From Streptomyces marispadix (GTDB taxonomy: Bacteria > Actinomycetota > Actinomycetes > Streptomycetales > Streptomycetaceae): a DNA stretch of 64,000 nucleotides. This document shows positions 1-64,000 of the stretch, piece after piece. Under the pieces are notes generated by a model that saw nothing but the letters and a program-made list of their open reading frames with translations, was not told where the DNA came from and searched no databases. The stretch is taken from assembly GCF_022524345.1 (NCBI RefSeq), contig NZ_JAKWJU010000002.1:2418001-2482000 (forward strand), in the 5' to 3' direction. The position numbers and the translations under genes were made by a program. Within the stretch, counting starts at the first letter, position 1. Each line of letters starts with the position of its first letter.

Positions 1-1
1 G

Positions 2-163
2 GGCCGCCGCGCGGTGCGCTGCACCGGCGCCAACCCCCGGCTGCTGCACACCGTCACGTACAACATGGCCGGGCTCGGCCCCCGACCGCTGACGCTGCTG
101 GACCGGCTGCAACAGCTCGGTCTGCTGCCCGACCCCCGCGCCCATCGCGTACCGCAGGAGTGA
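2..163 (+). CDS. C-terminal end of an unidentified protein (partial)
   Basis: An open frame enters from the left edge and ends at the TGA at 161-163, giving the last 53 residues of a protein. The tail is moderately hydrophobic, carries the phrase LLHTVTYNMAGLGPRPLTLL, and ends RVPQE. I do not recognise the family from so short a piece. It runs in the same direction as the dioxygenase that starts about 95 bases downstream, so the two could be co-transcribed, but nothing in the fragment gives a function. Confidence 0.6.
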   Translation, partial: GRRAVRCTGANPRLLHTVTYNMAGLGPRPLTLLDRLQQLGLLPDPRAHRVPQE

Positions 164-257
164 GGCGCCCCCGCGACCCGCCCTCCCGTACTTCTCGCCC
201 CGGTCTTCCTCCCAGACAACCCCGCCCCGTCAACTCGCCCCGCAGAACGGAGAATCC

Positions 258-1148
258 GTGAACGCCGCCCTCGACCCCAAGGACCAGAAGGACCCGCAGG
301 AGATGTCCGTACGGCCCGTGTCCGGCGCGATCGGCGCCGAGCTGCACGGCGTCGACCTCACCGCGCTCGACGACGAACTCTTCGCCCGCATCCATGAGTT
401 GCTGCTGCGCCACCTCGTGCTGTTCATCCCCGGGCAGTCCGGACTGACCCCCGAGGCGCACGTCGCACTCGGACGGCGCTTCGGGGAGGTCGAAGTGCAT
501 CCCTTCCTGCCGAAGCTGGAGAGCCATCCCGAAGTGACCCTCATCGAGTCGGACAAAGGCGGCAAGGCCGACGAGTGGCACATCGACGTCACCTTCAGCC
601 CGAACCCGCCGGTCGCCTCGATCCTCCATCTCGTCACCTGCCCCGAGTCGGGGGGCGACACCATGTGGAGCAACCAGTACCTCGCCTACGAGACGCTCTC
701 CGACCCGTTCAAGGAGATGCTGGACGGGCTCACGGCCGTGCATGTGCTTCAGGCGCCGGAAGTCGGGACGCTGTCCGCCGAACACCCCGTCGTACGCGTA
801 CATCCTGAGACGGGACGGCGCTCGCTGTATGTGACGCGGATGTGGACCTCGCACATTCCGCAGCTCAGCCGGAACGAGAGCGACGCGGTGCTCCAGTACC
901 TCTTCGAGCACTCCGAGTCGCCGCGCTTCAACTGCCGTTACCGCTGGGAGCCGGGCGCGGTGGCCATCTGGGACAACCGGGCCACTCAGCATCTCGCGAT
1001 CAACGACTACCAGGAGTACCGCAGGGGCCAGCGCGTCACCGTGCTCGGCGACCACCCCACGGGCGACGCGCCCCGCTGGAAGCCCTACGAGCGGCGGGGC
1101 GACGAGCGCTACTACCCGCGCCGGGTCAACGCACGCAGCGGCTACTGA
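258..1148 (+). CDS. TauD/TfdA-family Fe(II)/2-oxoglutarate dioxygenase
   Basis: A 296-residue protein of usual length for the TauD/TfdA family, whose members oxidise a substrate with O2 and 2-oxoglutarate in the cytoplasm. The facial triad is visible: H108-x-D110 in EWHIDVTFSP and H245 in TQHLAINDY, followed by an arginine-rich stretch around 255-259 that would bind the 2-oxoglutarate carboxylate. The opening VSGAIGAELHGVDL is a family signature. The GTG start at 258 has a GGAG about 5 bases upstream; an internal ATG at 303 is the alternative. The substrate cannot be told. Taurine, sulfonates, chlorophenoxyacids and secondary-metabolite intermediates are all handled by this family, and the neighbouring sulfotransferase does not settle it. 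Confidence 0.9.
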   Translation: MNAALDPKDQKDPQEMSVRPVSGAIGAELHGVDLTALDDELFARIHELLLRHLVLFIPGQSGLTPEAHVALGRRFGEVEVHPFLPKLESHPEVTLIESDKGGKADEWHIDVTFSPNPPVASILHLVTCPESGGDTMWSNQYLAYETLSDPFKEMLDGLTAVHVLQAPEVGTLSAEHPVVRVHPETGRRSLYVTRMWTSHIPQLSRNESDAVLQYLFEHSESPRFNCRYRWEPGAVAIWDNRATQHLAINDYQEYRRGQRVTVLGDHPTGDAPRWKPYERRGDERYYPRRVNARSGY

Positions 1149-1299
1149 GAACCCGGTGGCTGTCGAGAAGGCAGTGGCTACCGGGAAGGCAGTGCCCGGG
1201 GAGACCCGACCGTGACGCCGCGGCACTCACCGCCGACACCACGACGCTGACGCCGGACGCCCACACCGGACGCTGACGCTGCCGCCCACACCGCGACGC

Positions 1300-2361
1300 T
1301 CAGGCCGGGTCCTGGCCGAGCGCCCGCATCCCGGGCGCGCAGCTCTCACGCAGCCGCGCCAGCTCCTCCGGCGGCAGCGCCCGCGCCGCGCCCCGGCGGT
1401 CTCCGTCGAGCAGCGCACTCGCCTCCCGCAGCCAGCCGGGGTGCGGCTCGACGCCGATGTGCCGGGCGAGCGCGGTCAGTCGGGGCTCCGGCGCGTCGAG
1501 CAGTTCGTCGTACGAGAGCGAGGCACGCAGCGAAGGCGGCACCTCCGCGAGCTGCTGAAGACCCTCGGTGATCATGCCGCTCCACAGCTCGCCGAACCGT
1601 TCCACGGGTACGGGCCGCTCCAGCACGCCACGCAGGTCGAACGAGTCGTCCGCCGTCAACTCGCCCAGGGCGGCGGCGAGATCCTGTTCGGGGCTGCCGT
1701 CCTCGGCTTGCGCGGCCATGCGAAGCAGCCGGAATCCCGCGTGCCTGCTCATGGAGAGCGCACAGTCGGGGCCGTAGCGGTGCAGATGGACGAAGCGGGC
1801 CTCGGGGAAGGCGGCCCGCAGCCTCGGCACGGCCGTGAGCGAGAAGCCCGACCGCTCGACGACGGCCCGCCTGCCGCCGCTCATGCGTGCCAGTTCGTCG
1901 AAGAGCGCCAGGTAATGGTCCGCGGCGGGAGCGAGTTCACGTCCCGCCAGCACCGGCTCCAGCGCGTCGAAGAGGGCGTCCGGCTCGTCGGTGAGATGCG
2001 GCAGGGTGGTCAGGCAGAGCGCTGGGATGCCGCCGTCGGCCGCCGAGAACCGGCCTCCCCGCACGCCCGGGTACAGATGCTCCGGCAGCGGCGTCCCCTC
2101 GCGCACCATGCGGTCGGCGAAGGGCCTGGGAGTGGCGAGCAGCCGCCAGAACTCCTTGCCGGTCAGGGGCTGTTCGGGCAGTGCGCCCGGTTCGACGGAG
2201 GCGATCAGCTCGCTCACGCTGAGCACATCGGGGTGGAGTCGTAGCACGCGTGACAGCGCGGTCGAGCCACAGCGTCCGGTGCCGACGACGAAGGTCAGCG
2301 TCCCGGAGGCCCGCCCCCGCCCGGCCGAAGCATCCGGCGTGGTGTCCGGCGTGGTGTCCAT
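1300..2361 (-). CDS. Sulfotransferase-family protein
   Basis: A 353-residue protein with the PAPS-binding 5'-phosphosulfate loop GTGRCGSTALSRVL at about residues 26-39, the hallmark of P-loop sulfotransferases that move sulfate from 3'-phosphoadenosine-5'-phosphosulfate to hydroxyl or amine groups. A second family-typical region is VVERSGFS around residue 167. It starts at ATG 2361 with a low-complexity TTPDTTPD stretch and is convergent with the dioxygenase. The acceptor is unknown; bacterial relatives act on carbohydrates, lipids or natural products. About 150 bases of GC-rich spacer with short ACGCTGACGC-like repeats separate it from the dioxygenase and hold nothing else I can identify. 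Confidence 0.85.
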   Translation of the reverse strand: MDTTPDTTPDASAGRGRASGTLTFVVGTGRCGSTALSRVLRLHPDVLSVSELIASVEPGALPEQPLTGKEFWRLLATPRPFADRMVREGTPLPEHLYPGVRGGRFSAADGGIPALCLTTLPHLTDEPDALFDALEPVLAGRELAPAADHYLALFDELARMSGGRRAVVERSGFSLTAVPRLRAAFPEARFVHLHRYGPDCALSMSRHAGFRLLRMAAQAEDGSPEQDLAAALGELTADDSFDLRGVLERPVPVERFGELWSGMITEGLQQLAEVPPSLRASLSYDELLDAPEPRLTALARHIGVEPHPGWLREASALLDGDRRGAARALPPEELARLRESCAPGMRALGQDPA

Positions 2362-2449
2362 CCAGCCCGTCCCCTACAGCTACAGCACGAAGTCCACGTT
2401 CGACGCGTCAAGTCCTCAAGTCCGCTTCCACCGCCCGCGGTTCGCGCGC

Positions 2450-3253
2450 TCACAGCACGAAGTCCACGCTCACCGGCGCGTGATCGCTCCAGCGCGCGTC
2501 GTGGGAGAGGGCCCGCTCCACCTCGGCCTTGACGGCACGTTCGGCCAGGCCGTGCGTCGCCACCACGTAGTCGATGCGCCATCCCGAGTCGTTGTCGAAG
2601 GCACGCCCGCGATACGACCACCACGAGTACGGGCCCGCGACATCCGGGTGCAACTCCCTTACGACATCGCGATATCCGCCGTCCGCGGGGTCGAACACGC
2701 GGGACAGCCACTCGCGTTCCTCGGGCAGGAAACCGGCGTTGCGGCGATTGGCGCGCCAGTTCTTCAGATCCGCCTCCTGATGCGCGATGTTCCAGTCACC
2801 GCACACCAGCACCTCGCGCCCCTCCGCGGCGGCCCGTTCGCGCAGCTCGCGCAGATAGGGAAGGAAGGCGGCCATGAAGCGTTCCTTCTGCGCCTGCCGC
2901 TCGGTGCCGACGTCCCCCGACGGGAGATAGAGACTGGCGACGGTCATGCCCGGCAGATCCACCTCGGCATAGCGCCCGGAGTCCTCGAACTCCTCGGCGC
3001 CGAAGCCGACTTGCACGCGGTCCGGTTCCCGCCGGGTGAGCACGGCGACACCGGCACGGCCCTTGACCGCCGAGGGCGCGAACACCGTGTGCCACCCCTC
3101 GGGGGCGCGCACGTCGTCGGGAAGCTGATGCGGCTCGGCGCGCACCTCCTGGAGGCAGACCACGTCCGCGTCGGTGGCCGCCAGCCACTCCCGGTAGCCC
3201 TTGCCGGCCGCGGCCCGCAGCCCGTTCACGTTGATCGTCGTCACCTTCGGCAT
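2450..3253 (-). CDS. xth: Exodeoxyribonuclease III (AP endonuclease)
   Basis: A 267-residue exonuclease III-like enzyme of the endonuclease/exonuclease/phosphatase fold. It incises DNA at abasic sites and trims blocked 3' ends in base-excision repair. Visible motifs are TTINVNGLRAA near the N-terminus, the metal-ligand Glu in LQEVRA, GDWNIAHQEAD (catalytic Asp and Asn), the WRIDYVVA segment and the closing WSDHAPVSVDF with the catalytic histidine. I chose the ATG at 3253 because AAGGTGA lies about 6 bases upstream; the GTG at 3262 would add three residues with no better ribosome site. It is divergent from the GNAT gene at 3277, so the two share a short intergenic region of about 23 bases. Confidence 0.92.
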   Translation of the reverse strand: MPKVTTINVNGLRAAAGKGYREWLAATDADVVCLQEVRAEPHQLPDDVRAPEGWHTVFAPSAVKGRAGVAVLTRREPDRVQVGFGAEEFEDSGRYAEVDLPGMTVASLYLPSGDVGTERQAQKERFMAAFLPYLRELRERAAAEGREVLVCGDWNIAHQEADLKNWRANRRNAGFLPEEREWLSRVFDPADGGYRDVVRELHPDVAGPYSWWSYRGRAFDNDSGWRIDYVVATHGLAERAVKAEVERALSHDARWSDHAPVSVDFVL

Positions 3254-3276
3254 TCCGGTCACCTTACGATGCGGTC

Positions 3277-3753
3277 ATGCGAATCGTCCGTGTGCCCTAC
3301 GACCACCCAGAAGCGAGGAAGCTCGACGACGCCGTGCAGCAGGAGTACGCGGAGCGTTACGGCGACGAGGGCGACATCACGCCGCTCGACCCCGCCATGT
3401 TCGAGCCGCCGCGCGGCCTGTATCTGATGGCGTACGACGACGAGGACCGCCCGGTGGCGACGGGCGGCTGGCGCGCACAGGACCGCAACGACGAGGGCTA
3501 CTCGGACGGCGACGCCGAGATCAAGCGGATGTATGTGGTGCGCGAGGCGCGCGGCCGCGGGCTCGCCCGGCGCATTCTCGCCGCGCTGGAGGACGACGCC
3601 CGCGCGTCGGGCCGCGTACGGATGGTGCTGGAGACGGGCACGGCGCAGCCCGAGGCGATCGCGCTGTATGTCTCGTCGGGCTATGAGCCGGCGGAGAAGT
3701 TCGGTCTCTACCGTTTCGAGTCGGCGAGTCGCTGCTACGCGAAGCCGCTCTGA
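3277..3753 (+). CDS. GNAT-family N-acetyltransferase
   Basis: A 158-residue GNAT protein. The acetyl-CoA binding core is seen as EIKRMYVVREARGRGLARRI, with the R-G-R-G-L-A pattern, followed by LEDDARASGRVRMVLETG and the acceptor-side helix AIALYVSSGYE. The length fits a single-domain acetyltransferase. Substrate unknown. Its 3' end overlaps the 3' end of the convergent acyltransferase gene by about 19 bases, a tight tail-to-tail arrangement. Confidence 0.88.
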   Translation: MRIVRVPYDHPEARKLDDAVQQEYAERYGDEGDITPLDPAMFEPPRGLYLMAYDDEDRPVATGGWRAQDRNDEGYSDGDAEIKRMYVVREARGRGLARRILAALEDDARASGRVRMVLETGTAQPEAIALYVSSGYEPAEKFGLYRFESASRCYAKPL

Positions 3754-4781
3754 CCGGTGCCGGGACCCGGCCCGGATTCCGGTCCCGGACCCGGACCTGG
3801 ACCTGGACCTGGGCCTGGAAGATGGCCTGGGCCTGGAAGATGGCCTGGGGCAGAGCCGGGGGTGGGACCGACTCCGGTGCCAGGACCGGCAGTCGGGCCC
3901 TGGCCCGTGACCGGACCGGTCACCGGACCGAAGCCCGGCGGCATGTCCTCCTCGTCGTCCGCGATCGCGCGAGAGGACGGGCCCCCGACGATGCCCGCCG
4001 CAGCACGGGCCAGTTCCGCCGCCTCCGCGATGCCGTGCTCCTCCACCGACACCGCCTGCATTCCCGGCAGCCGGGCGGCGGCCAGCTCCCCCGTCAGCGC
4101 ACGCCCCGGCGGCAGTTCCACACAGCAGTCCACCTTCTCCTCCGCCAGCACCGCGGTCACCTCCGTCCAGCGCACCGGCCGTGCGGCCGACCAAGCGAGG
4201 TCGTCGAAGACGGCGTTGGTGTCCCCGAACAGCGACCGCCCCTGCACTCCCCCGACGTAACGCACCCTCTGCGGGCGCCTCTTGACCGTCGCCAGGTGCT
4301 GCGCGAGCCGGATCGCGACATCGCTCTCCGGACCGTCGCCGCTCTCGGCGGCGTGCATCAGCTCGCCCCGCAGCCGTACGGCACGAAGCGCCTCCTCGAA
4401 GGTGAGCACGTCCGCGAGCACCGCCGCCGCATAGCCTCCGGCGCCGTGCCCCGCCACGTAGGAGGGCCGTACCTCCTCGTCCTCCATCAGCGCACGCGCA
4501 CCCGCGACGCCAGCGATCAGCAGCGCCACATGGCACGCCACCGGCGAACGCTCCAGCGCCTCCGCGGAGTCCAGCTCGGCGATGCCGTCCGCGTAGTCGC
4601 CGCCGTCACCGTCGCCGCGCTTCGCGCCGTTCCCCGCGCCCCCGCCCGTACGGGACGCGAGGCGCCGCAACGCCCAGTCCGCCTCGGCGAGTACGGTCGC
4701 GGACGCCGCGGTGTCGGGCAGCCTGTGCAGCATGCCGGGACGCTGCGAACCCCGGCCGGGGAAGAGGAACGCGATGCTCAT
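3735..4781 (-). CDS. Degenerate acyltransferase-domain protein (FabD/MdcH-like) lacking the catalytic Ser
   Basis: A 348-residue protein with the fold signatures of malonyl-CoA acyltransferases: FLFPGRGSQRPGM at the N-terminus (family GQGSQ), YVAGHGAGGYAAAVLAD at 109-125, and the late YVGGVQGRSLF, ARPVRWTE and LPPGRALTGE segments typical of MdcH-like proteins. The nucleophile elbow, normally GHSxGE, reads GHGAGG here, so the serine is Gly113 and the Glu is Gly. The stretch that should hold the small subdomain and catalytic His looks shortened. The C-terminus ends in a Gly-Pro repeat. It is therefore probably not an active transacylase. I start at ATG 4781; GTG 4805 is possible. Confidence 0.75.
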   Translation of the reverse strand: MSIAFLFPGRGSQRPGMLHRLPDTAASATVLAEADWALRRLASRTGGGAGNGAKRGDGDGGDYADGIAELDSAEALERSPVACHVALLIAGVAGARALMEDEEVRPSYVAGHGAGGYAAAVLADVLTFEEALRAVRLRGELMHAAESGDGPESDVAIRLAQHLATVKRRPQRVRYVGGVQGRSLFGDTNAVFDDLAWSAARPVRWTEVTAVLAEEKVDCCVELPPGRALTGELAAARLPGMQAVSVEEHGIAEAAELARAAAGIVGGPSSRAIADDEEDMPPGFGPVTGPVTGQGPTAGPGTGVGPTPGSAPGHLPGPGHLPGPGPGPGPGPGPESGPGPGTGQSGFA

Positions 4782-4871
4782 GGGGCAAGCCTGGCGCGCC
4801 CGCACTCACGGCGCCAATCCGTCTCATGCCCGTCCGCCCTCGAACTCGCTTGCCCGCGCCCGTACGGCCAC

Positions 4872-4920
4872 TTCCCTGGATACGGCCACAATCAAGTTCC
4901 CTGGATACAGCCACAATCAA
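4872..4920 (+). repeat. Two tandem 25-bp direct repeats in a divergent intergenic region
   Basis: Two copies of a 25-base unit (4872-4896 and 4897-4920, the last base not shared) differ by one base (TACGG versus TACAG). The core is CCTGGATAC-G/A-GCCACAATCAA. They sit between the divergently read acyltransferase (start 4781) and GNAT gene (start 5028) and are notably AT-richer than their surroundings. Such a pair may be an operator, but no regulator lies next to it. Confidence 0.8.
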
Positions 4921-5027
4921 AAAGAACCACTACGGACTGCTACGAAGCGCTAAGAGCAGCAGCGGACCTTCATCCCGCGAGCCACCGCGATCCGTCCACG
5001 CCCCGACTCCCATGTGAGGCCGACGCC

Positions 5028-5690
5028 ATGCACACGACCGGGCACCCCCTGCTGCGGCTGCTGCTCGACGCCGCCGACGGCCGCTTCCCGCCCGCCGACG
5101 GCGGCGTGACGGTGCTCGGCCCCCTCTCCGGCGGTCTGGAGTGCTCCGTCGCCTTCACCGGGCACGCGGTCGTCGCCACCGCCCTCCCCGCCGACGATGT
5201 ACGTGCGCTGCGCCCCGACGGTTTCGGCGGCTCCCTCGCACCCGACCTGCTGCGGGCGCTCGCCGGTCCTCACGGCACGATCGGCGGCGTCGACGCCACC
5301 CTGACCGCACGCGGTACGGGCGGCAGGCCACGGCTGCCCGTACGCAGCGGCGTGGAGGACCGTCCCCGGGTGCGGCACGCCCGTGAACTCCGCACGCGCA
5401 TAAGGACGTTCGGCGACGAGCGGGGTCTGGTCGTCCTCGCGGAGGGCCTCGCTGGGCGGCGCGAGCTGAGCTGCGAACTCGACGATCCGGCCACTGGCGC
5501 CGGTCGCGGCCTCGGCCGCTCACTGCTGCGGGACGCCCTCACCCTCGTCCCCGGGGGAGAGCCCGTCTTCGCCGCCGTATCCCCCGGCAACGCCCGCTCC
5601 CTGCGTGCCTTCCTCGCAGCAGGCTTCACCCCGGTCGGCAGCGAGTGCATCGTCCGGCCGTCGCGAGGGCCCCGAACCGCCGATCGCTGA
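5028..5690 (+). CDS. GNAT-family N-acetyltransferase with N-terminal extension
   Basis: A 220-residue protein. The C-terminal half shows a GNAT core: LVVLAEGLAGRRELSCELD, then the acetyl-CoA loop TGAGRGLGRSLLRDAL and the final VSPGNARSLRAFLAAGFTPVGSE helix-strand. The first hundred residues are less typical of GNAT domains and I do not recognise them. The open frame runs much further upstream, but the ATG at 5028 is the first start that follows the intergenic repeat pair and gives a sensible N-terminus. Substrate unknown. Confidence 0.75.
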   Translation: MHTTGHPLLRLLLDAADGRFPPADGGVTVLGPLSGGLECSVAFTGHAVVATALPADDVRALRPDGFGGSLAPDLLRALAGPHGTIGGVDATLTARGTGGRPRLPVRSGVEDRPRVRHARELRTRIRTFGDERGLVVLAEGLAGRRELSCELDDPATGAGRGLGRSLLRDALTLVPGGEPVFAAVSPGNARSLRAFLAAGFTPVGSECIVRPSRGPRTADR

Positions 5691-5776
5691 GCGGTGCAAG
5701 GCCGGACAGACCGGTGCCGCTTCGCGGCGCGAACGCCCCCTGTGTATCGGCGCTCGCCTGTGCTTCCATCTTTGAC

Positions 5777-6710
5777 ATGACCATGAAGCGGCGCCAATTC
5801 CTCAGAGGCACGGCCGCACTTCCTCTCGCCGCGGCGCTCGGCGGAGCCACGACCGGCGTCGCGGAAGCCGCGGCACCCGGCCGCGATGCGGTACGCGCAG
5901 GACCCGACGCATGGATGTCACAGCTTCCGGACGGCGTACTGCTGCGAGAGCTGACGATCCCCGGCACCCACAACTCCGGCGCCCGGCACGGGGGCCCATG
6001 GACCGAGTGCCAGAACACCTCCGTCGCCGAACAGCTCTCCTCCGGCATCCGCTTCCTCGACATCCGGTGCCGGCAAGCTCTTCGAGGGCTCGTTCACGAT
6101 CCACCACGGCGCCGCCTACCAGCACCTCAACTTCGAGGACGTACTCGGCAGTTGCCGCGACTTCCTCGCCGCCCACCCCTCCGAGACCGTACTGATGCGC
6201 GTGAAGCAGGAGTACTCCGAGGAGAGCGCGGAGAGCTTCCGGCTCGTCTTCGAGGACTATCTCGACGGACGCGGCTGGCGCTCCCTCTTCCGACTCGACT
6301 CCGCACTACCCGACTTGGGCGGGGCAAGGGGCAAGGTCGTACTGCTCGGCGACTCCGAGGGCCTGCCCGGGGTGCGCTACGGGGACCCGCTGCTCTTCGA
6401 CGTCCAGGACGCGTACATGGAGGAGCCAGGGGCCAAGTACCCGCTGATCGAGGACCACTTCCGCAAGGCCGTCGGCCAACCCGGCAAGTTCTACGTCAAC
6501 TTCGTCAGTACGGCGGCACTGCTGCCGCCCCGCTCCAACGCCGACCGGCTCAACCCCCGCGTACGGGACCTCCTCGACGCCCCAGAGAACTCGTCCTGGC
6601 ACGGGCTGGGCATCGCCCCCATGGACTATCCGAACGAACACGGCCTGATCGAGGCCCTGTTGAAGCATCAGCCGACGGCGAAGGACGGTGCCGGAGCGCC
6701 ACGGGCGTGA
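5777..6710 (+). pseudogene. Phosphatidylinositol-specific phospholipase C-like secreted protein, frameshifted
   Basis: Two frames together make one protein. The first part (from 5777) has a Tat signal, KRRQFLRG followed by a hydrophobic Ala-rich stretch, then the PI-PLC X-box start LTIPGTHNSGA (first catalytic His) and IRFLDIRC. The second part continues in the next frame with GKLFEGSFTIHHGAAYQHL (second catalytic His), ETVLMRVKQEYSEES and the C-terminal domain to 6710. The frame changes by +1 near 6070, just after DIRC. As written the enzyme would be truncated before its second active-site histidine. Intact relatives are secreted phospholipase C-like enzymes of about 300 residues. The break is either real decay or a sequence error. 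Confidence 0.8.
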
Positions 6711-6762
6711 CGCGGGGCCGGCACCGCTTCGGCACCGGCCCGCTCTTCCCTGGAACGCGATC

Positions 6763-7065
6763 TCACCTCTCCTTGATCTCCTCGCGCTGCACCTCCAGAT
6801 TCACGAAACGCGGTTCGGACGTACACAGCGCTCGCACCTGATCGGCGATCTGCTGCGTCTCCGGGAGCTCGCTGTTCTCCATCGCCTTCTGGTACGAGGG
6901 GAATTCGACGATGTCGACGAAGTGCCTGGGGTCCTCACGGTCCCGTCCGTGCATCTCGTGCAGAACGGTCCGCTTGCCCTCGGTGGCCTTCATCCACTGG
7001 TCGAACACGGCGTCCAGTTCGTCCTCGCGATCGGTCTCGTACTCGATGACCTGGACGAATGTCAT
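6763..7065 (-). CDS. Small monooxygenase-like dimeric alpha/beta-barrel protein
   Basis: A 100-residue protein beginning MTFVQVIEYETDREDELD, with the WMKATEGKRTVLHEMHGRDR and HFVDIVEFPSYQKAME segments that recall the antibiotic-biosynthesis-monooxygenase (ABM) and stress-responsive dimeric barrel families. An AGGAGG lies about 9 bases before the ATG at 7065, which decides this start over the longer frame. It is followed in the same direction by no close gene but preceded by the DUF4242 gene, about 150 bases away. No catalytic assignment can be made. Confidence 0.7.
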   Translation of the reverse strand: MTFVQVIEYETDREDELDAVFDQWMKATEGKRTVLHEMHGRDREDPRHFVDIVEFPSYQKAMENSELPETQQIADQVRALCTSEPRFVNLEVQREEIKER

Positions 7066-7215
7066 GGACCATCGCCTCCTGTCCTCATGTCGTCTGTCGT
7101 CCTGACGTCCTGTCGTCAACTCCCCCTGGGCTTCGCGTAGTCGACCGCGCCGCCTGCGAAGCCGCAGGCGAACGAACTGCTCGTCGCCGGCAGACGGCTT
7201 CCGGCGGCACGGCGG

Positions 7216-7464
7216 TCACACACTGAGCGGCACGGCATGGACCTCCTCGACCGAGTGCCCGGCCCGCCGGTGCACGCGCCGTACCGCCTCCGCGGAGGGC
7301 GCCTCGGACAGGCAGAAGACCGTCCCCGTCTCGGGATCGGCCCACGCGTGCTCGAAGTGCACGCCTTCGTCATGCTCGGCGGCGAGATCCGCCCGATGGG
7401 CGTCGTCGAGCTGTTCCGCCGTGACGCCCTTCATCCCATGGTGAATGTCCATGAACTTGGGCAC
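7216..7464 (-). CDS. DUF4242 protein, SCO4226-like nickel-binding family
   Basis: An 82-residue protein beginning (M)PKFMDIHHGMKGVTAEQL and containing FEHAWADPETGTVFCLSEAP and HSVEEVHAVPLSV. This matches what I remember of the DUF4242 family, whose Streptomyces coelicolor member SCO4226 was described as a nickel-binding protein. The HH pair near the N-terminus and the acidic/His-rich surface would suit metal binding. I start at the GTG at 7464, which has GGAGGTGGAG upstream; the longer frame to 7566 is His/Arg/Trp-rich and unlike protein. It lies upstream of the small barrel protein gene and reads in the same direction. Confidence 0.8.
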   Translation of the reverse strand: MPKFMDIHHGMKGVTAEQLDDAHRADLAAEHDEGVHFEHAWADPETGTVFCLSEAPSAEAVRRVHRRAGHSVEEVHAVPLSV

Positions 7465-7672
7465 AGCTCTCCACCTCCGGTGGTCGCGGTGATGACCCCG
7501 TCCACTCCATGGTGCAACCGGCCGATGAGAACCCCCAAACCACCACAATCCGCCCCCATGCGACACCGGCCCGCGACCCCGTTCCGGAACCCTTCACGCC
7601 GATGACAAATACGGCCCCCAGCCACGGGCGCGACCTAGAGTCGTGGAGCCTTATCCGTCCCAGGGAGCGCTG

Positions 7673-8164
7673 ATGAGAGACCAGTTGCCACAGGCTGAGG
7701 CCGACAGCACCCAGCGGCGCTACGAGGGGGCGCCACTGGGGGCCCCGTCGCGGCGGCCAGGCAGGCTCGCCCTCCCGGTGGCCGCGGCCGTCTCCGCGAT
7801 GCTGCTGCTCGGCGGATGCGGCGGCGACTCCGGTACGGCGAACGTCTCGAAGTCCTCCAAGCCTCCGACGGTGGAGAAGCTGGCGTCCGCGCTGAAGTGC
7901 AAGGCGGACATCCAGAAGAAGGTGGAGGACTACCGCCTCGGGGTGTGCAAGGCGAACAAGACGCTGTACACGTTCGTCACCTTCAAGGACAACAGGGCCA
8001 AGCGAGGCTGGCTCGACTACTCCAAGGACTACGGCGGCACCTATCTCGTCGGCTCACGCTGGCTCGTCGTCACCGAGAAGCCTTCACAACTCGGTCCTAT
8101 CCAGGCGCAGTTCGGCGGAACCGTCGAACGCGGCAGGGGCCACGGAGGCCACGGCCGCTCCTGA
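7673..8164 (+). CDS. Secreted lipoprotein of unknown function
   Basis: A 163-residue protein with a basic N-terminal stretch, a hydrophobic segment LALPVAAAVSAMLLLGGC and a lipobox LGGC at about residue 49, so it should be lipidated and anchored outside the membrane. The mature part is about 110 residues with two further cysteines (ALKCKAD and LGVCKAN) that may form a disulfide, followed by a compact LYTFVTFKD and GTYLVGSRWLVVTEKP region. The tail is Gly/His/Arg rich. The ATG at 7673 follows GGGAG at about 6 bases. Family not recognised. Confidence 0.75.
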   Translation: MRDQLPQAEADSTQRRYEGAPLGAPSRRPGRLALPVAAAVSAMLLLGGCGGDSGTANVSKSSKPPTVEKLASALKCKADIQKKVEDYRLGVCKANKTLYTFVTFKDNRAKRGWLDYSKDYGGTYLVGSRWLVVTEKPSQLGPIQAQFGGTVERGRGHGGHGRS

Positions 8165-8356
8165 CGGCACCCTTGGCCACTGACTTCGACCGCCGCCGCT
8201 GACGGCGGACTTCGCTCCCGACGGCAGTCCCCGCTCCTCACGGCGTCTGCCGTCGCCGCCTGCTCCGAGCCCGAAGTCACCCCGTACGGCCGCGTGTTGG
8301 GCGAAACGCGCCGGGGCGTTGGCAGCCTTGAGCGTTCCCGCCCCACCCGTACGTAC

Positions 8357-8390
8357 GCATGCCTGCGCCGCCGACGGACCGCAGGCATGC
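8357..8390 (+). terminator. Perfect 11-bp hairpin after the lipoprotein gene
   Basis: GCATGCCTGCG (8357-8367) and its exact complement (8380-8390) form an 11-bp stem with a 12-base loop. The hairpin is flanked on both sides by ACGTACGCAT (8351-8360 and 8391-8400), so the whole stretch is a nested repeat. There is no T run, as is common for terminators in high-GC actinomycetes. A regulatory role is possible. Confidence 0.5.
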
Positions 8391-8571
8391 ACGTACGCAT
8401 GTCCGCAGGCAGACGTGCCGTACGCGAACTGCGCTCACGCGTCCCGTTCCCTGGCCGCGCTCCCTGACGCCCGTTCCCTGACGCCGGTCCCCTGATAGCC
8501 GTTGCGAACGCCGACGCCGCGCGAGGTCTTGACAGTGGGAAGGTCCGGGCGCAGCATCCCCGTACGGCTAA

Positions 8572-8591
8572 TTAACTATCTAGTGCGTTAA
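8572..8591 (+). promoter_or_regulatory. Candidate TetR-type operator before the MFS-shikimate dehydrogenase-TetR cassette
   Basis: TTAACTATCT followed by AGTGCGTTAA is an imperfect 20-bp palindrome (7 of 10 positions pair) in an unusually AT-rich patch about 250 bases upstream of the transporter start. A TTGACA hexamer lies 38 bases before it at 8529-8534 and could be a -35 element. The TetR-family gene at the end of the same cassette is the obvious candidate to bind here. The rest of the 8165-8837 gap holds only the hairpin at 8357-8390 and no gene I can support. Confidence 0.55.
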
Positions 8592-8837
8592 CAGTTCGGC
8601 CGCCGGTGATCAGCCCGGCCGCCCCTACGCTCGGCACGGCCACCCCGTGAGCGGCGTGAGTGAACCGTGACGCCCGGCCCGCCCCCATCGGGCCCCGAAC
8701 CGCAGTCCCGGCCCCGGCCCCGACTCAACCCCCGTCCCCAGTCCCAGCCCGAGTCACAGCTCGCCCCCACCCACACCGCCCGCCCAGCCCTGACCGCCCG
8801 GCTCCCCGGCACGGCAGGGCCTCCCCGGAGGAGAACC

Positions 8838-10217
8838 GTGTCCGCTCACCCGGTCGACGCCCCGACCCCGCCCTCCGTCCCGCAGGGCAAACCCCGTAAG
8901 GCCGCGATCGCCGCATGGATCGGCAGCGCGCTGGAGTACTACGACTTCTTCATCTACGGCAGCGCCGCCGCCCTCGTCTTCCCCAAGGTCTTCTTCGACC
9001 CCGACGACCCGGCCAGCGCCACGCTGATATCCCTCGCGACCTTCGGCGTCGCCTACGCCGCCCGCCCGGTCGGAGCCCTCGTCCTCGGGCACTTCGGCGA
9101 CCGGCTGGGCCGGCGCAAGATCATGGTGCTGACCCTGATCCTGATGGGCCTGTCCACCTTCGCCATCGGCTGTCTGCCCACATACGCACAGGTCGGTACG
9201 GCCGCCCCCGTGCTGCTCGTGCTGATGCGGGTGCTCCAGGGCCTCTCCGCGGCGGGCGAGCAGGCCAGTTCGAACTCGATGACCCTGGAACACGCCCCCG
9301 AGCACCGCCGCGGCTACTACGCCAGCTTCACCCTGAACGGGACACAGGCCTACCAGATCCTCGCCACGTTGATCTTCATCCCCGTCGCCGCGCTGCCCGA
9401 CGACCAGCTCTACACCTGGGGCTGGCGCATCCCGTTCCTGCTGAGCGCGGTCGTCGCCGTCGTCGGCTACGTCATACGCCGGAAGCTGGAGGAGACCCCC
9501 GTGTTCCAGCAGGTGTCCGCGAACAACGAGGTGGCCCGTATGCCGCTGCTCCGCCTCGCCCGCGACCACTGGGCCGACGTACTGCGCGTGATCGCCGCCG
9601 CCCTCATCGCGACCGTGAGCACCATCTTCACCGTGTGGGCGCTGTCCTTCGCGACCAGCGACTCCGTGGGCATCGAGGACTCCGCGATGCTGTGGGTGGG
9701 AGTCGTGTCGAACGCCGTCGCACTGCTCGCCATACCGCTGCTGGCCAGGCTCTCGGACAGGGTCGGCCGTAAGCCGGTGTTCCTCTTCGGGGCGCTCGGC
9801 TCGGCGGTGATGATGTTCGTCTACCTGTGGGCGATCTCCACGGGCAGCGTCCCGCTGGTCTTCGTGACCGGCATCGTCCTCTTCGGGCTGGTCTACAGCG
9901 CGTCCAACGGCATCTGGCCCTCTCTCTACGGCGAGATGTTCAGCGCCCAGGTCCGTCTTTCGGGCATGGCCGTCGGCACGCAGATCGGCTTCGCCATCTC
10001 GGGGTTCGCGGTGGGCTTCGCCCAGCAGATCGCGGGTCCGGGCGGCGACGACTGGGGGAGCGTCGCGTCCTTCACGGCGGCCTTCTGCGTCATCAGCGCG
10101 ATCGCCGTAGCGACCGGCCGGGAGACGCACCGGGTGCCCACCGCCGAGCTGGGCCTCGGGGCGGCGGCACGTACGCCGGACAAGGGCGCGGCATCCGCGT
10201 CACCGTCGGCGTCCTGA
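8838..10217 (+). CDS. MFS transporter, metabolite:H+ symporter (shikimate transporter-like)
   Basis: A 459-residue inner-membrane transporter of the MHS branch of the major facilitator superfamily. Signatures are the first helix AAWIGSALEYYDFFIYG, the loop GHFGDRLGRRKIMVLT between helices 2 and 3, RVLQGLSAAGEQASS in helix 4, and the repeated signature LARLSDRVGRKPVF between helices 8 and 9. Twelve helices can be traced. The GTG at 8838 has a strong GGAGGAGA ahead of it, so I discard the Pro/Arg-rich upstream frame. A shikimate dehydrogenase follows 57 bases later, which suggests shikimate, quinate or a related hydroaromatic acid as substrate (inference from ShiA-like family and context). Confidence 0.88.
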   Translation: MSAHPVDAPTPPSVPQGKPRKAAIAAWIGSALEYYDFFIYGSAAALVFPKVFFDPDDPASATLISLATFGVAYAARPVGALVLGHFGDRLGRRKIMVLTLILMGLSTFAIGCLPTYAQVGTAAPVLLVLMRVLQGLSAAGEQASSNSMTLEHAPEHRRGYYASFTLNGTQAYQILATLIFIPVAALPDDQLYTWGWRIPFLLSAVVAVVGYVIRRKLEETPVFQQVSANNEVARMPLLRLARDHWADVLRVIAAALIATVSTIFTVWALSFATSDSVGIEDSAMLWVGVVSNAVALLAIPLLARLSDRVGRKPVFLFGALGSAVMMFVYLWAISTGSVPLVFVTGIVLFGLVYSASNGIWPSLYGEMFSAQVRLSGMAVGTQIGFAISGFAVGFAQQIAGPGGDDWGSVASFTAAFCVISAIAVATGRETHRVPTAELGLGAAARTPDKGAASASPSAS

Positions 10218-10274
10218 ACCGTCCATCACTTTGAACTGCCCCTAGAAGTACGGCTGTTGAAGCGATCGGAGGAG

Positions 10275-11360
10275 ATGTTGCACGGCACGGACACCGATGG
10301 GTCCGGAAGAGGAGACCCGGGTCACGGTTCCGGAACCGGCGCCGGGGGCGGAGCCGGAACCGCCCCCGGCGCCGGAACCAGCGCGGGGACCGGGGCCGGG
10401 GCCGGGCGTGCGGCTGCGCCTCACGCGGAGATCACGCCGCCGATGCCCCCGCCCGCACGCTCGTACCTCACCGGACTCATCGGCTCCGGCATCGGCCCGT
10501 CACTGAGCCCGGCGCTGCACGAGCGCGAGGCCGACCGCCACGGCCTCCGCCTGCTCTACCGCACCCTCGATCTCGCGGCCCCCACGGGACCGGGCGGCGT
10601 GCGTGGCGCCGAGGCCGCCCCCGAACTGCTCCAGGCCGCCCGTGCCGTCGGCTTCGACGGCCTCAACATCACCCACCCCTGCAAGCAGTCGCTGATCGAC
10701 CACCTCGACGAACTCTCCCCGGAGGCCGCGGAACTCGGCGCCGTCAACACCGTCGTCTTCCGTAAGGGCCGGGCGGTCGGGCACAACACCGACGTCACCG
10801 GCTTCACACAGTCCTTCGCCCGCGGGCTGCCGGGCGCACCCCTCGGCCACGTCGTACAGCTCGGCGCGGGCGGCGCCGGAGCCGCCGTCTCACACGCGCT
10901 GTTCGGCATGGGCGCCGACCGGCTCACGCTCGCCGACAAGGACCCCGCCCGTACGGAATGGCTCACGGCCGACCTGAACCACCGCTTCGGGCACGGCCGT
11001 GCGATCGCGGCGGACCTGGCCGCCCTGCCGGAGGCGCTCGCCCGCGCGGACGGCCTCGTACACGCCACCCCCGTCGGCATGGCCGCCCACCCGGGTCTGC
11101 CCCTGCCCGCCGAACTGCTGCACGGCGGCCTGTGGGTGGCGGAGGTCGTCTACCGGCCGCTGAACACGGAACTGCTGCGGCAGGCCCGGCGGCTCGGCTG
11201 CCGCACACTGGACGGCGGAGGCATGGCCGCCTTCCAGGCCGCCGACGCCTTCCGGCTCTTCACCGGGCTGGAACCGCACACCGACCGCATGCTGGAAGAC
11301 CTCGCCCGCCTCGTGGCCGACCCCGAGCCCATGCGGTACGGGCGTGAGACCGGGGCATAG
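10275..11360 (+). CDS. Shikimate dehydrogenase family (quinate/shikimate 5-dehydrogenase)
   Basis: A NAD(P)-dependent AroE-like oxidoreductase interconverting dehydroshikimate and shikimate, or quinate analogues. Seen motifs: YLTGLIGSGIGPSLSPALHE (substrate-binding SxS), NITHPCKQ (catalytic Lys; NVTxPxK in the family), GAVNTVV, GHNTDVTGF (catalytic Asp), and the dinucleotide loop LGAGGAGAAVSHAL. Preceding the domain are about 55 residues of Gly/Ala/Thr/Pro-rich low complexity. The start is uncertain: TTG 10257, ATG 10275 or ATG 10443, the last giving a normal 305-residue enzyme. With the symporter before it and the TetR gene after it, it is likely catabolic and inducible rather than the housekeeping aroE. 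Confidence 0.85.
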   Translation: MLHGTDTDGSGRGDPGHGSGTGAGGGAGTAPGAGTSAGTGAGAGRAAAPHAEITPPMPPPARSYLTGLIGSGIGPSLSPALHEREADRHGLRLLYRTLDLAAPTGPGGVRGAEAAPELLQAARAVGFDGLNITHPCKQSLIDHLDELSPEAAELGAVNTVVFRKGRAVGHNTDVTGFTQSFARGLPGAPLGHVVQLGAGGAGAAVSHALFGMGADRLTLADKDPARTEWLTADLNHRFGHGRAIAADLAALPEALARADGLVHATPVGMAAHPGLPLPAELLHGGLWVAEVVYRPLNTELLRQARRLGCRTLDGGGMAAFQAADAFRLFTGLEPHTDRMLEDLARLVADPEPMRYGRETGA

Positions 11361-11560
11361 GGCTCGGGCGCGGGGTTCGGGCGCGGGGCCTCGGCACGGG
11401 GCTTCGGGCACGGGGCTGGTCGCGGGAACTCGGGGCCGGAGCCCCATGAGTCCTGTACGCACCCGCAGACCGCCCGGGGCTCCCGCGCCCGGACTTCCTA
11501 GACTTGAGAAACCCGACGGTCACCTGAGAGAGCCGTCCGTACGCACCGACGAGGAGCCGC

Positions 11561-12286
11561 ATGGCCGCCCCCCTCTCCCAGCCGTCGTCCCGTACGGGCA
11601 AGCGCACAAGAGACGCGGCCCGGACGAAGGCGGAGATCCTCAAGGTCGCGACCCGTGAGTTCGCGAGGCTCGGCTACACCGGCGCCCGCGTCGACGTGAT
11701 CGCCGAGCAGATACAGACCACGAAGCGGATGATCTACTACTACTTCGGCAACAAGGAGCAGCTCTTCGTCGCCGTACTGGAGCGCGCCTACGCCGGCATC
11801 CGCCACCGCGAGCAGGAACTCGACGTCGAACATCTCGACCCCGTCGCCGCCATCCGCCGTCTCGCCGAGCTGACCTTCGACCACCACGAGGCGCACCCCG
11901 ACTTCATCCGTCTCGTGGGCATCGAGAACATCCACGAAGCCGAGCACATGAAGGCGTCCTCGGCGCTCAGCTCCCTCAACTCCCCGGCGATCACGGTCAT
12001 CAGCCGCATCCTGGACGCCGGACGCGCGGACGGCGTCTTCACCGCCGACGTGGACGCGCTGGATCTGCACGCGATGATCAGCTCGTTCTGCTTCTTCCGG
12101 GTCGCCAACCGCCATACGTTCAACGCCCTCTTCGGCCGCGACCTGACGGCCCCGGACCGGCACGAGCACTACCGCACGATGCTCGGCGACATGGTGATCG
12201 CCTACCTCACGGGCACGGGCACGGGCACGGGCACGGGCATGAGCACGGGCACCCAGGGACCTGGGCCGTCCGCTCCACGGCCCTGA
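11561..12286 (+). CDS. TetR/AcrR-family transcriptional regulator
   Basis: A 241-residue regulator with the N-terminal TetR helix-turn-helix: EILKVATREFARLGYTGARV then VIAEQIQTTKRMIYYYFGNK, close to the family consensus, followed by an all-helical ligand domain. Relatives sit beside catabolic and transport genes. It closes the transporter-dehydrogenase cassette in the same orientation, about 200 bases downstream, and is a natural candidate to bind the palindrome at 8572-8591. The C-terminus carries a GTGTGTG run coded by a hexanucleotide repeat. Confidence 0.88.
   Translation: MAAPLSQPSSRTGKRTRDAARTKAEILKVATREFARLGYTGARVDVIAEQIQTTKRMIYYYFGNKEQLFVAVLERAYAGIRHREQELDVEHLDPVAAIRRLAELTFDHHEAHPDFIRLVGIENIHEAEHMKASSALSSLNSPAITVISRILDAGRADGVFTADVDALDLHAMISSFCFFRVANRHTFNALFGRDLTAPDRHEHYRTMLGDMVIAYLTGTGTGTGTGMSTGTQGPGPSAPRP
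12208..12252 (+). repeat. Hexanucleotide tandem repeat (CACGGG)n
   Basis: About seven imperfect copies of CACGGG near the end of the TetR-family gene encode a Gly-Thr run. Slippage here would change only the length of the protein tail, because the unit is two codons. Confidence 0.8.
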
Positions 12287-12395
12287 GCACCCTGAGCGCG
12301 GCCCGGCCGCACGCCCCCGTACCGTCCCCGCCCCGGGACTCGGCCCAGTCCGAAATTCCCTGTCGCCACGGCCGGAACGGGCGGAGACTCACCTC

Positions 12396-13016
12396 ATGAC
12401 TGACATGGGCACCTTCCGCGACGCGGTCACCGCATGGGCGGCAGGCGGCCCCGGCGACCTCGCACGCGAACTGGCCGGGCGACTGCCCGTCGAGACCGTC
12501 GTCCTGCTCGAAGGACCCAGCGACGTCGCGGCGGTGAACGCCCTCGCCGCCGCCCACGCCCGGGACCTGGCCGCCGAAGGCGTCTGCGTACTGGCGATGG
12601 GCGGTGCGATGAGCGTCGGGCGCTTCGCCCGCCTCCTCGGACCTTCAGGACTCGGCCTGCGCCTAACTGGCCTGTGCGACGAAGCGGAGCGTCCCTACTA
12701 CGCCCGCGGCCTCGCGCAGCACGATGCGGCACCGCGAGAGCCCTTCTTCGTCTGCGCGGCGGATCTGGAGGACGAACTCATCCGAGCGCTGGGCGTGCCA
12801 CGCGTCGAGGAACTCGTCGACGCGGAGGGCGACTCGCGCGCCCTGAAGACCTTCCTCCGCCAGCCCGCGCAGCGTGGCCGCACCTCGCAGCAGCAGCTAC
12901 GGCGGTTCTTCGGCACGAAGAAGGGACGCAAGATCCACTACGGCCGCGTCCTCGTCGAGGCCCTGGCGCCCGACCGCATACCCGCCCCGCTCGACGGCCT
13001 GCTCACGAGCCTCTGA
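12396..13016 (+). CDS. Stand-alone TOPRIM-domain protein (OLD-nuclease-like TOPRIM without ATPase)
   Basis: A 206-residue protein. The segment ETVVLLEGPSDVAAVNAL has the TOPRIM glutamate in a strand-loop-helix, followed by a Gly-rich turn MGGAMSVGRF and LRLTGLCDEAE in the position of the D-x-D/E metal-binding motif. This is the arrangement of the TOPRIM nuclease half of OLD-family proteins, but the ABC-type ATPase half is missing. The C-terminus is basic (QRGRTSQQQLRRFFGTKKGRK), suited to nucleic-acid contact. Two ATG codons lie close together at 12396 and 12405. No partner ATPase is adjacent: upstream is the TetR gene and downstream a sugar acetyltransferase. Role unknown. Confidence 0.75.
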   Translation: MTDMGTFRDAVTAWAAGGPGDLARELAGRLPVETVVLLEGPSDVAAVNALAAAHARDLAAEGVCVLAMGGAMSVGRFARLLGPSGLGLRLTGLCDEAERPYYARGLAQHDAAPREPFFVCAADLEDELIRALGVPRVEELVDAEGDSRALKTFLRQPAQRGRTSQQQLRRFFGTKKGRKIHYGRVLVEALAPDRIPAPLDGLLTSL

Positions 13017-13071
13017 CCAGCGAGCCGTCGCGCACCGTTTCCAACTGCCCGTACACCCGAAGGATCGTGGT

Positions 13072-13614
13072 ATGTCCGGCGACCGTCTCATGCGCATACA
13101 CAGCGCCGCGTTCCAGGCCATGGCCGAGAGGGTCCTACAGGTCACCGAGCTCACCTCACGCCTGAACGTCCTGCCCTTCGAGGACGAAGCGGGCAAGGCA
13201 GAGCTCTTCGAGCAGATCCTCGGCAAGCCACTGCCGCCGAGAGTCACGATCTATCCGCCCTTCTACACGGACCACGGCCTCCACCTCGACCTCGCCGAGC
13301 GCGTGTTCATCAACCAGAACTGCACGTTCCTGGACTACGCCGGAATTCGGCTCGGCGAGCGCGTGATGGTCGGCCCGAAAGTCACGTTCATCACCAGCGG
13401 CCACCCGGTCGATCCCGAGGAGCGGCGGCTGTACCTCACCGGCGCTCCCATCGACGTGGCGGAGAACGTGTGGATCGGCGCCGGGGCCACGATCCTGCCC
13501 GGCGTCAGCATCGGCCGTGATGCCGTGGTCGCCGCCGGCGCGGTCGTCGCCGACGATGTTCCGCCGGCAAGCCTGGTGACCGGCACCAAGGCAACCGTGC
13601 AGCGACGGTGGTGA
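13072..13614 (+). CDS. Maltose/galactoside O-acetyltransferase-like protein
   Basis: A 180-residue left-handed beta-helix acetyltransferase of the maltose O-acetyltransferase/NodL type. Visible are ITIYPPFYTDHGLH-like text at the family position, FINQNCTFLDYAGIRLG, the catalytic His region FITSGHPVDPEERR, and the hexapeptide coils WIGAGATILPGVSIGRDAVV and AAGAVVADDVPP. It would move acetyl from acetyl-CoA to a sugar hydroxyl. The ATG at 13072 follows GAAGGATC. It stands alone; about 265 bases of gene-free sequence follow before the convergent DinB gene. Confidence 0.88.
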   Translation: MSGDRLMRIHSAAFQAMAERVLQVTELTSRLNVLPFEDEAGKAELFEQILGKPLPPRVTIYPPFYTDHGLHLDLAERVFINQNCTFLDYAGIRLGERVMVGPKVTFITSGHPVDPEERRLYLTGAPIDVAENVWIGAGATILPGVSIGRDAVVAAGAVVADDVPPASLVTGTKATVQRRW

Positions 13615-13879
13615 CGAACTCTCCGGGGCAACGCCAAGCCCCCGGACCACGGGCAGTCGTCCGGCGAACCTCCCCGAGCCGACTGCCTTCCGTCCACTGC
13701 GACGGACCCACGTCGCGGCCACGGTCGCAGTCGCCTCACAGGCCGCTGACACCGAGGTGAACGACGGAAGCAACGGAGCGACCAGCTCGCACAGGGGACC
13801 ACGTCTGCGGCAGATCAACCCTCACGTGGCGACAACATGCCCGCAGCTGACGCCACTTGAGTCACGCTCCTACTACTGC

Positions 13880-14440
13880 CTACTGCCCTACCCGCCCGTC
13901 GATCCGTTCGCGCAGCAGATCGGCGTGCCCGCAGTGCCGGGCGTACTCCTCGACGCGGTGGACCCACAGCTCCCGCACGGAGGTCCCGTCCTGCCCGACC
14001 CGCGTGCCCATGTCCGGATACTCGGCCAACGCCGCATCGGTGGCCGCCTGTTCACGAGCGAGATCGGCGAACGCGCCGTCGACCAGCGCCGGTTCCCCTG
14101 CGGCTCCCTCGAAGTCGGCGTCCCGCGCTCCGTAGAGCTTCGGTGCCGGATCGTCCGGGAGAATCCAGTTGCGCCAGTCCCGTTCCACCTCGGCGAGATG
14201 ACGTACCAGCCCCAGCAGCGACATGGTCGACGGCGGCACCGACCGCCGCGCCAGCTCCTCCGGCTCCAGCCCCTCGCACTTCATCCGCAGGGTCAGCCGG
14301 TAGTTCCCCAGGAAGTCCTGAAGAGTCGCCAACTCACCGTCGGGACTGGGTCCGTCACTGTTACGCGGATCCTCGTCGGGGTCCGCCCACATGTCCGGGT
14401 GGACGGTCGCCTGACTCCACCGCTCGGGCTCGTCGCTCAC
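13880..14440 (-). CDS. DinB-family (DUF664) protein
   Basis: A 186-residue four-helix-bundle protein of the DinB/mycothiol-dependent superfamily: LQDFLGNYRLTLRMKCEGLE, then MSLLGLVRHLAEVERDW with the first metal-ligand His, and VRELWVHRVEEYARHCGHADLLRERIDG with the other histidines. Members bind a divalent metal; some use mycothiol as cofactor for detoxification. The start is set at GTG 14440. It follows the GHKL ATPase gene on the same strand by 40 bases, so the two may be co-transcribed. Confidence 0.82.
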   Translation of the reverse strand: MSDEPERWSQATVHPDMWADPDEDPRNSDGPSPDGELATLQDFLGNYRLTLRMKCEGLEPEELARRSVPPSTMSLLGLVRHLAEVERDWRNWILPDDPAPKLYGARDADFEGAAGEPALVDGAFADLAREQAATDAALAEYPDMGTRVGQDGTSVRELWVHRVEEYARHCGHADLLRERIDGRVGQ

Positions 14441-14480
14441 GACCCTCACGATGCTGAGCGCCGCCCGCGTACGCAATCGA

Positions 14481-15182
14481 TTATCCGGCGGTGGTGCGTC
14501 GCTCACGGCGCTTGTCCCGCACATCGACGGCGAGGTGCGGCCACGCAGCGACAAGCCCCGCCAGCTCATCGGCGCTCGGAGCGCTGGGAGCGTTCGCAGG
14601 GTTCGCAGCGTTCGCAGCGGGCAGGCACGCTCCGGGACGGAACCGGACGGTGGTCCCGGTCGTACCGTCGTGCGCGATCGGCTCCAAGTCGCTTACGGGG
14701 ACGCCGTATTCGTACCGCTGGGTCCACGCTCCGCCGCGCCGCCGGTTGGTGTGGATCAGCTCGCTGCTGAGCACGGCGACGACGGACATGCCCCTACGGG
14801 GGTGCCCGTCGGGCAGCGACTGCGCGCCGGGACGGCCCGGCCCGTCGGGACGGTCGGGACGGTCGAAGAAGCGCAGGTCCTTCGTCGCCATGATCGGCTT
14901 CTTCACCGGTACGCCGTGATCGTCGAGGCGTGTGTCAGTGCCACGCCCGTCATCGGCGACAGAGACAGAGCCGTCAGGGTGCAGCGTGACGAGGCACCGC
15001 CCGCCGTTTCCGCACTCGGCCTCGTCGGCCGCGTAGGCCACGACTTCGAGAATCAGGTGCCGGACGCCGCCGGGGGCGAAGCGGCCCGGGTCCCGGCGGA
15101 TGTGCCGAAGGTGACCGAGATCGACGGTGCTCGCCCAGTCATGAGTCGTGTTCCGCCAGGAAGCCCTTGGACGCATCTCCAT
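14481..15182 (-). CDS. Gyrase B-like GHKL ATPase-domain protein (orphan)
   Basis: A 233-residue protein resembling only the N-terminal ATPase of DNA gyrase/topoisomerase IV subunit B. It has VVAYAADEAECG (Bergerat N-box region, with Ala-Asp in place of the usual Asn-Ser-x-Asp), VSVADDGRGTD (the DGxG box), MATKDLRFFD, and DGHPRRGMSVVAVLS corresponding to the GLHGVG-like box, then RYEYGVP. The transducer and TOPRIM domains are absent. Streptomyces genomes often carry such small ATPase-like proteins and their role is unclear. The start is uncertain: ATG 15182 is used, ATG 15239 is possible. Confidence 0.72.
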   Translation of the reverse strand: MEMRPRASWRNTTHDWASTVDLGHLRHIRRDPGRFAPGGVRHLILEVVAYAADEAECGNGGRCLVTLHPDGSVSVADDGRGTDTRLDDHGVPVKKPIMATKDLRFFDRPDRPDGPGRPGAQSLPDGHPRRGMSVVAVLSSELIHTNRRRGGAWTQRYEYGVPVSDLEPIAHDGTTGTTVRFRPGACLPAANAANPANAPSAPSADELAGLVAAWPHLAVDVRDKRRERRTTAG

Positions 15183-15274
15183 CCGAGAAGTATGCGGAGG
15201 TCGCCCGGGGAGGGTTCCGCGGGGAGACGCCGTCGACATGCCTTGTCGCCCCACTTCGCATGGTCGTAAAGTCT

Positions 15275-15292
15275 GTTCAGAATCTACTGAAC
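15275..15292 (+). promoter_or_regulatory. Perfect palindrome before the GbsR/MarR regulator gene
   Basis: GTTCAG and CTGAAC flank a 6-base AT-rich centre, 14 bases before the regulator's first ATG. Position and symmetry fit an operator for winged-helix autoregulation. Confidence 0.6.
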
Positions 15293-15305
15293 GACAGGCG
15301 ACAGG

Positions 15306-15782
15306 ATGATGACCCCGGAGGAAGCCGAACTCGTAGACCGGATCGGCCTGTTCATGGAGACCGTCGGCGCACCGCGCACCATGGGCCGGATCTACGGCTG
15401 GCTGCTCATATGCGATCCGCCGAAGCAGTCGCTGACCGAACTGGCCACAGCGCTAGGGGTGAGCAAGGCGTCCGTCAGCACCATGATCCGCCCGATGCAC
15501 GAGGGCGGTCTCGTCGAGCGACTGCCGTCGGCTTCCCGCCGGCATTACTACGGGGTGGCTCCCGGCGGCTTCACACGCCTGCTGCAAGTTCAGCTCGCCC
15601 GCATGCAAGCCGGCGCCGACGTGGCCGAGTTCGGCCTTTCCGTGATCGGTGAGGACCGGCCGGAGCAGCGCGAACGCCTCGCGGACCTAAGGGACTTCTG
15701 CGAGTTCTCCGCTACGGAGCTGGCAGGCGACTTCGTGCGGCGGTGGAGGGACTACCGCGCAGCGAACAGGAGCGATCGATGA
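15306..15782 (+). CDS. GbsR/MarR-family transcriptional regulator
   Basis: A 158-residue winged-helix regulator. The DNA-binding part reads GRIYGWLLICDPPKQSLTEL, then ATALGVSKASVSTMIRPMHE with a clear helix-turn-helix, and a wing GLVERLPSASRRHYYGV; the rest is a helical dimerisation tail. Two ATG codons lie in tandem at 15306 and 15309. Its TGA overlaps the ATG of the methyltransferase in an ATGA, so the two proteins are made together. The palindrome at 15275-15292 is a likely self-binding site. Effector unknown. Confidence 0.88.
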   Translation: MMTPEEAELVDRIGLFMETVGAPRTMGRIYGWLLICDPPKQSLTELATALGVSKASVSTMIRPMHEGGLVERLPSASRRHYYGVAPGGFTRLLQVQLARMQAGADVAEFGLSVIGEDRPEQRERLADLRDFCEFSATELAGDFVRRWRDYRAANRSDR

Positions 15783-16606
15783 CGACTGAGAAGGTCGACT
15801 TCACCGGGGTGCAGTCCACCATGCTGGTAACGCTGTTCCTCAGGGCGGCCGACGCCAGGGACGCCGAACCCGTGCTCGGCGACCACTTCGCCGTCGAGGC
15901 CGTGAACCGGATCGACTACGACTGGAAGAAGATCGACAAGCCCGGCTCCCTCCGTGGCCGGTTCGGCGTGGCGCTGCGCGCCAAGCTGCTCGACGACTGG
16001 ACCGCCGGCTTCCTGCGCCGCCACCCGGACGCGACTGTGCTGCATCTGGCCTGCGGCCTGGACTCCCGGGCCTTCCGGCTCGAACTGCCCGCCGGGGTGC
16101 GGTGGTTCGACGTCGACCTGCCGGACGTCATCGAACTCCGCCGCAAGCTGTACGACGAGGACGACCGTTACCGCATGATCGCCACATCGGTGACCGACGC
16201 AACGTGGCTCGACGGCGTCCCCACCGACAAGCCCGCTCTGATCGTCGCCGAGGGCCTGCTCATGTACCTCGAAGAAGCCGAGGTACGAGGGCTGCTGCGG
16301 CGGCTCACCGATCGTTTCCGCACCGGCGAGCTGATCTTCGACGGGGCGGCTCCCTGGATGGCCAGGACGACGCAGCTGCTCTCGAAGTACCTGGCCAGGT
16401 GGTACCGCTACCCGCCGTTCCGGACCGCCGTCCGCGACGGCTCGGACATCGAGCGCTGGAACCCGTCGCTGCACTACCGCGACGACATCGCCACCATGGC
16501 CCGCTACGAGCAGATCCCCGACCCCAAGGCCCGCCGCACCTACCGTCTCGGCAGCCGAATCGCCTGGTACAGGAACAGCATCCGCGTATTCCGCGCCGAG
16601 TTCTGA
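15779..16606 (+). CDS. Class I SAM-dependent O-methyltransferase (Ppm/Tcmp-type)
   Basis: A 275-residue methyltransferase of the leucine-carboxyl/TcmP-like group. The SAM site is VLHLACGLDSRAFRLELP followed by WFDVDLPDVIELRR and LIVAEGLLMYLEE, all typical of this group. The ATG at 15779-15781 overlaps the regulator's stop, so translation is coupled and no separate ribosome site is needed. Such enzymes methylate carboxyl or hydroxyl groups of polyketides and related small molecules. The pairing with its regulator suggests inducible modification of a compound the regulator senses, but this is inference. Confidence 0.88.
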   Translation: MTTEKVDFTGVQSTMLVTLFLRAADARDAEPVLGDHFAVEAVNRIDYDWKKIDKPGSLRGRFGVALRAKLLDDWTAGFLRRHPDATVLHLACGLDSRAFRLELPAGVRWFDVDLPDVIELRRKLYDEDDRYRMIATSVTDATWLDGVPTDKPALIVAEGLLMYLEEAEVRGLLRRLTDRFRTGELIFDGAAPWMARTTQLLSKYLARWYRYPPFRTAVRDGSDIERWNPSLHYRDDIATMARYEQIPDPKARRTYRLGSRIAWYRNSIRVFRAEF

Positions 16607-16689
16607 ACCCCACCGTCAGCTCGGCATACGTCCGGCCCCCTCGTAAACGATCACCACCGGCCGCGTCCGCTATCGCTCCAGCGCACGGT

Positions 16690-16723
16690 AAAGCCCCCGC
16701 GGGATCTCTCCTACGGGGGCTTT
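16690..16723 (+). terminator. Bidirectional terminator between the methyltransferase and tRNA-Ala
   Basis: AAAGCCCCCG (16690-16699) pairs with CGGGGGCTTT (16714-16723) over 10 bp around a 14-base loop. Ending in TTT on both strands, it can stop the methyltransferase transcript and the convergent tRNA. Confidence 0.85.
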
Positions 16724-16732
16724 GACCTGCGG

Positions 16733-16806
16733 TGGACCTGAGGGGATTTGAACCCCTGACCCTCTCGTTGCGAACGAGATGCGCTACCGGACTGCGCCAC
16801 AGGCCC
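16733..16806 (-). tRNA. tRNA-Ala (anticodon CGC)
   Basis: The minus strand folds into a standard 74-base cloverleaf: acceptor GGGCCTG/CAGGTCC with one G-T pair, D-stem GCGC/GCGC, anticodon stem TCTCG/CGAGA with loop TTCGCAA (anticodon CGC, reading GCG), and T-loop TTCAAAT. CCA is not encoded. It lies just downstream of sepX on the same strand. Confidence 0.95.
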
Positions 16807-16933
16807 TTGCGACGGGTGAAACCTTAGCATCCCCGCCGGGCCCGGCGGTAATCCGTTCCTGTGCTGGTCACCGCGCTACGAGGGCAGAGGACGGCACAGG
16901 GCGGGACGCAGGCTGCGGCCTCGTCCCACGTGG

Positions 16934-18223
16934 TCACTCGTTGGCCGCTCGCGGGCGTTCCCCGTCCTCGTACTGGTCGAAGAGCGGGGTCTGGCGCCGC
17001 CCACGGCCGCGGCCGGTGCCGGAAACGGGCGCCGAGGACTCCTCGTCCTGGTGCTGTCCCGGGCGGGCGAACGGCTGCGGTTCGCCGGCCGCGCTGCTGG
17101 AGCGGGCCGAGCTCCACGTGCCCGGTGCCTCCAGGTCGACGCCGCGGGTGCTGCGCGGGGCTACCGGCGCGCTGACATACGTCGGCAGGGGCACCGGGAC
17201 GGGGTCCCAGCCGCCGTCGGGAACGCGGTCGCCGTCGCGCTGCTGGTCGACCCACTCCGCGTGGTCGGTCTGTTCGACGAGGGCGCGCCTGTCGGCCGCC
17301 GCGGGCTCCTCCCGGTGCGCCCCGGAGGCACGCTCCGGTGCCGTGGACTGCCCGGCGGGGGCGTGGAAGCCGCCCGTCTCCACCCCGGGGGCCCCTTCGG
17401 TGGCCGCCTCTTCGTCCCCGGTCTGTGCGTGCGGCTCCCTCGTCGCGGGCTCGGCGCGCCGCTTGTCCATGGTGCGCGCGAAGCGGCGGCGCTCCTGCAC
17501 CCGCAGGTGGACGATGTACGCGCTCAGCAGCACCCCGGGCACGCCAGGGGCCCACAGGAAGGCGAGCCCGCCGACGGCGGCGACGATCGTGCCGGCCGTG
17601 AAGGCGAGGAAGAGCACCATCGTGGTGCGGCGGCGCCGGGCGAGCACCTTGGCCCGCTTGTTCTTCTGCCTGGCCTTGTCGCGCTCCGCCTTGCTGCGTC
17701 CGTCCCCGCCCCGTGCACCGGCGTCGCCGCCACCGGCACGGTCCCCGGAAGCCGCCGACGCGGACGCCGAGCCCGGCACAGGGGACGAGACCGACGCGGG
17801 CTTCGCAGTAGCTGCGCCGAGGACCTCGGTGGGAGCGCCCGTGGCGTCGTCGCCCACGATGGTCTTGGGGTCGGCGAAGGCACGTACGTCGACGGACTCG
17901 TCGGCGCCGTCCAGGTCGTCCAGATCGTCCGCCCCGTCCAACTCGTCGGCGGCGTGCGGCACTTCGTCGTGCTCGGCGACGCGGCTGCCGTCGGGGAGCG
18001 GCAGATCGCCGTTCTCCTCTGGGTCTTCGCCGCCGCGGCGCTCGTTCTCCCTGGCGTAGCGCCGTTCCATCGCCGCCTTGCCGGACAGCAGACGGATGGC
18101 GGTGCTGAAGCGTTCCGTCGGACGGGATTCGTTCAGCTCGTCCTGCCTGCGGAGCCACATCGGCACCAAGTAGGCAGCCCAGGCCCCGACGATGACTGCG
18201 TAAATGAGGCCACTGCTGTTCAC
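16934..18223 (-). CDS. sepX: SepX, divisome-associated membrane protein
   Basis: A 429-residue membrane protein. It opens with NSSGLIYAVIVGAWAAYLVP (first membrane helix) and WLRRQDELNESRPTERFSTA, followed by a long acidic and Ala/Ser-rich disordered region. A basic stretch and a second hydrophobic region around TTMVLFLAFTAGTIVAAVGG and VPGVLLSAYIVHLRV come next, then another disordered tail. This matches my recollection of SepX, a Streptomyces/Actinobacteria protein needed with FtsZ and DivIVA for cross-walls and sporulation septa. The GTG at 18223 fits the conserved N-terminus; GTG 18229 and ATG 18256 are in frame upstream. It ends the galU-moeA-moaC-mog-acetyltransferase gene run. Confidence 0.85.
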   Translation of the reverse strand: MNSSGLIYAVIVGAWAAYLVPMWLRRQDELNESRPTERFSTAIRLLSGKAAMERRYARENERRGGEDPEENGDLPLPDGSRVAEHDEVPHAADELDGADDLDDLDGADESVDVRAFADPKTIVGDDATGAPTEVLGAATAKPASVSSPVPGSASASAASGDRAGGGDAGARGGDGRSKAERDKARQKNKRAKVLARRRRTTMVLFLAFTAGTIVAAVGGLAFLWAPGVPGVLLSAYIVHLRVQERRRFARTMDKRRAEPATREPHAQTGDEEAATEGAPGVETGGFHAPAGQSTAPERASGAHREEPAAADRRALVEQTDHAEWVDQQRDGDRVPDGGWDPVPVPLPTYVSAPVAPRSTRGVDLEAPGTWSSARSSSAAGEPQPFARPGQHQDEESSAPVSGTGRGRGRRQTPLFDQYEDGERPRAANE

Positions 18224-18399
18224 CCTCACACGGTAGAGGGGTTCGGCCGCAGCCATCTGCCAAATACGGCGGTGTGTCGCACGATCAGGCTGATCTCTCC
18301 ATGTTTTTCACCGGCGTTGACCCGTAAACCTCCCGGCGTTCTCAATTGCCGTGCGTGCGTGGGGTGTTCAGACGAGCACCCCAATATCGAACGCCTATT

Positions 18400-19002
18400 T
18401 TATTTACGTGAGGCGCCGGGTGAGGTGCGGTGCCAGCGCGCGAGCAGCCCCTCCGGCACTTCCTCGGTGGTCAGAGCGAAGACGAGATGGTCGCGCCACG
18501 CACCGTCGATATGCAGATACCGGGGCCTCAACCCCTCCTCGCGGAAGCCGAGTTTCTCCACCACGCGACGGCTCGGGGTGTTCTCGGGGCGGATGCAGAT
18601 CTCGATGCGGTGAAGTCCGACCGTACGGAAACAGTGGTCCGTTGCGAGCGCCACTGCCGTCGGCATCACTCCGCGTCCGGCGACCTCGCGGTCGATCCAG
18701 TAGCCGATATGGCCCGAGCACATCGACCCCCAGGTGATTCCCGCGACCGTCAACTGGCCCGCGAGACGCCCCTGATGCTCGACGACGAACGGAAGCATCC
18801 GGCCTGCCTGAGCCTCCGCGCGCAGATGCCGGACCATCTGCCGGTACGAGGGGCGGTTCGGAGGTGTCAGACCGGGCGGAGCGGGCGGGATGGTGGCCTC
18901 CCAGGGGCGCAGCCACTCGCGGTTGCGCTGGTTCACCTCGCGCCAGGCGCGCTGGTCGCGCAGCTTTATAGGACGGAGGGTGGTCGCACCGTCCGTCAGC
19001 AC
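18400..19002 (-). CDS. RimJ/RimL-type GNAT acetyltransferase
   Basis: A 200-residue GNAT of the ribosomal-protein-acetyltransferase type: LRPIKLRDQRAWREVNQRNR at the start, GHIGYWIDREVAGRGVMPTA with the acetyl-CoA loop, and RIEICIRPENTPSRRVVEKL then GFREEGLRPRYLHIDGAWRDH, the RimJ-like finish. It sits 17 bases after mog and before sepX, all on the same strand. Its target may be a protein N-terminus, but no substrate can be read from sequence. Confidence 0.88.
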   Translation of the reverse strand: MLTDGATTLRPIKLRDQRAWREVNQRNREWLRPWEATIPPAPPGLTPPNRPSYRQMVRHLRAEAQAGRMLPFVVEHQGRLAGQLTVAGITWGSMCSGHIGYWIDREVAGRGVMPTAVALATDHCFRTVGLHRIEICIRPENTPSRRVVEKLGFREEGLRPRYLHIDGAWRDHLVFALTTEEVPEGLLARWHRTSPGASRK

Positions 19003-19019
19003 GATCGGCCAGGACGCGT

Positions 19020-19526
19020 TCAGTTGGAGTCCCCTCTGGGGTGGTCTCCGCCGTGGATCTGGTCTACGGCGTGCACCAACAGCCGTCCCAGTACGGCGAG
19101 TCCGTCACGCACACCGCCCGACGAACCCGGGAGGTTCACGATCAGCGTGCTCTTCGCGACGCCCGCCGTGCCCCGAGAGAGGGCGGCCGTCGGCACCTTG
19201 CCGACGCCCTCGGCGCGGATCGCCTCGGCGATGCCGGGGATCTCGTAGTCGAGGACGCGGCGCGTCATTTCGGGAGTGTGATCGGTGGGCGAGATGCCTG
19301 TGCCGCCGGTGGTCAGTACGACGTCGTAGCCCGCGGCGACAGCGGCGGCGAGCACCTCCGCCACCGGTTCGCCGTCCTGTACGACGCTCGGGCCGTCCAC
19401 GTCGAAGCCCATGGAGGACAGCCCTTCGACGAGCAGCGGGCCGCCCGTGTCCTCGTAGACGCCGTCGGCGGCGCGGTTCGACGCCGTGACGGCGAGAGCG
19501 CGGTAGGGGTGCGGTGCCGGGCTCAT
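19020..19526 (-). CDS. mog: Molybdopterin adenylyltransferase (MogA/MoaB-type)
   Basis: A 168-residue MoCF-fold protein: RALAVTASNRAADG, DVVLTTGGTGISPTDHTPEM (the GTGxSxxD signature) and STLIVNLPGSSGGVRDGLAV. It adenylates molybdopterin before molybdenum insertion. Its ATG overlaps the TGA of moaC as ATGA, so production of the two is coupled. Together with moeA it forms the late part of molybdenum cofactor synthesis. Confidence 0.9.
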   Translation of the reverse strand: MSPAPHPYRALAVTASNRAADGVYEDTGGPLLVEGLSSMGFDVDGPSVVQDGEPVAEVLAAAVAAGYDVVLTTGGTGISPTDHTPEMTRRVLDYEIPGIAEAIRAEGVGKVPTAALSRGTAGVAKSTLIVNLPGSSGGVRDGLAVLGRLLVHAVDQIHGGDHPRGDSN

Positions 19527-20134
19527 ACGGCGGACTCCTCACCGCCGGACCCGGACCGGGACCCGCCGGACCGGTCCGGCTGAGCGTCCGGGTCGAAGTC
19601 CCTGCTGTCGCCGCGTCCGCGGCGGCCCGACCAACTCCCCGCGGGGCGCGTCCAGTCACCGGAGCGGCCACCGCTCTTCTCGTCGACCCGTACATCGGAG
19701 ATCACCGCGGACTTGTCGACGGCCTTCACCATGTCGACCACCGTCAGGGCCGCGACCGTCACCGCCGTCAGCGCCTCCATCTCCACTCCCGTACGGTCCG
19801 TGGTCTTCACGCGTGCCCTGATCTCGACGGCCTCGTCGGTCACCGACAGATCCACGGTCACCCCCGACACCGCGAGCGGGTGGCACAGCGGCACGAGGTC
19901 CGGGGTGCGCTTGGCGCCCATGATGCCCGCGATACGGGCCGTGGCCAGGGCGTCCCCCTTGGGCAGGCCCTCGCCGTCCTCGCCGCGCAGCAGTTCTACG
20001 ACGCGAGGGGAGACCAGCACGCGGCCGGACGCCCCGGCGGTGCGCGCCGTGACGTCCTTCGCGGAGACGTCGACCATGCGTGCGGCCCCACCCTCGTCGA
20101 TGTGGGTGAGGTGCTGCTGCTCTGCGCTGCTCAT
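19523..20134 (-). CDS. moaC: Cyclic pyranopterin monophosphate synthase MoaC with C-terminal extension
   Basis: A 203-residue protein whose first 160 residues are MoaC: HIDEGGAARMVDVSAKDVTA, ARIAGIMGAKRTPDLVPLCHPL (the conserved LCHPL), VTVDLSVTDEAVEI, DRTGVEMEALTAV and VDMVKAVDKSAVI. It makes cyclic pyranopterin monophosphate from the MoaA product. The last 40 residues are a charged Arg/Asp/Ser/Gly-rich tail not seen in typical MoaC. ATG 20134 is preceded by GGGAG. moaA is not in the window. Confidence 0.92.
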   Translation of the reverse strand: MSSAEQQHLTHIDEGGAARMVDVSAKDVTARTAGASGRVLVSPRVVELLRGEDGEGLPKGDALATARIAGIMGAKRTPDLVPLCHPLAVSGVTVDLSVTDEAVEIRARVKTTDRTGVEMEALTAVTVAALTVVDMVKAVDKSAVISDVRVDEKSGGRSGDWTRPAGSWSGRRGRGDSRDFDPDAQPDRSGGSRSGSGGEESAV

Positions 20135-20207
20135 CGTGCTCCCGAGACCGTCCCTGTGACCGGATACGGTACCGGGCTCGCGGCGCCTCGGCTCTGCCAC
20201 GGCGGCG

Positions 20208-21515
20208 CTAGCCGTCCAGCGGTACCACGGTCACCTCCTCGCCCGGGGCGAGGCGCGTGGTCTTCTCGGGGACGTCGATCAGTGAGTTCGCCTGTGCCAG
20301 GGCAGCGATCAGGTGCGATCCCGCGCCTCCCACGGGACGGACCACCCCGGTCGTCTCCCCGGGGCCCGGCGGCAGGTAACTGCCGCGCAGGAACTGGCGT
20401 TTGCCCTCCGCCGAGGTCAGCGCCTCGTCGGCCTCCAGGCGGGCCCGCGCCGTCTCCCGCCGTACGGAAGCGCTGCCCATCAGGGCGCGCACCGCCGGAC
20501 GTACGAACAGCTCGAAGGAGACGTAGGAACTGACCGGATTGCCCGGGAGGGCCAGCACCGGGGTGCGGTCGGGGCCGATCAGGCCGAAGCCCTGCGGCTT
20601 GCCGGGCTGCATCGCCAGGCGGCGGAACTCCACGCTGCCGCTGCCGCCGTCGATCTGCGACAGCACCTCCTTGACCACGTCGTACGCACCGACGCTGACG
20701 CCGCCGCTGGTGACGACGATGTCGGCACGGATGAGCTGGTCCTCGATCGTGGCGCGCAGAGTGTCGGCGTCGTCCGCGACCGCGCCCACGCGATAGGCGA
20801 TCGCACCGGCGTCGCGGGCCGCCGCCGTGAGCACATAGCTGTTGGAGTCGTAGATCTGGCCGGAGCCCAACATCGCGCCGGGCTGGACGAGTTCGCTGCC
20901 GGTGGAGACCACGACCACCCGGGGGCGCGGACGCACCCTGACCGTGCCGCGGCCGATGGCGGCGAGAAGACCCACCTGGGGCGGGCCGAGGACGGTGCCC
21001 GCGCTGAGCGCGACCGTGCCCGCCCGGACGTCGCTGCCGCGCGGGCGCACATGCTGGCCCCGCTCGACGGGACGGTGCACACGCACCTCACCGGCGGCGC
21101 CCCCCGGGTCGAGGCTGCGGGCGCTCATCGTCTCGACAGGGCCGCCGCCCAGGCCGCCGTCCGTCCACTCCACCGGGACCACGGCCTCGGCTCCCGGCGG
21201 CAGCGCGGCGCCGGTCATGATGCGGGCGGCCTGGCCGCGTTCGACCACGGGGAGGTCGCCCTCCCCCGCCGCGACATCCCCTATGACGGAGAGCACCGCG
21301 GGGAACTCCTCGGAGGAGCCTTCGACATCGGCCGTACGCACCGCGTACCCGTCCATGGAGCTGTTGTCGAAGGGGGGCAGCGGCGAGGGCACCGTGACGT
21401 CCTCGACGAGCACGCACCCCTGTGCGTCGAGCAGTTGGAGCTCGATGGGCTCAAGGGGGCGGACACTGCTGAGGATGTCGTCAAGGTGCTCCTCGACCGA
21501 CCAGGTCTCGCTCAA
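20208..21515 (-). CDS. moeA: Molybdopterin molybdotransferase MoeA
   Basis: A 435-residue, full-length MoeA that inserts molybdate into adenylated molybdopterin. Motifs: LPPFDNSSMDGYAVR, ARIMTGAALPPGAEAVVP, VVVVSTGSELVQPGAMLGSG, DIVVTSGGVSVGAYDVVKEV and LALPGNPVSSYVSFELFVRP, with the domain IV barrel at the C-terminus. It starts only three bases after the galU stop and precedes moaC on the same strand, indicating one operon. Confidence 0.95.
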   Translation of the reverse strand: MSETWSVEEHLDDILSSVRPLEPIELQLLDAQGCVLVEDVTVPSPLPPFDNSSMDGYAVRTADVEGSSEEFPAVLSVIGDVAAGEGDLPVVERGQAARIMTGAALPPGAEAVVPVEWTDGGLGGGPVETMSARSLDPGGAAGEVRVHRPVERGQHVRPRGSDVRAGTVALSAGTVLGPPQVGLLAAIGRGTVRVRPRPRVVVVSTGSELVQPGAMLGSGQIYDSNSYVLTAAARDAGAIAYRVGAVADDADTLRATIEDQLIRADIVVTSGGVSVGAYDVVKEVLSQIDGGSGSVEFRRLAMQPGKPQGFGLIGPDRTPVLALPGNPVSSYVSFELFVRPAVRALMGSASVRRETARARLEADEALTSAEGKRQFLRGSYLPPGPGETTGVVRPVGGAGSHLIAALAQANSLIDVPEKTTRLAPGEEVTVVPLDG

Positions 21516-21518
21516 GCC

Positions 21519-22421
21519 TCACATCTCCTCGGTGACGAAGCCGCGCAGCCAGTCCCGGAACTCCGGGCCCAGATCCTCACGTTCGCATGCGAGTCTGACA
21601 ATGGCGCGCAGATAGTCGGCGCGGTCGCCGGTGTCGTAGCGCCTGCCGCGAAAGACGACGCCGTGCACCGGGCCGCCGAGGGACGGTTCGGCGGCGAGCG
21701 TCTGCAAGGCGTCGGTGAGCTGGATCTCGCCGCCGCGGCCGGGTTCGGTCTTGCGCAGCACCTCGAAGACCGCCGGGTCGAGCAGATAGCGCCCGATGAT
21801 CGCGAGATTGGACGGCGCCTCCTCGGCCGGGGGCTTCTCCACCAGGCCGGAGATGCGTACGACGTCGGTCTCCTCGGTGGGGGCGGCGGCCACACAGCCG
21901 TAGAGGTGGATGCTCTCCTGCGGGACCTCCATCAGCGCGATCACGCTGCCGCCGTGCTCCTCGCGCACCCGCGTCATGTGTGTGAGCAGCGGGTCGCGCG
22001 GGTCGATGAGGTCGTCGCCGAGCAGTACGACGAAGGGCTCGTCGCCGACGTGCGGCGCGGCGCAGAGGACGGCGTGGCCGAGTCCGCGGGGGTCGCCCTG
22101 GCGTACGTAGTGCATGGTCGCCAGGTCGCTGGACTCCTCGACGCGGCTGAGCTTGGTCTCGTCGCCCTTGTCGCGCAGGACCTGCTCGAGTTCGTAGTTG
22201 CGGTCGAAGTGGTCTTCCAGCGGGCGCTTGTTGCGGCCCGTGACCATCAGTACGTCGGAAAGCCCGGCCGTGACGGCTTCCTCGACCACATACTGGATCG
22301 CCGGCTTGTCGACGACCGGGAGCATCTCCTTCGGCGTGGCCTTGGTGGCGGGCAGGAAGCGGGTGCCCAGACCCGCGGCCGGAATGACAGCCTTGGTGAT
22401 CCGTGCTCGGGAAGTAGTCAT
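21519..22421 (-). CDS. galU: UTP-glucose-1-phosphate uridylyltransferase
   Basis: A 300-residue GalU making UDP-glucose for cell-wall glycans, trehalose and glycolipids. The nucleotide-binding start is AVIPAAGLGTRFLPATKATP then KEMLPVVDKPAIQYVVEEAV; later VLLGDDLIDPRDP, SGLVEKP and RYDTGDRADYL complete the family set. I use ATG 22421; the long upstream frame is antisense to the cyclo-ligase gene. It is divergent from that gene, with about 125 bases between, and probably leads the operon through the molybdopterin genes to sepX. Confidence 0.95.
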   Translation of the reverse strand: MTTSRARITKAVIPAAGLGTRFLPATKATPKEMLPVVDKPAIQYVVEEAVTAGLSDVLMVTGRNKRPLEDHFDRNYELEQVLRDKGDETKLSRVEESSDLATMHYVRQGDPRGLGHAVLCAAPHVGDEPFVVLLGDDLIDPRDPLLTHMTRVREEHGGSVIALMEVPQESIHLYGCVAAAPTEETDVVRISGLVEKPPAEEAPSNLAIIGRYLLDPAVFEVLRKTEPGRGGEIQLTDALQTLAAEPSLGGPVHGVVFRGRRYDTGDRADYLRAIVRLACEREDLGPEFRDWLRGFVTEEM

Positions 22422-22547
22422 GTCCCGCACGATAACCGGTGGCTTTGTGCTGAAGGTAAGGCTTCGCACGGATATGCACGGGTATGAGCACTCGCACACC
22501 GGGGGCCACCGCGACCGCTCGCGACACCGAAGGGACCGGAAGCAGCG

Positions 22548-23159
22548 TTGGGCGAAATCCACGGTAGTAAGCACGCGTTGCGGGAGAGCATCCTCGCGGT
22601 GAGGGCCCGATTGACGGCGAACGACGCACAGGCGACGGCCGCCGTGCTCGCCGAACGCGCGCTGGAGCTGCCCGAACTGGCAGAGGCACGCACGGTCGCC
22701 GCCTACGTCTCGGTGGGGCGCGAGCCCGGCACGGGACCCCTGCTGGAGGCGCTGCGCGCCCGCGACGTAAGGGTGCTGCTGCCGGTGCTGCTGGCGGACA
22801 ACGACCTGGACTGGGCGGTGTACGAGGGCCGGGAGAGGCTGACGCCCGCTCGCAGGGGCCTGCTGGAGCCGGACGGTCCGCGTCTGGGCCCGGACGCGGT
22901 GACGGAGGCCGACGCGGTGCTGCTGCCGGGGCTCGCCGTCGACGGCCAGGGCATCAGGCTTGGGCGCGGCGGCGGTTCGTACGACCGTGTGCTGGCGCGG
23001 ATCGGGGCCGCGGGCGTGCGTCCGGCGCTGGCCGTGCTGCTCTACGACGCCGAACTCGTCGGCTCGGTACCGGCGGAGCCGCACGACCTGCCGGTGGCGG
23101 CGGCGGTGACGCCGTCGGCGGTGCACCGCTTCACGGCGCCTCCGCCGCACCACGGCTGA
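22548..23159 (+). CDS. 5-formyltetrahydrofolate cyclo-ligase
   Basis: A 203-residue enzyme converting 5-formyl-THF to methenyl-THF with ATP. Features are KHALRESILAVRARL at the start, AAYVSVGREPGTGPLLEALR and the signature LLPGLAVDGQGIRLGRGGGS then YDRVLAR. The only start that keeps the conserved N-terminus is TTG 22548, with GGAAG about 5 bases ahead. A run of CTGCGG and GGCACC repeats fills the spacer up to the convergent acylase gene. Confidence 0.9.
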   Translation: MGEIHGSKHALRESILAVRARLTANDAQATAAVLAERALELPELAEARTVAAYVSVGREPGTGPLLEALRARDVRVLLPVLLADNDLDWAVYEGRERLTPARRGLLEPDGPRLGPDAVTEADAVLLPGLAVDGQGIRLGRGGGSYDRVLARIGAAGVRPALAVLLYDAELVGSVPAEPHDLPVAAAVTPSAVHRFTAPPPHHG

Positions 23160-23290
23160 CGCGCCGCCCGGCGGCCGCCGCGACGCTCGGGAACGGCTCA
23201 CGGCAACCGGCACCGGCACCGGCCAGGTCTACGGCTACGGACTCCCGCAACGGCAACCGCTGCGGCTGCGGCTGCGGCTGCGGACACCCG

Positions 23291-25996
23291 CTACGGCGTC
23301 AGCGCCATCTTCTCCTCGGTGCCCTTCTCCACTGCCCGCTGGCTGAACGCCCAGGGCAGCAGCGCCCCTTCGGACCACTTGTCCATCTGGTCCACGTAGT
23401 GCGGGTTGTAGGCGTGGCCCGAGGCGCCCGTGAGGTTGATCCAGCGCGACTTGTCGAAGTTCTCAAGGCTGACGACCATCCGCATCGACGGCGCCCAGAT
23501 GACGTCGTAGCCGCCCGCGGCGTTCCAGCCGGTGGCGTTGACCGCGTCCTTGCCTCCGCCGAGGTCCCATGGGCCGCGGTTGAGCAGGAACTGCATGAAG
23601 CCAGGGCCCTCGGTCCCTATCGTCTGGTTCTTCAGCATCAGATGGTGCAGACGTCCCCAGCTCCAGGAGTCGATGTCCTTGCCGAGCTTGGACGTCAGCT
23701 CCCAGCGTGCGTTCTTCATGGCGTGCGCGAGGAGTTCGTCGCGGTCACGGTCGCCGTGGCGGCCGTTGTTGCCGGGCGTCTTCCACCAGTCGCTGTGCTC
23801 GTCCTTGATCAGATTGCGTACGACCTCGTACCAGCGGTCGCCGCCGTCCGGCTGTGCCGAGGCCGCGTCCCGCACTCCGCACTCGCGTACCAGGCGGGTG
23901 TTGCCGTCCAGGTCGTCGACGGGACCGGACTCGTCGGAGGGGCGCACATTGAGGCAGTCGCCCTTGACGCGCAGCTCCTTGGGGAGTTTGTTGCCGAAGG
24001 CCAGCAGCAGCATGTTGCGCCAGACCGCGTTGAAGTAGGCGGCGGGGGCGGAGTCGCCGTCCTGGGTGTAGTCCCAGCCTTCGAGGAGGCGCTGCGCGTC
24101 CCGTACGTACTCGTCCTCTATGTCGATCTTCAGCAGGTACGGCACGAGCAGCTTGGCGATCTCGCTGCTGTTGTCCATCTGCATGGTCTGCATGTCGCCC
24201 ATGGAGATCTTGCCGCCGTCGGCGATCTTCGAGCTGATCAGATCGTTGATGCGCTGGCTGCGGGTGCCGTAACTCCAGTCCCTGGTCAGCAAATAGGGGT
24301 ACTTCTCCTCGTCCACGACGGCCTGGTTGGCGGTGACTATGTATCCGCGGGCCGGGTTGTACTCCCAGGGCAGCGCCTTCTGCGGCACATATCCCTTCCA
24401 GCGGTAGCGCGGGTCCCAGCCGGGCGCCGGGTAGCGCCCGTCGCCCTCGCCGCGCACCGGGATGCGTCCGGGCGCCTGGTAGCCGATGTTGCCCTTGGTG
24501 TCGGCGTAGATCAGGTTCTGCGACGGGACGGCGAAGTCGCTTGCCGCGGCGCGGAATTCGCCGAAGTCGGACGCGCGGTTCAAGGCGAAGACGGCGTCCA
24601 TGGTCTTGGTGGGCTTCAGCGCCGTCCAGCGCAGCGAGACGCCGTAGCCGTCGCCGCGGTCGGGTGCGGCGTTGTCCACGGGTGACTCCTCGCCGACCTT
24701 GCGCAACTCCCGGTCGCGGTCGGAGATCACGGGGCCGTTGTCGGTCTCGCGCACCGTTATCCGCCGGCTCTCGCCGCCCGCGACCTTGATGGTCTCCTCG
24801 CGGGTCTTGTACGGGCGCCGCCTGCCGTCGTAGAGGTAGCCGCCGTCCTTGAACTTCTCCAGATACAGGTCGGTCACGTCCGCGCCGAGGTTCGTCATGC
24901 CCCAGGAGATGTCCTGGTTGTGACCGATGACGACGCCGGGCAGCCCCGCGAAGGTGAACCCGGAGACGTCGTACGGGCAGGACTTGGTGACCGTCCGGCA
25001 GTGCAGCCCCATCTGATACCAGATGGACGGCAACTGGGGTGCGAGGTGCGGGTCGTTGGCCAGCAGCGGCTTGCCGGTCGTCGTGTACTGCCCGGACACC
25101 ACCCAGGAGTTGGAGCCGATTCCGCTGTTGCTGGGGCCGAGCAGCGAGGGGATCTCGTCGAGCCGAGTGGCGAGGGAGCTGAGCTGAGAGCCCGCGCTGC
25201 GCACGGCCTGCTGCGCTGCCGGGCCGCCGCCGTCGGGCGAGGTGGCCGAACTGCCCGTCGGCTCGAACTCCTTGCTCTTGCGGCTGACCGTGCCCTCGGT
25301 GATCGGCTTGTTCCGCTCCTTCGGATAGTCCGGATAGAGCTGGGCGATCTGGTCGCTTGTGAGGCGCCCGGCCATCAGCGCGCGGTCGATCTCGGACGAC
25401 ATGTTCGCGCGCAGGTCCCAGGCCATCGCCTTGAGCCAGGCCACGGAGTCGACCGGGTCCCACTTCTGCGGCTTGTAGTCGTTGGAGAGCCCGAGCGCCG
25501 CGTACTCCAGCGAAGCGGCCGAGTCCCTGTGATCCTTCAAGTAGGCGTTGACGCCCGCCGTGTACGCCTTGAGGTTGGCCTTGCTCTCCGCGGACAGCCG
25601 GGCGTACTCGCGTTCGGCGACCCGGCGCCAGCCGAGGGTGCGGAGGAAGGCGTCCGTCTTGACCTCGCTCGCGCCGAACATCTCCGACAGCCGCCCGGCC
25701 GTGGTGTGCCTGCGTACGTCCATCTCCCAGAAGCGGTCCTGCGCCTGCACGTACCCCTGCGCGGTGAACAGGTCGCTCGAACTGTCTGCGTACAACTGCG
25801 GGATGCCCTCGCGGTCCCGCTGCACGGTCACCGGGTCCTCAAGCCCCTTCAGCTTCAGTGAACCGGTGGTCTGCGGGAAGGAGTCGCGCACGGTGCTGAT
25901 CGTCCAGAAGGTGCCGCCGCCGACACCTGCCACGAGCAGCAGCACGACTGCGATCACGATCAGACGGGCGCGTCGCGAGGTCTTCTTGGCGGGCAT
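23291..25996 (-). CDS. Penicillin acylase-family Ntn hydrolase, membrane-anchored or secreted
   Basis: A 901-residue protein with an N-terminal basic patch and hydrophobic helix (KKTSRRARLIVIAVVLLLVA), then the acylase alpha-chain (DREGIPQLYADSSSDLFTAQ, GYVQAQDRFWEMDVRRH). The autoproteolytic site is NSGIGSNSWVVSGQYTTTGK, where Gly-Ser cleavage would expose the catalytic N-terminal Ser, followed by LLANDPHL. The beta-chain conserved GLPGVVIGHNQDISWGMTN is present. Substrates of this family include beta-lactams, acyl-homoserine lactones and other N-acyl amides; which applies here is unknown. ATG 25996 follows GAAGGA. Length and motifs are complete. Confidence 0.92.
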   Translation of the reverse strand: MPAKKTSRRARLIVIAVVLLLVAGVGGGTFWTISTVRDSFPQTTGSLKLKGLEDPVTVQRDREGIPQLYADSSSDLFTAQGYVQAQDRFWEMDVRRHTTAGRLSEMFGASEVKTDAFLRTLGWRRVAEREYARLSAESKANLKAYTAGVNAYLKDHRDSAASLEYAALGLSNDYKPQKWDPVDSVAWLKAMAWDLRANMSSEIDRALMAGRLTSDQIAQLYPDYPKERNKPITEGTVSRKSKEFEPTGSSATSPDGGGPAAQQAVRSAGSQLSSLATRLDEIPSLLGPSNSGIGSNSWVVSGQYTTTGKPLLANDPHLAPQLPSIWYQMGLHCRTVTKSCPYDVSGFTFAGLPGVVIGHNQDISWGMTNLGADVTDLYLEKFKDGGYLYDGRRRPYKTREETIKVAGGESRRITVRETDNGPVISDRDRELRKVGEESPVDNAAPDRGDGYGVSLRWTALKPTKTMDAVFALNRASDFGEFRAAASDFAVPSQNLIYADTKGNIGYQAPGRIPVRGEGDGRYPAPGWDPRYRWKGYVPQKALPWEYNPARGYIVTANQAVVDEEKYPYLLTRDWSYGTRSQRINDLISSKIADGGKISMGDMQTMQMDNSSEIAKLLVPYLLKIDIEDEYVRDAQRLLEGWDYTQDGDSAPAAYFNAVWRNMLLLAFGNKLPKELRVKGDCLNVRPSDESGPVDDLDGNTRLVRECGVRDAASAQPDGGDRWYEVVRNLIKDEHSDWWKTPGNNGRHGDRDRDELLAHAMKNARWELTSKLGKDIDSWSWGRLHHLMLKNQTIGTEGPGFMQFLLNRGPWDLGGGKDAVNATGWNAAGGYDVIWAPSMRMVVSLENFDKSRWINLTGASGHAYNPHYVDQMDKWSEGALLPWAFSQRAVEKGTEEKMALTP

Positions 25997-26226
25997 CGCT
26001 GTCCTTCGAGGGGCAGGGTGGACCTTGGGCGTGAGGACCGGTACGGAGCTGTCGGAGCCACGCCGGACCAACCATAGGCGGAGCCGGAGCGGCGCTACAC
26101 AGTGAGTCACGCCCGTACCGTCCGCGACATTCAAGCAATGGTAAATTGTTAGCCACATGAACGAACTGGCGGATCTGGAACGGACTTCGCTTCCTCCGAG
26201 AAAGCCCCGAGAGAGAGGATCTGCCC

Positions 26227-27714
26227 CTGAGTGTCGACCGCCTCAACCACCTGCTCCTACTCAGCACCCTCGTCCTGCTTTTCGCAGTCGCGGCGGTAAG
26301 GCTCTCCTCCCGCAGCGGGCTGCCCAGCCTGCTGGTCTATCTCGGCATCGGCATCGCGCTCGGACAAGACGGTCTGGGCGTGCAGTTCGACAACGCCGAA
26401 CTGACCCGCACCCTCGGCTACGCCGCCCTCGTGGTCATCCTCACCGAGGGCGGACTGAGCACCAAGTGGCGTGAGATCCGCCCCGCCGTCCCCTCGGCCG
26501 CCGTGCTCTCCACCGTCGGAGTCGGCGTCAGCGTCCTGGTCACCGCCTCCGCCGCCCACTACCTCGTAGGTCTCAACTGGCAGGCCGCGCTGCTGATGGG
26601 CGCCGTGGTCTCCTCCACCGACGCCGCCGCGGTCTTCTCCGTACTGCGCAAAGTGCCGCTGCCGAAACGGCTCGCGGGCGTGCTGGAGGCGGAGTCCGGC
26701 TTCAACGACGCACCCGTCGTCATCCTCGTAGTGGCCTTCTCCCAGCTCCACTTCGCGCCCGGGGACTGGTACGTGCTCGTGGCCGAGATCGTGCTGGAAC
26801 TCGCCATCGGCCTGGTGATCGGGCTGGTGGTGGGCAGGCTCGGCGAACTGAGCCTGGGGCGGGTGGCACTGCCCGCCTCCGGCCTCTATCCGATCGCCGT
26901 GATGGCGCTGTGTGTGCTGTCCTACGCGAGCGGGGCGCTGCTGCACGGCTCCGGATTCCTCGCGGTGTACGTCACGGCGCTGGTGCTCGGCAATGCGAAA
27001 CTGCCGCACCGCCCTGCCGTCCGGGGCTTCGCCGACGGGCTGGCGTGGATCGCGCAGATCGGGCTCTTCGTGCTGCTCGGCCTGCTGGTCACCCCGCACG
27101 ACCTGCTCGACGACTTCTGGCCGGCCATCGGGGTCGGGCTCGCGCTGACGGTCGTCGCCCGCCCGTTGTCGGTGCTGTGCAGCCTGCTTCCCTTCGGGCG
27201 CCGCCTGCGGGACCAGGCGCTGCTGTCGTGGGCGGGGCTGCGCGGAGCGGTGCCCATCGTGCTGGCGACGATTCCCCGCGTCGCCGAAGTCGACGGCAGC
27301 GAGCGCATCTTCAACATCGTCTTCATGCTCGTGATCATCTTCACGGCGGTGCAGGGGCCGACGCTGCCCTGGGTCGCGCGCAAGCTGAACCTCAGCGACA
27401 GCGAGGAACCCATGGACCTGGACATCGAGTCCGCCCCGCTGGAACGGCTGCGCGGCCATCTTCTGTCCGTCGCGATCCCGGAGCACTCCAAGATGCACGG
27501 CGTGGAGATCACCGAACTGCGCCTGCCGCCGGGCGCCGCCGTCACATTGGTCGTACGGGACGGCAGCAGCTTCGTACCGCTGCCCACGACGATGCTGCGG
27601 CACGGCGACGAACTGCTGGTGGTGGCCACGGACGAGGTACGCGACCAGACCGAGCAGCGGCTGCTCGACGTGGGGCGGGGCGGCAAGCTCGCGGGATGGC
27701 TGCGGCAGGGCTGA
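26227..27714 (+). CDS. Potassium(sodium)/proton antiporter, CPA1 NhaP2/CvrA-type with C-terminal RCK_C domain
   Basis: A roughly 495-residue antiporter with about 12 membrane helices: SGLPSLLVYLGIGIALGQDG, VVSSTDAAAVFSVLR (the conserved ST-D-A), ESGFNDAPVVILVVAF (the D of the ion site) and WAGLRGAVPIVLATIPRVAE. The last 90 residues (LRGHLLSVAIPEHSKMHG onward) form a TrkA-C/RCK_C-like regulatory domain. The conserved first helix lies in frame upstream of the first ATG/GTG (26380), as far as a CTG at 26227. AGAGAGGA lies about 7 bases before that CTG. No ATG, GTG or TTG is available in this frame between the TGA at 26158 and 26379, so a CTG start is likely. Confidence 0.85.
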   Translation: MSVDRLNHLLLLSTLVLLFAVAAVRLSSRSGLPSLLVYLGIGIALGQDGLGVQFDNAELTRTLGYAALVVILTEGGLSTKWREIRPAVPSAAVLSTVGVGVSVLVTASAAHYLVGLNWQAALLMGAVVSSTDAAAVFSVLRKVPLPKRLAGVLEAESGFNDAPVVILVVAFSQLHFAPGDWYVLVAEIVLELAIGLVIGLVVGRLGELSLGRVALPASGLYPIAVMALCVLSYASGALLHGSGFLAVYVTALVLGNAKLPHRPAVRGFADGLAWIAQIGLFVLLGLLVTPHDLLDDFWPAIGVGLALTVVARPLSVLCSLLPFGRRLRDQALLSWAGLRGAVPIVLATIPRVAEVDGSERIFNIVFMLVIIFTAVQGPTLPWVARKLNLSDSEEPMDLDIESAPLERLRGHLLSVAIPEHSKMHGVEITELRLPPGAAVTLVVRDGSSFVPLPTTMLRHGDELLVVATDEVRDQTEQRLLDVGRGGKLAGWLRQG

Positions 27715-27902
27715 TCAAGGGGACCCGGGGGCGGGCCCGTTCGCGGGGGTCACGGGCACGGATGCGGCCGTTATCCTCGTGCGCGCAGGGACAGTTCACC
27801 GTTTCCGCCTGACGCAGGGCTGGCGCGGCCGTAGGCACCGCGCGAGAGGACAGCCTTCGGCGCGACCGCCCACGCGCTACCAGGTGGCAGAGAGGCTCGG
27901 CC

Positions 27903-29492
27903 GTGGCAACCCCGGCCACAGCGACCGGAGGCCGCCGTACCGGCTATGGCGCACTGCTGCGCACACCCGGCGCATGGCGCTTCCTGATACCGGGCTTCCT
28001 GGCCCGTCAGCCCATAGCCATGCTCGGCATCGGCACGGTGCTGCTGGTCGAGCACACCACCGGCTCGTACGGGGCGGCAGGCATCGTCACCGCGGTGTCG
28101 GGCGTCTCCATGGCACTGCTGGCCCCGCAGGGCGGCAGGCTCACCGACCGCTTCGGACAACGGGCCGTGCTGGTCCCCTATCTGCTGCTGCACACGCTGT
28201 CGGTCTCGGCACTGATCGCCCTGGCACTCGGCGGGGCGCCGCTGTGGGCGCTCTTCGCGGCCGCCGTACCGGCAGGCGCGAGCATTCCGCAGATCAGCCC
28301 GATGGTGCGGGCACGTTGGTCGGCATGCCTGGGCGGTGCGGAGGGGTCGGGAGTTACGGGTGCCGCCGACGTTACGGGCGTTACGGGAGTTGAGGCGGAC
28401 GAGGCGCAGGGCACGAACGGGGCGGGCGACGCCAACGACGTGGACGGAGCCGGGAGTTCGGGCCGCGCGGACGGTTCGAGCAGCGCGCACGGTTCGAGTC
28501 GAGAGGGCAGCGCCGCCGGCTCCCCGCTGCTGACGACGGCGGCGGCCTTCGAGTCGGTGACGGACGAGTTCAGCTTCGTCGTCGGCCCCGTACTGGCGAC
28601 CGCGCTGTGCACCGGCGTACACCCTGCGGCCGGACTGGCCGCGGAGGCCGCCCTGATGCTCGGCAGCGGACTGCTCTTCGCCGCACAGCGCGCCACCCAG
28701 CCCGAGATCCGCGGGGACTCACGACCGGGCCTCCGCCGGGCCGAGGGCGACGGGGCAAGCGGAGGCGACCGTGGCAACGGAGGCGACGGGCGCAGCGCCG
28801 CGAGCAAGCGTGACCGCGACGGCGGTCGGGCCGACGGCGGAGGAGCCCGCGTCGGCGGAGGGTCGGCGCTGGGCGTCCGCGGCGTGCGCGTGCTCATCGC
28901 CGTACTGCTCGGCATAGGCACGGTCTTCGGCGGCATGCAGGTCTCGGTCGCGGCGTTCACACAGGCCGCGGACGCCCCGGAACTCAACGGCGTCCTCTAC
29001 GGCGTCTTCGCGGCGGGCAACATGTCGGCCGCCCTGGCCGTCGGAACGGTCCGCTGGCGGCGCAGCGCCGACATCCGGCTGCTGATCGCCTATCCGCTGC
29101 TCGTCCTCGCCGCGCTCACGCTCGCCGTCTCGGCCCAACTCGCGCCGCCGCTGCCGCTGTTGGGCGCCCTGGGACTGCTCCTCGGACTGTGGGTGGCACC
29201 CTCCATGATCACTGGCTTCACCCTGGTCGAGCTGCTGGTGCCCGCTTCCTTCCGTACGGAGGCGTTCACCTGGCTGACCGGGGCGGTGGCGCTGGGGCAG
29301 GCGTCGGGTTCGATGGCCGCAGGCCAGCTCACGGACGTCGCGGGCGCGGGCGCGGGCTTCTTCGCACCGCTCGCGGGCACGGGTCTGGCGCTGGCCGCTC
29401 TCGTCCTCTTCCGCCGTCGGCTGACCGTGGGAACGGGCCATGGCTCGTACGGGGGTGGGGTGGGTCACCGTCCAGCCGTCCCAGTGGACTGA
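27903..29492 (+). CDS. MFS transporter with a long low-complexity central loop
   Basis: A 529-residue 12-helix MFS protein: ARQPIAMLGIGTVLLVEHTT in the first helices, the loop GGRLTDRFGQRAVLVPYLLL, and IPQISPMVRARWSA. Between helices 4/5 and the later half lie two hydrophilic insertions, one Ala/Gly/Thr/Val-Asp-rich (about residues 145-200) and one Gly/Asp/Arg-rich near 285-320. The C-terminal half (GVRVLIAVLLGIGTVFGGMQ onward) is normal. It starts at GTG 27903. The substrate is unknown. The insertions are made of imperfect GGC/GAC repeats like those in other genes of this window. Confidence 0.82.
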   Translation: MATPATATGGRRTGYGALLRTPGAWRFLIPGFLARQPIAMLGIGTVLLVEHTTGSYGAAGIVTAVSGVSMALLAPQGGRLTDRFGQRAVLVPYLLLHTLSVSALIALALGGAPLWALFAAAVPAGASIPQISPMVRARWSACLGGAEGSGVTGAADVTGVTGVEADEAQGTNGAGDANDVDGAGSSGRADGSSSAHGSSREGSAAGSPLLTTAAAFESVTDEFSFVVGPVLATALCTGVHPAAGLAAEAALMLGSGLLFAAQRATQPEIRGDSRPGLRRAEGDGASGGDRGNGGDGRSAASKRDRDGGRADGGGARVGGGSALGVRGVRVLIAVLLGIGTVFGGMQVSVAAFTQAADAPELNGVLYGVFAAGNMSAALAVGTVRWRRSADIRLLIAYPLLVLAALTLAVSAQLAPPLPLLGALGLLLGLWVAPSMITGFTLVELLVPASFRTEAFTWLTGAVALGQASGSMAAGQLTDVAGAGAGFFAPLAGTGLALAALVLFRRRLTVGTGHGSYGGGVGHRPAVPVD

Positions 29493-29522
29493 GGCGCGGG
29501 AATGCTGCACTATGGAGCGTCG

Positions 29523-29549
29523 TTAGCACTCACCGAGTAAGAGTGCCAG
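29523..29549 (+). promoter_or_regulatory. CIRCE element (HrcA operator)
   Basis: TTAGCACTC, nine spacer bases, then GAGTGCCAG. The left half is identical to the CIRCE consensus TTAGCACTC-N9-GAGTGCTAA and the right half matches at 7 of 9. It abuts the Shine-Dalgarno AGGAGGAG (29548-29555) of the zinc-ribbon gene, so HrcA binding would block the start region. Confidence 0.85.
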
Positions 29550-29558
29550 GAGGAGAAC

Positions 29559-29957
29559 GTGCCGACGTACCAGTACCAGTGCACCCAGTGCGGCGAGGGC
29601 CTCGAGGTGGTGCAGAAGTTCACCGACGACTCGCTTACCGAGTGCCCGAGCTGTGAGGGCCGCCTGAAGAAGGTCTTCTCGGCCGTCGGCATCGTCTTCA
29701 AGGGCTCCGGCTTCTACCGCAACGACAGCCGTAGTTCCTCCACGGGCGGAGGCAAGTCCTCGTCCGCTTCCTCGGACTCCTCGTCCTCGGGCGGCGACTC
29801 CTCTTCGAGTTCGGACTCGTCGTCCTCTTCGTCCTCGGACTCCAAGTCCGGGTCGGGTTCCTCGGACAGCGCGAAGTCGGGCTCGACGTCCGGCTCCGGC
29901 TCGTCCGGCGGCAGCGGCTCCAAGAGCACCGCGAAGGCGGGCACTTCGGCCGCCTGA
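29559..29957 (+). CDS. FmdB-family zinc ribbon protein with Ser-rich tail
   Basis: A 132-residue protein. Residues 1-45 are the FmdB/CxxC_CxxC_SSSS zinc ribbon: YQYQCTQCGEGLEVVQKF and LTECPSCEGRLKKVFS with two CxxC pairs, then IVFKGSGFY. The remaining 80 residues are almost only Ser, Gly, Asp and Lys, as in other Streptomyces members. The GTG at 29559 has an excellent AGGAGGAG. A CIRCE element overlaps its leader, so it may belong to the HrcA heat-shock regulon. The molecular role of the family is not firmly known. A terminator follows at 29992. Confidence 0.9.
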   Translation: MPTYQYQCTQCGEGLEVVQKFTDDSLTECPSCEGRLKKVFSAVGIVFKGSGFYRNDSRSSSTGGGKSSSASSDSSSSGGDSSSSSDSSSSSSSDSKSGSGSSDSAKSGSTSGSGSSGGSGSKSTAKAGTSAA

Positions 29958-29991
29958 GGCCCGCTCGGGCGTCCCGCTTCGATCCCGGTCA

Positions 29992-30020
29992 GGGCCCCGA
30001 TTCCGTCGGGGCCCGGTTTT
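29992..30020 (+). terminator. Rho-independent terminator after the zinc-ribbon gene
   Basis: GGGCCCCGA pairs perfectly with TCGGGGCCC around a 5-base loop and is followed by GGTTTT, a clear intrinsic terminator. Confidence 0.9.
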
Positions 30021-30164
30021 CGGCCCGCACCCGGCACCCGAGCCCCGGTCACGACCCCATCCGGGCTTTGGCCCGGGACCTGTAGTGGGCCCCGGTACGT
30101 GCCGGAGGCCGAGGCTGTACGGTCCGGCCGCGCACGCTCCGCGGCTGCCCGTAGGGTGGCCCGC

Positions 30165-31007
30165 ATGAGTGAACAGGCAGAGATCGGCGTCATCGGCGGT
30201 TCCGGCTTCTACTCCTTCCTCGACGACGTGACCGAGGTCGCGGTCGACACCCCTTACGGAGAACCGAGCGACTCGCTCTTCATCGGCGAGCTGGCCGGGC
30301 GCCGGGTCGCCTTCCTGCCGCGGCACGGCCGCAAGCACCATCTGCCACCGCACCGGATCAACTACCGCGCCAACATGTGGGCGTTGAGCTCCGTGGGTGC
30401 GCGGCAGGTGCTGGGCCCCTGCGCCGTCGGAGGGCTCCGCCCGGAGTACGGGCCGGGCACGCTGCTCGTGCCGGACCAGCTCGTCGACCGCACCAAGTCG
30501 CGTGCGCAGACGTACTTCGACGGCGAGCCGCTGCCCGACGGCACGACTCCGCACGTCATACATGTGGCCTTCGCCGACCCCTACTGCGAGAACGGGCGCC
30601 GGGCGTCGCTGTCGGCCGCACGCGAACACGGCTGGGACGCGGTGGACGGCGGAACGCTGTGCGTGGTCGAGGGCCCGCGCTTCTCCACTCGCGCCGAGTC
30701 GCGGTGGCACGCCGCGCAGGGCTGGTCCGTGGTGGGCATGACGGGCCATCCGGAGGCCGTCCTCGCCCGCGAACTGGGGCTCTGCTATTCGTCGTTGACG
30801 CTCGTCACCGACCTGGACGCGGGCGCGGAGACCGGCGACGGGGTCTCGCACGAGGAGGTGCTCCGCGTCTTCGGTGAGAACGTCGGACGCCTGCGGAACG
30901 TGCTCTTCGACGCGGTCGCCAGGCTGCCCGAGAAGCGTGACTGCGGCTGCGCGCAGTCGCTGGGGGGAATGGACCCGGGCATCGAACTTCCGGGGGCGCT
31001 GGACTAG
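30165..31007 (+). CDS. mtnP: S-methyl-5'-thioadenosine phosphorylase
   Basis: A 280-residue purine nucleoside phosphorylase-fold enzyme that splits methylthioadenosine into adenine and methylthioribose-1-phosphate for methionine salvage. Motifs: IGVIGGSGFYSFLDD, FLPRHGRKHHLPPHRINYRA (the phosphate/sugar site), CVVEGPRFSTRAES and SVVGMTGHPEAVLARELGL, then VTDLDAG. The ATG at 30165 fits the conserved start. A small hairpin (31011-31028) follows the stop. Confidence 0.92.
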   Translation: MSEQAEIGVIGGSGFYSFLDDVTEVAVDTPYGEPSDSLFIGELAGRRVAFLPRHGRKHHLPPHRINYRANMWALSSVGARQVLGPCAVGGLRPEYGPGTLLVPDQLVDRTKSRAQTYFDGEPLPDGTTPHVIHVAFADPYCENGRRASLSAAREHGWDAVDGGTLCVVEGPRFSTRAESRWHAAQGWSVVGMTGHPEAVLARELGLCYSSLTLVTDLDAGAETGDGVSHEEVLRVFGENVGRLRNVLFDAVARLPEKRDCGCAQSLGGMDPGIELPGALD

Positions 31008-31010
31008 GAG

Positions 31011-31028
31011 GGCCGGAGGCTTCCGGCC
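31011..31028 (+). terminator. Short hairpin just after mtnP
   Basis: GGCCGGA and TCCGGCC form a 7-bp stem with a 4-base loop starting four bases after the stop codon. There is no T tract, so it is a weak or Rho-assisted terminator. Confidence 0.5.
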
Positions 31029-31285
31029 GCTCGGAGGGGCCAGGGCGGTCGTCTGAGGCTGTCCGCGGCGTAGACCCGCTGGGCAGAGGGATCGGGAGTC
31101 GGGTGGCCGGGGGCCGCTACGGCTGGCGTAGGCGCTACGTGCAGTTCCCGGCGCGGGCGGCGCGAGCATGCTTCGACGCACTCGTGAGGGTGGCGGATTT
31201 GTCCACAACCACGTGGTTATCCACAGAACTGCTCTGATTTCTCCGGCGAGTTCACAAAGCGGGCAGTCTGGGCTGCGGAAGAGGA

Positions 31286-31972
31286 GTGACCGACGCTCCG
31301 ACGCTCAGACGGCAGGCGGTGATCGTGATGGCCCGGCGACTCGGATCGCGCGGAGGCGGCGCGGGCGGCATCCATGGTGACGGTGACCACGGTTCGCGCC
31401 CTTATGAGCGGCGCGACCGCCCCGGCCCTGTTCCCGGCCGCTGCGTGGTGGCGGACATCACACCGATTCGTCCGCGATCGCGCGGCAGACACCGTCTGCG
31501 ACGGATCACGCGAGGAAGGCGACGAGTCACCGCTGCGGGCCTCGCCGTAGCCGCGGCGGCGCTGTCCGGTCAGATCGCCCGTGCCGACCGTCCCGCTCCG
31601 GCACCCACCGAGAGCGCGCGGAAGCCCGCCGGTTCGCCGACTGCCGTGTCGTCACAGGCGGTTGAGCGCGCACCGGGAGCGGGACGGCGCACGGCCACGG
31701 TGTCCGTCCCCGTACGGATCGCGGACGCCGGGGCCGTACGGCTGCTGCGTCCGGGAGACCACGTCGACGTGATCTCCGGCGCGGACGGCACCGAGTCCTC
31801 CAGGGTCGTGGCCAGGGGCGCCCGGGTGGATCGGCTGCCCGGGTCCGTGGAGACTGGGCCGGTCGGTGCGGCGGACGGCGGAGCGCTCGTCGTGCTCAGG
31901 GTGCCGCGCGGGACGGCCACCGCACTCGCCGGTGCGGGAGCCGCCGGCAGGCTGGCGGTGACGCTGTGCTGA
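31286..31972 (+). CDS. RcpC/CpaB (SAF-like) domain protein
   Basis: A protein of up to 228 residues. The N-terminal half is Arg/Gly-rich and holds a short hydrophobic segment RVTAAGLAVAAAALSGQIARA, probably a membrane anchor or signal. The C-terminal half, VSVPVRIADAGAVRLLRPGD then HVDVISGADG and GGALVVLRVPRGTATALAGA, resembles the RcpC/CpaB domain of Flp/Tad pilus assembly proteins. It precedes mscL by about 70 bases. The start is uncertain (GTG 31286, ATG 31328 or a later GTG). No other pilus gene is nearby, so a link to Tad pili is only a guess. Confidence 0.65.
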   Translation: MTDAPTLRRQAVIVMARRLGSRGGGAGGIHGDGDHGSRPYERRDRPGPVPGRCVVADITPIRPRSRGRHRLRRITRGRRRVTAAGLAVAAAALSGQIARADRPAPAPTESARKPAGSPTAVSSQAVERAPGAGRRTATVSVPVRIADAGAVRLLRPGDHVDVISGADGTESSRVVARGARVDRLPGSVETGPVGAADGGALVVLRVPRGTATALAGAGAAGRLAVTLC

Positions 31973-32041
31973 GTCCGTGCTCCCGCCGCCCAGCCCACCG
32001 CGCGTACCTCGGAAAGATCGACGAAAGACAGGTCGTAGAGC

Positions 32042-32614
32042 GTGGGAGCTGTGGAGAGCGAGAAGAAGAGCCTGCTGGCGGGATTCAGGGAATTCCTGAT
32101 GCGGGGCAACGTGGTCGAGCTGGCGGTCGCGGTCGTCGTCGGGACGGCCTTCAGCAAGATCGTGGATTCCGTCGTCAAGGGCCTGATCAATCCGCTGGTC
32201 GGTGCGATCGGCACGAAGGACCTGGACAAGTACAGCTCCTGCCTGAAGGCGCCCTGCGAGATCAACAAGTCCACGGGCGAAGTGGTGAAGGGCGTCCCGA
32301 TCAACTGGGGTCCCGTGCTCAGCGCCTCGCTGACCTTCCTGATCACCGCGGCGGTCGTCTATTTCCTCATGATCCTGCCGATGACCAGGTACAAGGAACG
32401 GCTGGCCGCACGGAAGGGCACCCCCGAGGCGCCGCCCGAGGTGAACGAGATCGATCTGCTGACGGAGATCCGCGATCTGCTCGCCGCCCAGCGCGACGGT
32501 TCGGGACCGGGGGCGGGCTCTGCCGACCCCGGGGCCACGGGCACGGAAGGCGCGCTGGGGCAGCAGCGCGACGGGGACGAGGGACGGCCGGAAGTGAGCA
32601 CGGAGAAGCGGTAG
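32042..32614 (+). CDS. mscL: Large-conductance mechanosensitive channel MscL
   Basis: A 190-residue MscL: EFLMRGNVVELAVAVVVGTA then FSKIVDSVVKGLINPLVGAI (first helix and pore), an extracellular loop with two cysteines (SSCLKAPCE) and the second helix ASLTFLITAAVVYFLMIL, then a cytoplasmic helix VNEIDLLTEIRDLLAAQ. It opens under hypo-osmotic shock to release solutes. The C-terminus has a 45-residue hydrophilic extension beyond normal MscL length. GTG 32042 or 32051 may be used; GGGAG lies just before the latter. Confidence 0.93.
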   Translation: MGAVESEKKSLLAGFREFLMRGNVVELAVAVVVGTAFSKIVDSVVKGLINPLVGAIGTKDLDKYSSCLKAPCEINKSTGEVVKGVPINWGPVLSASLTFLITAAVVYFLMILPMTRYKERLAARKGTPEAPPEVNEIDLLTEIRDLLAAQRDGSGPGAGSADPGATGTEGALGQQRDGDEGRPEVSTEKR

Positions 32615-32798
32615 TCGGGCCTGCGGCCCCCGGCGCGATCGGCGGTGCGGCGACTGACGGCGGGCCTGACGGTGGCCGGGCCGCCGCCTGTAGAGCCGCC
32701 GCTGGCCCGGGGGCCGGTGACCCTCGCATGTGCGGGTCTGGAGGGAGCGGCCCGTGCGGATGTGGGCCCGACCGATGTGGATGCGCCGGGAGCGGGCC

Positions 32799-33014
32799 TC
32801 ACAGGTGGTGCGGCGGCTTCTCCTCCAGGAAGCGGGCCAGGTCCGCATCGGCCTTCTCCGGGCGCTCCCCCCGGGGGACCCTGCCCGTGCCGCCGTCGCC
32901 TGCCTGGCCTTCGCCCCAGCCGCTGTCGCTGTCGTCCGCGGAGCGCAGGCTCAGCGGATCGTCGAACTGGAGCCGCGCGGCGGGGTCGGCGGGCTGCTGC
33001 GAACCGGTGGTCAT
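32799..33014 (-). CDS. Small conserved-looking hypothetical protein
   Basis: A 71-residue soluble protein, MTTGSQQPADPAARLQFDDP at the start and LARFLEEKPPHHL at the end, rich in Asp, Gly and Glu. No domain is recognised. I list it because the ends look like a real short protein and the gap between mscL and the peptidase gene otherwise has no gene. It is divergent from the peptidase gene, with 44 bases between their starts. Confidence 0.6.
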   Translation of the reverse strand: MTTGSQQPADPAARLQFDDPLSLRSADDSDSGWGEGQAGDGGTGRVPRGERPEKADADLARFLEEKPPHHL

Positions 33015-33058
33015 GCCTGAAGCCTACGGCGTCCCCCTGCGCCTGGTATCCATGCCGT

Positions 33059-34111
33059 ATGACTCCTCAGGACGCTCTGACGGATGTGCCGGGCATGCGG
33101 GTCGGCCACGCTCAGCGGACGGAAGCCGACCGCCCCGGCTGGCTGACCGGCACGACCGTGGTGCTGGCTCCGGAGGGCGGCGCCGTCGCCGGCGTCGACT
33201 CCCGTGGCGGCGCCCCCGGCACCCGGGAGACCGACGCGCTGGACCCGCGGAACGTCGTGGAACGCATCCACGCCGTGGTACTCACCGGTGGCAGCGCCTT
33301 CGGGCTCGACTCGGCCTCGGGCGTGGTGAGTTGGCTGGAGGAGGAGGGCCGCGGTGTGCCGGTGGGGCCGGATCCGGCCCAGGTCGTTCCCGTCGTACCG
33401 GCGACGGTCCTCTTCGACCTCGGCCGTGGCGGCCGCTGGCAGGCCCGCCCGGACGCGGCGCTGGGGCGGGAAGCGGTGGAGGCCGCGGCCTCGGCGGAGC
33501 CGGGAGCGCCCGTCCCGCAGGGCAATGTCGGAGCGGGCACGGGCGCGGTCGTGGGCGGCCTCAAGGGCGGTACGGGCACGGCGAGCACCGTGCTGCCGTC
33601 GGGAGTCACCGTCGGGGCGATCGCGGCTGTCAACGCCGCGGGCTCGGCAGTGCATCCCCAAACGGGCGCCCTCTACGGGGAGTTGTGGGATTCGCCTCCC
33701 CCGGTGCCCGAGGAGCGCACCCACGCGGAGGCGCGACGGCGTCTCACGGAGGCTCAGGAGGAGACGGGCCGCCGGTCCGCGGGTGTGCTGCGTCCTCCTC
33801 TCAACACGACGCTCGCGGTGATCGCGACGGACGCCGTGCTCACGCGTGCCCAGGCCCAGAAGGCCGCGGGCACGGCCCACGACGGGCTGGCCCGCGCGGT
33901 GCGCCCGGTCCATCTGATGCACGACGGCGACACGGTCTTCAGCCTGGCGACGTGCGAACGCCCCATGGCAGACGGCGAGTTCAACGACCTCCTGGGCGCT
34001 GCGGCGGATGTCCTGACGCGGGCCGTGGTCAAGGCGGTGCTCGCCGCCGAGAGCGTGGACGGTCCCGGCGGCGTCTTCCCGTCGTACCGGGACCTCTACG
34101 GGCGGTCGTAG
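33059..34111 (+). CDS. P1-family (DmpA/S58-type) peptidase
   Basis: A 350-residue DmpA-like Ntn-type aminopeptidase. Family segments: DVPGMRVGHAQRTEADRPGW, TVVLAPEGGAVAGVDSRGGA, HAVVLTGGSAFGLDSASGVV, QGNVGAGTGAVVGGLKGGTG and the self-cleavage/nucleophile region LRPPLNTTLAVIATDAVLT. The start ATG 33059 gives the usual N-terminus, although no strong ribosome site is present. It probably hydrolyses peptides or beta-peptidyl amides. A gene-free 220 bases separate it from the convergent fruA. Confidence 0.9.
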   Translation: MTPQDALTDVPGMRVGHAQRTEADRPGWLTGTTVVLAPEGGAVAGVDSRGGAPGTRETDALDPRNVVERIHAVVLTGGSAFGLDSASGVVSWLEEEGRGVPVGPDPAQVVPVVPATVLFDLGRGGRWQARPDAALGREAVEAAASAEPGAPVPQGNVGAGTGAVVGGLKGGTGTASTVLPSGVTVGAIAAVNAAGSAVHPQTGALYGELWDSPPPVPEERTHAEARRRLTEAQEETGRRSAGVLRPPLNTTLAVIATDAVLTRAQAQKAAGTAHDGLARAVRPVHLMHDGDTVFSLATCERPMADGEFNDLLGAAADVLTRAVVKAVLAAESVDGPGGVFPSYRDLYGRS

Positions 34112-34332
34112 CAGCGGGGCCTCCGCCACGACTGCCGCTGGTCGCCGGGCGTTTGCGGACCGGGCCGCGCGTCTTGTCCGTAAGGCCAACGACGTACGGC
34201 CGACGGATGGCGCCCGGGAAGACGTCGCCCTGCGCAAGGACTGTGGCGGGTCAACCAGCCGCGGGGACCGTCCCGTTCGGGCAGCGGCGAGCCCGGGTGA
34301 AGTCCGCCGGACGGCACCCGGGCGGGTACGGG

Positions 34333-36485
<2,153 letters not shown>

Positions 36486-36486
<1 letters not shown>

Positions 36487-37772
36487 CACACGGCTCCATT
36501 GGCGCTGTCGGACAGGGGACGGCTCAGCGGGCGTCCCAGGGGGTGGTCCAGGGGTGGCTCTGCGGTCACGGTGACCTCGCCGGGGCGCAGATCCGCGGGG
36601 CACGGCATCTCGCTGCCGGGGAGTTGCACCGCCGCCAGGCCATGTGCGACCGCCGATGCCAGGGCCTGTGGCCCTGCCCCACCGGCACCGAGGAAACCGG
36701 CGAGCGAGGCGTCCCCGGCTCCCACGTCGCTGCGTACGGGTACGGGGGCCGCGCTGCCGAAGTACGTACCGGTCGCGTCGACCAGCAACTGGCCGGTGGC
36801 TCCCAGACTGGCGAGCACGGTCCCGGCACCGGCACCGCGCAGATCCTCGGCCGCCTTCACGGCGTCGCCCACGGTGGCGAGGGGGCGGCCGACGGCTTCG
36901 GCGAGTTCGTGGGCGTTGGGTTTGACCACGTCCGGCCGCTCGCGCAGCGCGGCGGACAGGGCGGGCCCAGAGGTGTCGAGGGCGATGCGTACGCCCTGCC
37001 GGTGGGCGCGGGCGACGAGTCCCGCGTACCAGGCGGGTGCGAGGCCACGGGGGAGGCTGCCGCTGCACACGATCCAGGAGGCCCCGGCTGCGGGACCGCG
37101 ACCGGCACGACCAGTGCCGGCACCGCTTCCGCTCTCGGCAGCGCCCCCGTGTCCGGCCTCGGCATCCGCTCCGTGTCCGGCCTCGGCATCCGCTCCGCGT
37201 CCGGCCTCGGCAACGGCTCCGGCACCGGCGGCGCGTTCGCCTGCCGCCTCCAGCAGAGCCTCGGCCTCCTCGGGGCTGATCTCCGGGCCGGGAGCGTTGA
37301 TCTTGGTGAGGCTGCCGTCTGGCTCGGCCAGCGAGATGTTGACCCGGGTCGATTCCCGTACGGGCACGCCCGCCACCTCGATGCCCCGGCGCTCCAACAG
37401 CCGGGCGAGCAGGGCGCCTTCGGGCCCGCCGAGCGGCAGGACGGCGACGGTGGCAAGCCCGGCGGCGGCCAGGGCACGTGAGACGTTGACGCCCTTGCCG
37501 CCGGGGTCGACGCGGTCGGCGTCGGCACGCAGCACCGCTCCTCGGGCGAGCCCGGCGATCTCGTACGTACGGTCCAGGCTGGGGTTCGGGGTGACGGTGA
37601 CGACGGTGCCGGGCGTCCTGCCGTGGCCACCGGCCGCTGGGCGCCCCACGGCCGTGCCCGTGCCGGCTCCTGTGCCTGTGCTCATCCCGGTGCCTATTCG
37701 TCCGCCGCCCTGCCCACCGCTGTGTCCGCCGCTGTGTCCACCGGCCCGTCCACCGACCTGTCCGCCGCTCAT
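36486..37772 (-). CDS. fruK: 1-phosphofructokinase
   Basis: A PfkB-family kinase converting fructose-1-phosphate to fructose-1,6-bisphosphate. Motifs: VVTVTPNPSLDRTYEIAGLA, DPGGKGVNVSRALAAAG (first PfkB signature), ASWIVCSGSLPRGL and VRSDVGAGDASLAGFLGAGG (second signature with the catalytic Asp). At 428 residues it is over 100 longer than normal because of a Gly/His/Thr-rich N-terminal stretch of about 55 residues and an internal AEAGHGAD repeat. The ATG at 37772 overlaps the regulator's TGA as ATGA. It works directly with fruA. Confidence 0.93.
37148..37219 (-). repeat. Three 24-bp tandem repeats inside fruK
   Basis: Units starting at 37148, 37172 and 37196 are nearly identical (core GTCCGGCCTCGGCATCCGCT) and encode the eight-residue repeat GADAEAGH. 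The period is a multiple of three, so copy-number change keeps the frame. Confidence 0.85.
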
Positions 37773-38530
37773 ACGCACCTGACCTCCGGCCCCTTGCTCT
37801 CGACGGCACGGGCGGCGTCCGCGTCGAGGCCGGTGTCGGTGATGACCAGGTCGACGTCGCCGAGGCCGCCGAAGCGGGCGAAGTGCGCACGCCCGTACTT
37901 GCTGGAGTCGGCGAGCAGCACCACCCTGCGCGCCGCCGCGATCAACGTGCGCTTGACCGCTGCTTCAGCCAGATCGGGGGTGGTGAGTCCGCCTTCCACG
38001 GAGAAGCCGTTGGTGGCGAGGAAGAGGAGGTCGGCGTTGATCTCGCCGTAGGTACGCAGGGCCCATGCGTCGACGGCGGCGCGGGTGCGGTGACGTACGC
38101 GTCCGCCGACGATGTGCAGATCGATCCCCGGGTGGTCGGCGAGCCTGGCGGCGAGCGGAAGTGCGTGGGTGACGACGGTGAACGAGGCGTCGACGGGGAT
38201 CGAGGCGGCGAGGCGGCCGGTCGTGGACCCCGCGTCGAGGAGAACGCTTCCGTCGGGCGGCAGTTCGTCGAGGGCGGCCCGTGCGATGCGGTCCTTCTCG
38301 CCGGGAGCCGAGGCCTCGCGCTCGTCCAGGTCGGGCTCGAAGTCGAGGCGGCCCGCGGGGATGGCACCGCCGTGCACACGCCGGATGGCGCCCGCCCTGT
38401 CGAGCGCCTTCAGATCACGCCGTACGGTCTCCGCCGTGACCTGGAACTCCCGCGCGAGCGACAGCACCTCCACTCGGCCCCGCTGCTGTGCGAGGCGGAG
38501 GATCTCCTGCTGACGCTCCGGTGCGTACAT
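37769..38530 (-). CDS. DeoR-family regulator of the fructose operon
   Basis: A 253-residue DeoR regulator. The HTH reads ERQQEILRLAQQRGRVEVLS then LAREFQVTAETVRRDLKALD and GAIRRVHGGAIP. The sugar-phosphate domain has SVLLDAGSTTGRLAASIP and LLFLATNGFSVEGGLTTPDL. I use ATG 38530 with GGGGA ahead of it rather than ATG 38551. It overlaps fruK by ATGA and so leads the operon. By family it should repress the fru genes and be released by a phosphosugar such as fructose-1-phosphate. Confidence 0.9.
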   Translation of the reverse strand: MYAPERQQEILRLAQQRGRVEVLSLAREFQVTAETVRRDLKALDRAGAIRRVHGGAIPAGRLDFEPDLDEREASAPGEKDRIARAALDELPPDGSVLLDAGSTTGRLAASIPVDASFTVVTHALPLAARLADHPGIDLHIVGGRVRHRTRAAVDAWALRTYGEINADLLFLATNGFSVEGGLTTPDLAEAAVKRTLIAAARRVVLLADSSKYGRAHFARFGGLGDVDLVITDTGLDADAARAVESKGPEVRCV

Positions 38531-38589
38531 GTGTCCCCGGTTCCGTTCCATGCCCGAACGTGTGACTCCGCGGGCACGCTACGACCAGA

Positions 38590-38624
38590 AGGGCTGGATG
38601 TAAACACACCTGGACACAAACGGG
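38590..38624 (-). promoter_or_regulatory. Candidate operator region of the fru operon
   Basis: An AT-richer stretch about 60-95 bases before the DeoR-type gene reads, on the minus strand, GTTTGTGTCC then AGGTGTGTTTACATCC, with two partially matching GTTTGTGT/GTGTGTTT blocks. DeoR repressors often bind such repeated half-sites. From here to 39123 I see no gene, only the hairpin at 38847. Confidence 0.35.
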
Positions 38625-38846
38625 CATGCACGGGCTCCTATGCAGACACGTTCGGACCCTCTTCCAGGGCGCCCAAGCGCCAGGGGCGCCCCCCAGGCCG
38701 GGCAAGGCCGGGCGGGTCAAGGCAGGGAACCGCCGGAGACGGGCGCAACCGTTCCCAGCCGCTGCCGGCGGTTCTCGGCAAGGGAGTTGGAGCCGGATAG
38801 CACACAGGACAAGCCAGAGCAGACACCGGCCGACCCGGGCATGAGA

Positions 38847-38880
38847 GAGTCCCGGCGCTCGGGGGAGGGCACCGGGACTC
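38847..38880 (-). terminator. Hairpin downstream of hrdD
   Basis: GAGTCCCGG and CCGGGACTC form a perfect 9-bp stem with a 16-base loop, 240 bases past the hrdD stop. It may terminate hrdD or shield the fru operon promoter region. There is no strong T tract. Confidence 0.45.
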
Positions 38881-39123
38881 GTCCTGGGAGCGGCCATGGA
38901 AGCCGCCGATCACTGCGCGCTCTTCGTATGACGCCGGGCCCGTGCACTCCACGGACCCCGCCGACCCCACTGGCTCGCTGGCTCTCGCTGACCGCAGCGG
39001 ATGAGTGCGCTCGTCCTGTTGTTCCGCGTGCTTCTGTGCTGCTCGTACTGCTGCCTCTGCTCGTCCTGCCGTTCTGCTGCCCCCTGCGGCGCGGCTCCGC
39101 GAGCACCCCGCCCCGCGTGCCGG

Positions 39124-40140
39124 TCAGGCCGCCGCGTCGAAGCCGGTGTCCGAGGCGAGCTTCTTCAGCTCCAGCAGCGCGTGCTTCTCGATCTGCCGGA
39201 TGCGCTCACGCGTCAGGCCGTGCTGCTTGCCGACCTCGGTCAGCGTGCGCTCACGCCCGTCGACCATGCCGTAGCGCGCCTTGATGATCGACGCGGTACG
39301 GGAGTCGAGACGGCCGATGAGCCCGTCCAGCTCCTCGCGGCGCAGCAGCGTCAGCACCGACTGCTCCGGCGAGGCCGCGGAGGTGTCCTCCAGCAGGTCG
39401 CCGAACTGCGTCTCGCCCTCGTCGTCGACGGACATGTTCAGGCTGACCGGGTCGCGTGCCCAGTCCAGTACGTCGATGACGCGCTCGGGCGTGGAGCTCA
39501 GCTCCGCCGCGACCTCCTCGGGCTCCGGCTCACGTCCGTGCTCCCTGTTGAACTCGCGCTGGACGCGACGGATACGTCCCAGCTCCTCTACGAGATGTAC
39601 GGGAAGCCGGATCGTCCGGGACTGGTCGGCGATGGAGCGCGTGATGGCCTGGCGGATCCACCACGTCGCGTACGTCGAGAACTTGAAGCCCTTGCGGTAG
39701 TCGAACTTCTCGACTGCGCGGACCAGGCCGGCATTGCCCTCCTGGATCAGGTCCAGCAGGGGCAGCCCGCTGCGCGGATAGCGCCTGGCGACTGCCACGA
39801 CGAGCCGCAGGTTGGAACGGATGAAGATGTCCTTGGCCCGCTCGCCCTCGGCGACGATCGCTTCCAGCTCCTCGCGGGTCGCGGTAGCACTCGCCGAGTC
39901 GGCGCTCAGCGGCTCCTCGTCCTTGTCCAGTATTCGCCGGGCGTAGACCCCGGCCTCGATGGCGAGGGACAGCTCGACTTCCTTTGCCGCGTCCAGCAGC
40001 GGTGTACGGGCGATCTCGTCGAGATACATGCCGACCAGGTCGCGGTCCGCGACTTCGCTGCCTGCGGCGCGAACACTGCTTGCCGTGTCAGTGGCACCGG
40101 TCGTGGTGGCCTGACGACGGGCGACGGCACGGGTTGCCAT
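39124..40140 (-). CDS. hrdD: Principal-like sigma factor HrdD
   Basis: A 338-residue sigma-70 group 2 factor. It starts MATRAVARRQATTTG, then region 1.2 DLVGMYLDEIARTPLLDAAK, region 2 SNLRLVVAVARRYPRSGLPL and LDLIQEGNAGLVRAVEKFDY then KGFKFSTYATWWIRQAITRS, region 3 RVQREFNREHGREPEPEEV, and region 4 LTEVGKQHGLTRERIRQIEK. The sequence closely matches my memory of S. coelicolor HrdD (SCO3202), including the C-terminal LASDTGFDAAA. HrdD is a non-essential relative of HrdB. The ATG at 40140 is used. A SigR-type promoter lies about 85 bases upstream. Confidence 0.95.
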   Translation of the reverse strand: MATRAVARRQATTTGATDTASSVRAAGSEVADRDLVGMYLDEIARTPLLDAAKEVELSLAIEAGVYARRILDKDEEPLSADSASATATREELEAIVAEGERAKDIFIRSNLRLVVAVARRYPRSGLPLLDLIQEGNAGLVRAVEKFDYRKGFKFSTYATWWIRQAITRSIADQSRTIRLPVHLVEELGRIRRVQREFNREHGREPEPEEVAAELSSTPERVIDVLDWARDPVSLNMSVDDEGETQFGDLLEDTSAASPEQSVLTLLRREELDGLIGRLDSRTASIIKARYGMVDGRERTLTEVGKQHGLTRERIRQIEKHALLELKKLASDTGFDAAA

Positions 40141-40190
40141 GCGTGCTCCCTTGCGAGTGGACTCAATCAAACTGGTCGGTGGCTTTGGTC

Positions 40191-40209
40191 GGGCACTCGT
40201 CGGGTGCCC
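40191..40209 (-). other. Hairpin in the hrdD 5' leader
   Basis: GGGCACTCG and CGGGTGCCC can pair tightly within the predicted leader between the SigR-type promoter and hrdD. It may influence the mRNA, though the loop is very small. Confidence 0.4.
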
Positions 40210-40224
40210 CCATCCGTAGGAATC

Positions 40225-40250
40225 AACGAGCGGAAACCGGACTTAATTCC
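40225..40250 (-). promoter_or_regulatory. SigR-type promoter of hrdD
   Basis: On the minus strand GGGAAT (GGAAT at 40250-40246) is followed by exactly 18 bases and GTT (40227-40225), the consensus GGAAT-N18-GTT of the thiol-oxidative-stress sigma factor SigR. hrdD is a known SigR target in S. coelicolor. Between here and wrbA (40972) I see no gene, only GC-rich spacer. Confidence 0.85.
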
Positions 40251-40971
40251 CAACCGCCGCGTCATTTTCCTGATCATGCAGTACCCTGCCCGGCCACGTC
40301 GGCGGACGAGCTGCGGAGACGACCCTGGAGGCACGTTCTGAGCGGGCGCCGGAGGAGTATCCGATGCGCCTGCGCGGCACTCGCACGAGTTCGCGAGGCG
40401 AGCCGTCCGCCGTCTTCGGCGCCGTTCGTCATGCCCGCTGAGCAGCGGCATGACTGACTGCTCTCCCTCCTAGAGACGACTCGGAGGGGCGGTTGGTTGC
40501 GCGAGTGACCCGGCTCATAGGGACGAAGAGCGGTCAACGGCCGTTCCCCGTACGGGCGCGGGGTGCCACCGGGCCGTTAACCGGAAGCGGCGGACCCGCA
40601 TCCGGCCAATCTCGCTCCGCCTCGCCGCCGAAGTCGCCCACTACGCAACGTAGGTACGTAACGACGCGGCGCCGGGGCCTGACAGCTGCCCTGTGGCGAT
40701 CAACGCCGCACGCCCCACGTCGAATTCCCCGACCAGGAGCCCGGACGAGTCCCCCCTCCCCCGTCCTTCCCCCCACCCTTCGCCCGCCCTTTCCCCGCGC
40801 TCCGCCTGCACTTCCGCCTGTGCCCCGCATCACAGAGGCTCACCAGTGATTCACTGTCCCCGGTGGGTAGTTGCGGCTTCAACGACCTCTCGTTCAGGGA
40901 GGACGCGTAAGAGGCGCGTGCCCGTGGCACCGCAACACAGCGAAAACGCAAGTCACTTGGACAGGAGTTCC

Positions 40972-41620
40972 ATGATCACCCCGACACCGGCAGACTCCGG
41001 CTCCGCGCAGCTCAAGGTCGCCGTCGTCTACTACTCCTCGACCGGTACCGTCGCCGCCCTCGCCAGGGAGATCAGCGAGGCCGCGGACGGAGAAGGCCGG
41101 AGCCGAAGTCCGCCTGCGCCGCGCGCCCGAGCTGGCGCCGCAGTCCGCCGTCGAAGCCAACCCCGCCTGGGCCGAGCACCAGCGGGCCGCTGCCGCGATA
41201 CCCGAGGCCCTGCCCGGCGACATCGAATGGGCCGACGCCGTCCTCCTCGGTACGCCGACCCGCTTCGGCAACGTCTCCTCGCAGCTCAAGCAGGTCCTCG
41301 ACCAGCTCGGCGGGCTGTGGGCGGAGGGCAAGCTGGCCGACAAGGTCTACAGCGGATTCACTTCCTCCGCGACCGTGCACGGCGGTCAGGAGTCGACCCT
41401 GCTCGCCCTGTACAACACCGTTCACCACTTCGGTGGCCTGATCGTCGCCCCCGGCTATACCCACCCGTCGAAGTTCGCCGACGGCAACCCCTACGGCACG
41501 TCACACGTCGACGCCCAGGGCGACAAGCCGGTGGACGAGACGGCCCGTCAGGCCGCGCGGATACAGGCCGAGCGCGTCGTGAGGATCGCCAGTGCGGTCA
41601 AGGCCGGGCTCGCCGCCTGA
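40972..41620 (+). pseudogene. wrbA: NAD(P)H:quinone oxidoreductase WrbA, broken by a 4-bp duplication
   Basis: The flavodoxin start LKVAVVYYSSTGTVAALARE then ISEAA lies in one frame and the rest in the next frame: KAGAEVRLRRAPELAPQSAV, AVLLGTPTRFGNVSSQLKQV, LADKVYSGFTSSATVHGGQE and STLLALYNTVHHFGGLIVAP, all typical of WrbA. The frame shifts +1 at a tandem CGGA-CGGA (41084-41091). Removing one copy restores EAAEKAGAE. The intact enzyme would be about 214 residues, reduce quinones with FMN, and resist oxidative stress. A GGAG precedes the ATG. It is either a real loss or a sequence error; everything else is intact. Confidence 0.88.
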
Positions 41621-41953
41621 CGCACCATCCGACGTAAAGGCGCAAGCTCCCGGTAGCCGCCGGGAGTCGACATCCGCCGGGAGTCGACAGCCACCGGGAG
41701 TCGACGGACCTGACGGCTCGTAACCCCGCGGCAGGCGCACCCCGGCGCTCACCGGCACCGCTCCCCCTCCCCGTACAGCCAGGTGGCGGATGCCGGGCGC
41801 CGGGCGCCGGGGCGCCGCCCGCCAGTGGACTGGACCCATGGAACTTCCGCGCGGCGTCTGGTCCTCCCTCCGGACCGCTGCAACGATGTGCGCTCCCGTA
41901 TGCCCGTAAGCCCGTATGACCGGGCCATGCGGCCCCGTGTGAGGAGCACTCAT

Positions 41954-43786
41954 ATGCAGCAGACGCCGCCCACGCAGTCCACCACCCGCAGACAAGTCCT
42001 CGCCGGAGCAGCCGGGGCAGCCGGTCTCGCCGCGGGCTTCGCCCTTGCCGCCGGTACGGCGCACGCGGCCACGCCCGGCGAAGACGAACGAATCCGGCGC
42101 ACGGCCCGCGCGCTGCTGCGCCGGATGTCGCTGAAGGAGAAGATCGGGCAGCTCTTCGTCGTCGAGGTATACGGCAAGACGGCGGACTCCTCACACGCCA
42201 AGAACGAGGAGCTGTACGGAGTTTCGACTCCGGCGGAGGTCGTCGCAAAGTACCGTCCGGGCGGCGTCATCTACTTCGACGCCCGCCGCGGCCCCGACAA
42301 CCTCAAGTCCCCGCGCCAGGTCGCCGGACTCTCCAACGGGCTTCAGCGCGCGGCCCTTCGCACCGGCGCCCGCATCCCGCTGCTGGTCTCCGTCGACCAG
42401 GAAGGCGGCAGCGTCGTCTACCGCATGCTGGAGCCGGCAACTCAGCTTCCGGGCAACATGGCGCTGGCGGCGGGCCGTTCACGTGCCGACGTACGCCGGT
42501 CCTCCGAGATCATCGGCACCGAACTGGCCGCGATGGGCATCAACCAGAACTACGCGCCCGTCGCCGACGTCAACATCAACCCGGACAACCCCATCATCGG
42601 CGTGCGCTCCTTCGGCTCCGACCCGGACCTGTGCTCCGAACTGGTCGCCGAGTCCGTACGCGGCTACCACCGCGGCGAAGTGGCGAGCGCGGCAAAGCAC
42701 TTCCCCGGCCACGGCGACACCGACGTCGACAGCCACACCGGCCTGCCCGTCATCAAGCACTCGCGCGAGGAGCTGGAGAGGACCGACCTGCCGCCCTTCC
42801 GCGCTGCCATCGCACAGGGCGTCGACACGATCATGACGGCACACATCGTCGTACCGTCACTGGACTCCAGCGGCGTCCCCGCGACCATGTCGAAGGCCAT
42901 CGTGACCGGGCTGCTCCGCGAGGAGCTGGGCTTCGACCGCCTGATCGTCACCGACGCGCTCGACATGGGCGGCGCCACCGAGGACTTCCCGCCTGACGTC
43001 GCACCCGTGAGGGCCCTCAAGGCAGGCTGCGACCAGCTCGTGCTCGCGCCGAAGGCGGACACCGCGCACGCCGCCGTGCGGAAGGCCGTCGACAGCGGCG
43101 AGGTGTCCCGCGACCGGCTCGACGCCTCGGTGCTGCGCATCCTCGAACACAAGCTGCGTAACGGCCTGTTCCCCCGCCCCTACGTCGACGAGGACCGCGC
43201 CGACCGGGTCGTCGGCAGCCGCCGCCACACCGCGGACGCCGCCGCCATCACCGACCGCACGATCACCCTCGTACGCAACGAGGACGGCACGCTGCCCCTC
43301 TCCGCGGCGGCCCGCAACGTCCTGGTGACCGGCTGGGACACCGACCAGGTCGGCATCCTCGCCCGCACGGTCGCGGCACGTGCACGCCAGAAGGCCACCG
43401 CACTGGCCACCGGTGCCACGCCCGGCACGGAGAAGATCGAGGAGGCCGTCACCGCCGCGAAGGAGCACGATGTGACGGTCGTGCTGACGAACGCCGCCGC
43501 GTCCGCCAAGGACAAGGGCGCGGCACAGGCCGACCTGGTGAAGGCGCTGGTGAAGACCGGCAAACCGGTGGTCGCGGTCGCGGTGCGCAACGCGTACGAC
43601 ATCCGCCGCTTCCCCGACGTGCCCGCCTATCTGGCCACCTTCTCCTACGGGAAGCCGTCGCTGGCGTCCGTCGTGAGGACCCTGTACGGCGACGTCGACC
43701 CGGGCGGCAGGCTCCCCGTCTCCGTTCCCGCGCTCGACGAGGGGGACGGGACGCTCTACGAATACGGGCACGGCCTGAGCTACTGA
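41954..43786 (+). CDS. Secreted glycoside hydrolase family 3 protein (beta-N-acetylhexosaminidase, NagZ-like)
   Basis: A 610-residue exported enzyme. A Tat signal TTRRQVLAGAAGAAGLAAGF ends near AHA at about residue 37. The GH3 barrel contains LLVSVDQEGGSVVYRM, the NagZ signature AKHFPGHGDTDVDSHTGLP with the His-Asp acid/base pair, and the nucleophile Asp in LIVTDALDMGGATED. A C-terminal GH3 domain follows, ending with DPGGRLPVSVPALDEGDGTL. It probably removes N-acetylglucosamine from cell-wall fragments or chitin oligomers. ATG 41954 has GAGGAG about 8 bases ahead. It is separated from the next gene by a 280-base region with regulator boxes. Confidence 0.92.
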   Translation: MQQTPPTQSTTRRQVLAGAAGAAGLAAGFALAAGTAHAATPGEDERIRRTARALLRRMSLKEKIGQLFVVEVYGKTADSSHAKNEELYGVSTPAEVVAKYRPGGVIYFDARRGPDNLKSPRQVAGLSNGLQRAALRTGARIPLLVSVDQEGGSVVYRMLEPATQLPGNMALAAGRSRADVRRSSEIIGTELAAMGINQNYAPVADVNINPDNPIIGVRSFGSDPDLCSELVAESVRGYHRGEVASAAKHFPGHGDTDVDSHTGLPVIKHSREELERTDLPPFRAAIAQGVDTIMTAHIVVPSLDSSGVPATMSKAIVTGLLREELGFDRLIVTDALDMGGATEDFPPDVAPVRALKAGCDQLVLAPKADTAHAAVRKAVDSGEVSRDRLDASVLRILEHKLRNGLFPRPYVDEDRADRVVGSRRHTADAAAITDRTITLVRNEDGTLPLSAAARNVLVTGWDTDQVGILARTVAARARQKATALATGATPGTEKIEEAVTAAKEHDVTVVLTNAAASAKDKGAAQADLVKALVKTGKPVVAVAVRNAYDIRRFPDVPAYLATFSYGKPSLASVVRTLYGDVDPGGRLPVSVPALDEGDGTLYEYGHGLSY

Positions 43787-43919
43787 GGCTCCGGCGCAGG
43801 GCGGTCGAGCCGCGGCCCCCGGCTGGAGCGAGCACATCCCGGGCAGCGCCCCGTCCCCTCGCGGGCGGGGCGCTGACCTGTGTGCGGGACTCGGCATGGG
43901 CGGGGCTCTCGGCGCGGTA

Positions 43920-43933
43920 GGGACCTGCGGCCC
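43920..43933 (+). promoter_or_regulatory. DosR/OsdR-like box 1 before the Acg-like gene
   Basis: GGGAC-CTGC-GGCCC, a 5-4-5 near-palindrome with the geometry of the mycobacterial DosR core GGGACT-WW-AGTCCC. Seven bases separate it from a second copy, as DosR boxes are often paired. Confidence 0.5.
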
Positions 43934-43940
43934 CTCATCG

Positions 43941-43954
43941 GGGCCGACCGGCCC
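43941..43954 (+). promoter_or_regulatory. DosR/OsdR-like box 2 before the Acg-like gene
   Basis: GGGCC-GACC-GGCCC, with both outer half-sites perfectly complementary. It ends about 115 bases before the nitroreductase start. Confidence 0.55.
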
Positions 43955-44067
43955 TCTGCCCCGCACGGCGGCGGCAGGAGCCTGGCGAGTGGGACGGGGT
44001 CGTTCCGTGGCCCGCGTCCAGCATCCCGAGAACGCCGTCTACAAGGAACCGCAGGGAGCCAGTGCCC

Positions 44068-45231
44068 ATGCCTTCCGCCTCATCCCCTCGCGGCGAGGTG
44101 GTGGAGAATCTTGTCCGCGATGCGTGTATGGCACCGTCCATGCACAACGCACAGCCCTGGCGCTTCCGCTACAGCCGCGGAGGCGACTCGATCGAGCTGC
44201 GCGCGGTCCCCGAGCGGGCCGTGCCGCACGCCGACCCCGAGCTGCGGGCACTCCATCTCGGCTGCGGCGCCGCCCTGTTCAATCTGCGGGTGGCCGCACA
44301 GAGCGCCGGCTTCCGGCCCGTAGTGACGCTGCTGCCCGACCCGGACGACTGGCAGACCCTGGCGTCCGTCTCGCTGCGGGAGTCCGCCGGGACCGTCGAC
44401 TCGGGGCTGCCGCTTCTCTACAGGGCGATCTCGGAGCGCCGCACGAGCCGCTACCCCTTCGCCGAGCGCCCGATACCGCCCGCCCTCGCCAACCGCCTTG
44501 TCGAGCAGGCCCGTTCGGAAGGCGCACGGCTGGCGTTCCTCTCCGGCTGGCACCTGTCTCTCGTACTCGACGTGATCGAGGAGGCCGAACTCAGCGCCGG
44601 GCACGGCGGCGACCCGGACGAACGGCTCTGGGTCCGTACGGGCGTGAAGATCTCCGACGCGATCGCGGACGGGGTCCCCCACGACGGCCTCGGGCACCGC
44701 GAGGCCGACGGCAGGGCGCCCGTGAGCGACCTCGCCCACGGCAGGAGCGGCCTCGACACGGGCACGGACGCAGGTGCCGAGGCGAGCGGAGCGGGGCCGC
44801 ATACGGGGACGGAAGTCCCGGGTGCGGGCGAGCGCGGACCGGACATGAACGCGGGCACGAGCCGCCCGGGTACGGGTCCTCAGGGCGCCGTCCCTCAGGG
44901 CGCCGCCCCTCAGGGCGGGGTGCCGGGCGCGGGCGCGGGGGAGTTCGCGCAACTGCCCCATCTGGGGCTGCTCTGCACCGAGCACGACCACCCGGACGAC
45001 TGGCTGATGGCCGGGCAGGCCATGGAGCGGATGCTGCTCACGGCGACCCGGGAGGGTCTGGCCACGTCCTTCGCCACACAGGCGCTGGAACGCCCCGAAC
45101 TGCGCTGGCTGCTGCGCGACCCCGTATGGGGCTCCGGCCCCGTGCAGATGGTGGTCCGCCTGGGCTACGGCCCGCTGGACCCGGCGACACCGCGCCTGCC
45201 GCTGCGGGACGTACTGGAATTCGTGCCCTGA
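44068..45231 (+). CDS. Acg-family nitroreductase-fold protein (DosR-regulon type)
   Basis: A 387-residue FMN-fold protein of the Acg family (Rv2032/Rv3127-like), which is part of the mycobacterial dormancy regulon. Seen are NLVRDACMAPSMHNAQPWRF (the FMN-binding start), LHLGCGAALFNLRVAAQSAG, ISERRTSRYPFAERPIP and the close AGQAMERMLLTATREGLATS then FATQALERPELRWLLRD. Residues about 225-290 are a Gly/Thr/Ala-rich insertion built of short repeats. Start codons ATG 44068 and GTG 44062 are both possible. Two candidate OsdR boxes lie upstream. Acg proteins are thought to sequester FMN rather than catalyse nitroreduction. Confidence 0.88.
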   Translation: MPSASSPRGEVVENLVRDACMAPSMHNAQPWRFRYSRGGDSIELRAVPERAVPHADPELRALHLGCGAALFNLRVAAQSAGFRPVVTLLPDPDDWQTLASVSLRESAGTVDSGLPLLYRAISERRTSRYPFAERPIPPALANRLVEQARSEGARLAFLSGWHLSLVLDVIEEAELSAGHGGDPDERLWVRTGVKISDAIADGVPHDGLGHREADGRAPVSDLAHGRSGLDTGTDAGAEASGAGPHTGTEVPGAGERGPDMNAGTSRPGTGPQGAVPQGAAPQGGVPGAGAGEFAQLPHLGLLCTEHDHPDDWLMAGQAMERMLLTATREGLATSFATQALERPELRWLLRDPVWGSGPVQMVVRLGYGPLDPATPRLPLRDVLEFVP

Positions 45232-45329
45232 CCGAGCCGGGGCCCGCTGCCATGACCGAGCCCGGGCCGTGACCGAGCCCGGGCCGTGACCGGGCCCGTA
45301 CCGCGACCTGCGCGCGAGCCCGCCTCAGT

Positions 45330-45387
45330 CAGCCCTTCAAGCCCCTCAAGCCCGTCAATCCCCTCGAACCCTTCAAGCCCCTCAAGT
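45330..45387 (+). repeat. TCAAGCCC nonamer-type direct repeats
   Basis: Six or so imperfect copies of TCAAGCCCC/TCAATCCCC fill the short gap between the convergent Acg-like and Rv1733c-like genes. Just before them a GTGACCGAGCCCGGGCC unit is repeated. Confidence 0.65.
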
Positions 45388-45397
45388 CCTCGCGGCC

Positions 45398-45964
45398 TCA
45401 GTCGCGGCGGCTCCATCGCGGGCCGACCATCGCCCACTCCCGTTCCCACCCCCTGTCCCGTACGGCGTCCAGGCGCCGCCGTACCAGCCAGCCGGCGCTC
45501 GCCACGGCGAAGCAGGTGGCCACGGCGACGGCTCCGCCCGCGGCGCCGCTCTCCACGGCCACCTCGGTCGCGTCGGGCGGCGGCTCCTGGGGCATGCCAC
45601 GGCGGTCCAGCCACACCGGTGCATGTTCGCCGCGGCGGGTCCCGATCTCGACGGGTGCCCTTTCGGTACGGGTACGGCCGTCCGCAGTCGTCCAACTCAC
45701 CTCGGTGAGGACGGTGGGGTCGTCGGAGACCGTCGCGACCCCGTCCGTGGAGGGCGCGTCCTGGCGCAGCACCGCGGACGTCCGGTGGAGTCCCGGCTCG
45801 TCACGGAGGTTGCCCGCGACGGTGTCCGAGGCCATGGCCCCGGTGAGCGGCGCGGTCACCGTCATGACCACCGCGGCTGCCAGCCCCGCCCATGCCTCGG
45901 CACGGTCGGAGCGACGCCGGAGCGGATTCCTGCGCCAGCGCCACAGCCATCTCCTCGTCCTCAT
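45398..45964 (-). CDS. Rv1733c-like membrane protein
   Basis: A 188-residue protein with RTRRWLWRWRRNPLRRRSDR, then a first membrane helix AWAGLAAAVVMTVTAPLTGA, an external domain with TEVSWTTADGRTRTERAPVE and GEHAPVWLDRRG, and a second helix GGAVAVATCFAVASAGWLV before a short basic tail. This layout matches the Rv1733c family of the mycobacterial DosR regulon; Streptomyces members are common. The ATG at 45964 follows GAGGAG. It is divergent from the response-regulator gene, with candidate regulator boxes in the 210-base interval. Biochemical role unknown. Confidence 0.83.
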   Translation of the reverse strand: MRTRRWLWRWRRNPLRRRSDRAEAWAGLAAAVVMTVTAPLTGAMASDTVAGNLRDEPGLHRTSAVLRQDAPSTDGVATVSDDPTVLTEVSWTTADGRTRTERAPVEIGTRRGEHAPVWLDRRGMPQEPPPDATEVAVESGAAGGAVAVATCFAVASAGWLVRRRLDAVRDRGWEREWAMVGPRWSRRD

Positions 45965-46030
45965 GTGCCGACTCCTCACCGCGGCTGACCGGCCACGGGA
46001 GCGAGGTGATCTGCCGGGCGCGGCCTAAGG

Positions 46031-46044
46031 GGGCCGAAACGTCC
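46031..46044 (-). promoter_or_regulatory. DosR/OsdR-like box facing the Rv1733c-like gene
   Basis: On the plus strand GGGCC-GAAA-CGTCC, so the minus strand reads GGACG-TTTC-GGCCC. It lies 67-80 bases before the Rv1733c-like start. Confidence 0.5.
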
Positions 46045-46084
46045 ACCGATGCCGGTACGGACGGCCCCCTCCTTCGCCCCGCCG

Positions 46085-46098
46085 GGACCGTTCGGCCC
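46085..46098 (+). promoter_or_regulatory. DosR/OsdR-like box before the response regulator gene
   Basis: GGACC-GTTC-GGCCC, preceded by another G. It lies 78-91 bases before the regulator's ATG, a good place for autoregulation. Confidence 0.55.
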
Positions 46099-46175
46099 TA
46101 CGCGGGCCGCGAGCGGCGGAGCGACGATGCGAACAGCGGCGCTACGCCGGGGTTCCCGAGTGGAAGCAGTGCGAC

Positions 46176-46886
46176 ATGAGCGATCTGCCGGAGTTCTCCG
46201 AGCAGAACCCCATCAGGGTCCTGCTGCTCGACGACCACGAGGTTGTACGGCGCGGCGTGCACGATCTGCTGGAGGCGGAGACCGACATCGACGTCATCGG
46301 CGAGGCCGCCACCGCCGAGCAGGCGCTGGCCCGCGGGCCCGCGCTCCGTCCGCATGTGGCCGTACTGGACGTGCGGCTGCCCGACGGCGACGGCGTGACC
46401 GTCTGCCGCGAGCTGCGCTCCCGCATGCCCGAACTGGCATGCCTGATGCTGACGTCCTTCGACGACGACGACGCCCTGCTGGACGCGATCATGGCCGGTG
46501 CCTCCGGCTATGTGCTGAAGCAGATCAAGGGCTCCGACCTGGTCTCCGCCGTACGCACGGTCGCGGCGGGCCAGTCCATGCTCGACCCGGCGACCACGGC
46601 CCGGCTGATGGGCAGCCTGCGCGGCCCGGAGGCACGCGAGGAGGAGCAGGAGGAGGACGCGTTCGCGGGCCTGTCGCCGAGGGAGCGGGACATCCTCGAC
46701 CTGATCGGGGAGGGGATGACGAATCAGGAGATCGGCAAGCGGCTGTTCCTGTCGGAGAAGACGGTGAAGAACCACATCTCGCGGCTGCTCGCGAAGCTCG
46801 GCGTGGAACGCCGGGTCCAGGCCGCCGTGCTGGCCACACAGGCGCAGGCGCAGTCCCCGGAGAAGGACCGGCACCGCAGGCACTGA
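46176..46886 (+). CDS. osdR: DevR/OsdR-type response regulator (NarL/FixJ family)
   Basis: A 236-residue two-domain regulator. The receiver has IRVLLLDDHEVVRRGVHDLL, the phospho-acceptor in HVAVLDVRLPDGDGV, LTSFDDDDALLDAIMAGASG and YVLKQIKG. The output domain has GLSPRERDILDLIGEGMTNQ and EIGKRLFLSEKTVKNHISRL then LAKLGVERR, the LuxR-type HTH with the Lys-Asn DNA contacts of DevR. Streptomyces coelicolor has a characterised DevR-like regulator, OsdR, paired with the sensor kinase OsdK; gene context here fits that pair. It should activate the surrounding stress genes on hypoxia or redox signals. The symbol is given by resemblance. Confidence 0.85.
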   Translation: MSDLPEFSEQNPIRVLLLDDHEVVRRGVHDLLEAETDIDVIGEAATAEQALARGPALRPHVAVLDVRLPDGDGVTVCRELRSRMPELACLMLTSFDDDDALLDAIMAGASGYVLKQIKGSDLVSAVRTVAAGQSMLDPATTARLMGSLRGPEAREEEQEEDAFAGLSPRERDILDLIGEGMTNQEIGKRLFLSEKTVKNHISRLLAKLGVERRVQAAVLATQAQAQSPEKDRHRRH

Positions 46887-46904
46887 AGGACCAGACCCGC
46901 GGCA

Positions 46905-46964
46905 GCACTTCCTGCCGACTGAGAGCGCTGCCTGCCGACTGAGACCACTTCCTGCCGACTGAGA
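46905..46964 (+). repeat. Three 20-bp tandem repeats between the regulator and kinase genes
   Basis: Units at 46905, 46925 and 46945 share the 14-base core CCTGCCGACTGAGA and differ in the first six bases. The array lies in the convergent gap between the regulator and sensor kinase genes, so it may affect termination. No protein is encoded. Confidence 0.88.
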
Positions 46965-47081
46965 GTGCTGGGACTGCCCGCGTCAGCGCCTGCCGATCGG
47001 CGTGCAGACCTCGCGGGGTCCTTCGCCTCGTGTCCACGGCCACGGCAATCGCCATCGCCATCACCATCGCCGTACCGAGAC

Positions 47082-48938
47082 TCAGCCGCCGGGGGTCCCC
47101 TCCTCGCCGACCCCGGCTCCGGCCCCGTCCCCGCCCCCGGGCTCGTCCGCCGGGACCCGCCATACGAGCCTCGTGCCGCCGCCGGGGGGCGTATCGAGGC
47201 GCAGTCCGCCGCCGAGGCGTTCCGCCCGTTCCGCGAGATTGTGCAGTCCGCTGTGCCGGGCGCCCTCCGGTATGCCGGCGCCGTCGTCCACGACGCCGAG
47301 CGTGAACGTCCGCCCCGTCGGCCCGTGTCCACCCGTCGTCTCCCCCGTCGCCTCAGGCGCGGCTTCCGCCGCGACCTCCGCGGTCACGCGCACGCTGTCC
47401 GCACTGGCATGGCGTGCGACGTTCGACAGCGCCTCCCTCAGCACCGCCACGGCCTCGTCGGCGACCGCGCCGGGCACCTCCGTATCGAGCAGGCCCTCCA
47501 TGCGCAGTTCCGGCGTGAAGCCCAGCGCGGAGGCCACGTCCCGCACCGCGCCCGTGATCCGGCCGCGCAGCCCCTCATGTGAGGCGGCGTCGCCGTCGTG
47601 GGACCGCAGGCCGAAGATGGTCGACCGGATGATCTTGATGGTGGCGTCGAGATCGTCCACGGCGCGCAGCAGCCGCTCACGTGCCTTGGGGTGCTCCACG
47701 AAAGGCTCGGCGCTCTGGAGCGTCATCCCGGTGGCGAAGAGCCGCTGGATCGCCAGGTCGTGCAGGTCGCGGGCGATGCGGTCGCGGTCCTCCAGCAGCG
47801 TCATCTGCTCGGCGTCGCGGCGCCGTTCGGCGAGTTCCATGGCCACGGCGGCCTGTCCTGCGAAGGCGCTCAGCGGTGCGATCTGCGGTCCGTCGAAGGG
47901 GCGGCAGGGCTTGGCGCGGGCGAGCAGTAGTACGCCCCTGGCCGCGTTCTCGGCGATCATCGGCACGGCGACGGCAGGTCCCAGACCCTCCCAGCGTGGC
48001 GAGGCGCCCTCGAACCGCGCGTCGTTCTCGATGTCGGCGCTCACGGTGACCTCGCCCGCGGCCATCGCGGCGCCCGCGAAGGAGCCCTCGCGCGGCAGCC
48101 GCAGCGCCCTGTGGTGTTCGGCGTCGGTGCCCGCCGCCACCGCGACCCTCAGCGTCTCGCCGCCGTTCTCCGTGAGGGCGAGTACGCCGAGGTCCGCGGA
48201 GAGGATGGTCCGTGCGAGTTCGACGATCAGCCCGAGCACCCGCTGCTCCTCGATGCCGGAGAGCAGCGCCCGAGTGACCTCGGCGTTCGCCTCCATCCAG
48301 CGCTGGCGGTAGCGGGCCTCCTCGTAGAGGCGTGCGTTCTCGACGGCCACGCCCGCCGCGGCGGCGAGGGTCGAGAGGACGGTCTCGTCCTCACCGTCGA
48401 ACTCCCCGCCGCCTCGCTTCTCCGTCAGACAGAGGTGGCCGAACACCTCGTCCCGCACCCTGATCGGCACCCCGAGGAACGAACGTATCGGCGGGTGCCC
48501 TGTCGGCAGCCGCCGCGAGGTCCCACTGCCGTCGAGGTCGGACAGCCGCAGCGGCACCGGGTTGCGGGTCAGCTCGTCCAGCAGGACGTCGCCCGCCGGC
48601 AGTGGCGCCGTCAGCGGGCCCCCGTCCTCGTTCTTCTGCCGCCCGTCGGCGCCCACCGGGATGAAGCGCGAGACCCTGCCGTCCTCCCCGAGCACGCCGA
48701 GCGCCCCGTACTCGGCGTCGACCAGCACCACCGCCGCCTCGGCGATGCGCTGGAGCACCTGCGGGAGTTCAAGCTCACGGCCGACGGAGAGCACCGCGTC
48801 GAGCAGGCTCTGGATGCGGTCCCGCTTGCCGCGCACCGCGTCGATCCGTGTCTGAAGCTCTTCCAGCAGGTCGTCGAGGTGCATACGGGGCAGCCCGCCG
48901 GGCCCCTCGCCGTCCCTGTGATGCACAGTGCCGCTCAT
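47082..48938 (-). CDS. osdK: DevS/OsdK-type sensor histidine kinase with two GAF domains
   Basis: A 618-residue cytoplasmic kinase. GAF-A (about 60-205) contains AEYGALGVLGEDG and GHPPIRSFLGVPIRVRDEVFG. Its His148 sits where mycobacterial DevS has the haem-ligand His149 (YHPPMRTFLGVP as I recall it). GAF-B (about 225-375) follows, then the HisKA_3 site RIARDLHDLAIQRLF (His393) and an HATPase domain with VLREALSNVARHA, VVDDGAGIP and GLHNLAERAERLGG. An Ala/Glu/Thr-rich insert splits the HATPase domain and the C-terminus is Gly-rich. It is convergent with the response regulator and should phosphorylate it according to oxygen or redox state. Confidence 0.9.
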   Translation of the reverse strand: MSGTVHHRDGEGPGGLPRMHLDDLLEELQTRIDAVRGKRDRIQSLLDAVLSVGRELELPQVLQRIAEAAVVLVDAEYGALGVLGEDGRVSRFIPVGADGRQKNEDGGPLTAPLPAGDVLLDELTRNPVPLRLSDLDGSGTSRRLPTGHPPIRSFLGVPIRVRDEVFGHLCLTEKRGGGEFDGEDETVLSTLAAAAGVAVENARLYEEARYRQRWMEANAEVTRALLSGIEEQRVLGLIVELARTILSADLGVLALTENGGETLRVAVAAGTDAEHHRALRLPREGSFAGAAMAAGEVTVSADIENDARFEGASPRWEGLGPAVAVPMIAENAARGVLLLARAKPCRPFDGPQIAPLSAFAGQAAVAMELAERRRDAEQMTLLEDRDRIARDLHDLAIQRLFATGMTLQSAEPFVEHPKARERLLRAVDDLDATIKIIRSTIFGLRSHDGDAASHEGLRGRITGAVRDVASALGFTPELRMEGLLDTEVPGAVADEAVAVLREALSNVARHASADSVRVTAEVAAEAAPEATGETTGGHGPTGRTFTLGVVDDGAGIPEGARHSGLHNLAERAERLGGGLRLDTPPGGGTRLVWRVPADEPGGGDGAGAGVGEEGTPGG

Positions 48939-49001
48939 CGACCCTCCGCATGAATTGGGAGGATTTGTCCGTTGCCCTAGTCCAAACAGTAGCCGCTGGA
49001 C

Positions 49002-49015
49002 GGGCCGAACGGCAC
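49002..49015 (-). promoter_or_regulatory. DosR/OsdR-like box proximal to the kinase gene
   Basis: GGGCC-GAAC-GGCAC on the plus strand, one mismatch from the ideal right half, 64-77 bases before the kinase start. Confidence 0.5.
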
Positions 49016-49030
49016 GGCCAGTCTGCCCTC

Positions 49031-49063
49031 CCGGGCCCGTACGGACAGTCCGTACGGGCCCGG
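49031..49063 (-). terminator. Perfect 15-bp inverted repeat between epimerase and kinase genes
   Basis: CCGGGCCCGTACGGA and its exact complement are separated by CAG. It is the strongest hairpin in the region. Placed 80 bases past the epimerase stop and upstream of the kinase, it can end the epimerase transcript. It lies between two candidate regulator boxes. Confidence 0.7.
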
Positions 49064-49068
49064 CAGCC

Positions 49069-49082
49069 GGGACGATCGGCCC
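49069..49082 (-). promoter_or_regulatory. DosR/OsdR-like box distal to the kinase gene
   Basis: GGGAC-GATC-GGCCC, 131-144 bases before the kinase start. The GATC centre and half-sites are nearly symmetric. Confidence 0.5.
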
Positions 49083-49140
49083 CTGCCCGATCCGAAGACC
49101 GGCCCCGCCTCTCGCTTGCGGGAAGGCCCCCGCCTTCCGC

Positions 49141-50283
49141 TTACGGCCGCTCGCCCACGCCCGTACGCAGCTCCCGCAGCCGCCCCCCGCCCGGCAGGCT
49201 CCGCGTGAGCGTGGGGGTGTCCATTCCGGCCACGTTCCGCAGACCGGTCAGGAAGGCGCCCACCGCCTCGTCCGCGGTCCACCTCGGCGTCCAGCCCAGC
49301 TCACGCCCGGCACGGCCCGCGTCCATCAGCGGCAGCCGCAGCACAGCGTCGAAGAGCTGCGGCGAGGCGGGCAGCAGATGCGAGTGCCAGCTCGCCGCGA
49401 GCGCCGTACGCAGCGGCCGCAGCGGCATCCGTACGACACGGGCGTCCAGCAGCCCCGCCAGGACCTCGGCGTCCACGATGGGGTCGGCCGCGAGGTTGAA
49501 GGCGCCGCGTGCGGTGCCGGTGACGGCCAGGCGGTACGCCTCGGCGGCGTCGTCGGTGTGCAGAGTCTGCATCCGCAGCCCCGGCACGTCCGGCACGATC
49601 GGCACCAGCCCCGGCCTTACGAGGCGCTGCGGCAGGAAAGGTCCCGCGAACAGCCGCCTCTGCTCGCTCGCCGACTCCTGCTTGAAGAGGAAGCCGGGAC
49701 GCATGCGCACCACGCGCACCTCGGGGTGGCTCGGTTCGAAGCCGTCCAGCGCCCGCTCCAGATAGGACTTCTCCCGGCAGTAGGCCGCCTCGGGCCAGCC
49801 GTGCGTCGGCCAGCTCTCGTCGACCTGGCGGTCCTTGGGTCCGGGCGAGTAGGCACCCACCGAGGACGCGTGCACCAGCGCGGGCACCCCGGCGTCCGCG
49901 ACGGCGTCGAAGACCCGCAGCGAGCCGAGGACGTTGGTGCGCCAGGTCGTGGACGGCTGATGGGTGGGCTGGAAGATCCACGCGAGATGCACGACTGCGT
50001 CGGCACCGCGGAAGAGCCTGGTCAGTCCGTCCGTACGGCCGTCGCGCTGCACGTCCTCGCGGCCGATGTCCGCGGAGGCCCAGGTGGTCTTCGGGGGCGA
50101 CCAGCCCGGGATGCGGCGGGCCACGCCCAGCACCGAGCCGACCTGCGGATCGTCGGCGAGGGCACGCACCACGCTCGTACCGACGTTGCCCGTGGCGCCG
50201 ACCACGACGACGCGCAGGCCGGGGCCGCCCGTACCGGACTTGGAAGCGCCACGTTCGGGGGAAGCGTCAGGTTCAGGGGTCAT
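49141..50283 (-). CDS. NAD-dependent epimerase/dehydratase (extended SDR)
   Basis: A 380-residue short-chain dehydrogenase of the extended type. The cofactor loop is RVVVVGATGNVGTSVVRALA, followed by DAVVHLAWIFQPTH, LVHASSVGAYSPG and the YxxxK-like AAYCREKSYLERAL with the catalytic Tyr-x-x-x-Lys. A later QTLHTDDAAEAYRLAVTGTA is typical of sugar or lipid epimerases. It begins at ATG 50283 with a Pro/Glu/Ser-rich leader of about 20 residues. It lies upstream of the kinase gene in the same direction, inside the putative dormancy regulon. Substrate unknown. Confidence 0.87.
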   Translation of the reverse strand: MTPEPDASPERGASKSGTGGPGLRVVVVGATGNVGTSVVRALADDPQVGSVLGVARRIPGWSPPKTTWASADIGREDVQRDGRTDGLTRLFRGADAVVHLAWIFQPTHQPSTTWRTNVLGSLRVFDAVADAGVPALVHASSVGAYSPGPKDRQVDESWPTHGWPEAAYCREKSYLERALDGFEPSHPEVRVVRMRPGFLFKQESASEQRRLFAGPFLPQRLVRPGLVPIVPDVPGLRMQTLHTDDAAEAYRLAVTGTARGAFNLAADPIVDAEVLAGLLDARVVRMPLRPLRTALAASWHSHLLPASPQLFDAVLRLPLMDAGRAGRELGWTPRWTADEAVGAFLTGLRNVAGMDTPTLTRSLPGGGRLRELRTGVGERP

Positions 50284-50436
50284 GAAGGTTCCTCTCCTCG
50301 CCAGTCCTCACGGTTCCGGCCGGTACTCGTGCCGGTTCGGCCGGTGGTCGGCCCGCCCCTACGGTTCTCGCCGGTTCTCGTAGGCCCCCGCGTGTCCGCC
50401 CCGCGCGCCCGTCCCTTCACGCCCGTCCGCCGTCCG

Positions 50437-50880
50437 TCATGTGGCGGCGCGCCCCGAGGGCAGCACGGCTCGGATGTCCGGCGGGAGGACGTCCTCCAGC
50501 TTCCGCATCAGCTCGGGCGCCACCGCCGCGTCCAGCACCTCCAGTACGGCGCCCGCACGGCGCAGGGCCTCCTCCTCGGACGTCTCGCCGCGCCAGGCCA
50601 CGCGCCCCGCGAAGACGGGCAGGTCGAAGCGTTCCCCGCTGGTCCTGCCCTCGGCACGCTCGTGCGGCGACATCTCGTGTACGGCGACGACGCGGCGCAG
50701 CGACTCGGCCGCCTCGTGCGGGAGTTGCGCGGCCAGATGGTCGGCCACTCCGTCGGGTACGCGCTCCGCGACGGTCTCAAGGGTGGCACGCACGGCCTGC
50801 TCCGCCGCCTGCCTGCTGCCGAGGTCGGCACGCGCCTGCACCTGCCCGGTGAACTCCTCGTAGCGCATCGCTCCTGCCAT
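50437..50880 (-). CDS. DUF2267-family protein
   Basis: A 147-residue helical protein of the DUF2267 type: MRYEEFTGQVQARADLGSRQ, AEQAVRATLETVAERVPDGV, DHLAAQLPHEAA and FDLPVFAGRVAWRGETSEEE, with a repeat-like two-half arrangement ending LEDVLPPDIRAVLPSG. ATG 50880 or ATG 50868 (MRYEEF) may be the start. The function of DUF2267 is not known. In Streptomyces it often sits near universal stress proteins, as here. A weak regulator-box-like GGACGATCGG lies 45 bases upstream. Confidence 0.8.
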   Translation of the reverse strand: MAGAMRYEEFTGQVQARADLGSRQAAEQAVRATLETVAERVPDGVADHLAAQLPHEAAESLRRVVAVHEMSPHERAEGRTSGERFDLPVFAGRVAWRGETSEEEALRRAGAVLEVLDAAVAPELMRKLEDVLPPDIRAVLPSGRAAT

Positions 50881-51164
50881 CCCCTCCGGCTGTGTGGTTC
50901 GGTGCGCGGGTGCAGGCGCCGACGGACGATCGGGCGGCCGGTACGACCCGCTCTCGCAGGTCGCCGAGTCGGCGGCCTTCCTGTGAAGGCCCCGGACGAC
51001 GGTTCATACGACGGTTTCGTACGACGCGTCCGTACGACGGCTCGCATGCGCCCGCCGATGTCCGTCCGCCAAGTCCGCTCCCGCGCTGCTACCGGCCGGG
51101 TGACCGCTTGCGCGCGATCCGACACACTTGCCGCTCACACGGGCGACCGGCCGGGTGTACGCGG

Positions 51165-52418
51165 TCAGCGGGCTCCTTCGCCGGGGCGCCCGGCGGCTTG
51201 GTGTCCGGCCCGGTCGACGGCTTGTTCAAGCACGTCACCCGCGTGCTCGACCTCGTCCAGCAGCCGTACAGCCTCCGCCAGGAGAATCCCGTAGGGCTCG
51301 GACGGGTCGCTCACGGGCAGCGGCGAGCCGCTCTCCGCCGCCTCGGCCAGCCTGCCGCGCGCCTCCTCCAACTCCTCGACGGCGGCGCCCAGTTCGCGGC
51401 ACTGCTCGCCCAGCCGGTCCTCGTCGAGGCGGCCGAAGACCTCGGCGACGGCGGCGAAGCACGACAGGAAGTCGCCGTAGCGGACCAGAAACCACCGGTA
51501 CCCCCGGCCGTCACGGTCTTCCCCGTCGTGCCACTGGTCGAAGCTGCGCGTCATCGACGTCATCTGATAGGTGATCCGCTCCAGGGCGTCGGTGACCTCC
51601 TGATAGCCGGTGAAGCTGGGGCGGCCACGCCAGCGGCCCAGCACCCGCCACGGGTGGTAGTGCACGCTCTCCCGTGCGGTCTGCACGGACGTCTGCGCCT
51701 GCGCGGTCATGGGCCCGAGCTGCGCCGCGCGATAGCGCCAGCGCTCCGTGCTCTCCTTGTCCAGCTCCCCCCTGCGCAGCGCGGCGCAGACGTCCTCGGC
51801 CAGATCGCCCAGTGACTGGCCGAGTACGTGGATGCCGTCCTCGGCGCTGCGGTAGCGCATCGGCGGCAGCACCAGCACGTTCACCACGACGCCGACCCCG
51901 CAGCCGATGAGCACGAGCAACACGATCTGCCCCAGCTCTCTCAGCCCCTGGCTCTGCCCGGCAGCGGCGGCGTAGGTGGAGAAGGCGAAGAACGCGGCCG
52001 TGGTGACCTGCGACCCCTGCGGCCCCAGCCGCCGCCATCTGCCGATGAACGCCGCGATCAGCGCCACCAGTACGAAGCTCAGCAGATTCGGGCCGAGGAA
52101 CGCGCCGAACGCGCCCTGTAGCGAGACGCCCACCGACACCGCGCCCACGTGACGCAGCGCCTGCAACAGCGACTGATACGCGGTGATCTGCACGATCAGC
52201 ACTGCCGAGAACGGTGCGAACGCCGGGCTCTGCGCGCCGATCAGATCGTGCGCGATGTACCACGAGACGCTCGCCACCAGGGCGCTCTTGCCGATGAGCG
52301 TGAGCGTCTGCCGCTCGCTGCTGTTCGGGTTCGCGGCCCTGCGCAGCCACTGGGACACGCGGGCCGCACGGGCCTGAGGCGCCGCCGACCGCATCAACGG
52401 CGCCTGAGCCTTCGCCAT
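51165..52418 (-). CDS. Aromatic acid exporter/FUSC-type membrane protein
   Basis: A 417-residue protein. The N-terminal half holds about six membrane helices: [91 protein letters not shown] and [20 protein letters not shown] then [11 protein letters not shown]. The C-terminal half is cytoplasmic and helical with coiled-coil character. This is the aromatic acid exporter (ArAE/FUSC-like) layout. ATG 52418 has GGGGGAG upstream. It may export aromatic acids or respond to membrane stress; the substrate is not visible. Confidence 0.83.
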
Positions 52419-52564
52419 GTGTACGACTCCCCCTCCGACATCCGGCACGACGGGTGCTGGGCGGCACCGCGTACCCCGGGCGACCGTTTCGGACCTCTTT
52501 GTGACCGACCTCGCACAGCTTCGTCACGAACAGCCCACGTACGAGTGAAATGCCTGTTTCTCGC

Positions 52565-52578
52565 GGGCCGGACGGTAC
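52565..52578 (+). promoter_or_regulatory. Weak DosR/OsdR-like box before ctaD
   Basis: GGGCC-GGAC-GGTAC, with two mismatches in the right half, about 185 bases before ctaD. The remainder of the 52419-52763 gap is a low-complexity GACCGCGACCGC-type stretch with no gene. Confidence 0.3.
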
Positions 52579-52763
52579 GAACGTGCTGCGGTCGGCGGCG
52601 CCCCGAGAGCCGCCACCCGAGGGGCGCACCGAACCGGGACCGAAGAAGCACGAAGAGGCACGACCGGAACCGTGCCGGACGAACCGCGACCGCGACCGCG
52701 ATTGCAACCGCTGCCGCCGCCGAAGGACCGCCACCGAAGGACCGTGACCGAAAGGGCCGCACC

Positions 52764-54416
52764 ATGCCTGTAGTGACCGAACCGCCCCCACGGGAAGCCC
52801 CTACCCGCCGCCGCCGGCGGCCTGGCGCTGTGATGGTCACCTGGCTCTCTACGACGGACCACAAGAAGATCGGCTCTCTCTATATGGCGAGCGGCTTCGT
52901 CTTCTTCCTCATCGGCGGCGTGCTGGCGCTGGTGATGAGGGCCGAACTGGCGCGTCCCGGACTCCAGTTGATCTCATCCGAGCAGTACAACCAGGCGTTC
53001 ACGATGCACGGCACGATCATGATGCTGTTCTTCGCCACCCCGCTCTTCGCCGGGTTCGCCAACGCGATCATGCCGCTCCAGATCGGCTCGCCCGACGTGG
53101 CCTTCCCCCGCCTGAACATGCTGTCGTACTGGCTGTATCTCTTCGGCGGCGGCATCACGCTCATCGGCTTCCTGACCCCTGGCGGCACCGCCGACTTCGG
53201 CTGGTTCGCCTACACGCCGCTCTCCGACCAGCAGCACTCGCCCAACCTGGGCGGCGACCTGTGGGTCATGGGCCTGGCCCTCTCCGGCTTCGGCACGATC
53301 CTCGGCGCGGTCAACTTCGTCACCACGATCGTCTGCATGCGCGGCCCAGGAATGACGATGTTCCGCTTGCCGATCTTCACCTGGAACATCCTGTTGACGA
53401 GCGTGCTGGTGCTCCTCGCCTTCCCCGTGCTCGCCGCCGCGCTCTTCGCGCTGGAGGCCGACCGCAAGTTCGGGGCGCACATCTACGACGCGGGCAACGG
53501 CGGAACGCTGCTGTGGCAGCACCTCTTCTGGTTCTTCGGCCACCCCGAGGTCTACATCATCGCGCTGCCGTTCTTCGGGATCGTGACGGAGATCCTCCCC
53601 GTCTTCAGCCGCAAGCCGATCTTCGGCTACGTCGGCCTCGTCGGCGCGACCGTCGCCATCACCGGCCTGTCCGTGACCGTATGGGCACACCACATGTTCG
53701 CCACCGGCGCCGTGCTGCTGCCGTTCTTCTCGTTCATGTCGTTCCTGATCGCGGTGCCGACGGGCGTGAAGTTCTTCAACTGGATCGGCACCATGTGGCG
53801 GGGGTCGCTGTCGTTCGAGACGCCGATGCTGTGGAGCGTGGGCTTCCTGGTGACGTTCCTCTTCGGCGGTCTGACGGGCGTGCTGCTCGCGTCGCCGCCC
53901 ATGGACTTCCACGTCACCGACAGCTACTTCGTCGTGGCCCACTTCCACTACGTGGTCTTCGGCACCGTCGTCTTCGCGATGTTCGCAGGCTTCTACTTCT
54001 GGTGGCCGAAGTTCACCGGGCGGATGCTCGACGAGGCCCTCGGCAAGATCCACTTCTGGACGCTCTTCATCGGCTTCCACACCACGTTCCTCGTCCACCA
54101 CTGGCTCGGCGCCGAGGGCATGCCGCGCCGCTACGCCGACTACCTCGCCTCCGACGGCTTCACCGGGCTGAACATGGTCTCCACCGTCGGCGCCTTCCTG
54201 CTCGGCCTGTCGACGCTGCCGTTCATCTACAACGTATGGAAGACCGCCGTGTCCGGGCAGAAGGTCGAGACGGAAGACCCGTGGGGCTACGGCCGCTCCC
54301 TGGAGTGGGCCACGTCCTGCCCGCCGCCCCGGCACAACTTCGGGACGCTGCCGCGCATCCGCTCCGAGTCCCCGGCCTTCGACCTCCACCACCCGGAACA
54401 CTCCGAGGGCATCTGA
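52764..54416 (+). CDS. ctaD: Cytochrome c oxidase subunit I (orphan paralogue)
   Basis: A 550-residue haem-copper oxidase subunit I with twelve membrane helices. It has [35 protein letters not shown] (haem a ligand His), [20 protein letters not shown] (CuB His and the cross-linked HPEVY), [19 protein letters not shown] (CuB His pair) and [20 protein letters not shown] (haem ligands). The K-channel Lys region [20 protein letters not shown] is present. ATG 52764 is used. Subunits II, III and the cytochrome bc1 genes are absent nearby, so this is a second copy that must pair with subunits from elsewhere. Its place in the stress cluster suggests use in low oxygen. Confidence 0.95.
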
Positions 54417-54572
54417 GGCAAGGGGGAACGGGCCGTGGACGTGGCCGGGCACGCCGGGATGCGCCCGGTGGCGACGGCCCGGCCGTGAACGCGTCCTCGG
54501 GCGGCGAGGCCCGGCCGTGAACGCGAGCCGACCGAGTTGCGGCGCCCGTAGCAGCGCCACATCGTGAACTCC

Positions 54573-55037
54573 ATGACGACCCCCGCACGTCCGCGTCTGA
54601 TCAACGCGCTGCCTCCCGAGGGGCGCGAGCGGTTCATGCGGCTGGCCAGTCAGGTGGGGTTCCCCGGCGGCACCCGAATCTTCGAGGAGGGCCGGCGGGC
54701 GGACAGGTTCTGGATCGTCCGCAGCGGCTCCGTCACCCTCGACCTGCACGTACCGGGGCGGCAGGCGGCGACCGTCGAGACCCTGGGAACGGACGATCTG
54801 CTCGGCTGGTCCTGGATGTTCCCGCCATACGTCTGGCAACTGGGCGCCTCGGCCGCCTCGCAGGTCAGCGCCCTGGAGTTCGACGCGGACGAAGTACGGG
54901 AGCTGTGCGAGGAGGACCCCGAACTCGGCCGCGTCGTCTACCACCAGGTCGCCTGGATCATCGCCCGGCGGCTGCACGCGGCCCGTACGAGACTGCTAGA
55001 CCTGTACGGACCGCAGGGCAGCGCGCCAGGGGTCTGA
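54573..55037 (+). CDS. Cyclic-nucleotide-binding-domain protein without DNA-binding domain
   Basis: A 154-residue protein consisting of one cNMP-binding beta-barrel: LINALPPEGRERFMRLASQV, GGTRIFEEGRRADRFWIVRS then GSVTLDLHVPG, LGTDDLLGWSWMFPPYVWQL and ASQVSALEFDADEV, finishing with the helix VVYHQVAWIIARRLHAARTR. A Crp/Fnr HTH is absent, so it cannot act as a classical regulator alone. It follows ctaD by 156 bases. ATG 54573 or GTG 54564 can be the start. It may sense a nucleotide or haem-linked ligand and act on a partner; the cAMP-contact residues (GELA/RxS) are not clear. Confidence 0.83.
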   Translation: MTTPARPRLINALPPEGRERFMRLASQVGFPGGTRIFEEGRRADRFWIVRSGSVTLDLHVPGRQAATVETLGTDDLLGWSWMFPPYVWQLGASAASQVSALEFDADEVRELCEEDPELGRVVYHQVAWIIARRLHAARTRLLDLYGPQGSAPGV

Positions 55038-55149
55038 CGCGGCGCGGTCCGGGGCCGTCCTACGCCGTCTGACTGAGCGCGGCACCCGGCGGCCACCGGC
55101 CCCGGAAACCCGGGCCCCTAAACCCGGAGGGCCGGAGGCCGGACCCGGA

Positions 55150-56253
55150 TCAGCCGAACCTCGCCCCGCTCCCCGCGGTGGTCACCAGCGACGAGCTGTC
55201 CGCCCGGTAGACCTGCTCGCCCTTGAGCGCGATCTTCAGCGCGCCCGTCTCGGCCGCGCCCGCGAAGACCTCGTACGCCTCCTCCATCGCGCCCAGCTCG
55301 AAGACGTGCGTGACCAGCGACGACACCGGCAGCCTCCCGGCGGCGAGCATGCTCAGCAGCATCGGCGTCGAAGAAGTGTCGACCAGGCCCATCCGTATCG
55401 TCAGGTCCTTGATCCACAGGTCTTCCAGGTGCAGTGCCGCGGGCTTCCCGTGTACGCCGATGTTCGCGACGTGGCCGCCCGGCCGCACCATGCGGGTGCA
55501 CATCTCGAACGTCTCCGGCACGCCCACCGCCTCGATCGTCACGTCCGCGCCGAGCCCGTCCGTCAAGTCGTAGACGAACTGTTCGGGCCGGTCGGAGGCG
55601 AGCACCCTCGCGTCGGCGCCGAAGCGGCCCGCCGCCTCCAGCCGTCCCGGCGTCAGGTCGACGGCGACGACGCGGTCGGGCGAGTACAGCCGCGTGGTGG
55701 CGATCGCCGCGAGCCCGACGGGCCCCGCGCCCACCACGACGACGGTGTCCCCGGGGGACACCTGCCCGTTGAGCACGCCGACCTCGTAGCCGGTGGGATA
55801 GATGTCCGCGAACAGCACCGCGTCCTGGCTGTCGATCGCGCCCGGCAGCAGATGCACCGAGTGGTCCGCGAACGGCACACGCACGTACTCGGCCTGTGTG
55901 CCGTCGATGCGGTGCCCGAGGATCCAGCCACCGCCGCCGCGGCACTGCCCGTAGGAGCCCTCACGGCAGAAGCGGCACCGGCCGCACGCGGTGATGCAGG
56001 AGACCAGCACCCGGTCGCCCGGCCGTACCGTCCGCACGTCGCGGCCCGCCTCGACCACTTCGCCGACGGCCTCGTGCCCCAGCACGGTGCCGGGCATCAC
56101 CCTCGGGACCTCGCCGCTGAGGATGTTGAGATCGGTGCCGCAGATGCTGGTGGTCTCCACCCGTACGACGACGTCCTGCGGATCGTGAATGTCCGGATCG
56201 GGCACGCTCTCCCAGGCCGCTCTGCCGGGCTCGTGCAAGACCAGTGCCTTCAT
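55150..56253 (-). CDS. Zinc-dependent alcohol dehydrogenase (MDR family)
   Basis: A 367-residue medium-chain dehydrogenase. The catalytic-zinc Cys is in ETTSICGTDLNILSG, the HE pair in MPGTVLGHEAVGEVVEAG, the structural-zinc cysteines in CITACGRCRFCREGSYGQC, and the NAD loop is VVVVGAGPVGLAAIATTRLY. It probably oxidises alcohols or reduces aldehydes with NAD(H). ATG 56253 is used. It is divergent from the universal stress protein gene at 56715, with 460 bases between them holding several regulator boxes. In S. coelicolor a similar alcohol dehydrogenase neighbours stress proteins in the OsdR region. Confidence 0.92.
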   Translation of the reverse strand: MKALVLHEPGRAAWESVPDPDIHDPQDVVVRVETTSICGTDLNILSGEVPRVMPGTVLGHEAVGEVVEAGRDVRTVRPGDRVLVSCITACGRCRFCREGSYGQCRGGGGWILGHRIDGTQAEYVRVPFADHSVHLLPGAIDSQDAVLFADIYPTGYEVGVLNGQVSPGDTVVVVGAGPVGLAAIATTRLYSPDRVVAVDLTPGRLEAAGRFGADARVLASDRPEQFVYDLTDGLGADVTIEAVGVPETFEMCTRMVRPGGHVANIGVHGKPAALHLEDLWIKDLTIRMGLVDTSSTPMLLSMLAAGRLPVSSLVTHVFELGAMEEAYEVFAGAAETGALKIALKGEQVYRADSSSLVTTAGSGARFG

Positions 56254-56385
56254 GGTCGCTCTCCTCCCGCTCCCGTTCGGGCCCATGTCCACCGGGGTCC
56301 GCGGCCGGGTACGACGAGCACGCGGGCACGAGCCCACGCGGTCCGGCACGGCCCCGCGCGGTCGATCGGCGGCCGTCTGCCGTCC

Positions 56386-56399
56386 GGGCCGGTCCGCCC
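56386..56399 (-). promoter_or_regulatory. DosR/OsdR-like box near the alcohol dehydrogenase
   Basis: GGGCC-GGTC-CGCCC, one half-site mismatch, 133-146 bases upstream of the dehydrogenase start. Confidence 0.35.
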
Positions 56400-56408
56400 G
56401 GCAGTGCG

Positions 56409-56422
56409 GAGACCCTGGTCCC
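56409..56422. promoter_or_regulatory. DosR-like box in the divergent alcohol dehydrogenase/stress protein region
   Basis: GAGAC-CCTG-GTCCC. Its right half GTCCC is the exact DosR half-site, and the left differs by one base. Confidence 0.45.
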
Positions 56423-56505
56423 ACCCTGGCCTCGGCTCCTCGGCGCCCGCATGGGCCGCCCGGCCCACGGCACACGGCCGAGCGGCCCGGCACACCGGGA
56501 GCACG

Positions 56506-56519
56506 GGGACCTTCGGCCC
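56506..56519 (+). promoter_or_regulatory. DosR/OsdR-like box before the universal stress protein gene
   Basis: GGGAC-CTTC-GGCCC, the closest match to the DosR core in the window apart from the C/G at inner positions. It lies about 200 bases before the stress protein start. Confidence 0.5.
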
Positions 56520-56714
56520 ACCCCTGAGACCCGCCCGGCCTCTCGGCCCCGCGTCGGCTGAGCAGGACTCTTTCACCGAGGGCGCACGTACGCGCCAAGG
56601 CCCGTGGGAGACGGGTCTCCGCGCGAGCCCGCGAGGGCGGCGCCAGCGTGGCGACCCCCGGGACACGGAGGCCACAGGCCCGAGGCCCGGCAGACGGGAC
56701 GGAGGGAGGCGTCG

Positions 56715-57713
56715 ATGTTCCAGACCGTCACGGTGGGCCTGGACGGCACGCGCGAGAGCCTGGCCGCCGTCGACTGGGCGGCCCGGGAGGCGCTCCTGCG
56801 GGGCATAACGCTGCGGATCATCCAGGTCCGTGAGACCGGCGCCTACCCGTATTCGCCCATCGCCGACGACGAGGTCGAGCGCGAGTGGGCACAGACGATC
56901 ACCGGCGAAGCCCTCGACGATCTCAACAGCCGAATGCCGGATCTCTCCGTCACCGTCGACATGGTCGCGGGACGCCCAGCCCATGTGCTCGCGGACGCCT
57001 CCGCCGACACCGACCTGCTCGTACTCGGCTCCCGCGGCCTCGGCACCGTCCTCGGCTTCATCGTCGGCTCGACCGCGCTGCCCACCGTGGCGCACACCGT
57101 GTGCCCCGTGGTCCTCGTACGGGCGCGCCCCCGCACGCACCGGGAGGAGCGCTCCGAGACGGCCGGACCCGGCGCGGGACACGAGCCGTACGGGCCCGAC
57201 GAGTCCTACGAGCCCCACGAGCGGGAGACCGGCGAGCCCGGCGACCAGGACCACCCCCACCTCTACCCCGCGTCGGAGACCCCCGGCGGCGACATCGTCC
57301 TCGGCCTCGACCTGGGCCGCCCCTGCGACGAACTCATCGCCTTCGCCTTCGACATGGCCGCCCGCCGCTCCGCGCAGCTCCGCGTACTCCACGCCTGGGA
57401 CCTGCCCCCGACATACGGAATGCGGCCGCTGCCCGTACCGCCCGCGATGACCAACGAGCTGCTGGCCGCGCAGAACCAGGCGCTCACCGCCACGCTGCGC
57501 CCCTGGCAGGACGCACAACCCGACGTAAAGGTGCAGGCCGAGGCCGTCATCGGGCAGCCTTCGCGGCTGCTGGTGGAGGCGGCCGCCCAGGCGTCGATGC
57601 TGATCGTCGGCCGCCGCAACCGCCGCTCGCGGCTGGGCACCCACGTGGGCACCGTCGCCCACGCCGTCATGCACCACGCACGCACACCGGTCGCCGTCGT
57701 ACCGCACGACTGA
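56715..57713 (+). CDS. Universal stress protein with tandem USP domains
   Basis: A 332-residue protein of two UspA domains. Domain 1 opens TVTVGLDGTRESLAAVDWAA and holds the ATP-binding GSRGLGTVLGFIVGSTALPT (G-2x-G-9x-G-S/T pattern). Domain 2 opens DIVLGLDLGRPCDELIAFAF and ends GRRNRRSRLGTHVGTVAHAV then MHHARTPVAVVP. A 45-residue acidic/His-rich linker joins them. Tandem-domain USPs are major members of the DosR regulon (Rv2623, Rv1996, Rv2005c). ATG 56715 has GGAGGGAGG upstream. Confidence 0.92.
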   Translation: MFQTVTVGLDGTRESLAAVDWAAREALLRGITLRIIQVRETGAYPYSPIADDEVEREWAQTITGEALDDLNSRMPDLSVTVDMVAGRPAHVLADASADTDLLVLGSRGLGTVLGFIVGSTALPTVAHTVCPVVLVRARPRTHREERSETAGPGAGHEPYGPDESYEPHERETGEPGDQDHPHLYPASETPGGDIVLGLDLGRPCDELIAFAFDMAARRSAQLRVLHAWDLPPTYGMRPLPVPPAMTNELLAAQNQALTATLRPWQDAQPDVKVQAEAVIGQPSRLLVEAAAQASMLIVGRRNRRSRLGTHVGTVAHAVMHHARTPVAVVPHD

Positions 57714-57769
57714 CCCGTGCCTTTCCGGCGGCCGCACGCCGGAAAGGCCGCCCCAGGAGGTGCTCGCAG

Positions 57770-59117
57770 ATGTCCGAGGCGACGAACACGGACCTGTACG
57801 AGCTGACCATGGCGCTGTCGTACGTACACGAAGGGATGACCGAGCCCGCGACCTTCAGCCTCTTCGTCCGCGACCTGCCGCCCGAACGCGGCTTCCTCGT
57901 GGCCGCCGGACTCGAACCGGCCCTCGACTTCCTCAGCTCCTTCCGTATCGGCCCCGCCGATCTGGACACCTTCGCCAAGGCCATGGGCCGCCCCGCCCGC
58001 GATCTGGTGCCGCTGCTCGGCACGACCTTCGATGGCGAGGTACGTGCAGTCCCCGAAGGCACCGTCGTCTTCGCAGGCGAGCCGCTCCTTGAGGTCACCG
58101 CGCCGCTGCCCGTCGCACAACTCGTCGAGACGTATCTGCTGAACCTGCTCAGCCACCACACCGCCGTCGCCTCCAAGGCCGCGCGCTGCGTGCTCGCCGC
58201 GGCCGGACGACCCGTCATGGACTTCTCGCTGCGCAGGACGCACGGACTCGAAGCCGGCCGCACGGCCGCACGCACGGGCGCCCTCGTGGGCTTCGCCGGT
58301 ACGAGCAACGTGAACGCTGCCGCCTCCCTCGGCCTCACCGCGATCGGGACGATGGCGCACTCGTACGTGGAGGCGTTCCCCACCGAGGAGAGCGCCTTCC
58401 GCGCCTTCTCCCGCTCCCACCCGGGCCGTCCCGTGACGTTCCTCGTGGACACCTACGACACGGACACGGGCGTGCGCACCGCCGCACGCGTGCTCAAGTC
58501 CCAAGGGGCGCAAGCCGGTTCGGCGATCCGGCTGGACAGCGGCGACCTGTCCATACAGGCCGTACGCGCACGGCGCATCCTCGACTCGGCCGGACTCACG
58601 GACGTACTGATCGTCGCGAGCGGCGGACTCGACGAATACGCCGTGGACCGGCTCGTACACGAGAAGGCACCGATCGACGTCTACGCAGTGGGCACCCGCG
58701 TCGGCGTCGCTGCCGACGCACCGTATCTGGACTCGGCGTACAAGCTCGTCGCCTACAACGGCTAAGCCCGTCATGAAGCTCTCCTCCACCAAGACCACCG
58801 CCCCCGGCGCGAAACAGATCTTCCGCAGGCCCGGCGCCCCCGACGTGATCGCCCTGCGGCACGAACACCCCACCGCCTCCGGCATACGGCCCCTGCTGCG
58901 CCCGGTGATGCGCCACGGCCGCCGCGTCAGCGACCCGCCCGCCCTGCGCGAGGCCCAGGAACGCTTCACCGCGGAACTCGCCCAACTGCCCCCGGAATCC
59001 CGCCGCATCACCGGTCCGCTGCCGCAACGGCCCGTCTACTCCGACCAGTTGAAGTCCCTGGCCGATCAGGTCCGGTACCGCATCGAGAGCGAGATCCTCA
59101 CGGCTGAACGGGTCTGA
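57770..59117 (+). pseudogene. pncB: Nicotinate phosphoribosyltransferase (PncB2-like), split by a 1-bp insertion
   Basis: Part 1 (57770-58765) is the NAPRTase barrel: SEATNTDLYELTMALSYVHE, LFVRDLPPERGFLVAAGLEP, LLSHHTAVASKAARCVLAAA, DFSLRRTHG (PRPP site), FAGTSNVNAAASLGLTAIGT then MAHSY, and AIRLDSGDLSIQAVRARRIL. It stops at TAA 58763-58765 after KLVAYNG. Part 2 (58773-59117) continues with MKLSSTKTTAPGAKQIFRRP, the normal C-terminal part, in the next frame. Removing the T at 58763 restores GKPVMKLS. The enzyme salvages nicotinate for NAD. A PncB2 gene belongs to the mycobacterial DosR regulon. Part 2 could also be translated separately from its own ATG. Confidence 0.88.
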
Positions 59118-59140
59118 ACGGGCCTGAACGGGTCTGAGGG
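59104..59140 (+). repeat. 10-bp tandem repeat at the end of pncB
   Basis: Three and a half copies of CTGAACGGGT/C run across the pncB stop codon into the spacer. A purine-rich GGAGAGG-type stretch follows to 59254, leading into the ribosome site of the next gene. Confidence 0.8.
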
Positions 59141-59254
59141 GGCGGAGGGAGAGCGGAACGGCGGGAGAGGGCGGAACAACAGGAGAGGACAGGAGAGGCC
59201 GAACCGGAATCGGAACAGAAACGGAAAGGGAAACGGAAGAAGGAGGAGGCCACC

Positions 59255-59554
59255 ATGCCGAACACACGCGAATGGAACGTACGCATCTTCCTCTACGAGG
59301 ACGAAGGCACCACCACCGCCCGCGCGGTACTCGAGACCGGCGACACGACACTCACCGGCAGAGGAGTCGCCCGCTGCAATCCCGAGGACGTGGACATCCC
59401 CGAGATCGGCGACGAACTCGCCGCGAGCCGCGCCATGGCGGAACTCGGCCGCCAGATGATGCGCGCCGCCGACCGCGACCTACAGGGCGTCGGCGCGGGC
59501 CCGTTGCCGCCCAAGGCACGCGCGGCCTTCGGCTGGCCCGACGTGACGGTGTGA
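59255..59554 (+). CDS. DUF1876 protein (Rv1738/Rv2632c-like)
   Basis: A 99-residue protein: REWNVRIFLYEDEGTTTARA, TTLTGRGVARCNPEDVDIPE and IGDELAASRAMAELGRQMMR. This is the DUF1876 family, which includes Rv1738, one of the most strongly DosR-induced mycobacterial proteins. Rv1738 has a fold similar to ribosome hibernation factors, so a role in translational shutdown is possible. ATG 59255 follows a GGAGGAGG ribosome site. It is another marker of the dormancy-type regulon. Confidence 0.88.
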   Translation: MPNTREWNVRIFLYEDEGTTTARAVLETGDTTLTGRGVARCNPEDVDIPEIGDELAASRAMAELGRQMMRAADRDLQGVGAGPLPPKARAAFGWPDVTV

Positions 59555-59597
59555 CAGCGCAGCGGCGCCGCTGGCGCTGTTGTCGCCTGAAGCTCGA

Positions 59598-59723
59598 CGG
59601 AGGTGAACTCGCTCGCGGAGGTGGACTCACTCACGGAGCTGAGCCAGCTCGCGGAGGGGAAGTGGCTCACGGAGGGGAGTCGGCTCGCGGAGGTGAACCG
59701 GCTCCCGGAGATGAACTCGACGG
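59598..59723 (+). repeat. Seven 18-bp degenerate tandem repeats before a stress protein gene
   Basis: Seven consecutive units, each starting CGGAG and averaging CGGAGGTGAACTCGCTCG, fill most of the gap between the DUF1876 and second stress protein genes. The units contain GGAGGTG-like Shine-Dalgarno sequence. No gene is apparent in them. Confidence 0.85.
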
Positions 59724-59801
59724 AGCTGTAAGGGAGTTCGAAGGGTCCGGCCTGCGCCCGGGCAGCCGGCTCTGCGACCTGGCCGGAAGTGAAGGTGCGT
59801 C

Positions 59802-60686
59802 ATGACGGAAGCAGACGACCGGGTCGAGGTCGCGTCCGAGCCCCGGCCGGTGGCCGTAGGGGTCGACGGCTCCGCGGAGAGCCTCGCCGCAGTCGAATGG
59901 GCGGGAGCGCACGCCGTCTCGCACGACGTACCGCTGTGGATCGTGTGCGCACGACGCAAACCCCTGGGCGCCGCCGACGGCCAAGAACCGTGGCCCCAGG
60001 AGCAGTTGCACGCCGCCCACCGGCTGGCCGCCGGTCTCTACCCCTCCCTGAAGATCACCGAGGACGCGGTCTGCGAGTCCCCGGTGAAGGCCCTGATGTC
60101 CGTCGCGTCGGAGGCCGGTCTCCTCGTCCTCGGCTCCCGCGGCCTCGGCACCGTCGAGGGCTTCGTCCTGGGCTCGGTGGGACTCTCGGTCATCGCCCAC
60201 ACCCGGCGGCCGGTGGTCGCCGTACGGGGCCGTATGCCCGCGGGCGCCGCCGCCGAGACCGGCCCGGTCGTAGCGGGAATCGACCCCCACGACCGCCATG
60301 CCGACGTGCTCGACTTCGCCTTCCGTACGGCCTCCGCCCAGCGGCGGACCCTCCGAGTAGCCCACGCCTGGAGCGTGCGCGCCCTCTACTCCTACCCCTC
60401 CGCACTCCCCGAGCCCCGCATGACGGCACAGGCCGGACGGCAGGCGCAACAGGCACTGGAGGAGACCCTCCAGCCCTGGCGCGAACGCTTCCCCGACGTC
60501 ACCACCGAAATCTGGACCGAGGGCGCAGCCGTCGCCCCCTACCTCCTCCAAGTCGCCTCCGACGCAACGCTCCTGACCATCGGCCGCCGCCCCCGCGGCC
60601 ACCCTTTCCCCACCCGCATCGGCCCGGTGGCCCACGCCCTCCTCCACCACTCCCCGCGCCCGATCGCGCTGATTCCCCACGCGTGA
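59802..60686 (+). CDS. Universal stress protein with tandem USP domains
   Basis: A 294-residue two-domain UspA protein. Domain 1 has PVAVGVDGSAESLAAVEWAG and the ATP-binding GSRGLGTVEGFVLGSVGLSV. Domain 2 has PVVAGIDPHDRHADVLDFAF and ends GRRPRGHPFPTRIGPVAHAL then LHHSPRPIALIPHA. Unlike the first stress protein it lacks a long linker. The second domain's nucleotide pattern is less complete. It ends the stress cluster, 135 bases before tRNA-Arg. Confidence 0.92.
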   Translation: MTEADDRVEVASEPRPVAVGVDGSAESLAAVEWAGAHAVSHDVPLWIVCARRKPLGAADGQEPWPQEQLHAAHRLAAGLYPSLKITEDAVCESPVKALMSVASEAGLLVLGSRGLGTVEGFVLGSVGLSVIAHTRRPVVAVRGRMPAGAAAETGPVVAGIDPHDRHADVLDFAFRTASAQRRTLRVAHAWSVRALYSYPSALPEPRMTAQAGRQAQQALEETLQPWRERFPDVTTEIWTEGAAVAPYLLQVASDATLLTIGRRPRGHPFPTRIGPVAHALLHHSPRPIALIPHA

Positions 60687-60820
60687 CGTCGAGCCGGGCG
60701 GGGACCGGTCCGGCCGGGCCGAGGGCACTGCCTCGAGTGCTGGTTCTGGCACTCGCGGGCTCGCCTCGGACGCTTACCCGTGAGCGAGTCCGCTACCGGA
60801 TCGGCTAACCTGTCCGAGTC

Positions 60821-60896
60821 GCCTCCGTAGCTCAGGGGATAGAGCACCGCTCTCCTAAAGCGGGTGTCGCAGGTTCGAATCCTGCCGGGGGCACCA
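60821..60896 (+). tRNA. tRNA-Arg (anticodon CCT)
   Basis: A complete 76-base cloverleaf including encoded CCA: acceptor GCCTCCG/CGGGGGC, D-stem GCTC/GAGC, anticodon stem CCGCT/AGCGG with loop CTCCTAA (anticodon CCT reading AGG), and T-arm GCAGG-TTCGAAT-CCTGC. tRNA genes of this kind are common integration sites, and an integrase remnant follows. Confidence 0.96.
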
Positions 60897-60901
60897 GCGA
60901 A

Positions 60902-60933
60902 AAGGCCCCGGACCGATCTTGGTCCGGGGCCTT
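60902..60933 (+). terminator. Strong terminator of tRNA-Arg
   Basis: AAGGCCCCGGACC and GGTCCGGGGCCTT form a perfect 13-bp stem with a 6-base loop, five bases after the tRNA. Confidence 0.92.
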
Positions 60934-60968
60934 GGACATCCAAATCCGACATCAACGGTAGGGGTCGG

Positions 60969-61560
60969 TCACGACCCTGGACGCCGCTTGAGCAGCCGGT
61001 CCATGTGACTGATCGCCTCGCGCTGGGTGTCCTGCACGACGTGTGTGTAGACGTCCATCGTGATGCTGATCTGGGAGTGCCCCAGGATCTCCATCACCCA
61101 CGCGAGGAGCGACGCCGGCAGCTACGAGGAGCGTCGCGCAGCCGTGCCGAGCGTCATGCAGCCGTACGACGCGGAGGCCCGCATCCTTGGCGACCCGAGT
61201 GAAGGACCGATAGACGTTCCGCGGCTCGACCGGCCGCCCATTCCGGGTGGTGAAGACGTACTCGCTCGCCTGCCACTTCTCCCCCGCGGCCTCCTTGGCA
61301 GCCGCCTGCCTCATCCGATGCCAGCGGAGCGGAGCGATGCACATCGCGGGCAGCGGCACGACCCTTCGGCGGCGTCCCTTGGGGTCGTCTTGGTAGAGCT
61401 GACCTTGCCGACGCTGAGTTTGGTGCCGTATGTACAGGATTCCGTTGTCCAGGTCGACATCGCTCCAGCGGAGTCCGACGATTTCGCCGCGTCGGAGTCC
61501 CATGGTCACGGCAAGCACGGAGCGGAGCAACAGCCCTCCACCAGTACACCCCCGGAACAA
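60969..61560 (-). pseudogene. Tyrosine recombinase (integrase) remnant, N-terminally truncated and frameshifted
   Basis: Only the catalytic domain remains. It begins around LLLRSVLAVTMGLRRGEIVG then LRWSDVDLDNGILYI (first catalytic Arg), and continues to VVRLHDARHGCATLLVAAGV (H-x-x-R motif). An extra G in GTGGGTG near 61100 then shifts the frame. In the next frame the end reads MEILGHSQISITMDVYTHVV (with the catalytic Tyr) and QDTQREAISHMDRLLKRRPG before the TGA at 60971-60969. The usual N-terminal arm-binding and core-binding domains, over 150 residues, are missing. It lies convergent to the tRNA-Arg gene as in actinomycete integrative elements. Confidence 0.88.
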
Positions 61561-61958
61561 TGGGTTGCATCCTCAGCTATTGAGATGAAGGGGAGGAGCT
61601 CTCCTAGGAGTTCGGATCATGGATCACTGTACTTGTGCACGTGGCCGGCGACTAGTCACATCTTGCGCCAGCAACCTTGGCATTTACGCCAGTTGGAGCT
61701 AGTTGGTGGTCATCCTCGCACAGTGTGAACTGGTCCTAGGCGATGCCCGCCCGGGCATTGAGAGACCCTGACAACCTCGCCAGCACCACCGAGTGGCCGG
61801 GCTGTGCAGCGACCGAAGTGACCGAATGGCAGAGCCTCTGCAGCTGTCACTGACCTCCAGCGCCTGTCAGACCCTCGAAGCCAACTGAAATGACACCCAA
61901 AACCGTCTCGCATGGAGCGTGTAGCAGATGACGTGGACGCCGAGGCTCTCTTGATGCT
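61561..61958. other. Gene-free, less GC-rich spacer
   Basis: About 400 bases between the integrase remnant and the STAND protein gene hold no coding sequence I can support. They are clearly less GC-rich than the left part of the window and are probably degraded element DNA. I see no attachment-site repeat of the tRNA 3' end here. Confidence 0.6.
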
Positions 61959-64000
61959 TTAGGAAGGGGTAGGAAGTTTCTTCAGGCACGCATGAATGCG
62001 CTGGGCGTCGGCGTCGCGGTGCTGTGTGGAGTACAGCTCGAGTGCTTGCCGCCAGGCGCGGTCGGCTTCTTCCGTGTCGTGGTCGGCGAGAGCGTGCCCG
62101 AGGTGGTCGAGGGCGTCTGCCTGGGCGGTGGTGTCGCCGAGGTTGGAGTACAGGGCGATGGCCCGGCGGAAGTGCCTTTCAGCGGTGTGGGTATCGCCGG
62201 TGTGGTGGTCGATGTAGCCCAGGCTGAGGAGGGTTCTTGCTTCGCCGCTACGGTCATCGCTCCTGCGGCACTTGGTCAGGGCCCGGGCGCAGTACTGGCG
62301 GGCCTGGGCGAAGTGGCCCAGTTTTGCCGTGTACCAGCCGACTTCGTTGAGGGCGTGGGAACCGCTGACCTCGATGCTAAGTGAGTCGTAAATCTGGAGT
62401 GCCTGCTGGGCGTGCTCAAGTGCCTTCTGATAGTTGCCTTGTTCTTCCCATGCCTTGGCAATGGCCCGGTGGGTATGTGCCTGGCCCAGTTGGTCGCCAT
62501 CCCCTTCTGCTCCGGCGAGTCCTTCTTCGAGGTGGGTCAGTGCTTCCTGGTGGCGGCCGAGTTGTGCGCATGCGCGCCCGAGGTGACGGTGTGAGCGGGT
62601 GCGGGTGTGGGGGTCATTGAGGTGTTTCGATGCGGATGCGCCGGCCTGCCACGCGATGAGGTTGTCGTGGAGATGGCCTTGCCGAAGCTGGAATGTGGTG
62701 AGTGTCCAGGCCAGTTGCCAGACTCTGGCGTGCCATCCCCTTTCGGCGGCCATGTGCAGTACCGCCATTAGGTTGGCGCGTTCGGCGCTGAACCACTCCC
62801 ATGCCGCCTGGGCATCTGCGAGGTGCTGCGGTTGGCAGCCGTCGGAGTGTTCGCCGAGTTCGATTGCTGTGTGATGGGGTGCGATGAGCACGTCTGCGTC
62901 GTGTGCGGTTCGCGCGCAGAACTCGGCCAGACCCTGCAGGGCCCGGTCGCGTTCCTCCTGCGGGTGCTCGGCGCGTGCTCGTTTTGCTGCATAGAGCCGG
63001 ACAAGGTCGTGCATTCGGTAGCGGCCGACTGCGTGCTGCTGCACCAGCGAGACGCGCACCAGCTGACGCAAGACTCTGCGTACCCCTGTGACTGACTGGC
63101 CAGTGAGGCTGGCGGCAGCATGGACACTGAGGTCAGAGCCAGGAGCCAGCCCCACCAATCGGAAGGCGGCGGCTTGCTCGGCTGTGAGGGCCTCGTACGA
63201 CCACGAGAGCACTGCTTCAATCTGTGTAACCGACGTGCCTGCGTCCAGAACCTGCAGCCGTGTGGAGGCTTCACGCAGTTCGGCAGCAATGTCGGCAAGA
63301 GGGGTGAGGGGCTCTAGGCGTGCATGGCTGGCGACGATACTCAGTGCTAGCGGTAGCCCTGCACACCAAGCGACCAGGTCTGTCACGGCAGTGGGTTCAG
63401 CGGTCTGGCGTTCCTGGCCCAGATGGTGGCTCAACAGCTTCCGTGCGTCAGGCTCGCTAAGTGTGTCGACAGGGAGCATGTGTGCGCTGTGTGTTGCTGA
63501 CAGGCTCGCCATCTGATCGCGACTGGTCACCAGCACCGTGCAGGTCGGACTCCCAGGGAGAAGCGGAGCAACCTGATCACTGTCACGGGCGTTGTCCAGC
63601 ACCACGAGTATCCGCCGCTGCGCTACGAGACTGCGATATAGGGCCAGTTGGGAGCTGAGGTCGGCCGGGATCTCCTTCTGATCCGCGACGAGCGCATCGA
63701 GGAAGCCTCGCACTGCCTCGTGTGGGGGCACCGGTTTGTCACTAGGATCGAAGCCTCGAAGATCGATGAAGAGTTGCCCATCCGGGAACTGACTGACGTG
63801 CTGGTGGGCCCAGTGCAGTGCAAGCCATGTCTTCCCTATGCCACCGGTGCCGCCAATAGCGGAGATCACCATGGCCGAGCCCTCTTGCACGCTGGCTTCC
63901 AGCACATCGCTGAGCGACGCGAGTTCAGCATCGCGTCCGATGAACGTACCCGGCGCCGCGGGCAGTTGCCGAGGAACCTTCGGTGCCGAATGCGCGGCAT
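61959..64000 (-). CDS. NB-ARC/TPR STAND protein (N-terminus beyond the window)
   Basis: The visible 680 residues belong to a STAND ATPase. After APKVPRQLPAAPGTFIGRDA comes Walker A ISAIGGTGGIGKTWLALHWA, Walker B RRILVVLDNARD, the TSRDQM segment, GLPLALSIVA (GxP) and RYRMHDLVRLYAA (MHD-like), then TPR repeats such as RSHRHLGRACAQLGRHQEAL and TLLSLGYIDHHTGDTHTAER. The frame is open to the right edge, so the effector or DNA-binding N-terminus (SARP, XRE or other) is unseen. It could be an AfsR-type regulator or a defence-type STAND sensor. Codon use is less GC-biased than in the core genes, suggesting acquisition. Confidence 0.85.
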   Translation of the reverse strand, partial: AAHSAPKVPRQLPAAPGTFIGRDAELASLSDVLEASVQEGSAMVISAIGGTGGIGKTWLALHWAHQHVSQFPDGQLFIDLRGFDPSDKPVPPHEAVRGFLDALVADQKEIPADLSSQLALYRSLVAQRRILVVLDNARDSDQVAPLLPGSPTCTVLVTSRDQMASLSATHSAHMLPVDTLSEPDARKLLSHHLGQERQTAEPTAVTDLVAWCAGLPLALSIVASHARLEPLTPLADIAAELREASTRLQVLDAGTSVTQIEAVLSWSYEALTAEQAAAFRLVGLAPGSDLSVHAAASLTGQSVTGVRRVLRQLVRVSLVQQHAVGRYRMHDLVRLYAAKRARAEHPQEERDRALQGLAEFCARTAHDADVLIAPHHTAIELGEHSDGCQPQHLADAQAAWEWFSAERANLMAVLHMAAERGWHARVWQLAWTLTTFQLRQGHLHDNLIAWQAGASASKHLNDPHTRTRSHRHLGRACAQLGRHQEALTHLEEGLAGAEGDGDQLGQAHTHRAIAKAWEEQGNYQKALEHAQQALQIYDSLSIEVSGSHALNEVGWYTAKLGHFAQARQYCARALTKCRRSDDRSGEARTLLSLGYIDHHTGDTHTAERHFRRAIALYSNLGDTTAQADALDHLGHALADHDTEEADRAWRQALELYSTQHRDADAQRIHACLKKLPTPS

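Follow-up and report, generated by a model that had tools for sequence, protein, structure and literature searches.

A fourteen-gene island of the OsdR/DosR type

The window, by which we mean the entire 64,000-nucleotide stretch of Streptomyces marispadix DNA that was analyzed, contains at 44,068-60,686 a 14-gene island of the OsdR/DosR type, delineated by profile matches to curated families and by open reading frames:

44068..45231, plus strand: Acg-like FMN oxidoreductase (NF047509, 269.7 bits, cut-off 199)
45398..45964, minus strand: Rv1733c-family membrane protein (NF050032, 137.8 bits, cut-off 80)
46176..46886, plus strand: devR/osdR-like response regulator (best PDB relative 3c3w, DevR, E 6.7e-76)
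47082..48938, minus strand: devS/osdK-like sensor kinase with GAF-A, GAF-B, HisKA_3 and HATPase_c (from its domains and a 2vzw match)
49141..50283, minus strand: NAD-dependent epimerase/dehydratase (PF01370)
50437..50880, minus strand: DUF2267 protein (PF10025)
51165..52418, minus strand: ArAE_1/FUSC-type membrane protein (PF06081)
52764..54416, plus strand: ctaD, orphan aa3 oxidase subunit I (NF050116, 1015.9 bits, cut-off 880)
54573..55037, plus strand: cNMP-binding protein without HTH (PF00027 alone)
55150..56253, minus strand: zinc-dependent alcohol dehydrogenase, ADH (PF08240, PF00107)
56715..57713, plus strand: USP1, tandem universal stress protein (PF00582 twice)
57770..59117, plus strand: NAPRTase (pncB2-like), frameshifted, with a stop at 58763-58765
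59255..59554, plus strand: Rv2632c-like (DUF1876) protein (PF08962, 95.6 bits)
59802..60686, plus strand: USP2, tandem universal stress protein (PF00582 twice)

The genes named in an earlier, sequence-only reading all lie near where it had placed them, and curated family matches agree with it; the zinc alcohol dehydrogenase is an island gene that it had left unnamed. The regulator is a NarL-family protein with a GerE (HTH) domain and the receiver motif VLDVRL, which supplies the Asp, and near it lies a GAF-GAF-HisKA_3 kinase of the DevS/DosT type; devR and devS are convergent and form no operon. We take the Acg, Rv1733c, Usp, Rv2632c-like and NAPRTase counterparts to be members of the Mycobacterium tuberculosis DosR/DevR regulon, and the PF08962 protein is presumably the one named DUF1876 and likened to Rv1738. 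The island is a genuine oxygen-stress (dormancy-type) gene set of Streptomyces, of a type previously known.

Gene order is repeated, with gaps and to the limit of each locus, in five other genomes (Streptomyces sp. HNM0575 has all 14 genes, S. abyssalis has 13 and the rest have fewer), which is more than chance and bears out the expectation that the grouping would be conserved in related genomes. The ArAE gene is missing in one relative. USP2 is at its island place in HNM0575 only, one of the four relatives that reach there; it is not at that place in S. abyssalis (with 1.6 kb past the DUF1876 gene examined), L051 or L057, and its row in the constraint analysis is void, its matches outside HNM0575 being USP1 paralogues. 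The NAPRTase gene, broken by a one-base frameshift in the window, is stop-free in four relatives (HNM0575, locus L133; S. abyssalis, L134; L051; and L057); this uninterrupted reading frame rules out programmed frameshifting, and either a mutation or a sequencing error may be the cause.

Predicted OsdR boxes and the reach of common control

Are these genes controlled together, as their grouping had suggested? In a matrix scan, acg, devR/Rv1733c and devS are preceded by the three highest-scoring OsdR-box matches of the whole 64 kb; a score of at least 16 is reached three times in 3,006 bp of island intergenic DNA and never across 400 kb of that genome. With a lower-scoring match, boxes are found at four promoter regions (no strand is assigned):

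43940..43955: OsdR-box match (18.7) upstream of acg; weaker match at 43919
46084..46099: OsdR-box match (16.3) in the Rv1733c-devR interval, with a footprint; weaker match at 46053
49068..49083: OsdR-box match (16.1) upstream of devS; weaker match at 49001
56505..56520: OsdR-box match (12.1) in the ADH-USP1 interval; weaker match at 56385

Pattern search for the box at one mismatch is unspecific (247/249 matches versus 206/205 for the reversed control), so that high matrix scores alone are informative. The devR box also leaves a footprint: 15 of its 16 positions are invariant across six genomes, both GAF-A-less ones among them. Of five relatives, four have a weak box upstream of devS (8.6-10.2; that of L051 overlaps the devS start), and the fifth has one of 14.4. 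The DosR consensus, TTSGGGACTWWAGTCCCSAA, was tried on the island promoters and gave no convincing match, and the OsdR matrix was used instead: in island intergenic DNA no match has fewer than seven mismatches, and the best, with seven, lies at 49066 on an OsdR site. Inside acg there is a six-mismatch match. Elsewhere in the genome, further strong OsdR-box sites occur at L001, L010 and L011, next to Pfam-less open frames or one with formyltransferase and enoyl-CoA hydratase domains, and a second tandem-Usp region (L135) has one site of 13.7. Taken together, the four box regions and the synteny support the predicted common control of the island.

This control does not appear to extend to every gene. 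USP2 lacks a box, and the proposal that ctaD, ArAE, DUF2267, the epimerase and the cNMP-binding protein are new regulon members by virtue of their placement finds no backing: their upstream spaces score at most 6.3 in the window, and no consistent upstream OsdR boxes were found for these five genes in the window and relatives. Sites in relatives are scattered: L050 has two ahead of DUF2267 (13.7 and 8.7), L052 one in the ArAE-ctaD interval (10.8) and L057 one in the epimerase-DUF2267 interval (8.3). A match lying within the reading frame of ctaD, with a score of 8.2 in the window and 12.5 in both L050 and L052, is taken for coding conservation. Both ctaD and the cNMP gene are missing from two of the four relatives whose loci reach that place. 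As a candidate new member, ctaD has the usual COX1 motifs, with the roles we assume for them, yet no upstream box; it has matches in 64 of 65 genomes and three copies in the window's genome, and, by a hand reading of the matches listed, roughly 1.2 kb separates a ctaD from a DevS in G049 and some 13 kb does so in G006. The cNMP-binding protein, matched in 55 of 65 genomes (its own included), is not a novelty and instead resembles a recurrent DevS partner: by an approximate hand count, a copy lies within 10 kb of a DevS in at least 19 of the 44 other genomes with both listed. It is no newcomer to such islands, because a “Crp-like” protein, SCO0168, is listed with predicted OsdR sites in the S. 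coelicolor study (PMC5069765, Table 1).

The heme pocket of DevS in the window and its clade

The closest solved relative of the window DevS is 2vzw (E 2.6e-35), a GAF-A domain that we take to be that of DosT. The sensory part of the kinase comprises:

48312..48770, minus strand: GAF-A (heme) domain, residues 57-209, aligned to 2vzw
48495..48497, minus strand: His148 codon, proximal heme ligand position (DosS His149, DosT His147)
48429..48431, minus strand: Cys170 codon, distal Tyr position (DosS Tyr171, DosT Tyr169)
47823..48266, minus strand: GAF-B domain, residues 225-372, from a domain search

The role of the His at DosS 149/DosT 147 as proximal heme ligand is described in PMC4082495. The window DevS retains this residue, together with a DosT-like Gly at 81, and has lost the distal Tyr used for ligand discrimination, which every one of the 101 other aligned rows at loci L030-L129 has; because of Cys170, it is classed as DevS-family only, short of a full DosS/DosT-type sensor. 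No other sequence compared shares the substitution (P0002, at 86% identity, keeps Tyr), which may thus be recent or neutral, or else an error of base calling; the same assembly carries the pncB frameshift that four relatives are free of.

The heme sensor domain, which the sequence-only reading had assumed to be a working hypoxia sensor, is the part that is being lost in the clade, several named members of which are, we presume, marine. A protein survey of two lists found, among the matches listed, at least 26 rows in the clade (17 canonical, five with GAF-A deleted in-frame, three with the heme His lost at the aligned position and one, the window, with the Tyr lost) versus at least 126 outside (120 canonical, none with GAF-A deleted, five with the His lost and one with the Tyr lost), a difference with a Fisher value of 8e-5 on rows that are non-independent. 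The proximal His is present in 99 of 101 aligned devS rows at L030-L129; the two exceptions (L050, L051) and two loci without GAF-A (L052, L065) are every one inside the clade, and the 98 aligned rows outside it have a canonical pocket. By genome, it is kept in the window, absent from S. abyssalis, HNM0575 and S. nanshensis, and doubtful in CAP215, in which a His one position later (PAGRHQTG) makes ligand loss uncertain. The in-frame deletions have break points that differ among relatives. In a phylogeny of the core formed by GAF-B and kinase, with each loss counted as irreversible, seven of 12 loss events fall in a 22-row clade holding 13.8% of branch length (binomial 4e-4).

Constraint appears relaxed in the same domain. 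For the clade, represented by four full-length genomes of which three have an altered pocket, omega of GAF-A is 0.327 (0.229-0.425) versus 0.103-0.201 in five bootstrapped control groups, one of which has an interval (0.122-0.315) that overlaps the clade's; GAF-B stands at 0.150 (controls 0.178-0.261), the kinase at 0.217 (controls 0.179-0.243) and devR at 0.139. A Micromonospora control outside the bootstrapped set gives 0.176 for GAF-A, 0.544 for GAF-B and 0.197 for the kinase. The window-WMMB 322 pair alone is non-significant (GAF-A/GAF-B 1.62, 0.79-2.89). In protein distances, canonical clade members have a GAF-A/kinase divergence of 0.89, inside the control range of 0.49-1.16; the “inner” GAF-A distances of the comparison that gave this control range count in deletion rows, of which only short remnants align.

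Readings of the altered sensor and comparison with known systems

What becomes of a regulon whose sensor is altered? We think it rather probable that this clade retains an OsdR/DosR-type regulon while repeated GAF-A deletion or pocket mutation uncouples it from heme-based gas sensing. Phosphorylated DevR would bind the predicted boxes that precede acg, Rv1733c/devR, devS and ADH/USP1-pncB-DUF1876; regulator, boxes and kinase core appear to be held at normal constraint, and because GAF-A is the part repeatedly deleted or pocket-mutated while the rest is kept, we infer uncoupling as its functional meaning. Engineered DosS proteins, as described in PMC4082495, offer a guide: a construct made of GAF-B and the kinase is active and gas-blind, M. 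smegmatis H150A neither binds heme nor shows kinase activity, and Y171F loses ligand discrimination and is still active when deoxy. By analogy, GAF-A-less kinases may be active and gas-blind, and the Tyr-to-Cys kinase of the window would still bind heme, lose discrimination among O2, CO and NO, and act as a simple deoxy-on switch; control could then come from GAF-B, from a second DevRS pair in genomes that have one, or from expression level. A more specific version, offered tentatively and with limited confidence, is a sensor switch in this one clade, with GAF-A heme sensing discarded, the unusually conserved GAF-B serving as the input, and OsdR control running without heme-based O2/NO sensing.

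An ordinary OsdR island whose heme oxygen sensor works normally, the pocket changes being sporadic noise, would fit the canonical rows within the clade (WMMB 322 included) and the 98 outside it, the His148 and Gly retained in the window, and the six losses among at least 126 rows outside; we consider it unlikely, given the concentration of loss events on a small share of branch length, the in-frame deletions with differing break points and an omega raised in GAF-A alone. Could the entire two-component system instead be decaying, the hypoxia response being no longer needed? Domain deletions, lost ligands and the frameshifted pncB would all be expected, but devR omega, a kinase omega like that of controls, a GAF-B omega below them, the devR box kept even in both GAF-A-less genomes and the intact open frames make this very improbable. 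A division of labor, in which a second, canonical DevRS senses gas and the island kinase is a constitutive or GAF-B-driven partner, draws on HNM0575 and S. nanshensis, which lack GAF-A and each have a second full-length DevS with a canonical pocket, in HNM0575 within the same 4.7 kb locus as a second devR; yet pocket changes occur in the window, S. abyssalis and CAP215 despite a single DevS (at E 1e-60 or better), and WMMB 322 has two DevS and is canonical, and with so small an n we regard this reading as conceivable and somewhat doubtful.

The clade presents natural GAF-A-less and heme-ligand-less kinases beside close canonical relatives with a largely shared regulon, so that the need for gas sensing and the role of GAF-B, which solved structures are said to leave unclarified in DosS-type kinases (PMC4082495), become directly testable in Streptomyces; the six-genome OsdR-box footprints narrow the likely direct targets among the island genes.

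According to PMC5069765, from which the S. coelicolor side is taken, the OsdR/OsdK (SCO0204/SCO0203) island of that species shares the DevR-type regulator, DevS/DosT-type kinase, Usp proteins, zinc dehydrogenase, nitroreductase, Crp-like cNMP protein and palindromic box AGGGCCGATCGGCCCT. Whereas osdR-osdK is an operon there, devR and devS of the window are convergent, in an island of about 17 kb whose 14-gene set has no nar genes, is interleaved with ctaD, ArAE, DUF2267 and the epimerase, and has an altered heme sensor domain. The M. tuberculosis DosR/DevR regulon, with DosS and DosT, shares the GAF-GAF-kinase architecture; by contrast, the window island is compact, uses an OsdR-type GC-rich box, and belongs to a clade in part of which GAF-A is deleted or pocket-mutated. 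The clade variants resemble engineered DosS (Y171F, M. smegmatis H150A and GAF-B plus kinase; PMC4082495), but arose in nature and repeatedly in one clade, and the window has Cys, not Phe, in place of Tyr. The OsdR/DosR-type island is of a kind known already; the departure here, as read from sequence, would be a sensor whose heme part has been lost or altered several times in an apparently intact switch.

Gene content and conservation of the island

The 17-kb island holds 14 genes: acg, an Rv1733c-like gene, devR, devS, and those for an epimerase, DUF2267, ArAE_1, ctaD, a cNMP protein, a zinc alcohol dehydrogenase (ADH), two tandem Usp proteins, a NAPRTase and an Rv2632c-like protein. Every gene named in the sequence-only reading was found, but its list lacked the zinc alcohol dehydrogenase. 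The contig that holds the window spans 6,677,320 bases, the window being its positions 2,418,001-2,482,000. The Acg-like protein (44068-45231) carries a low-complexity Gly/Pro/Thr-rich insert of variable length among relatives, and one gene is broken:

58,763-58,765: one-base frameshift in the NAPRTase gene (pncB), interrupting its frame

This frameshift is either a real mutation or an assembly error; the gene reads through without a stop in four relatives (CAP215, WMMB 322, and L133 and L134, the longer island loci taken for HNM0575 and S. abyssalis). A tRNA-Pro predicted by ARAGORN within the NAPRTase reading frame (57,897-57,985) is probably spurious.

Does the grouping extend beyond this genome? 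That these genes belong together is borne out in related Streptomyces: order and orientation are matched at the loci of S. abyssalis (L050), S. albidus CAP215 (L051), Streptomyces sp. HNM0575 (L052), WMMB 322 (L057) and S. nanshensis (L065), the last locus not extending past DUF2267. HNM0575 has all 14 genes, plus GH3 to the left, and S. abyssalis has 13. The gene missing from S. abyssalis, USP2 (59802-60686 in the window), was not found in the 1.6 kb past DUF1876 there, nor in CAP215 (1.7 kb searched) or WMMB 322 (3.0 kb); it occupies its island position in HNM0575 only, one of the four relatives reaching past DUF1876. The CAP215 and WMMB 322 loci lack ctaD and cNMP, and the latter lacks ArAE too. 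More distant Streptomyces have the same kinds of gene in rearranged order, and 181 of the 199 genomes sampled across the genus have a DevS relative (E 1e-60 or better).

Beside the island lie a tRNA-Arg(CCT) and then an integrase fragment (minus strand; 60821-61560), followed by an NB-ARC/TPR gene (61959-63905); this region looks like the border of an integrated element directly adjoining the island.

Predicted OsdR sites

Are these genes controlled together? A 16-base matrix was built from 26 OsdR sites given in Table 1 of Urem et al. (2016; PMC5069765). Its three best matches in the 64 kb, at 43,940 (score 18.7), 46,084 (16.3) and 49,068 (16.1), are all intergenic and within the island; the fourth (23,603; 12.12) is not in the island, and the fifth (56,505; 12.10) falls in the ADH-USP1 space. 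Island intergenic DNA (3,006 bases) holds three sites scoring at least 16, four at least 12 and six at least 10, against 0, 4 and 28 in 399,700 background positions (twenty 20-kb segments taken at even intervals along the window's genome, coding DNA included); the Poisson P values are 9e-9 (taking no less than half a hit as the expected count), 3e-8 and 1e-7. The sites recur in the five relatives (L050, L051, L052, L057 and L065, in that order): upstream of acg (18.9, 13.9, 11.8, 14.0, 10.2), between the Rv1733c-like gene and devR (20.0, 16.2, 16.2, 16.3, 16.3), between ADH and USP1 in the first four, which reach there (15.5, 9.2, 13.9, 13.1), and, more weakly, upstream of devS (9.8, 10.2, 9.4, 14.4, 8.6). 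In a six-genome alignment averaging 61% identity, 15 of the 16 positions of the devR box are invariant. Such enrichment and recurrence of predicted sites argue for the common control that the sequence-only reading had proposed.

How far would this control reach? USP1, pncB and DUF1876, which share a direction and are separated by short gaps, could form one transcript from a promoter at 56,505. In the window, the upstream spaces of ctaD, cNMP, ArAE, DUF2267, the epimerase gene and USP2 have matrix sites of 6.3 at most; isolated sites by DUF2267, ArAE and the epimerase gene in some relatives count against reading these genes as non-members. A match within the ctaD coding sequence (8.2 in the window; 12.5 in L050 and L052) is taken for coding conservation. 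Other strong matches in the window's own genome (16.5-17.6; G000:C2:450841, 4495447 and 4850346) lie beside open frames with no evident link to the regulon.

The heme sensor domain of DevS

The window's DevS aligns with the GAF-A structures solved for mycobacterial DevS and its homologue 2vzw; the proximal His is retained, as is a DosT-like Gly, and Cys170 replaces the distal Tyr. At loci L030-L129 (103 rows, pocket aligned in 101), Tyr is present in all 101 and His in 99, the exceptions being S. abyssalis, with Ser for His, and CAP215, where RHQT replaces HPPM and a His lies one position on. DevS of HNM0575 and S. nanshensis lacks GAF-A, its N terminus remaining in frame. A wider survey took 151 proteins from the best 120 of each of two protein searches, plus the L065 kinase (152 rows); the second search was unbiased towards GAF-A because its query was the GAF-A-less HNM0575 protein. 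Among the matches listed, the 26 rows of the window's clade comprise 17 with a canonical pocket (His and Tyr), five GAF-A deletions, three His losses (S. abyssalis, CAP215, P0017) and one Tyr loss (the window); the 126 rows outside comprise 120, none, five and one. The deletions are those of HNM0575, of S. nanshensis and Amel2xB2 (identical), and of P0122 and P0123 (different break points). An assembly artefact is disfavoured for the S. nanshensis/Amel2xB2 deletion, which is common to two differently named strains; the HNM0575, P0122 and P0123 deletions are each known from one record. A first tree (45 rows) requires at least six binary changes, or seven under four states; on the full tree, with each loss treated as irreversible, seven of 12 loss events fall within a 22-row inner clade that makes up 13.8% of branch length (binomial 4e-4).

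Is constraint on the domain relaxed? Omega (Nei-Gojobori, codon bootstrap) in the window, L050, L051 and L057 is 0.327 (0.229-0.425) for GAF-A, 0.150 for GAF-B and 0.217 for the kinase domain; five control groups give 0.103-0.201, 0.178-0.261 and 0.179-0.243. The GAF-A/GAF-B ratio is 2.19 (1.26-3.76) in the clade versus 0.40-0.88 in the controls. A sixth control, Micromonospora, gives 0.176, 0.544 and 0.197 without bootstrap. The GAF-A interval of one control group, labeled "violaceusniger-like" here (0.122-0.315), overlaps that of the clade, and the window-WMMB 322 pair alone has a ratio of 1.62 (0.79-2.89), which is not significant. By protein distance, GAF-B/kinase is 0.84 in the clade (GAF-B slower) and 0.99-1.51 in six outside groups (about equal or faster); GAF-A/kinase is 0.89 in canonical clade members and 0.49-1.16 in controls, the clade being no faster. 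Omega for devR is 0.139; the system is therefore not simply in decay.

A second full-length DevS with a canonical pocket is present in HNM0575, WMMB 322 and S. nanshensis (54, 55 and 53% identity to the window's), sharing a short locus with a second devR (73-74%) in the first two; none at E 1e-60 or better was found in the window's genome, S. abyssalis or CAP215. Open frames of 453-471 codons (L159, L160 and L161) also occur in the window's genome, HNM0575 and S. abyssalis; each has one match to GAF and retains a His at the position aligned to the heme ligand, and its product is a possible alternative gas-sensing kinase.

Comparison with known heme kinases

What might the altered kinases do? 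As described for DosS in PMC4082495, H150A of the Mycobacterium smegmatis protein has neither heme binding nor kinase activity, a GAF-B plus kinase construct is gas-blind yet active, and Y171F loses ligand discrimination while keeping activity in the deoxy state. Kinases lacking GAF-A may hold the regulon on or leave input to GAF-B; those that have lost the ligand would be re-tuned, or else off; and the window's kinase may be a heme switch unable to distinguish O2 from CO or NO. No prior report of such heme-sensor losses was found among the papers listed by searches of the open PMC literature. The island is one more instance of a kind already known; what appears to be new, and to deserve attention, is that its heme sensor has been eroded repeatedly.
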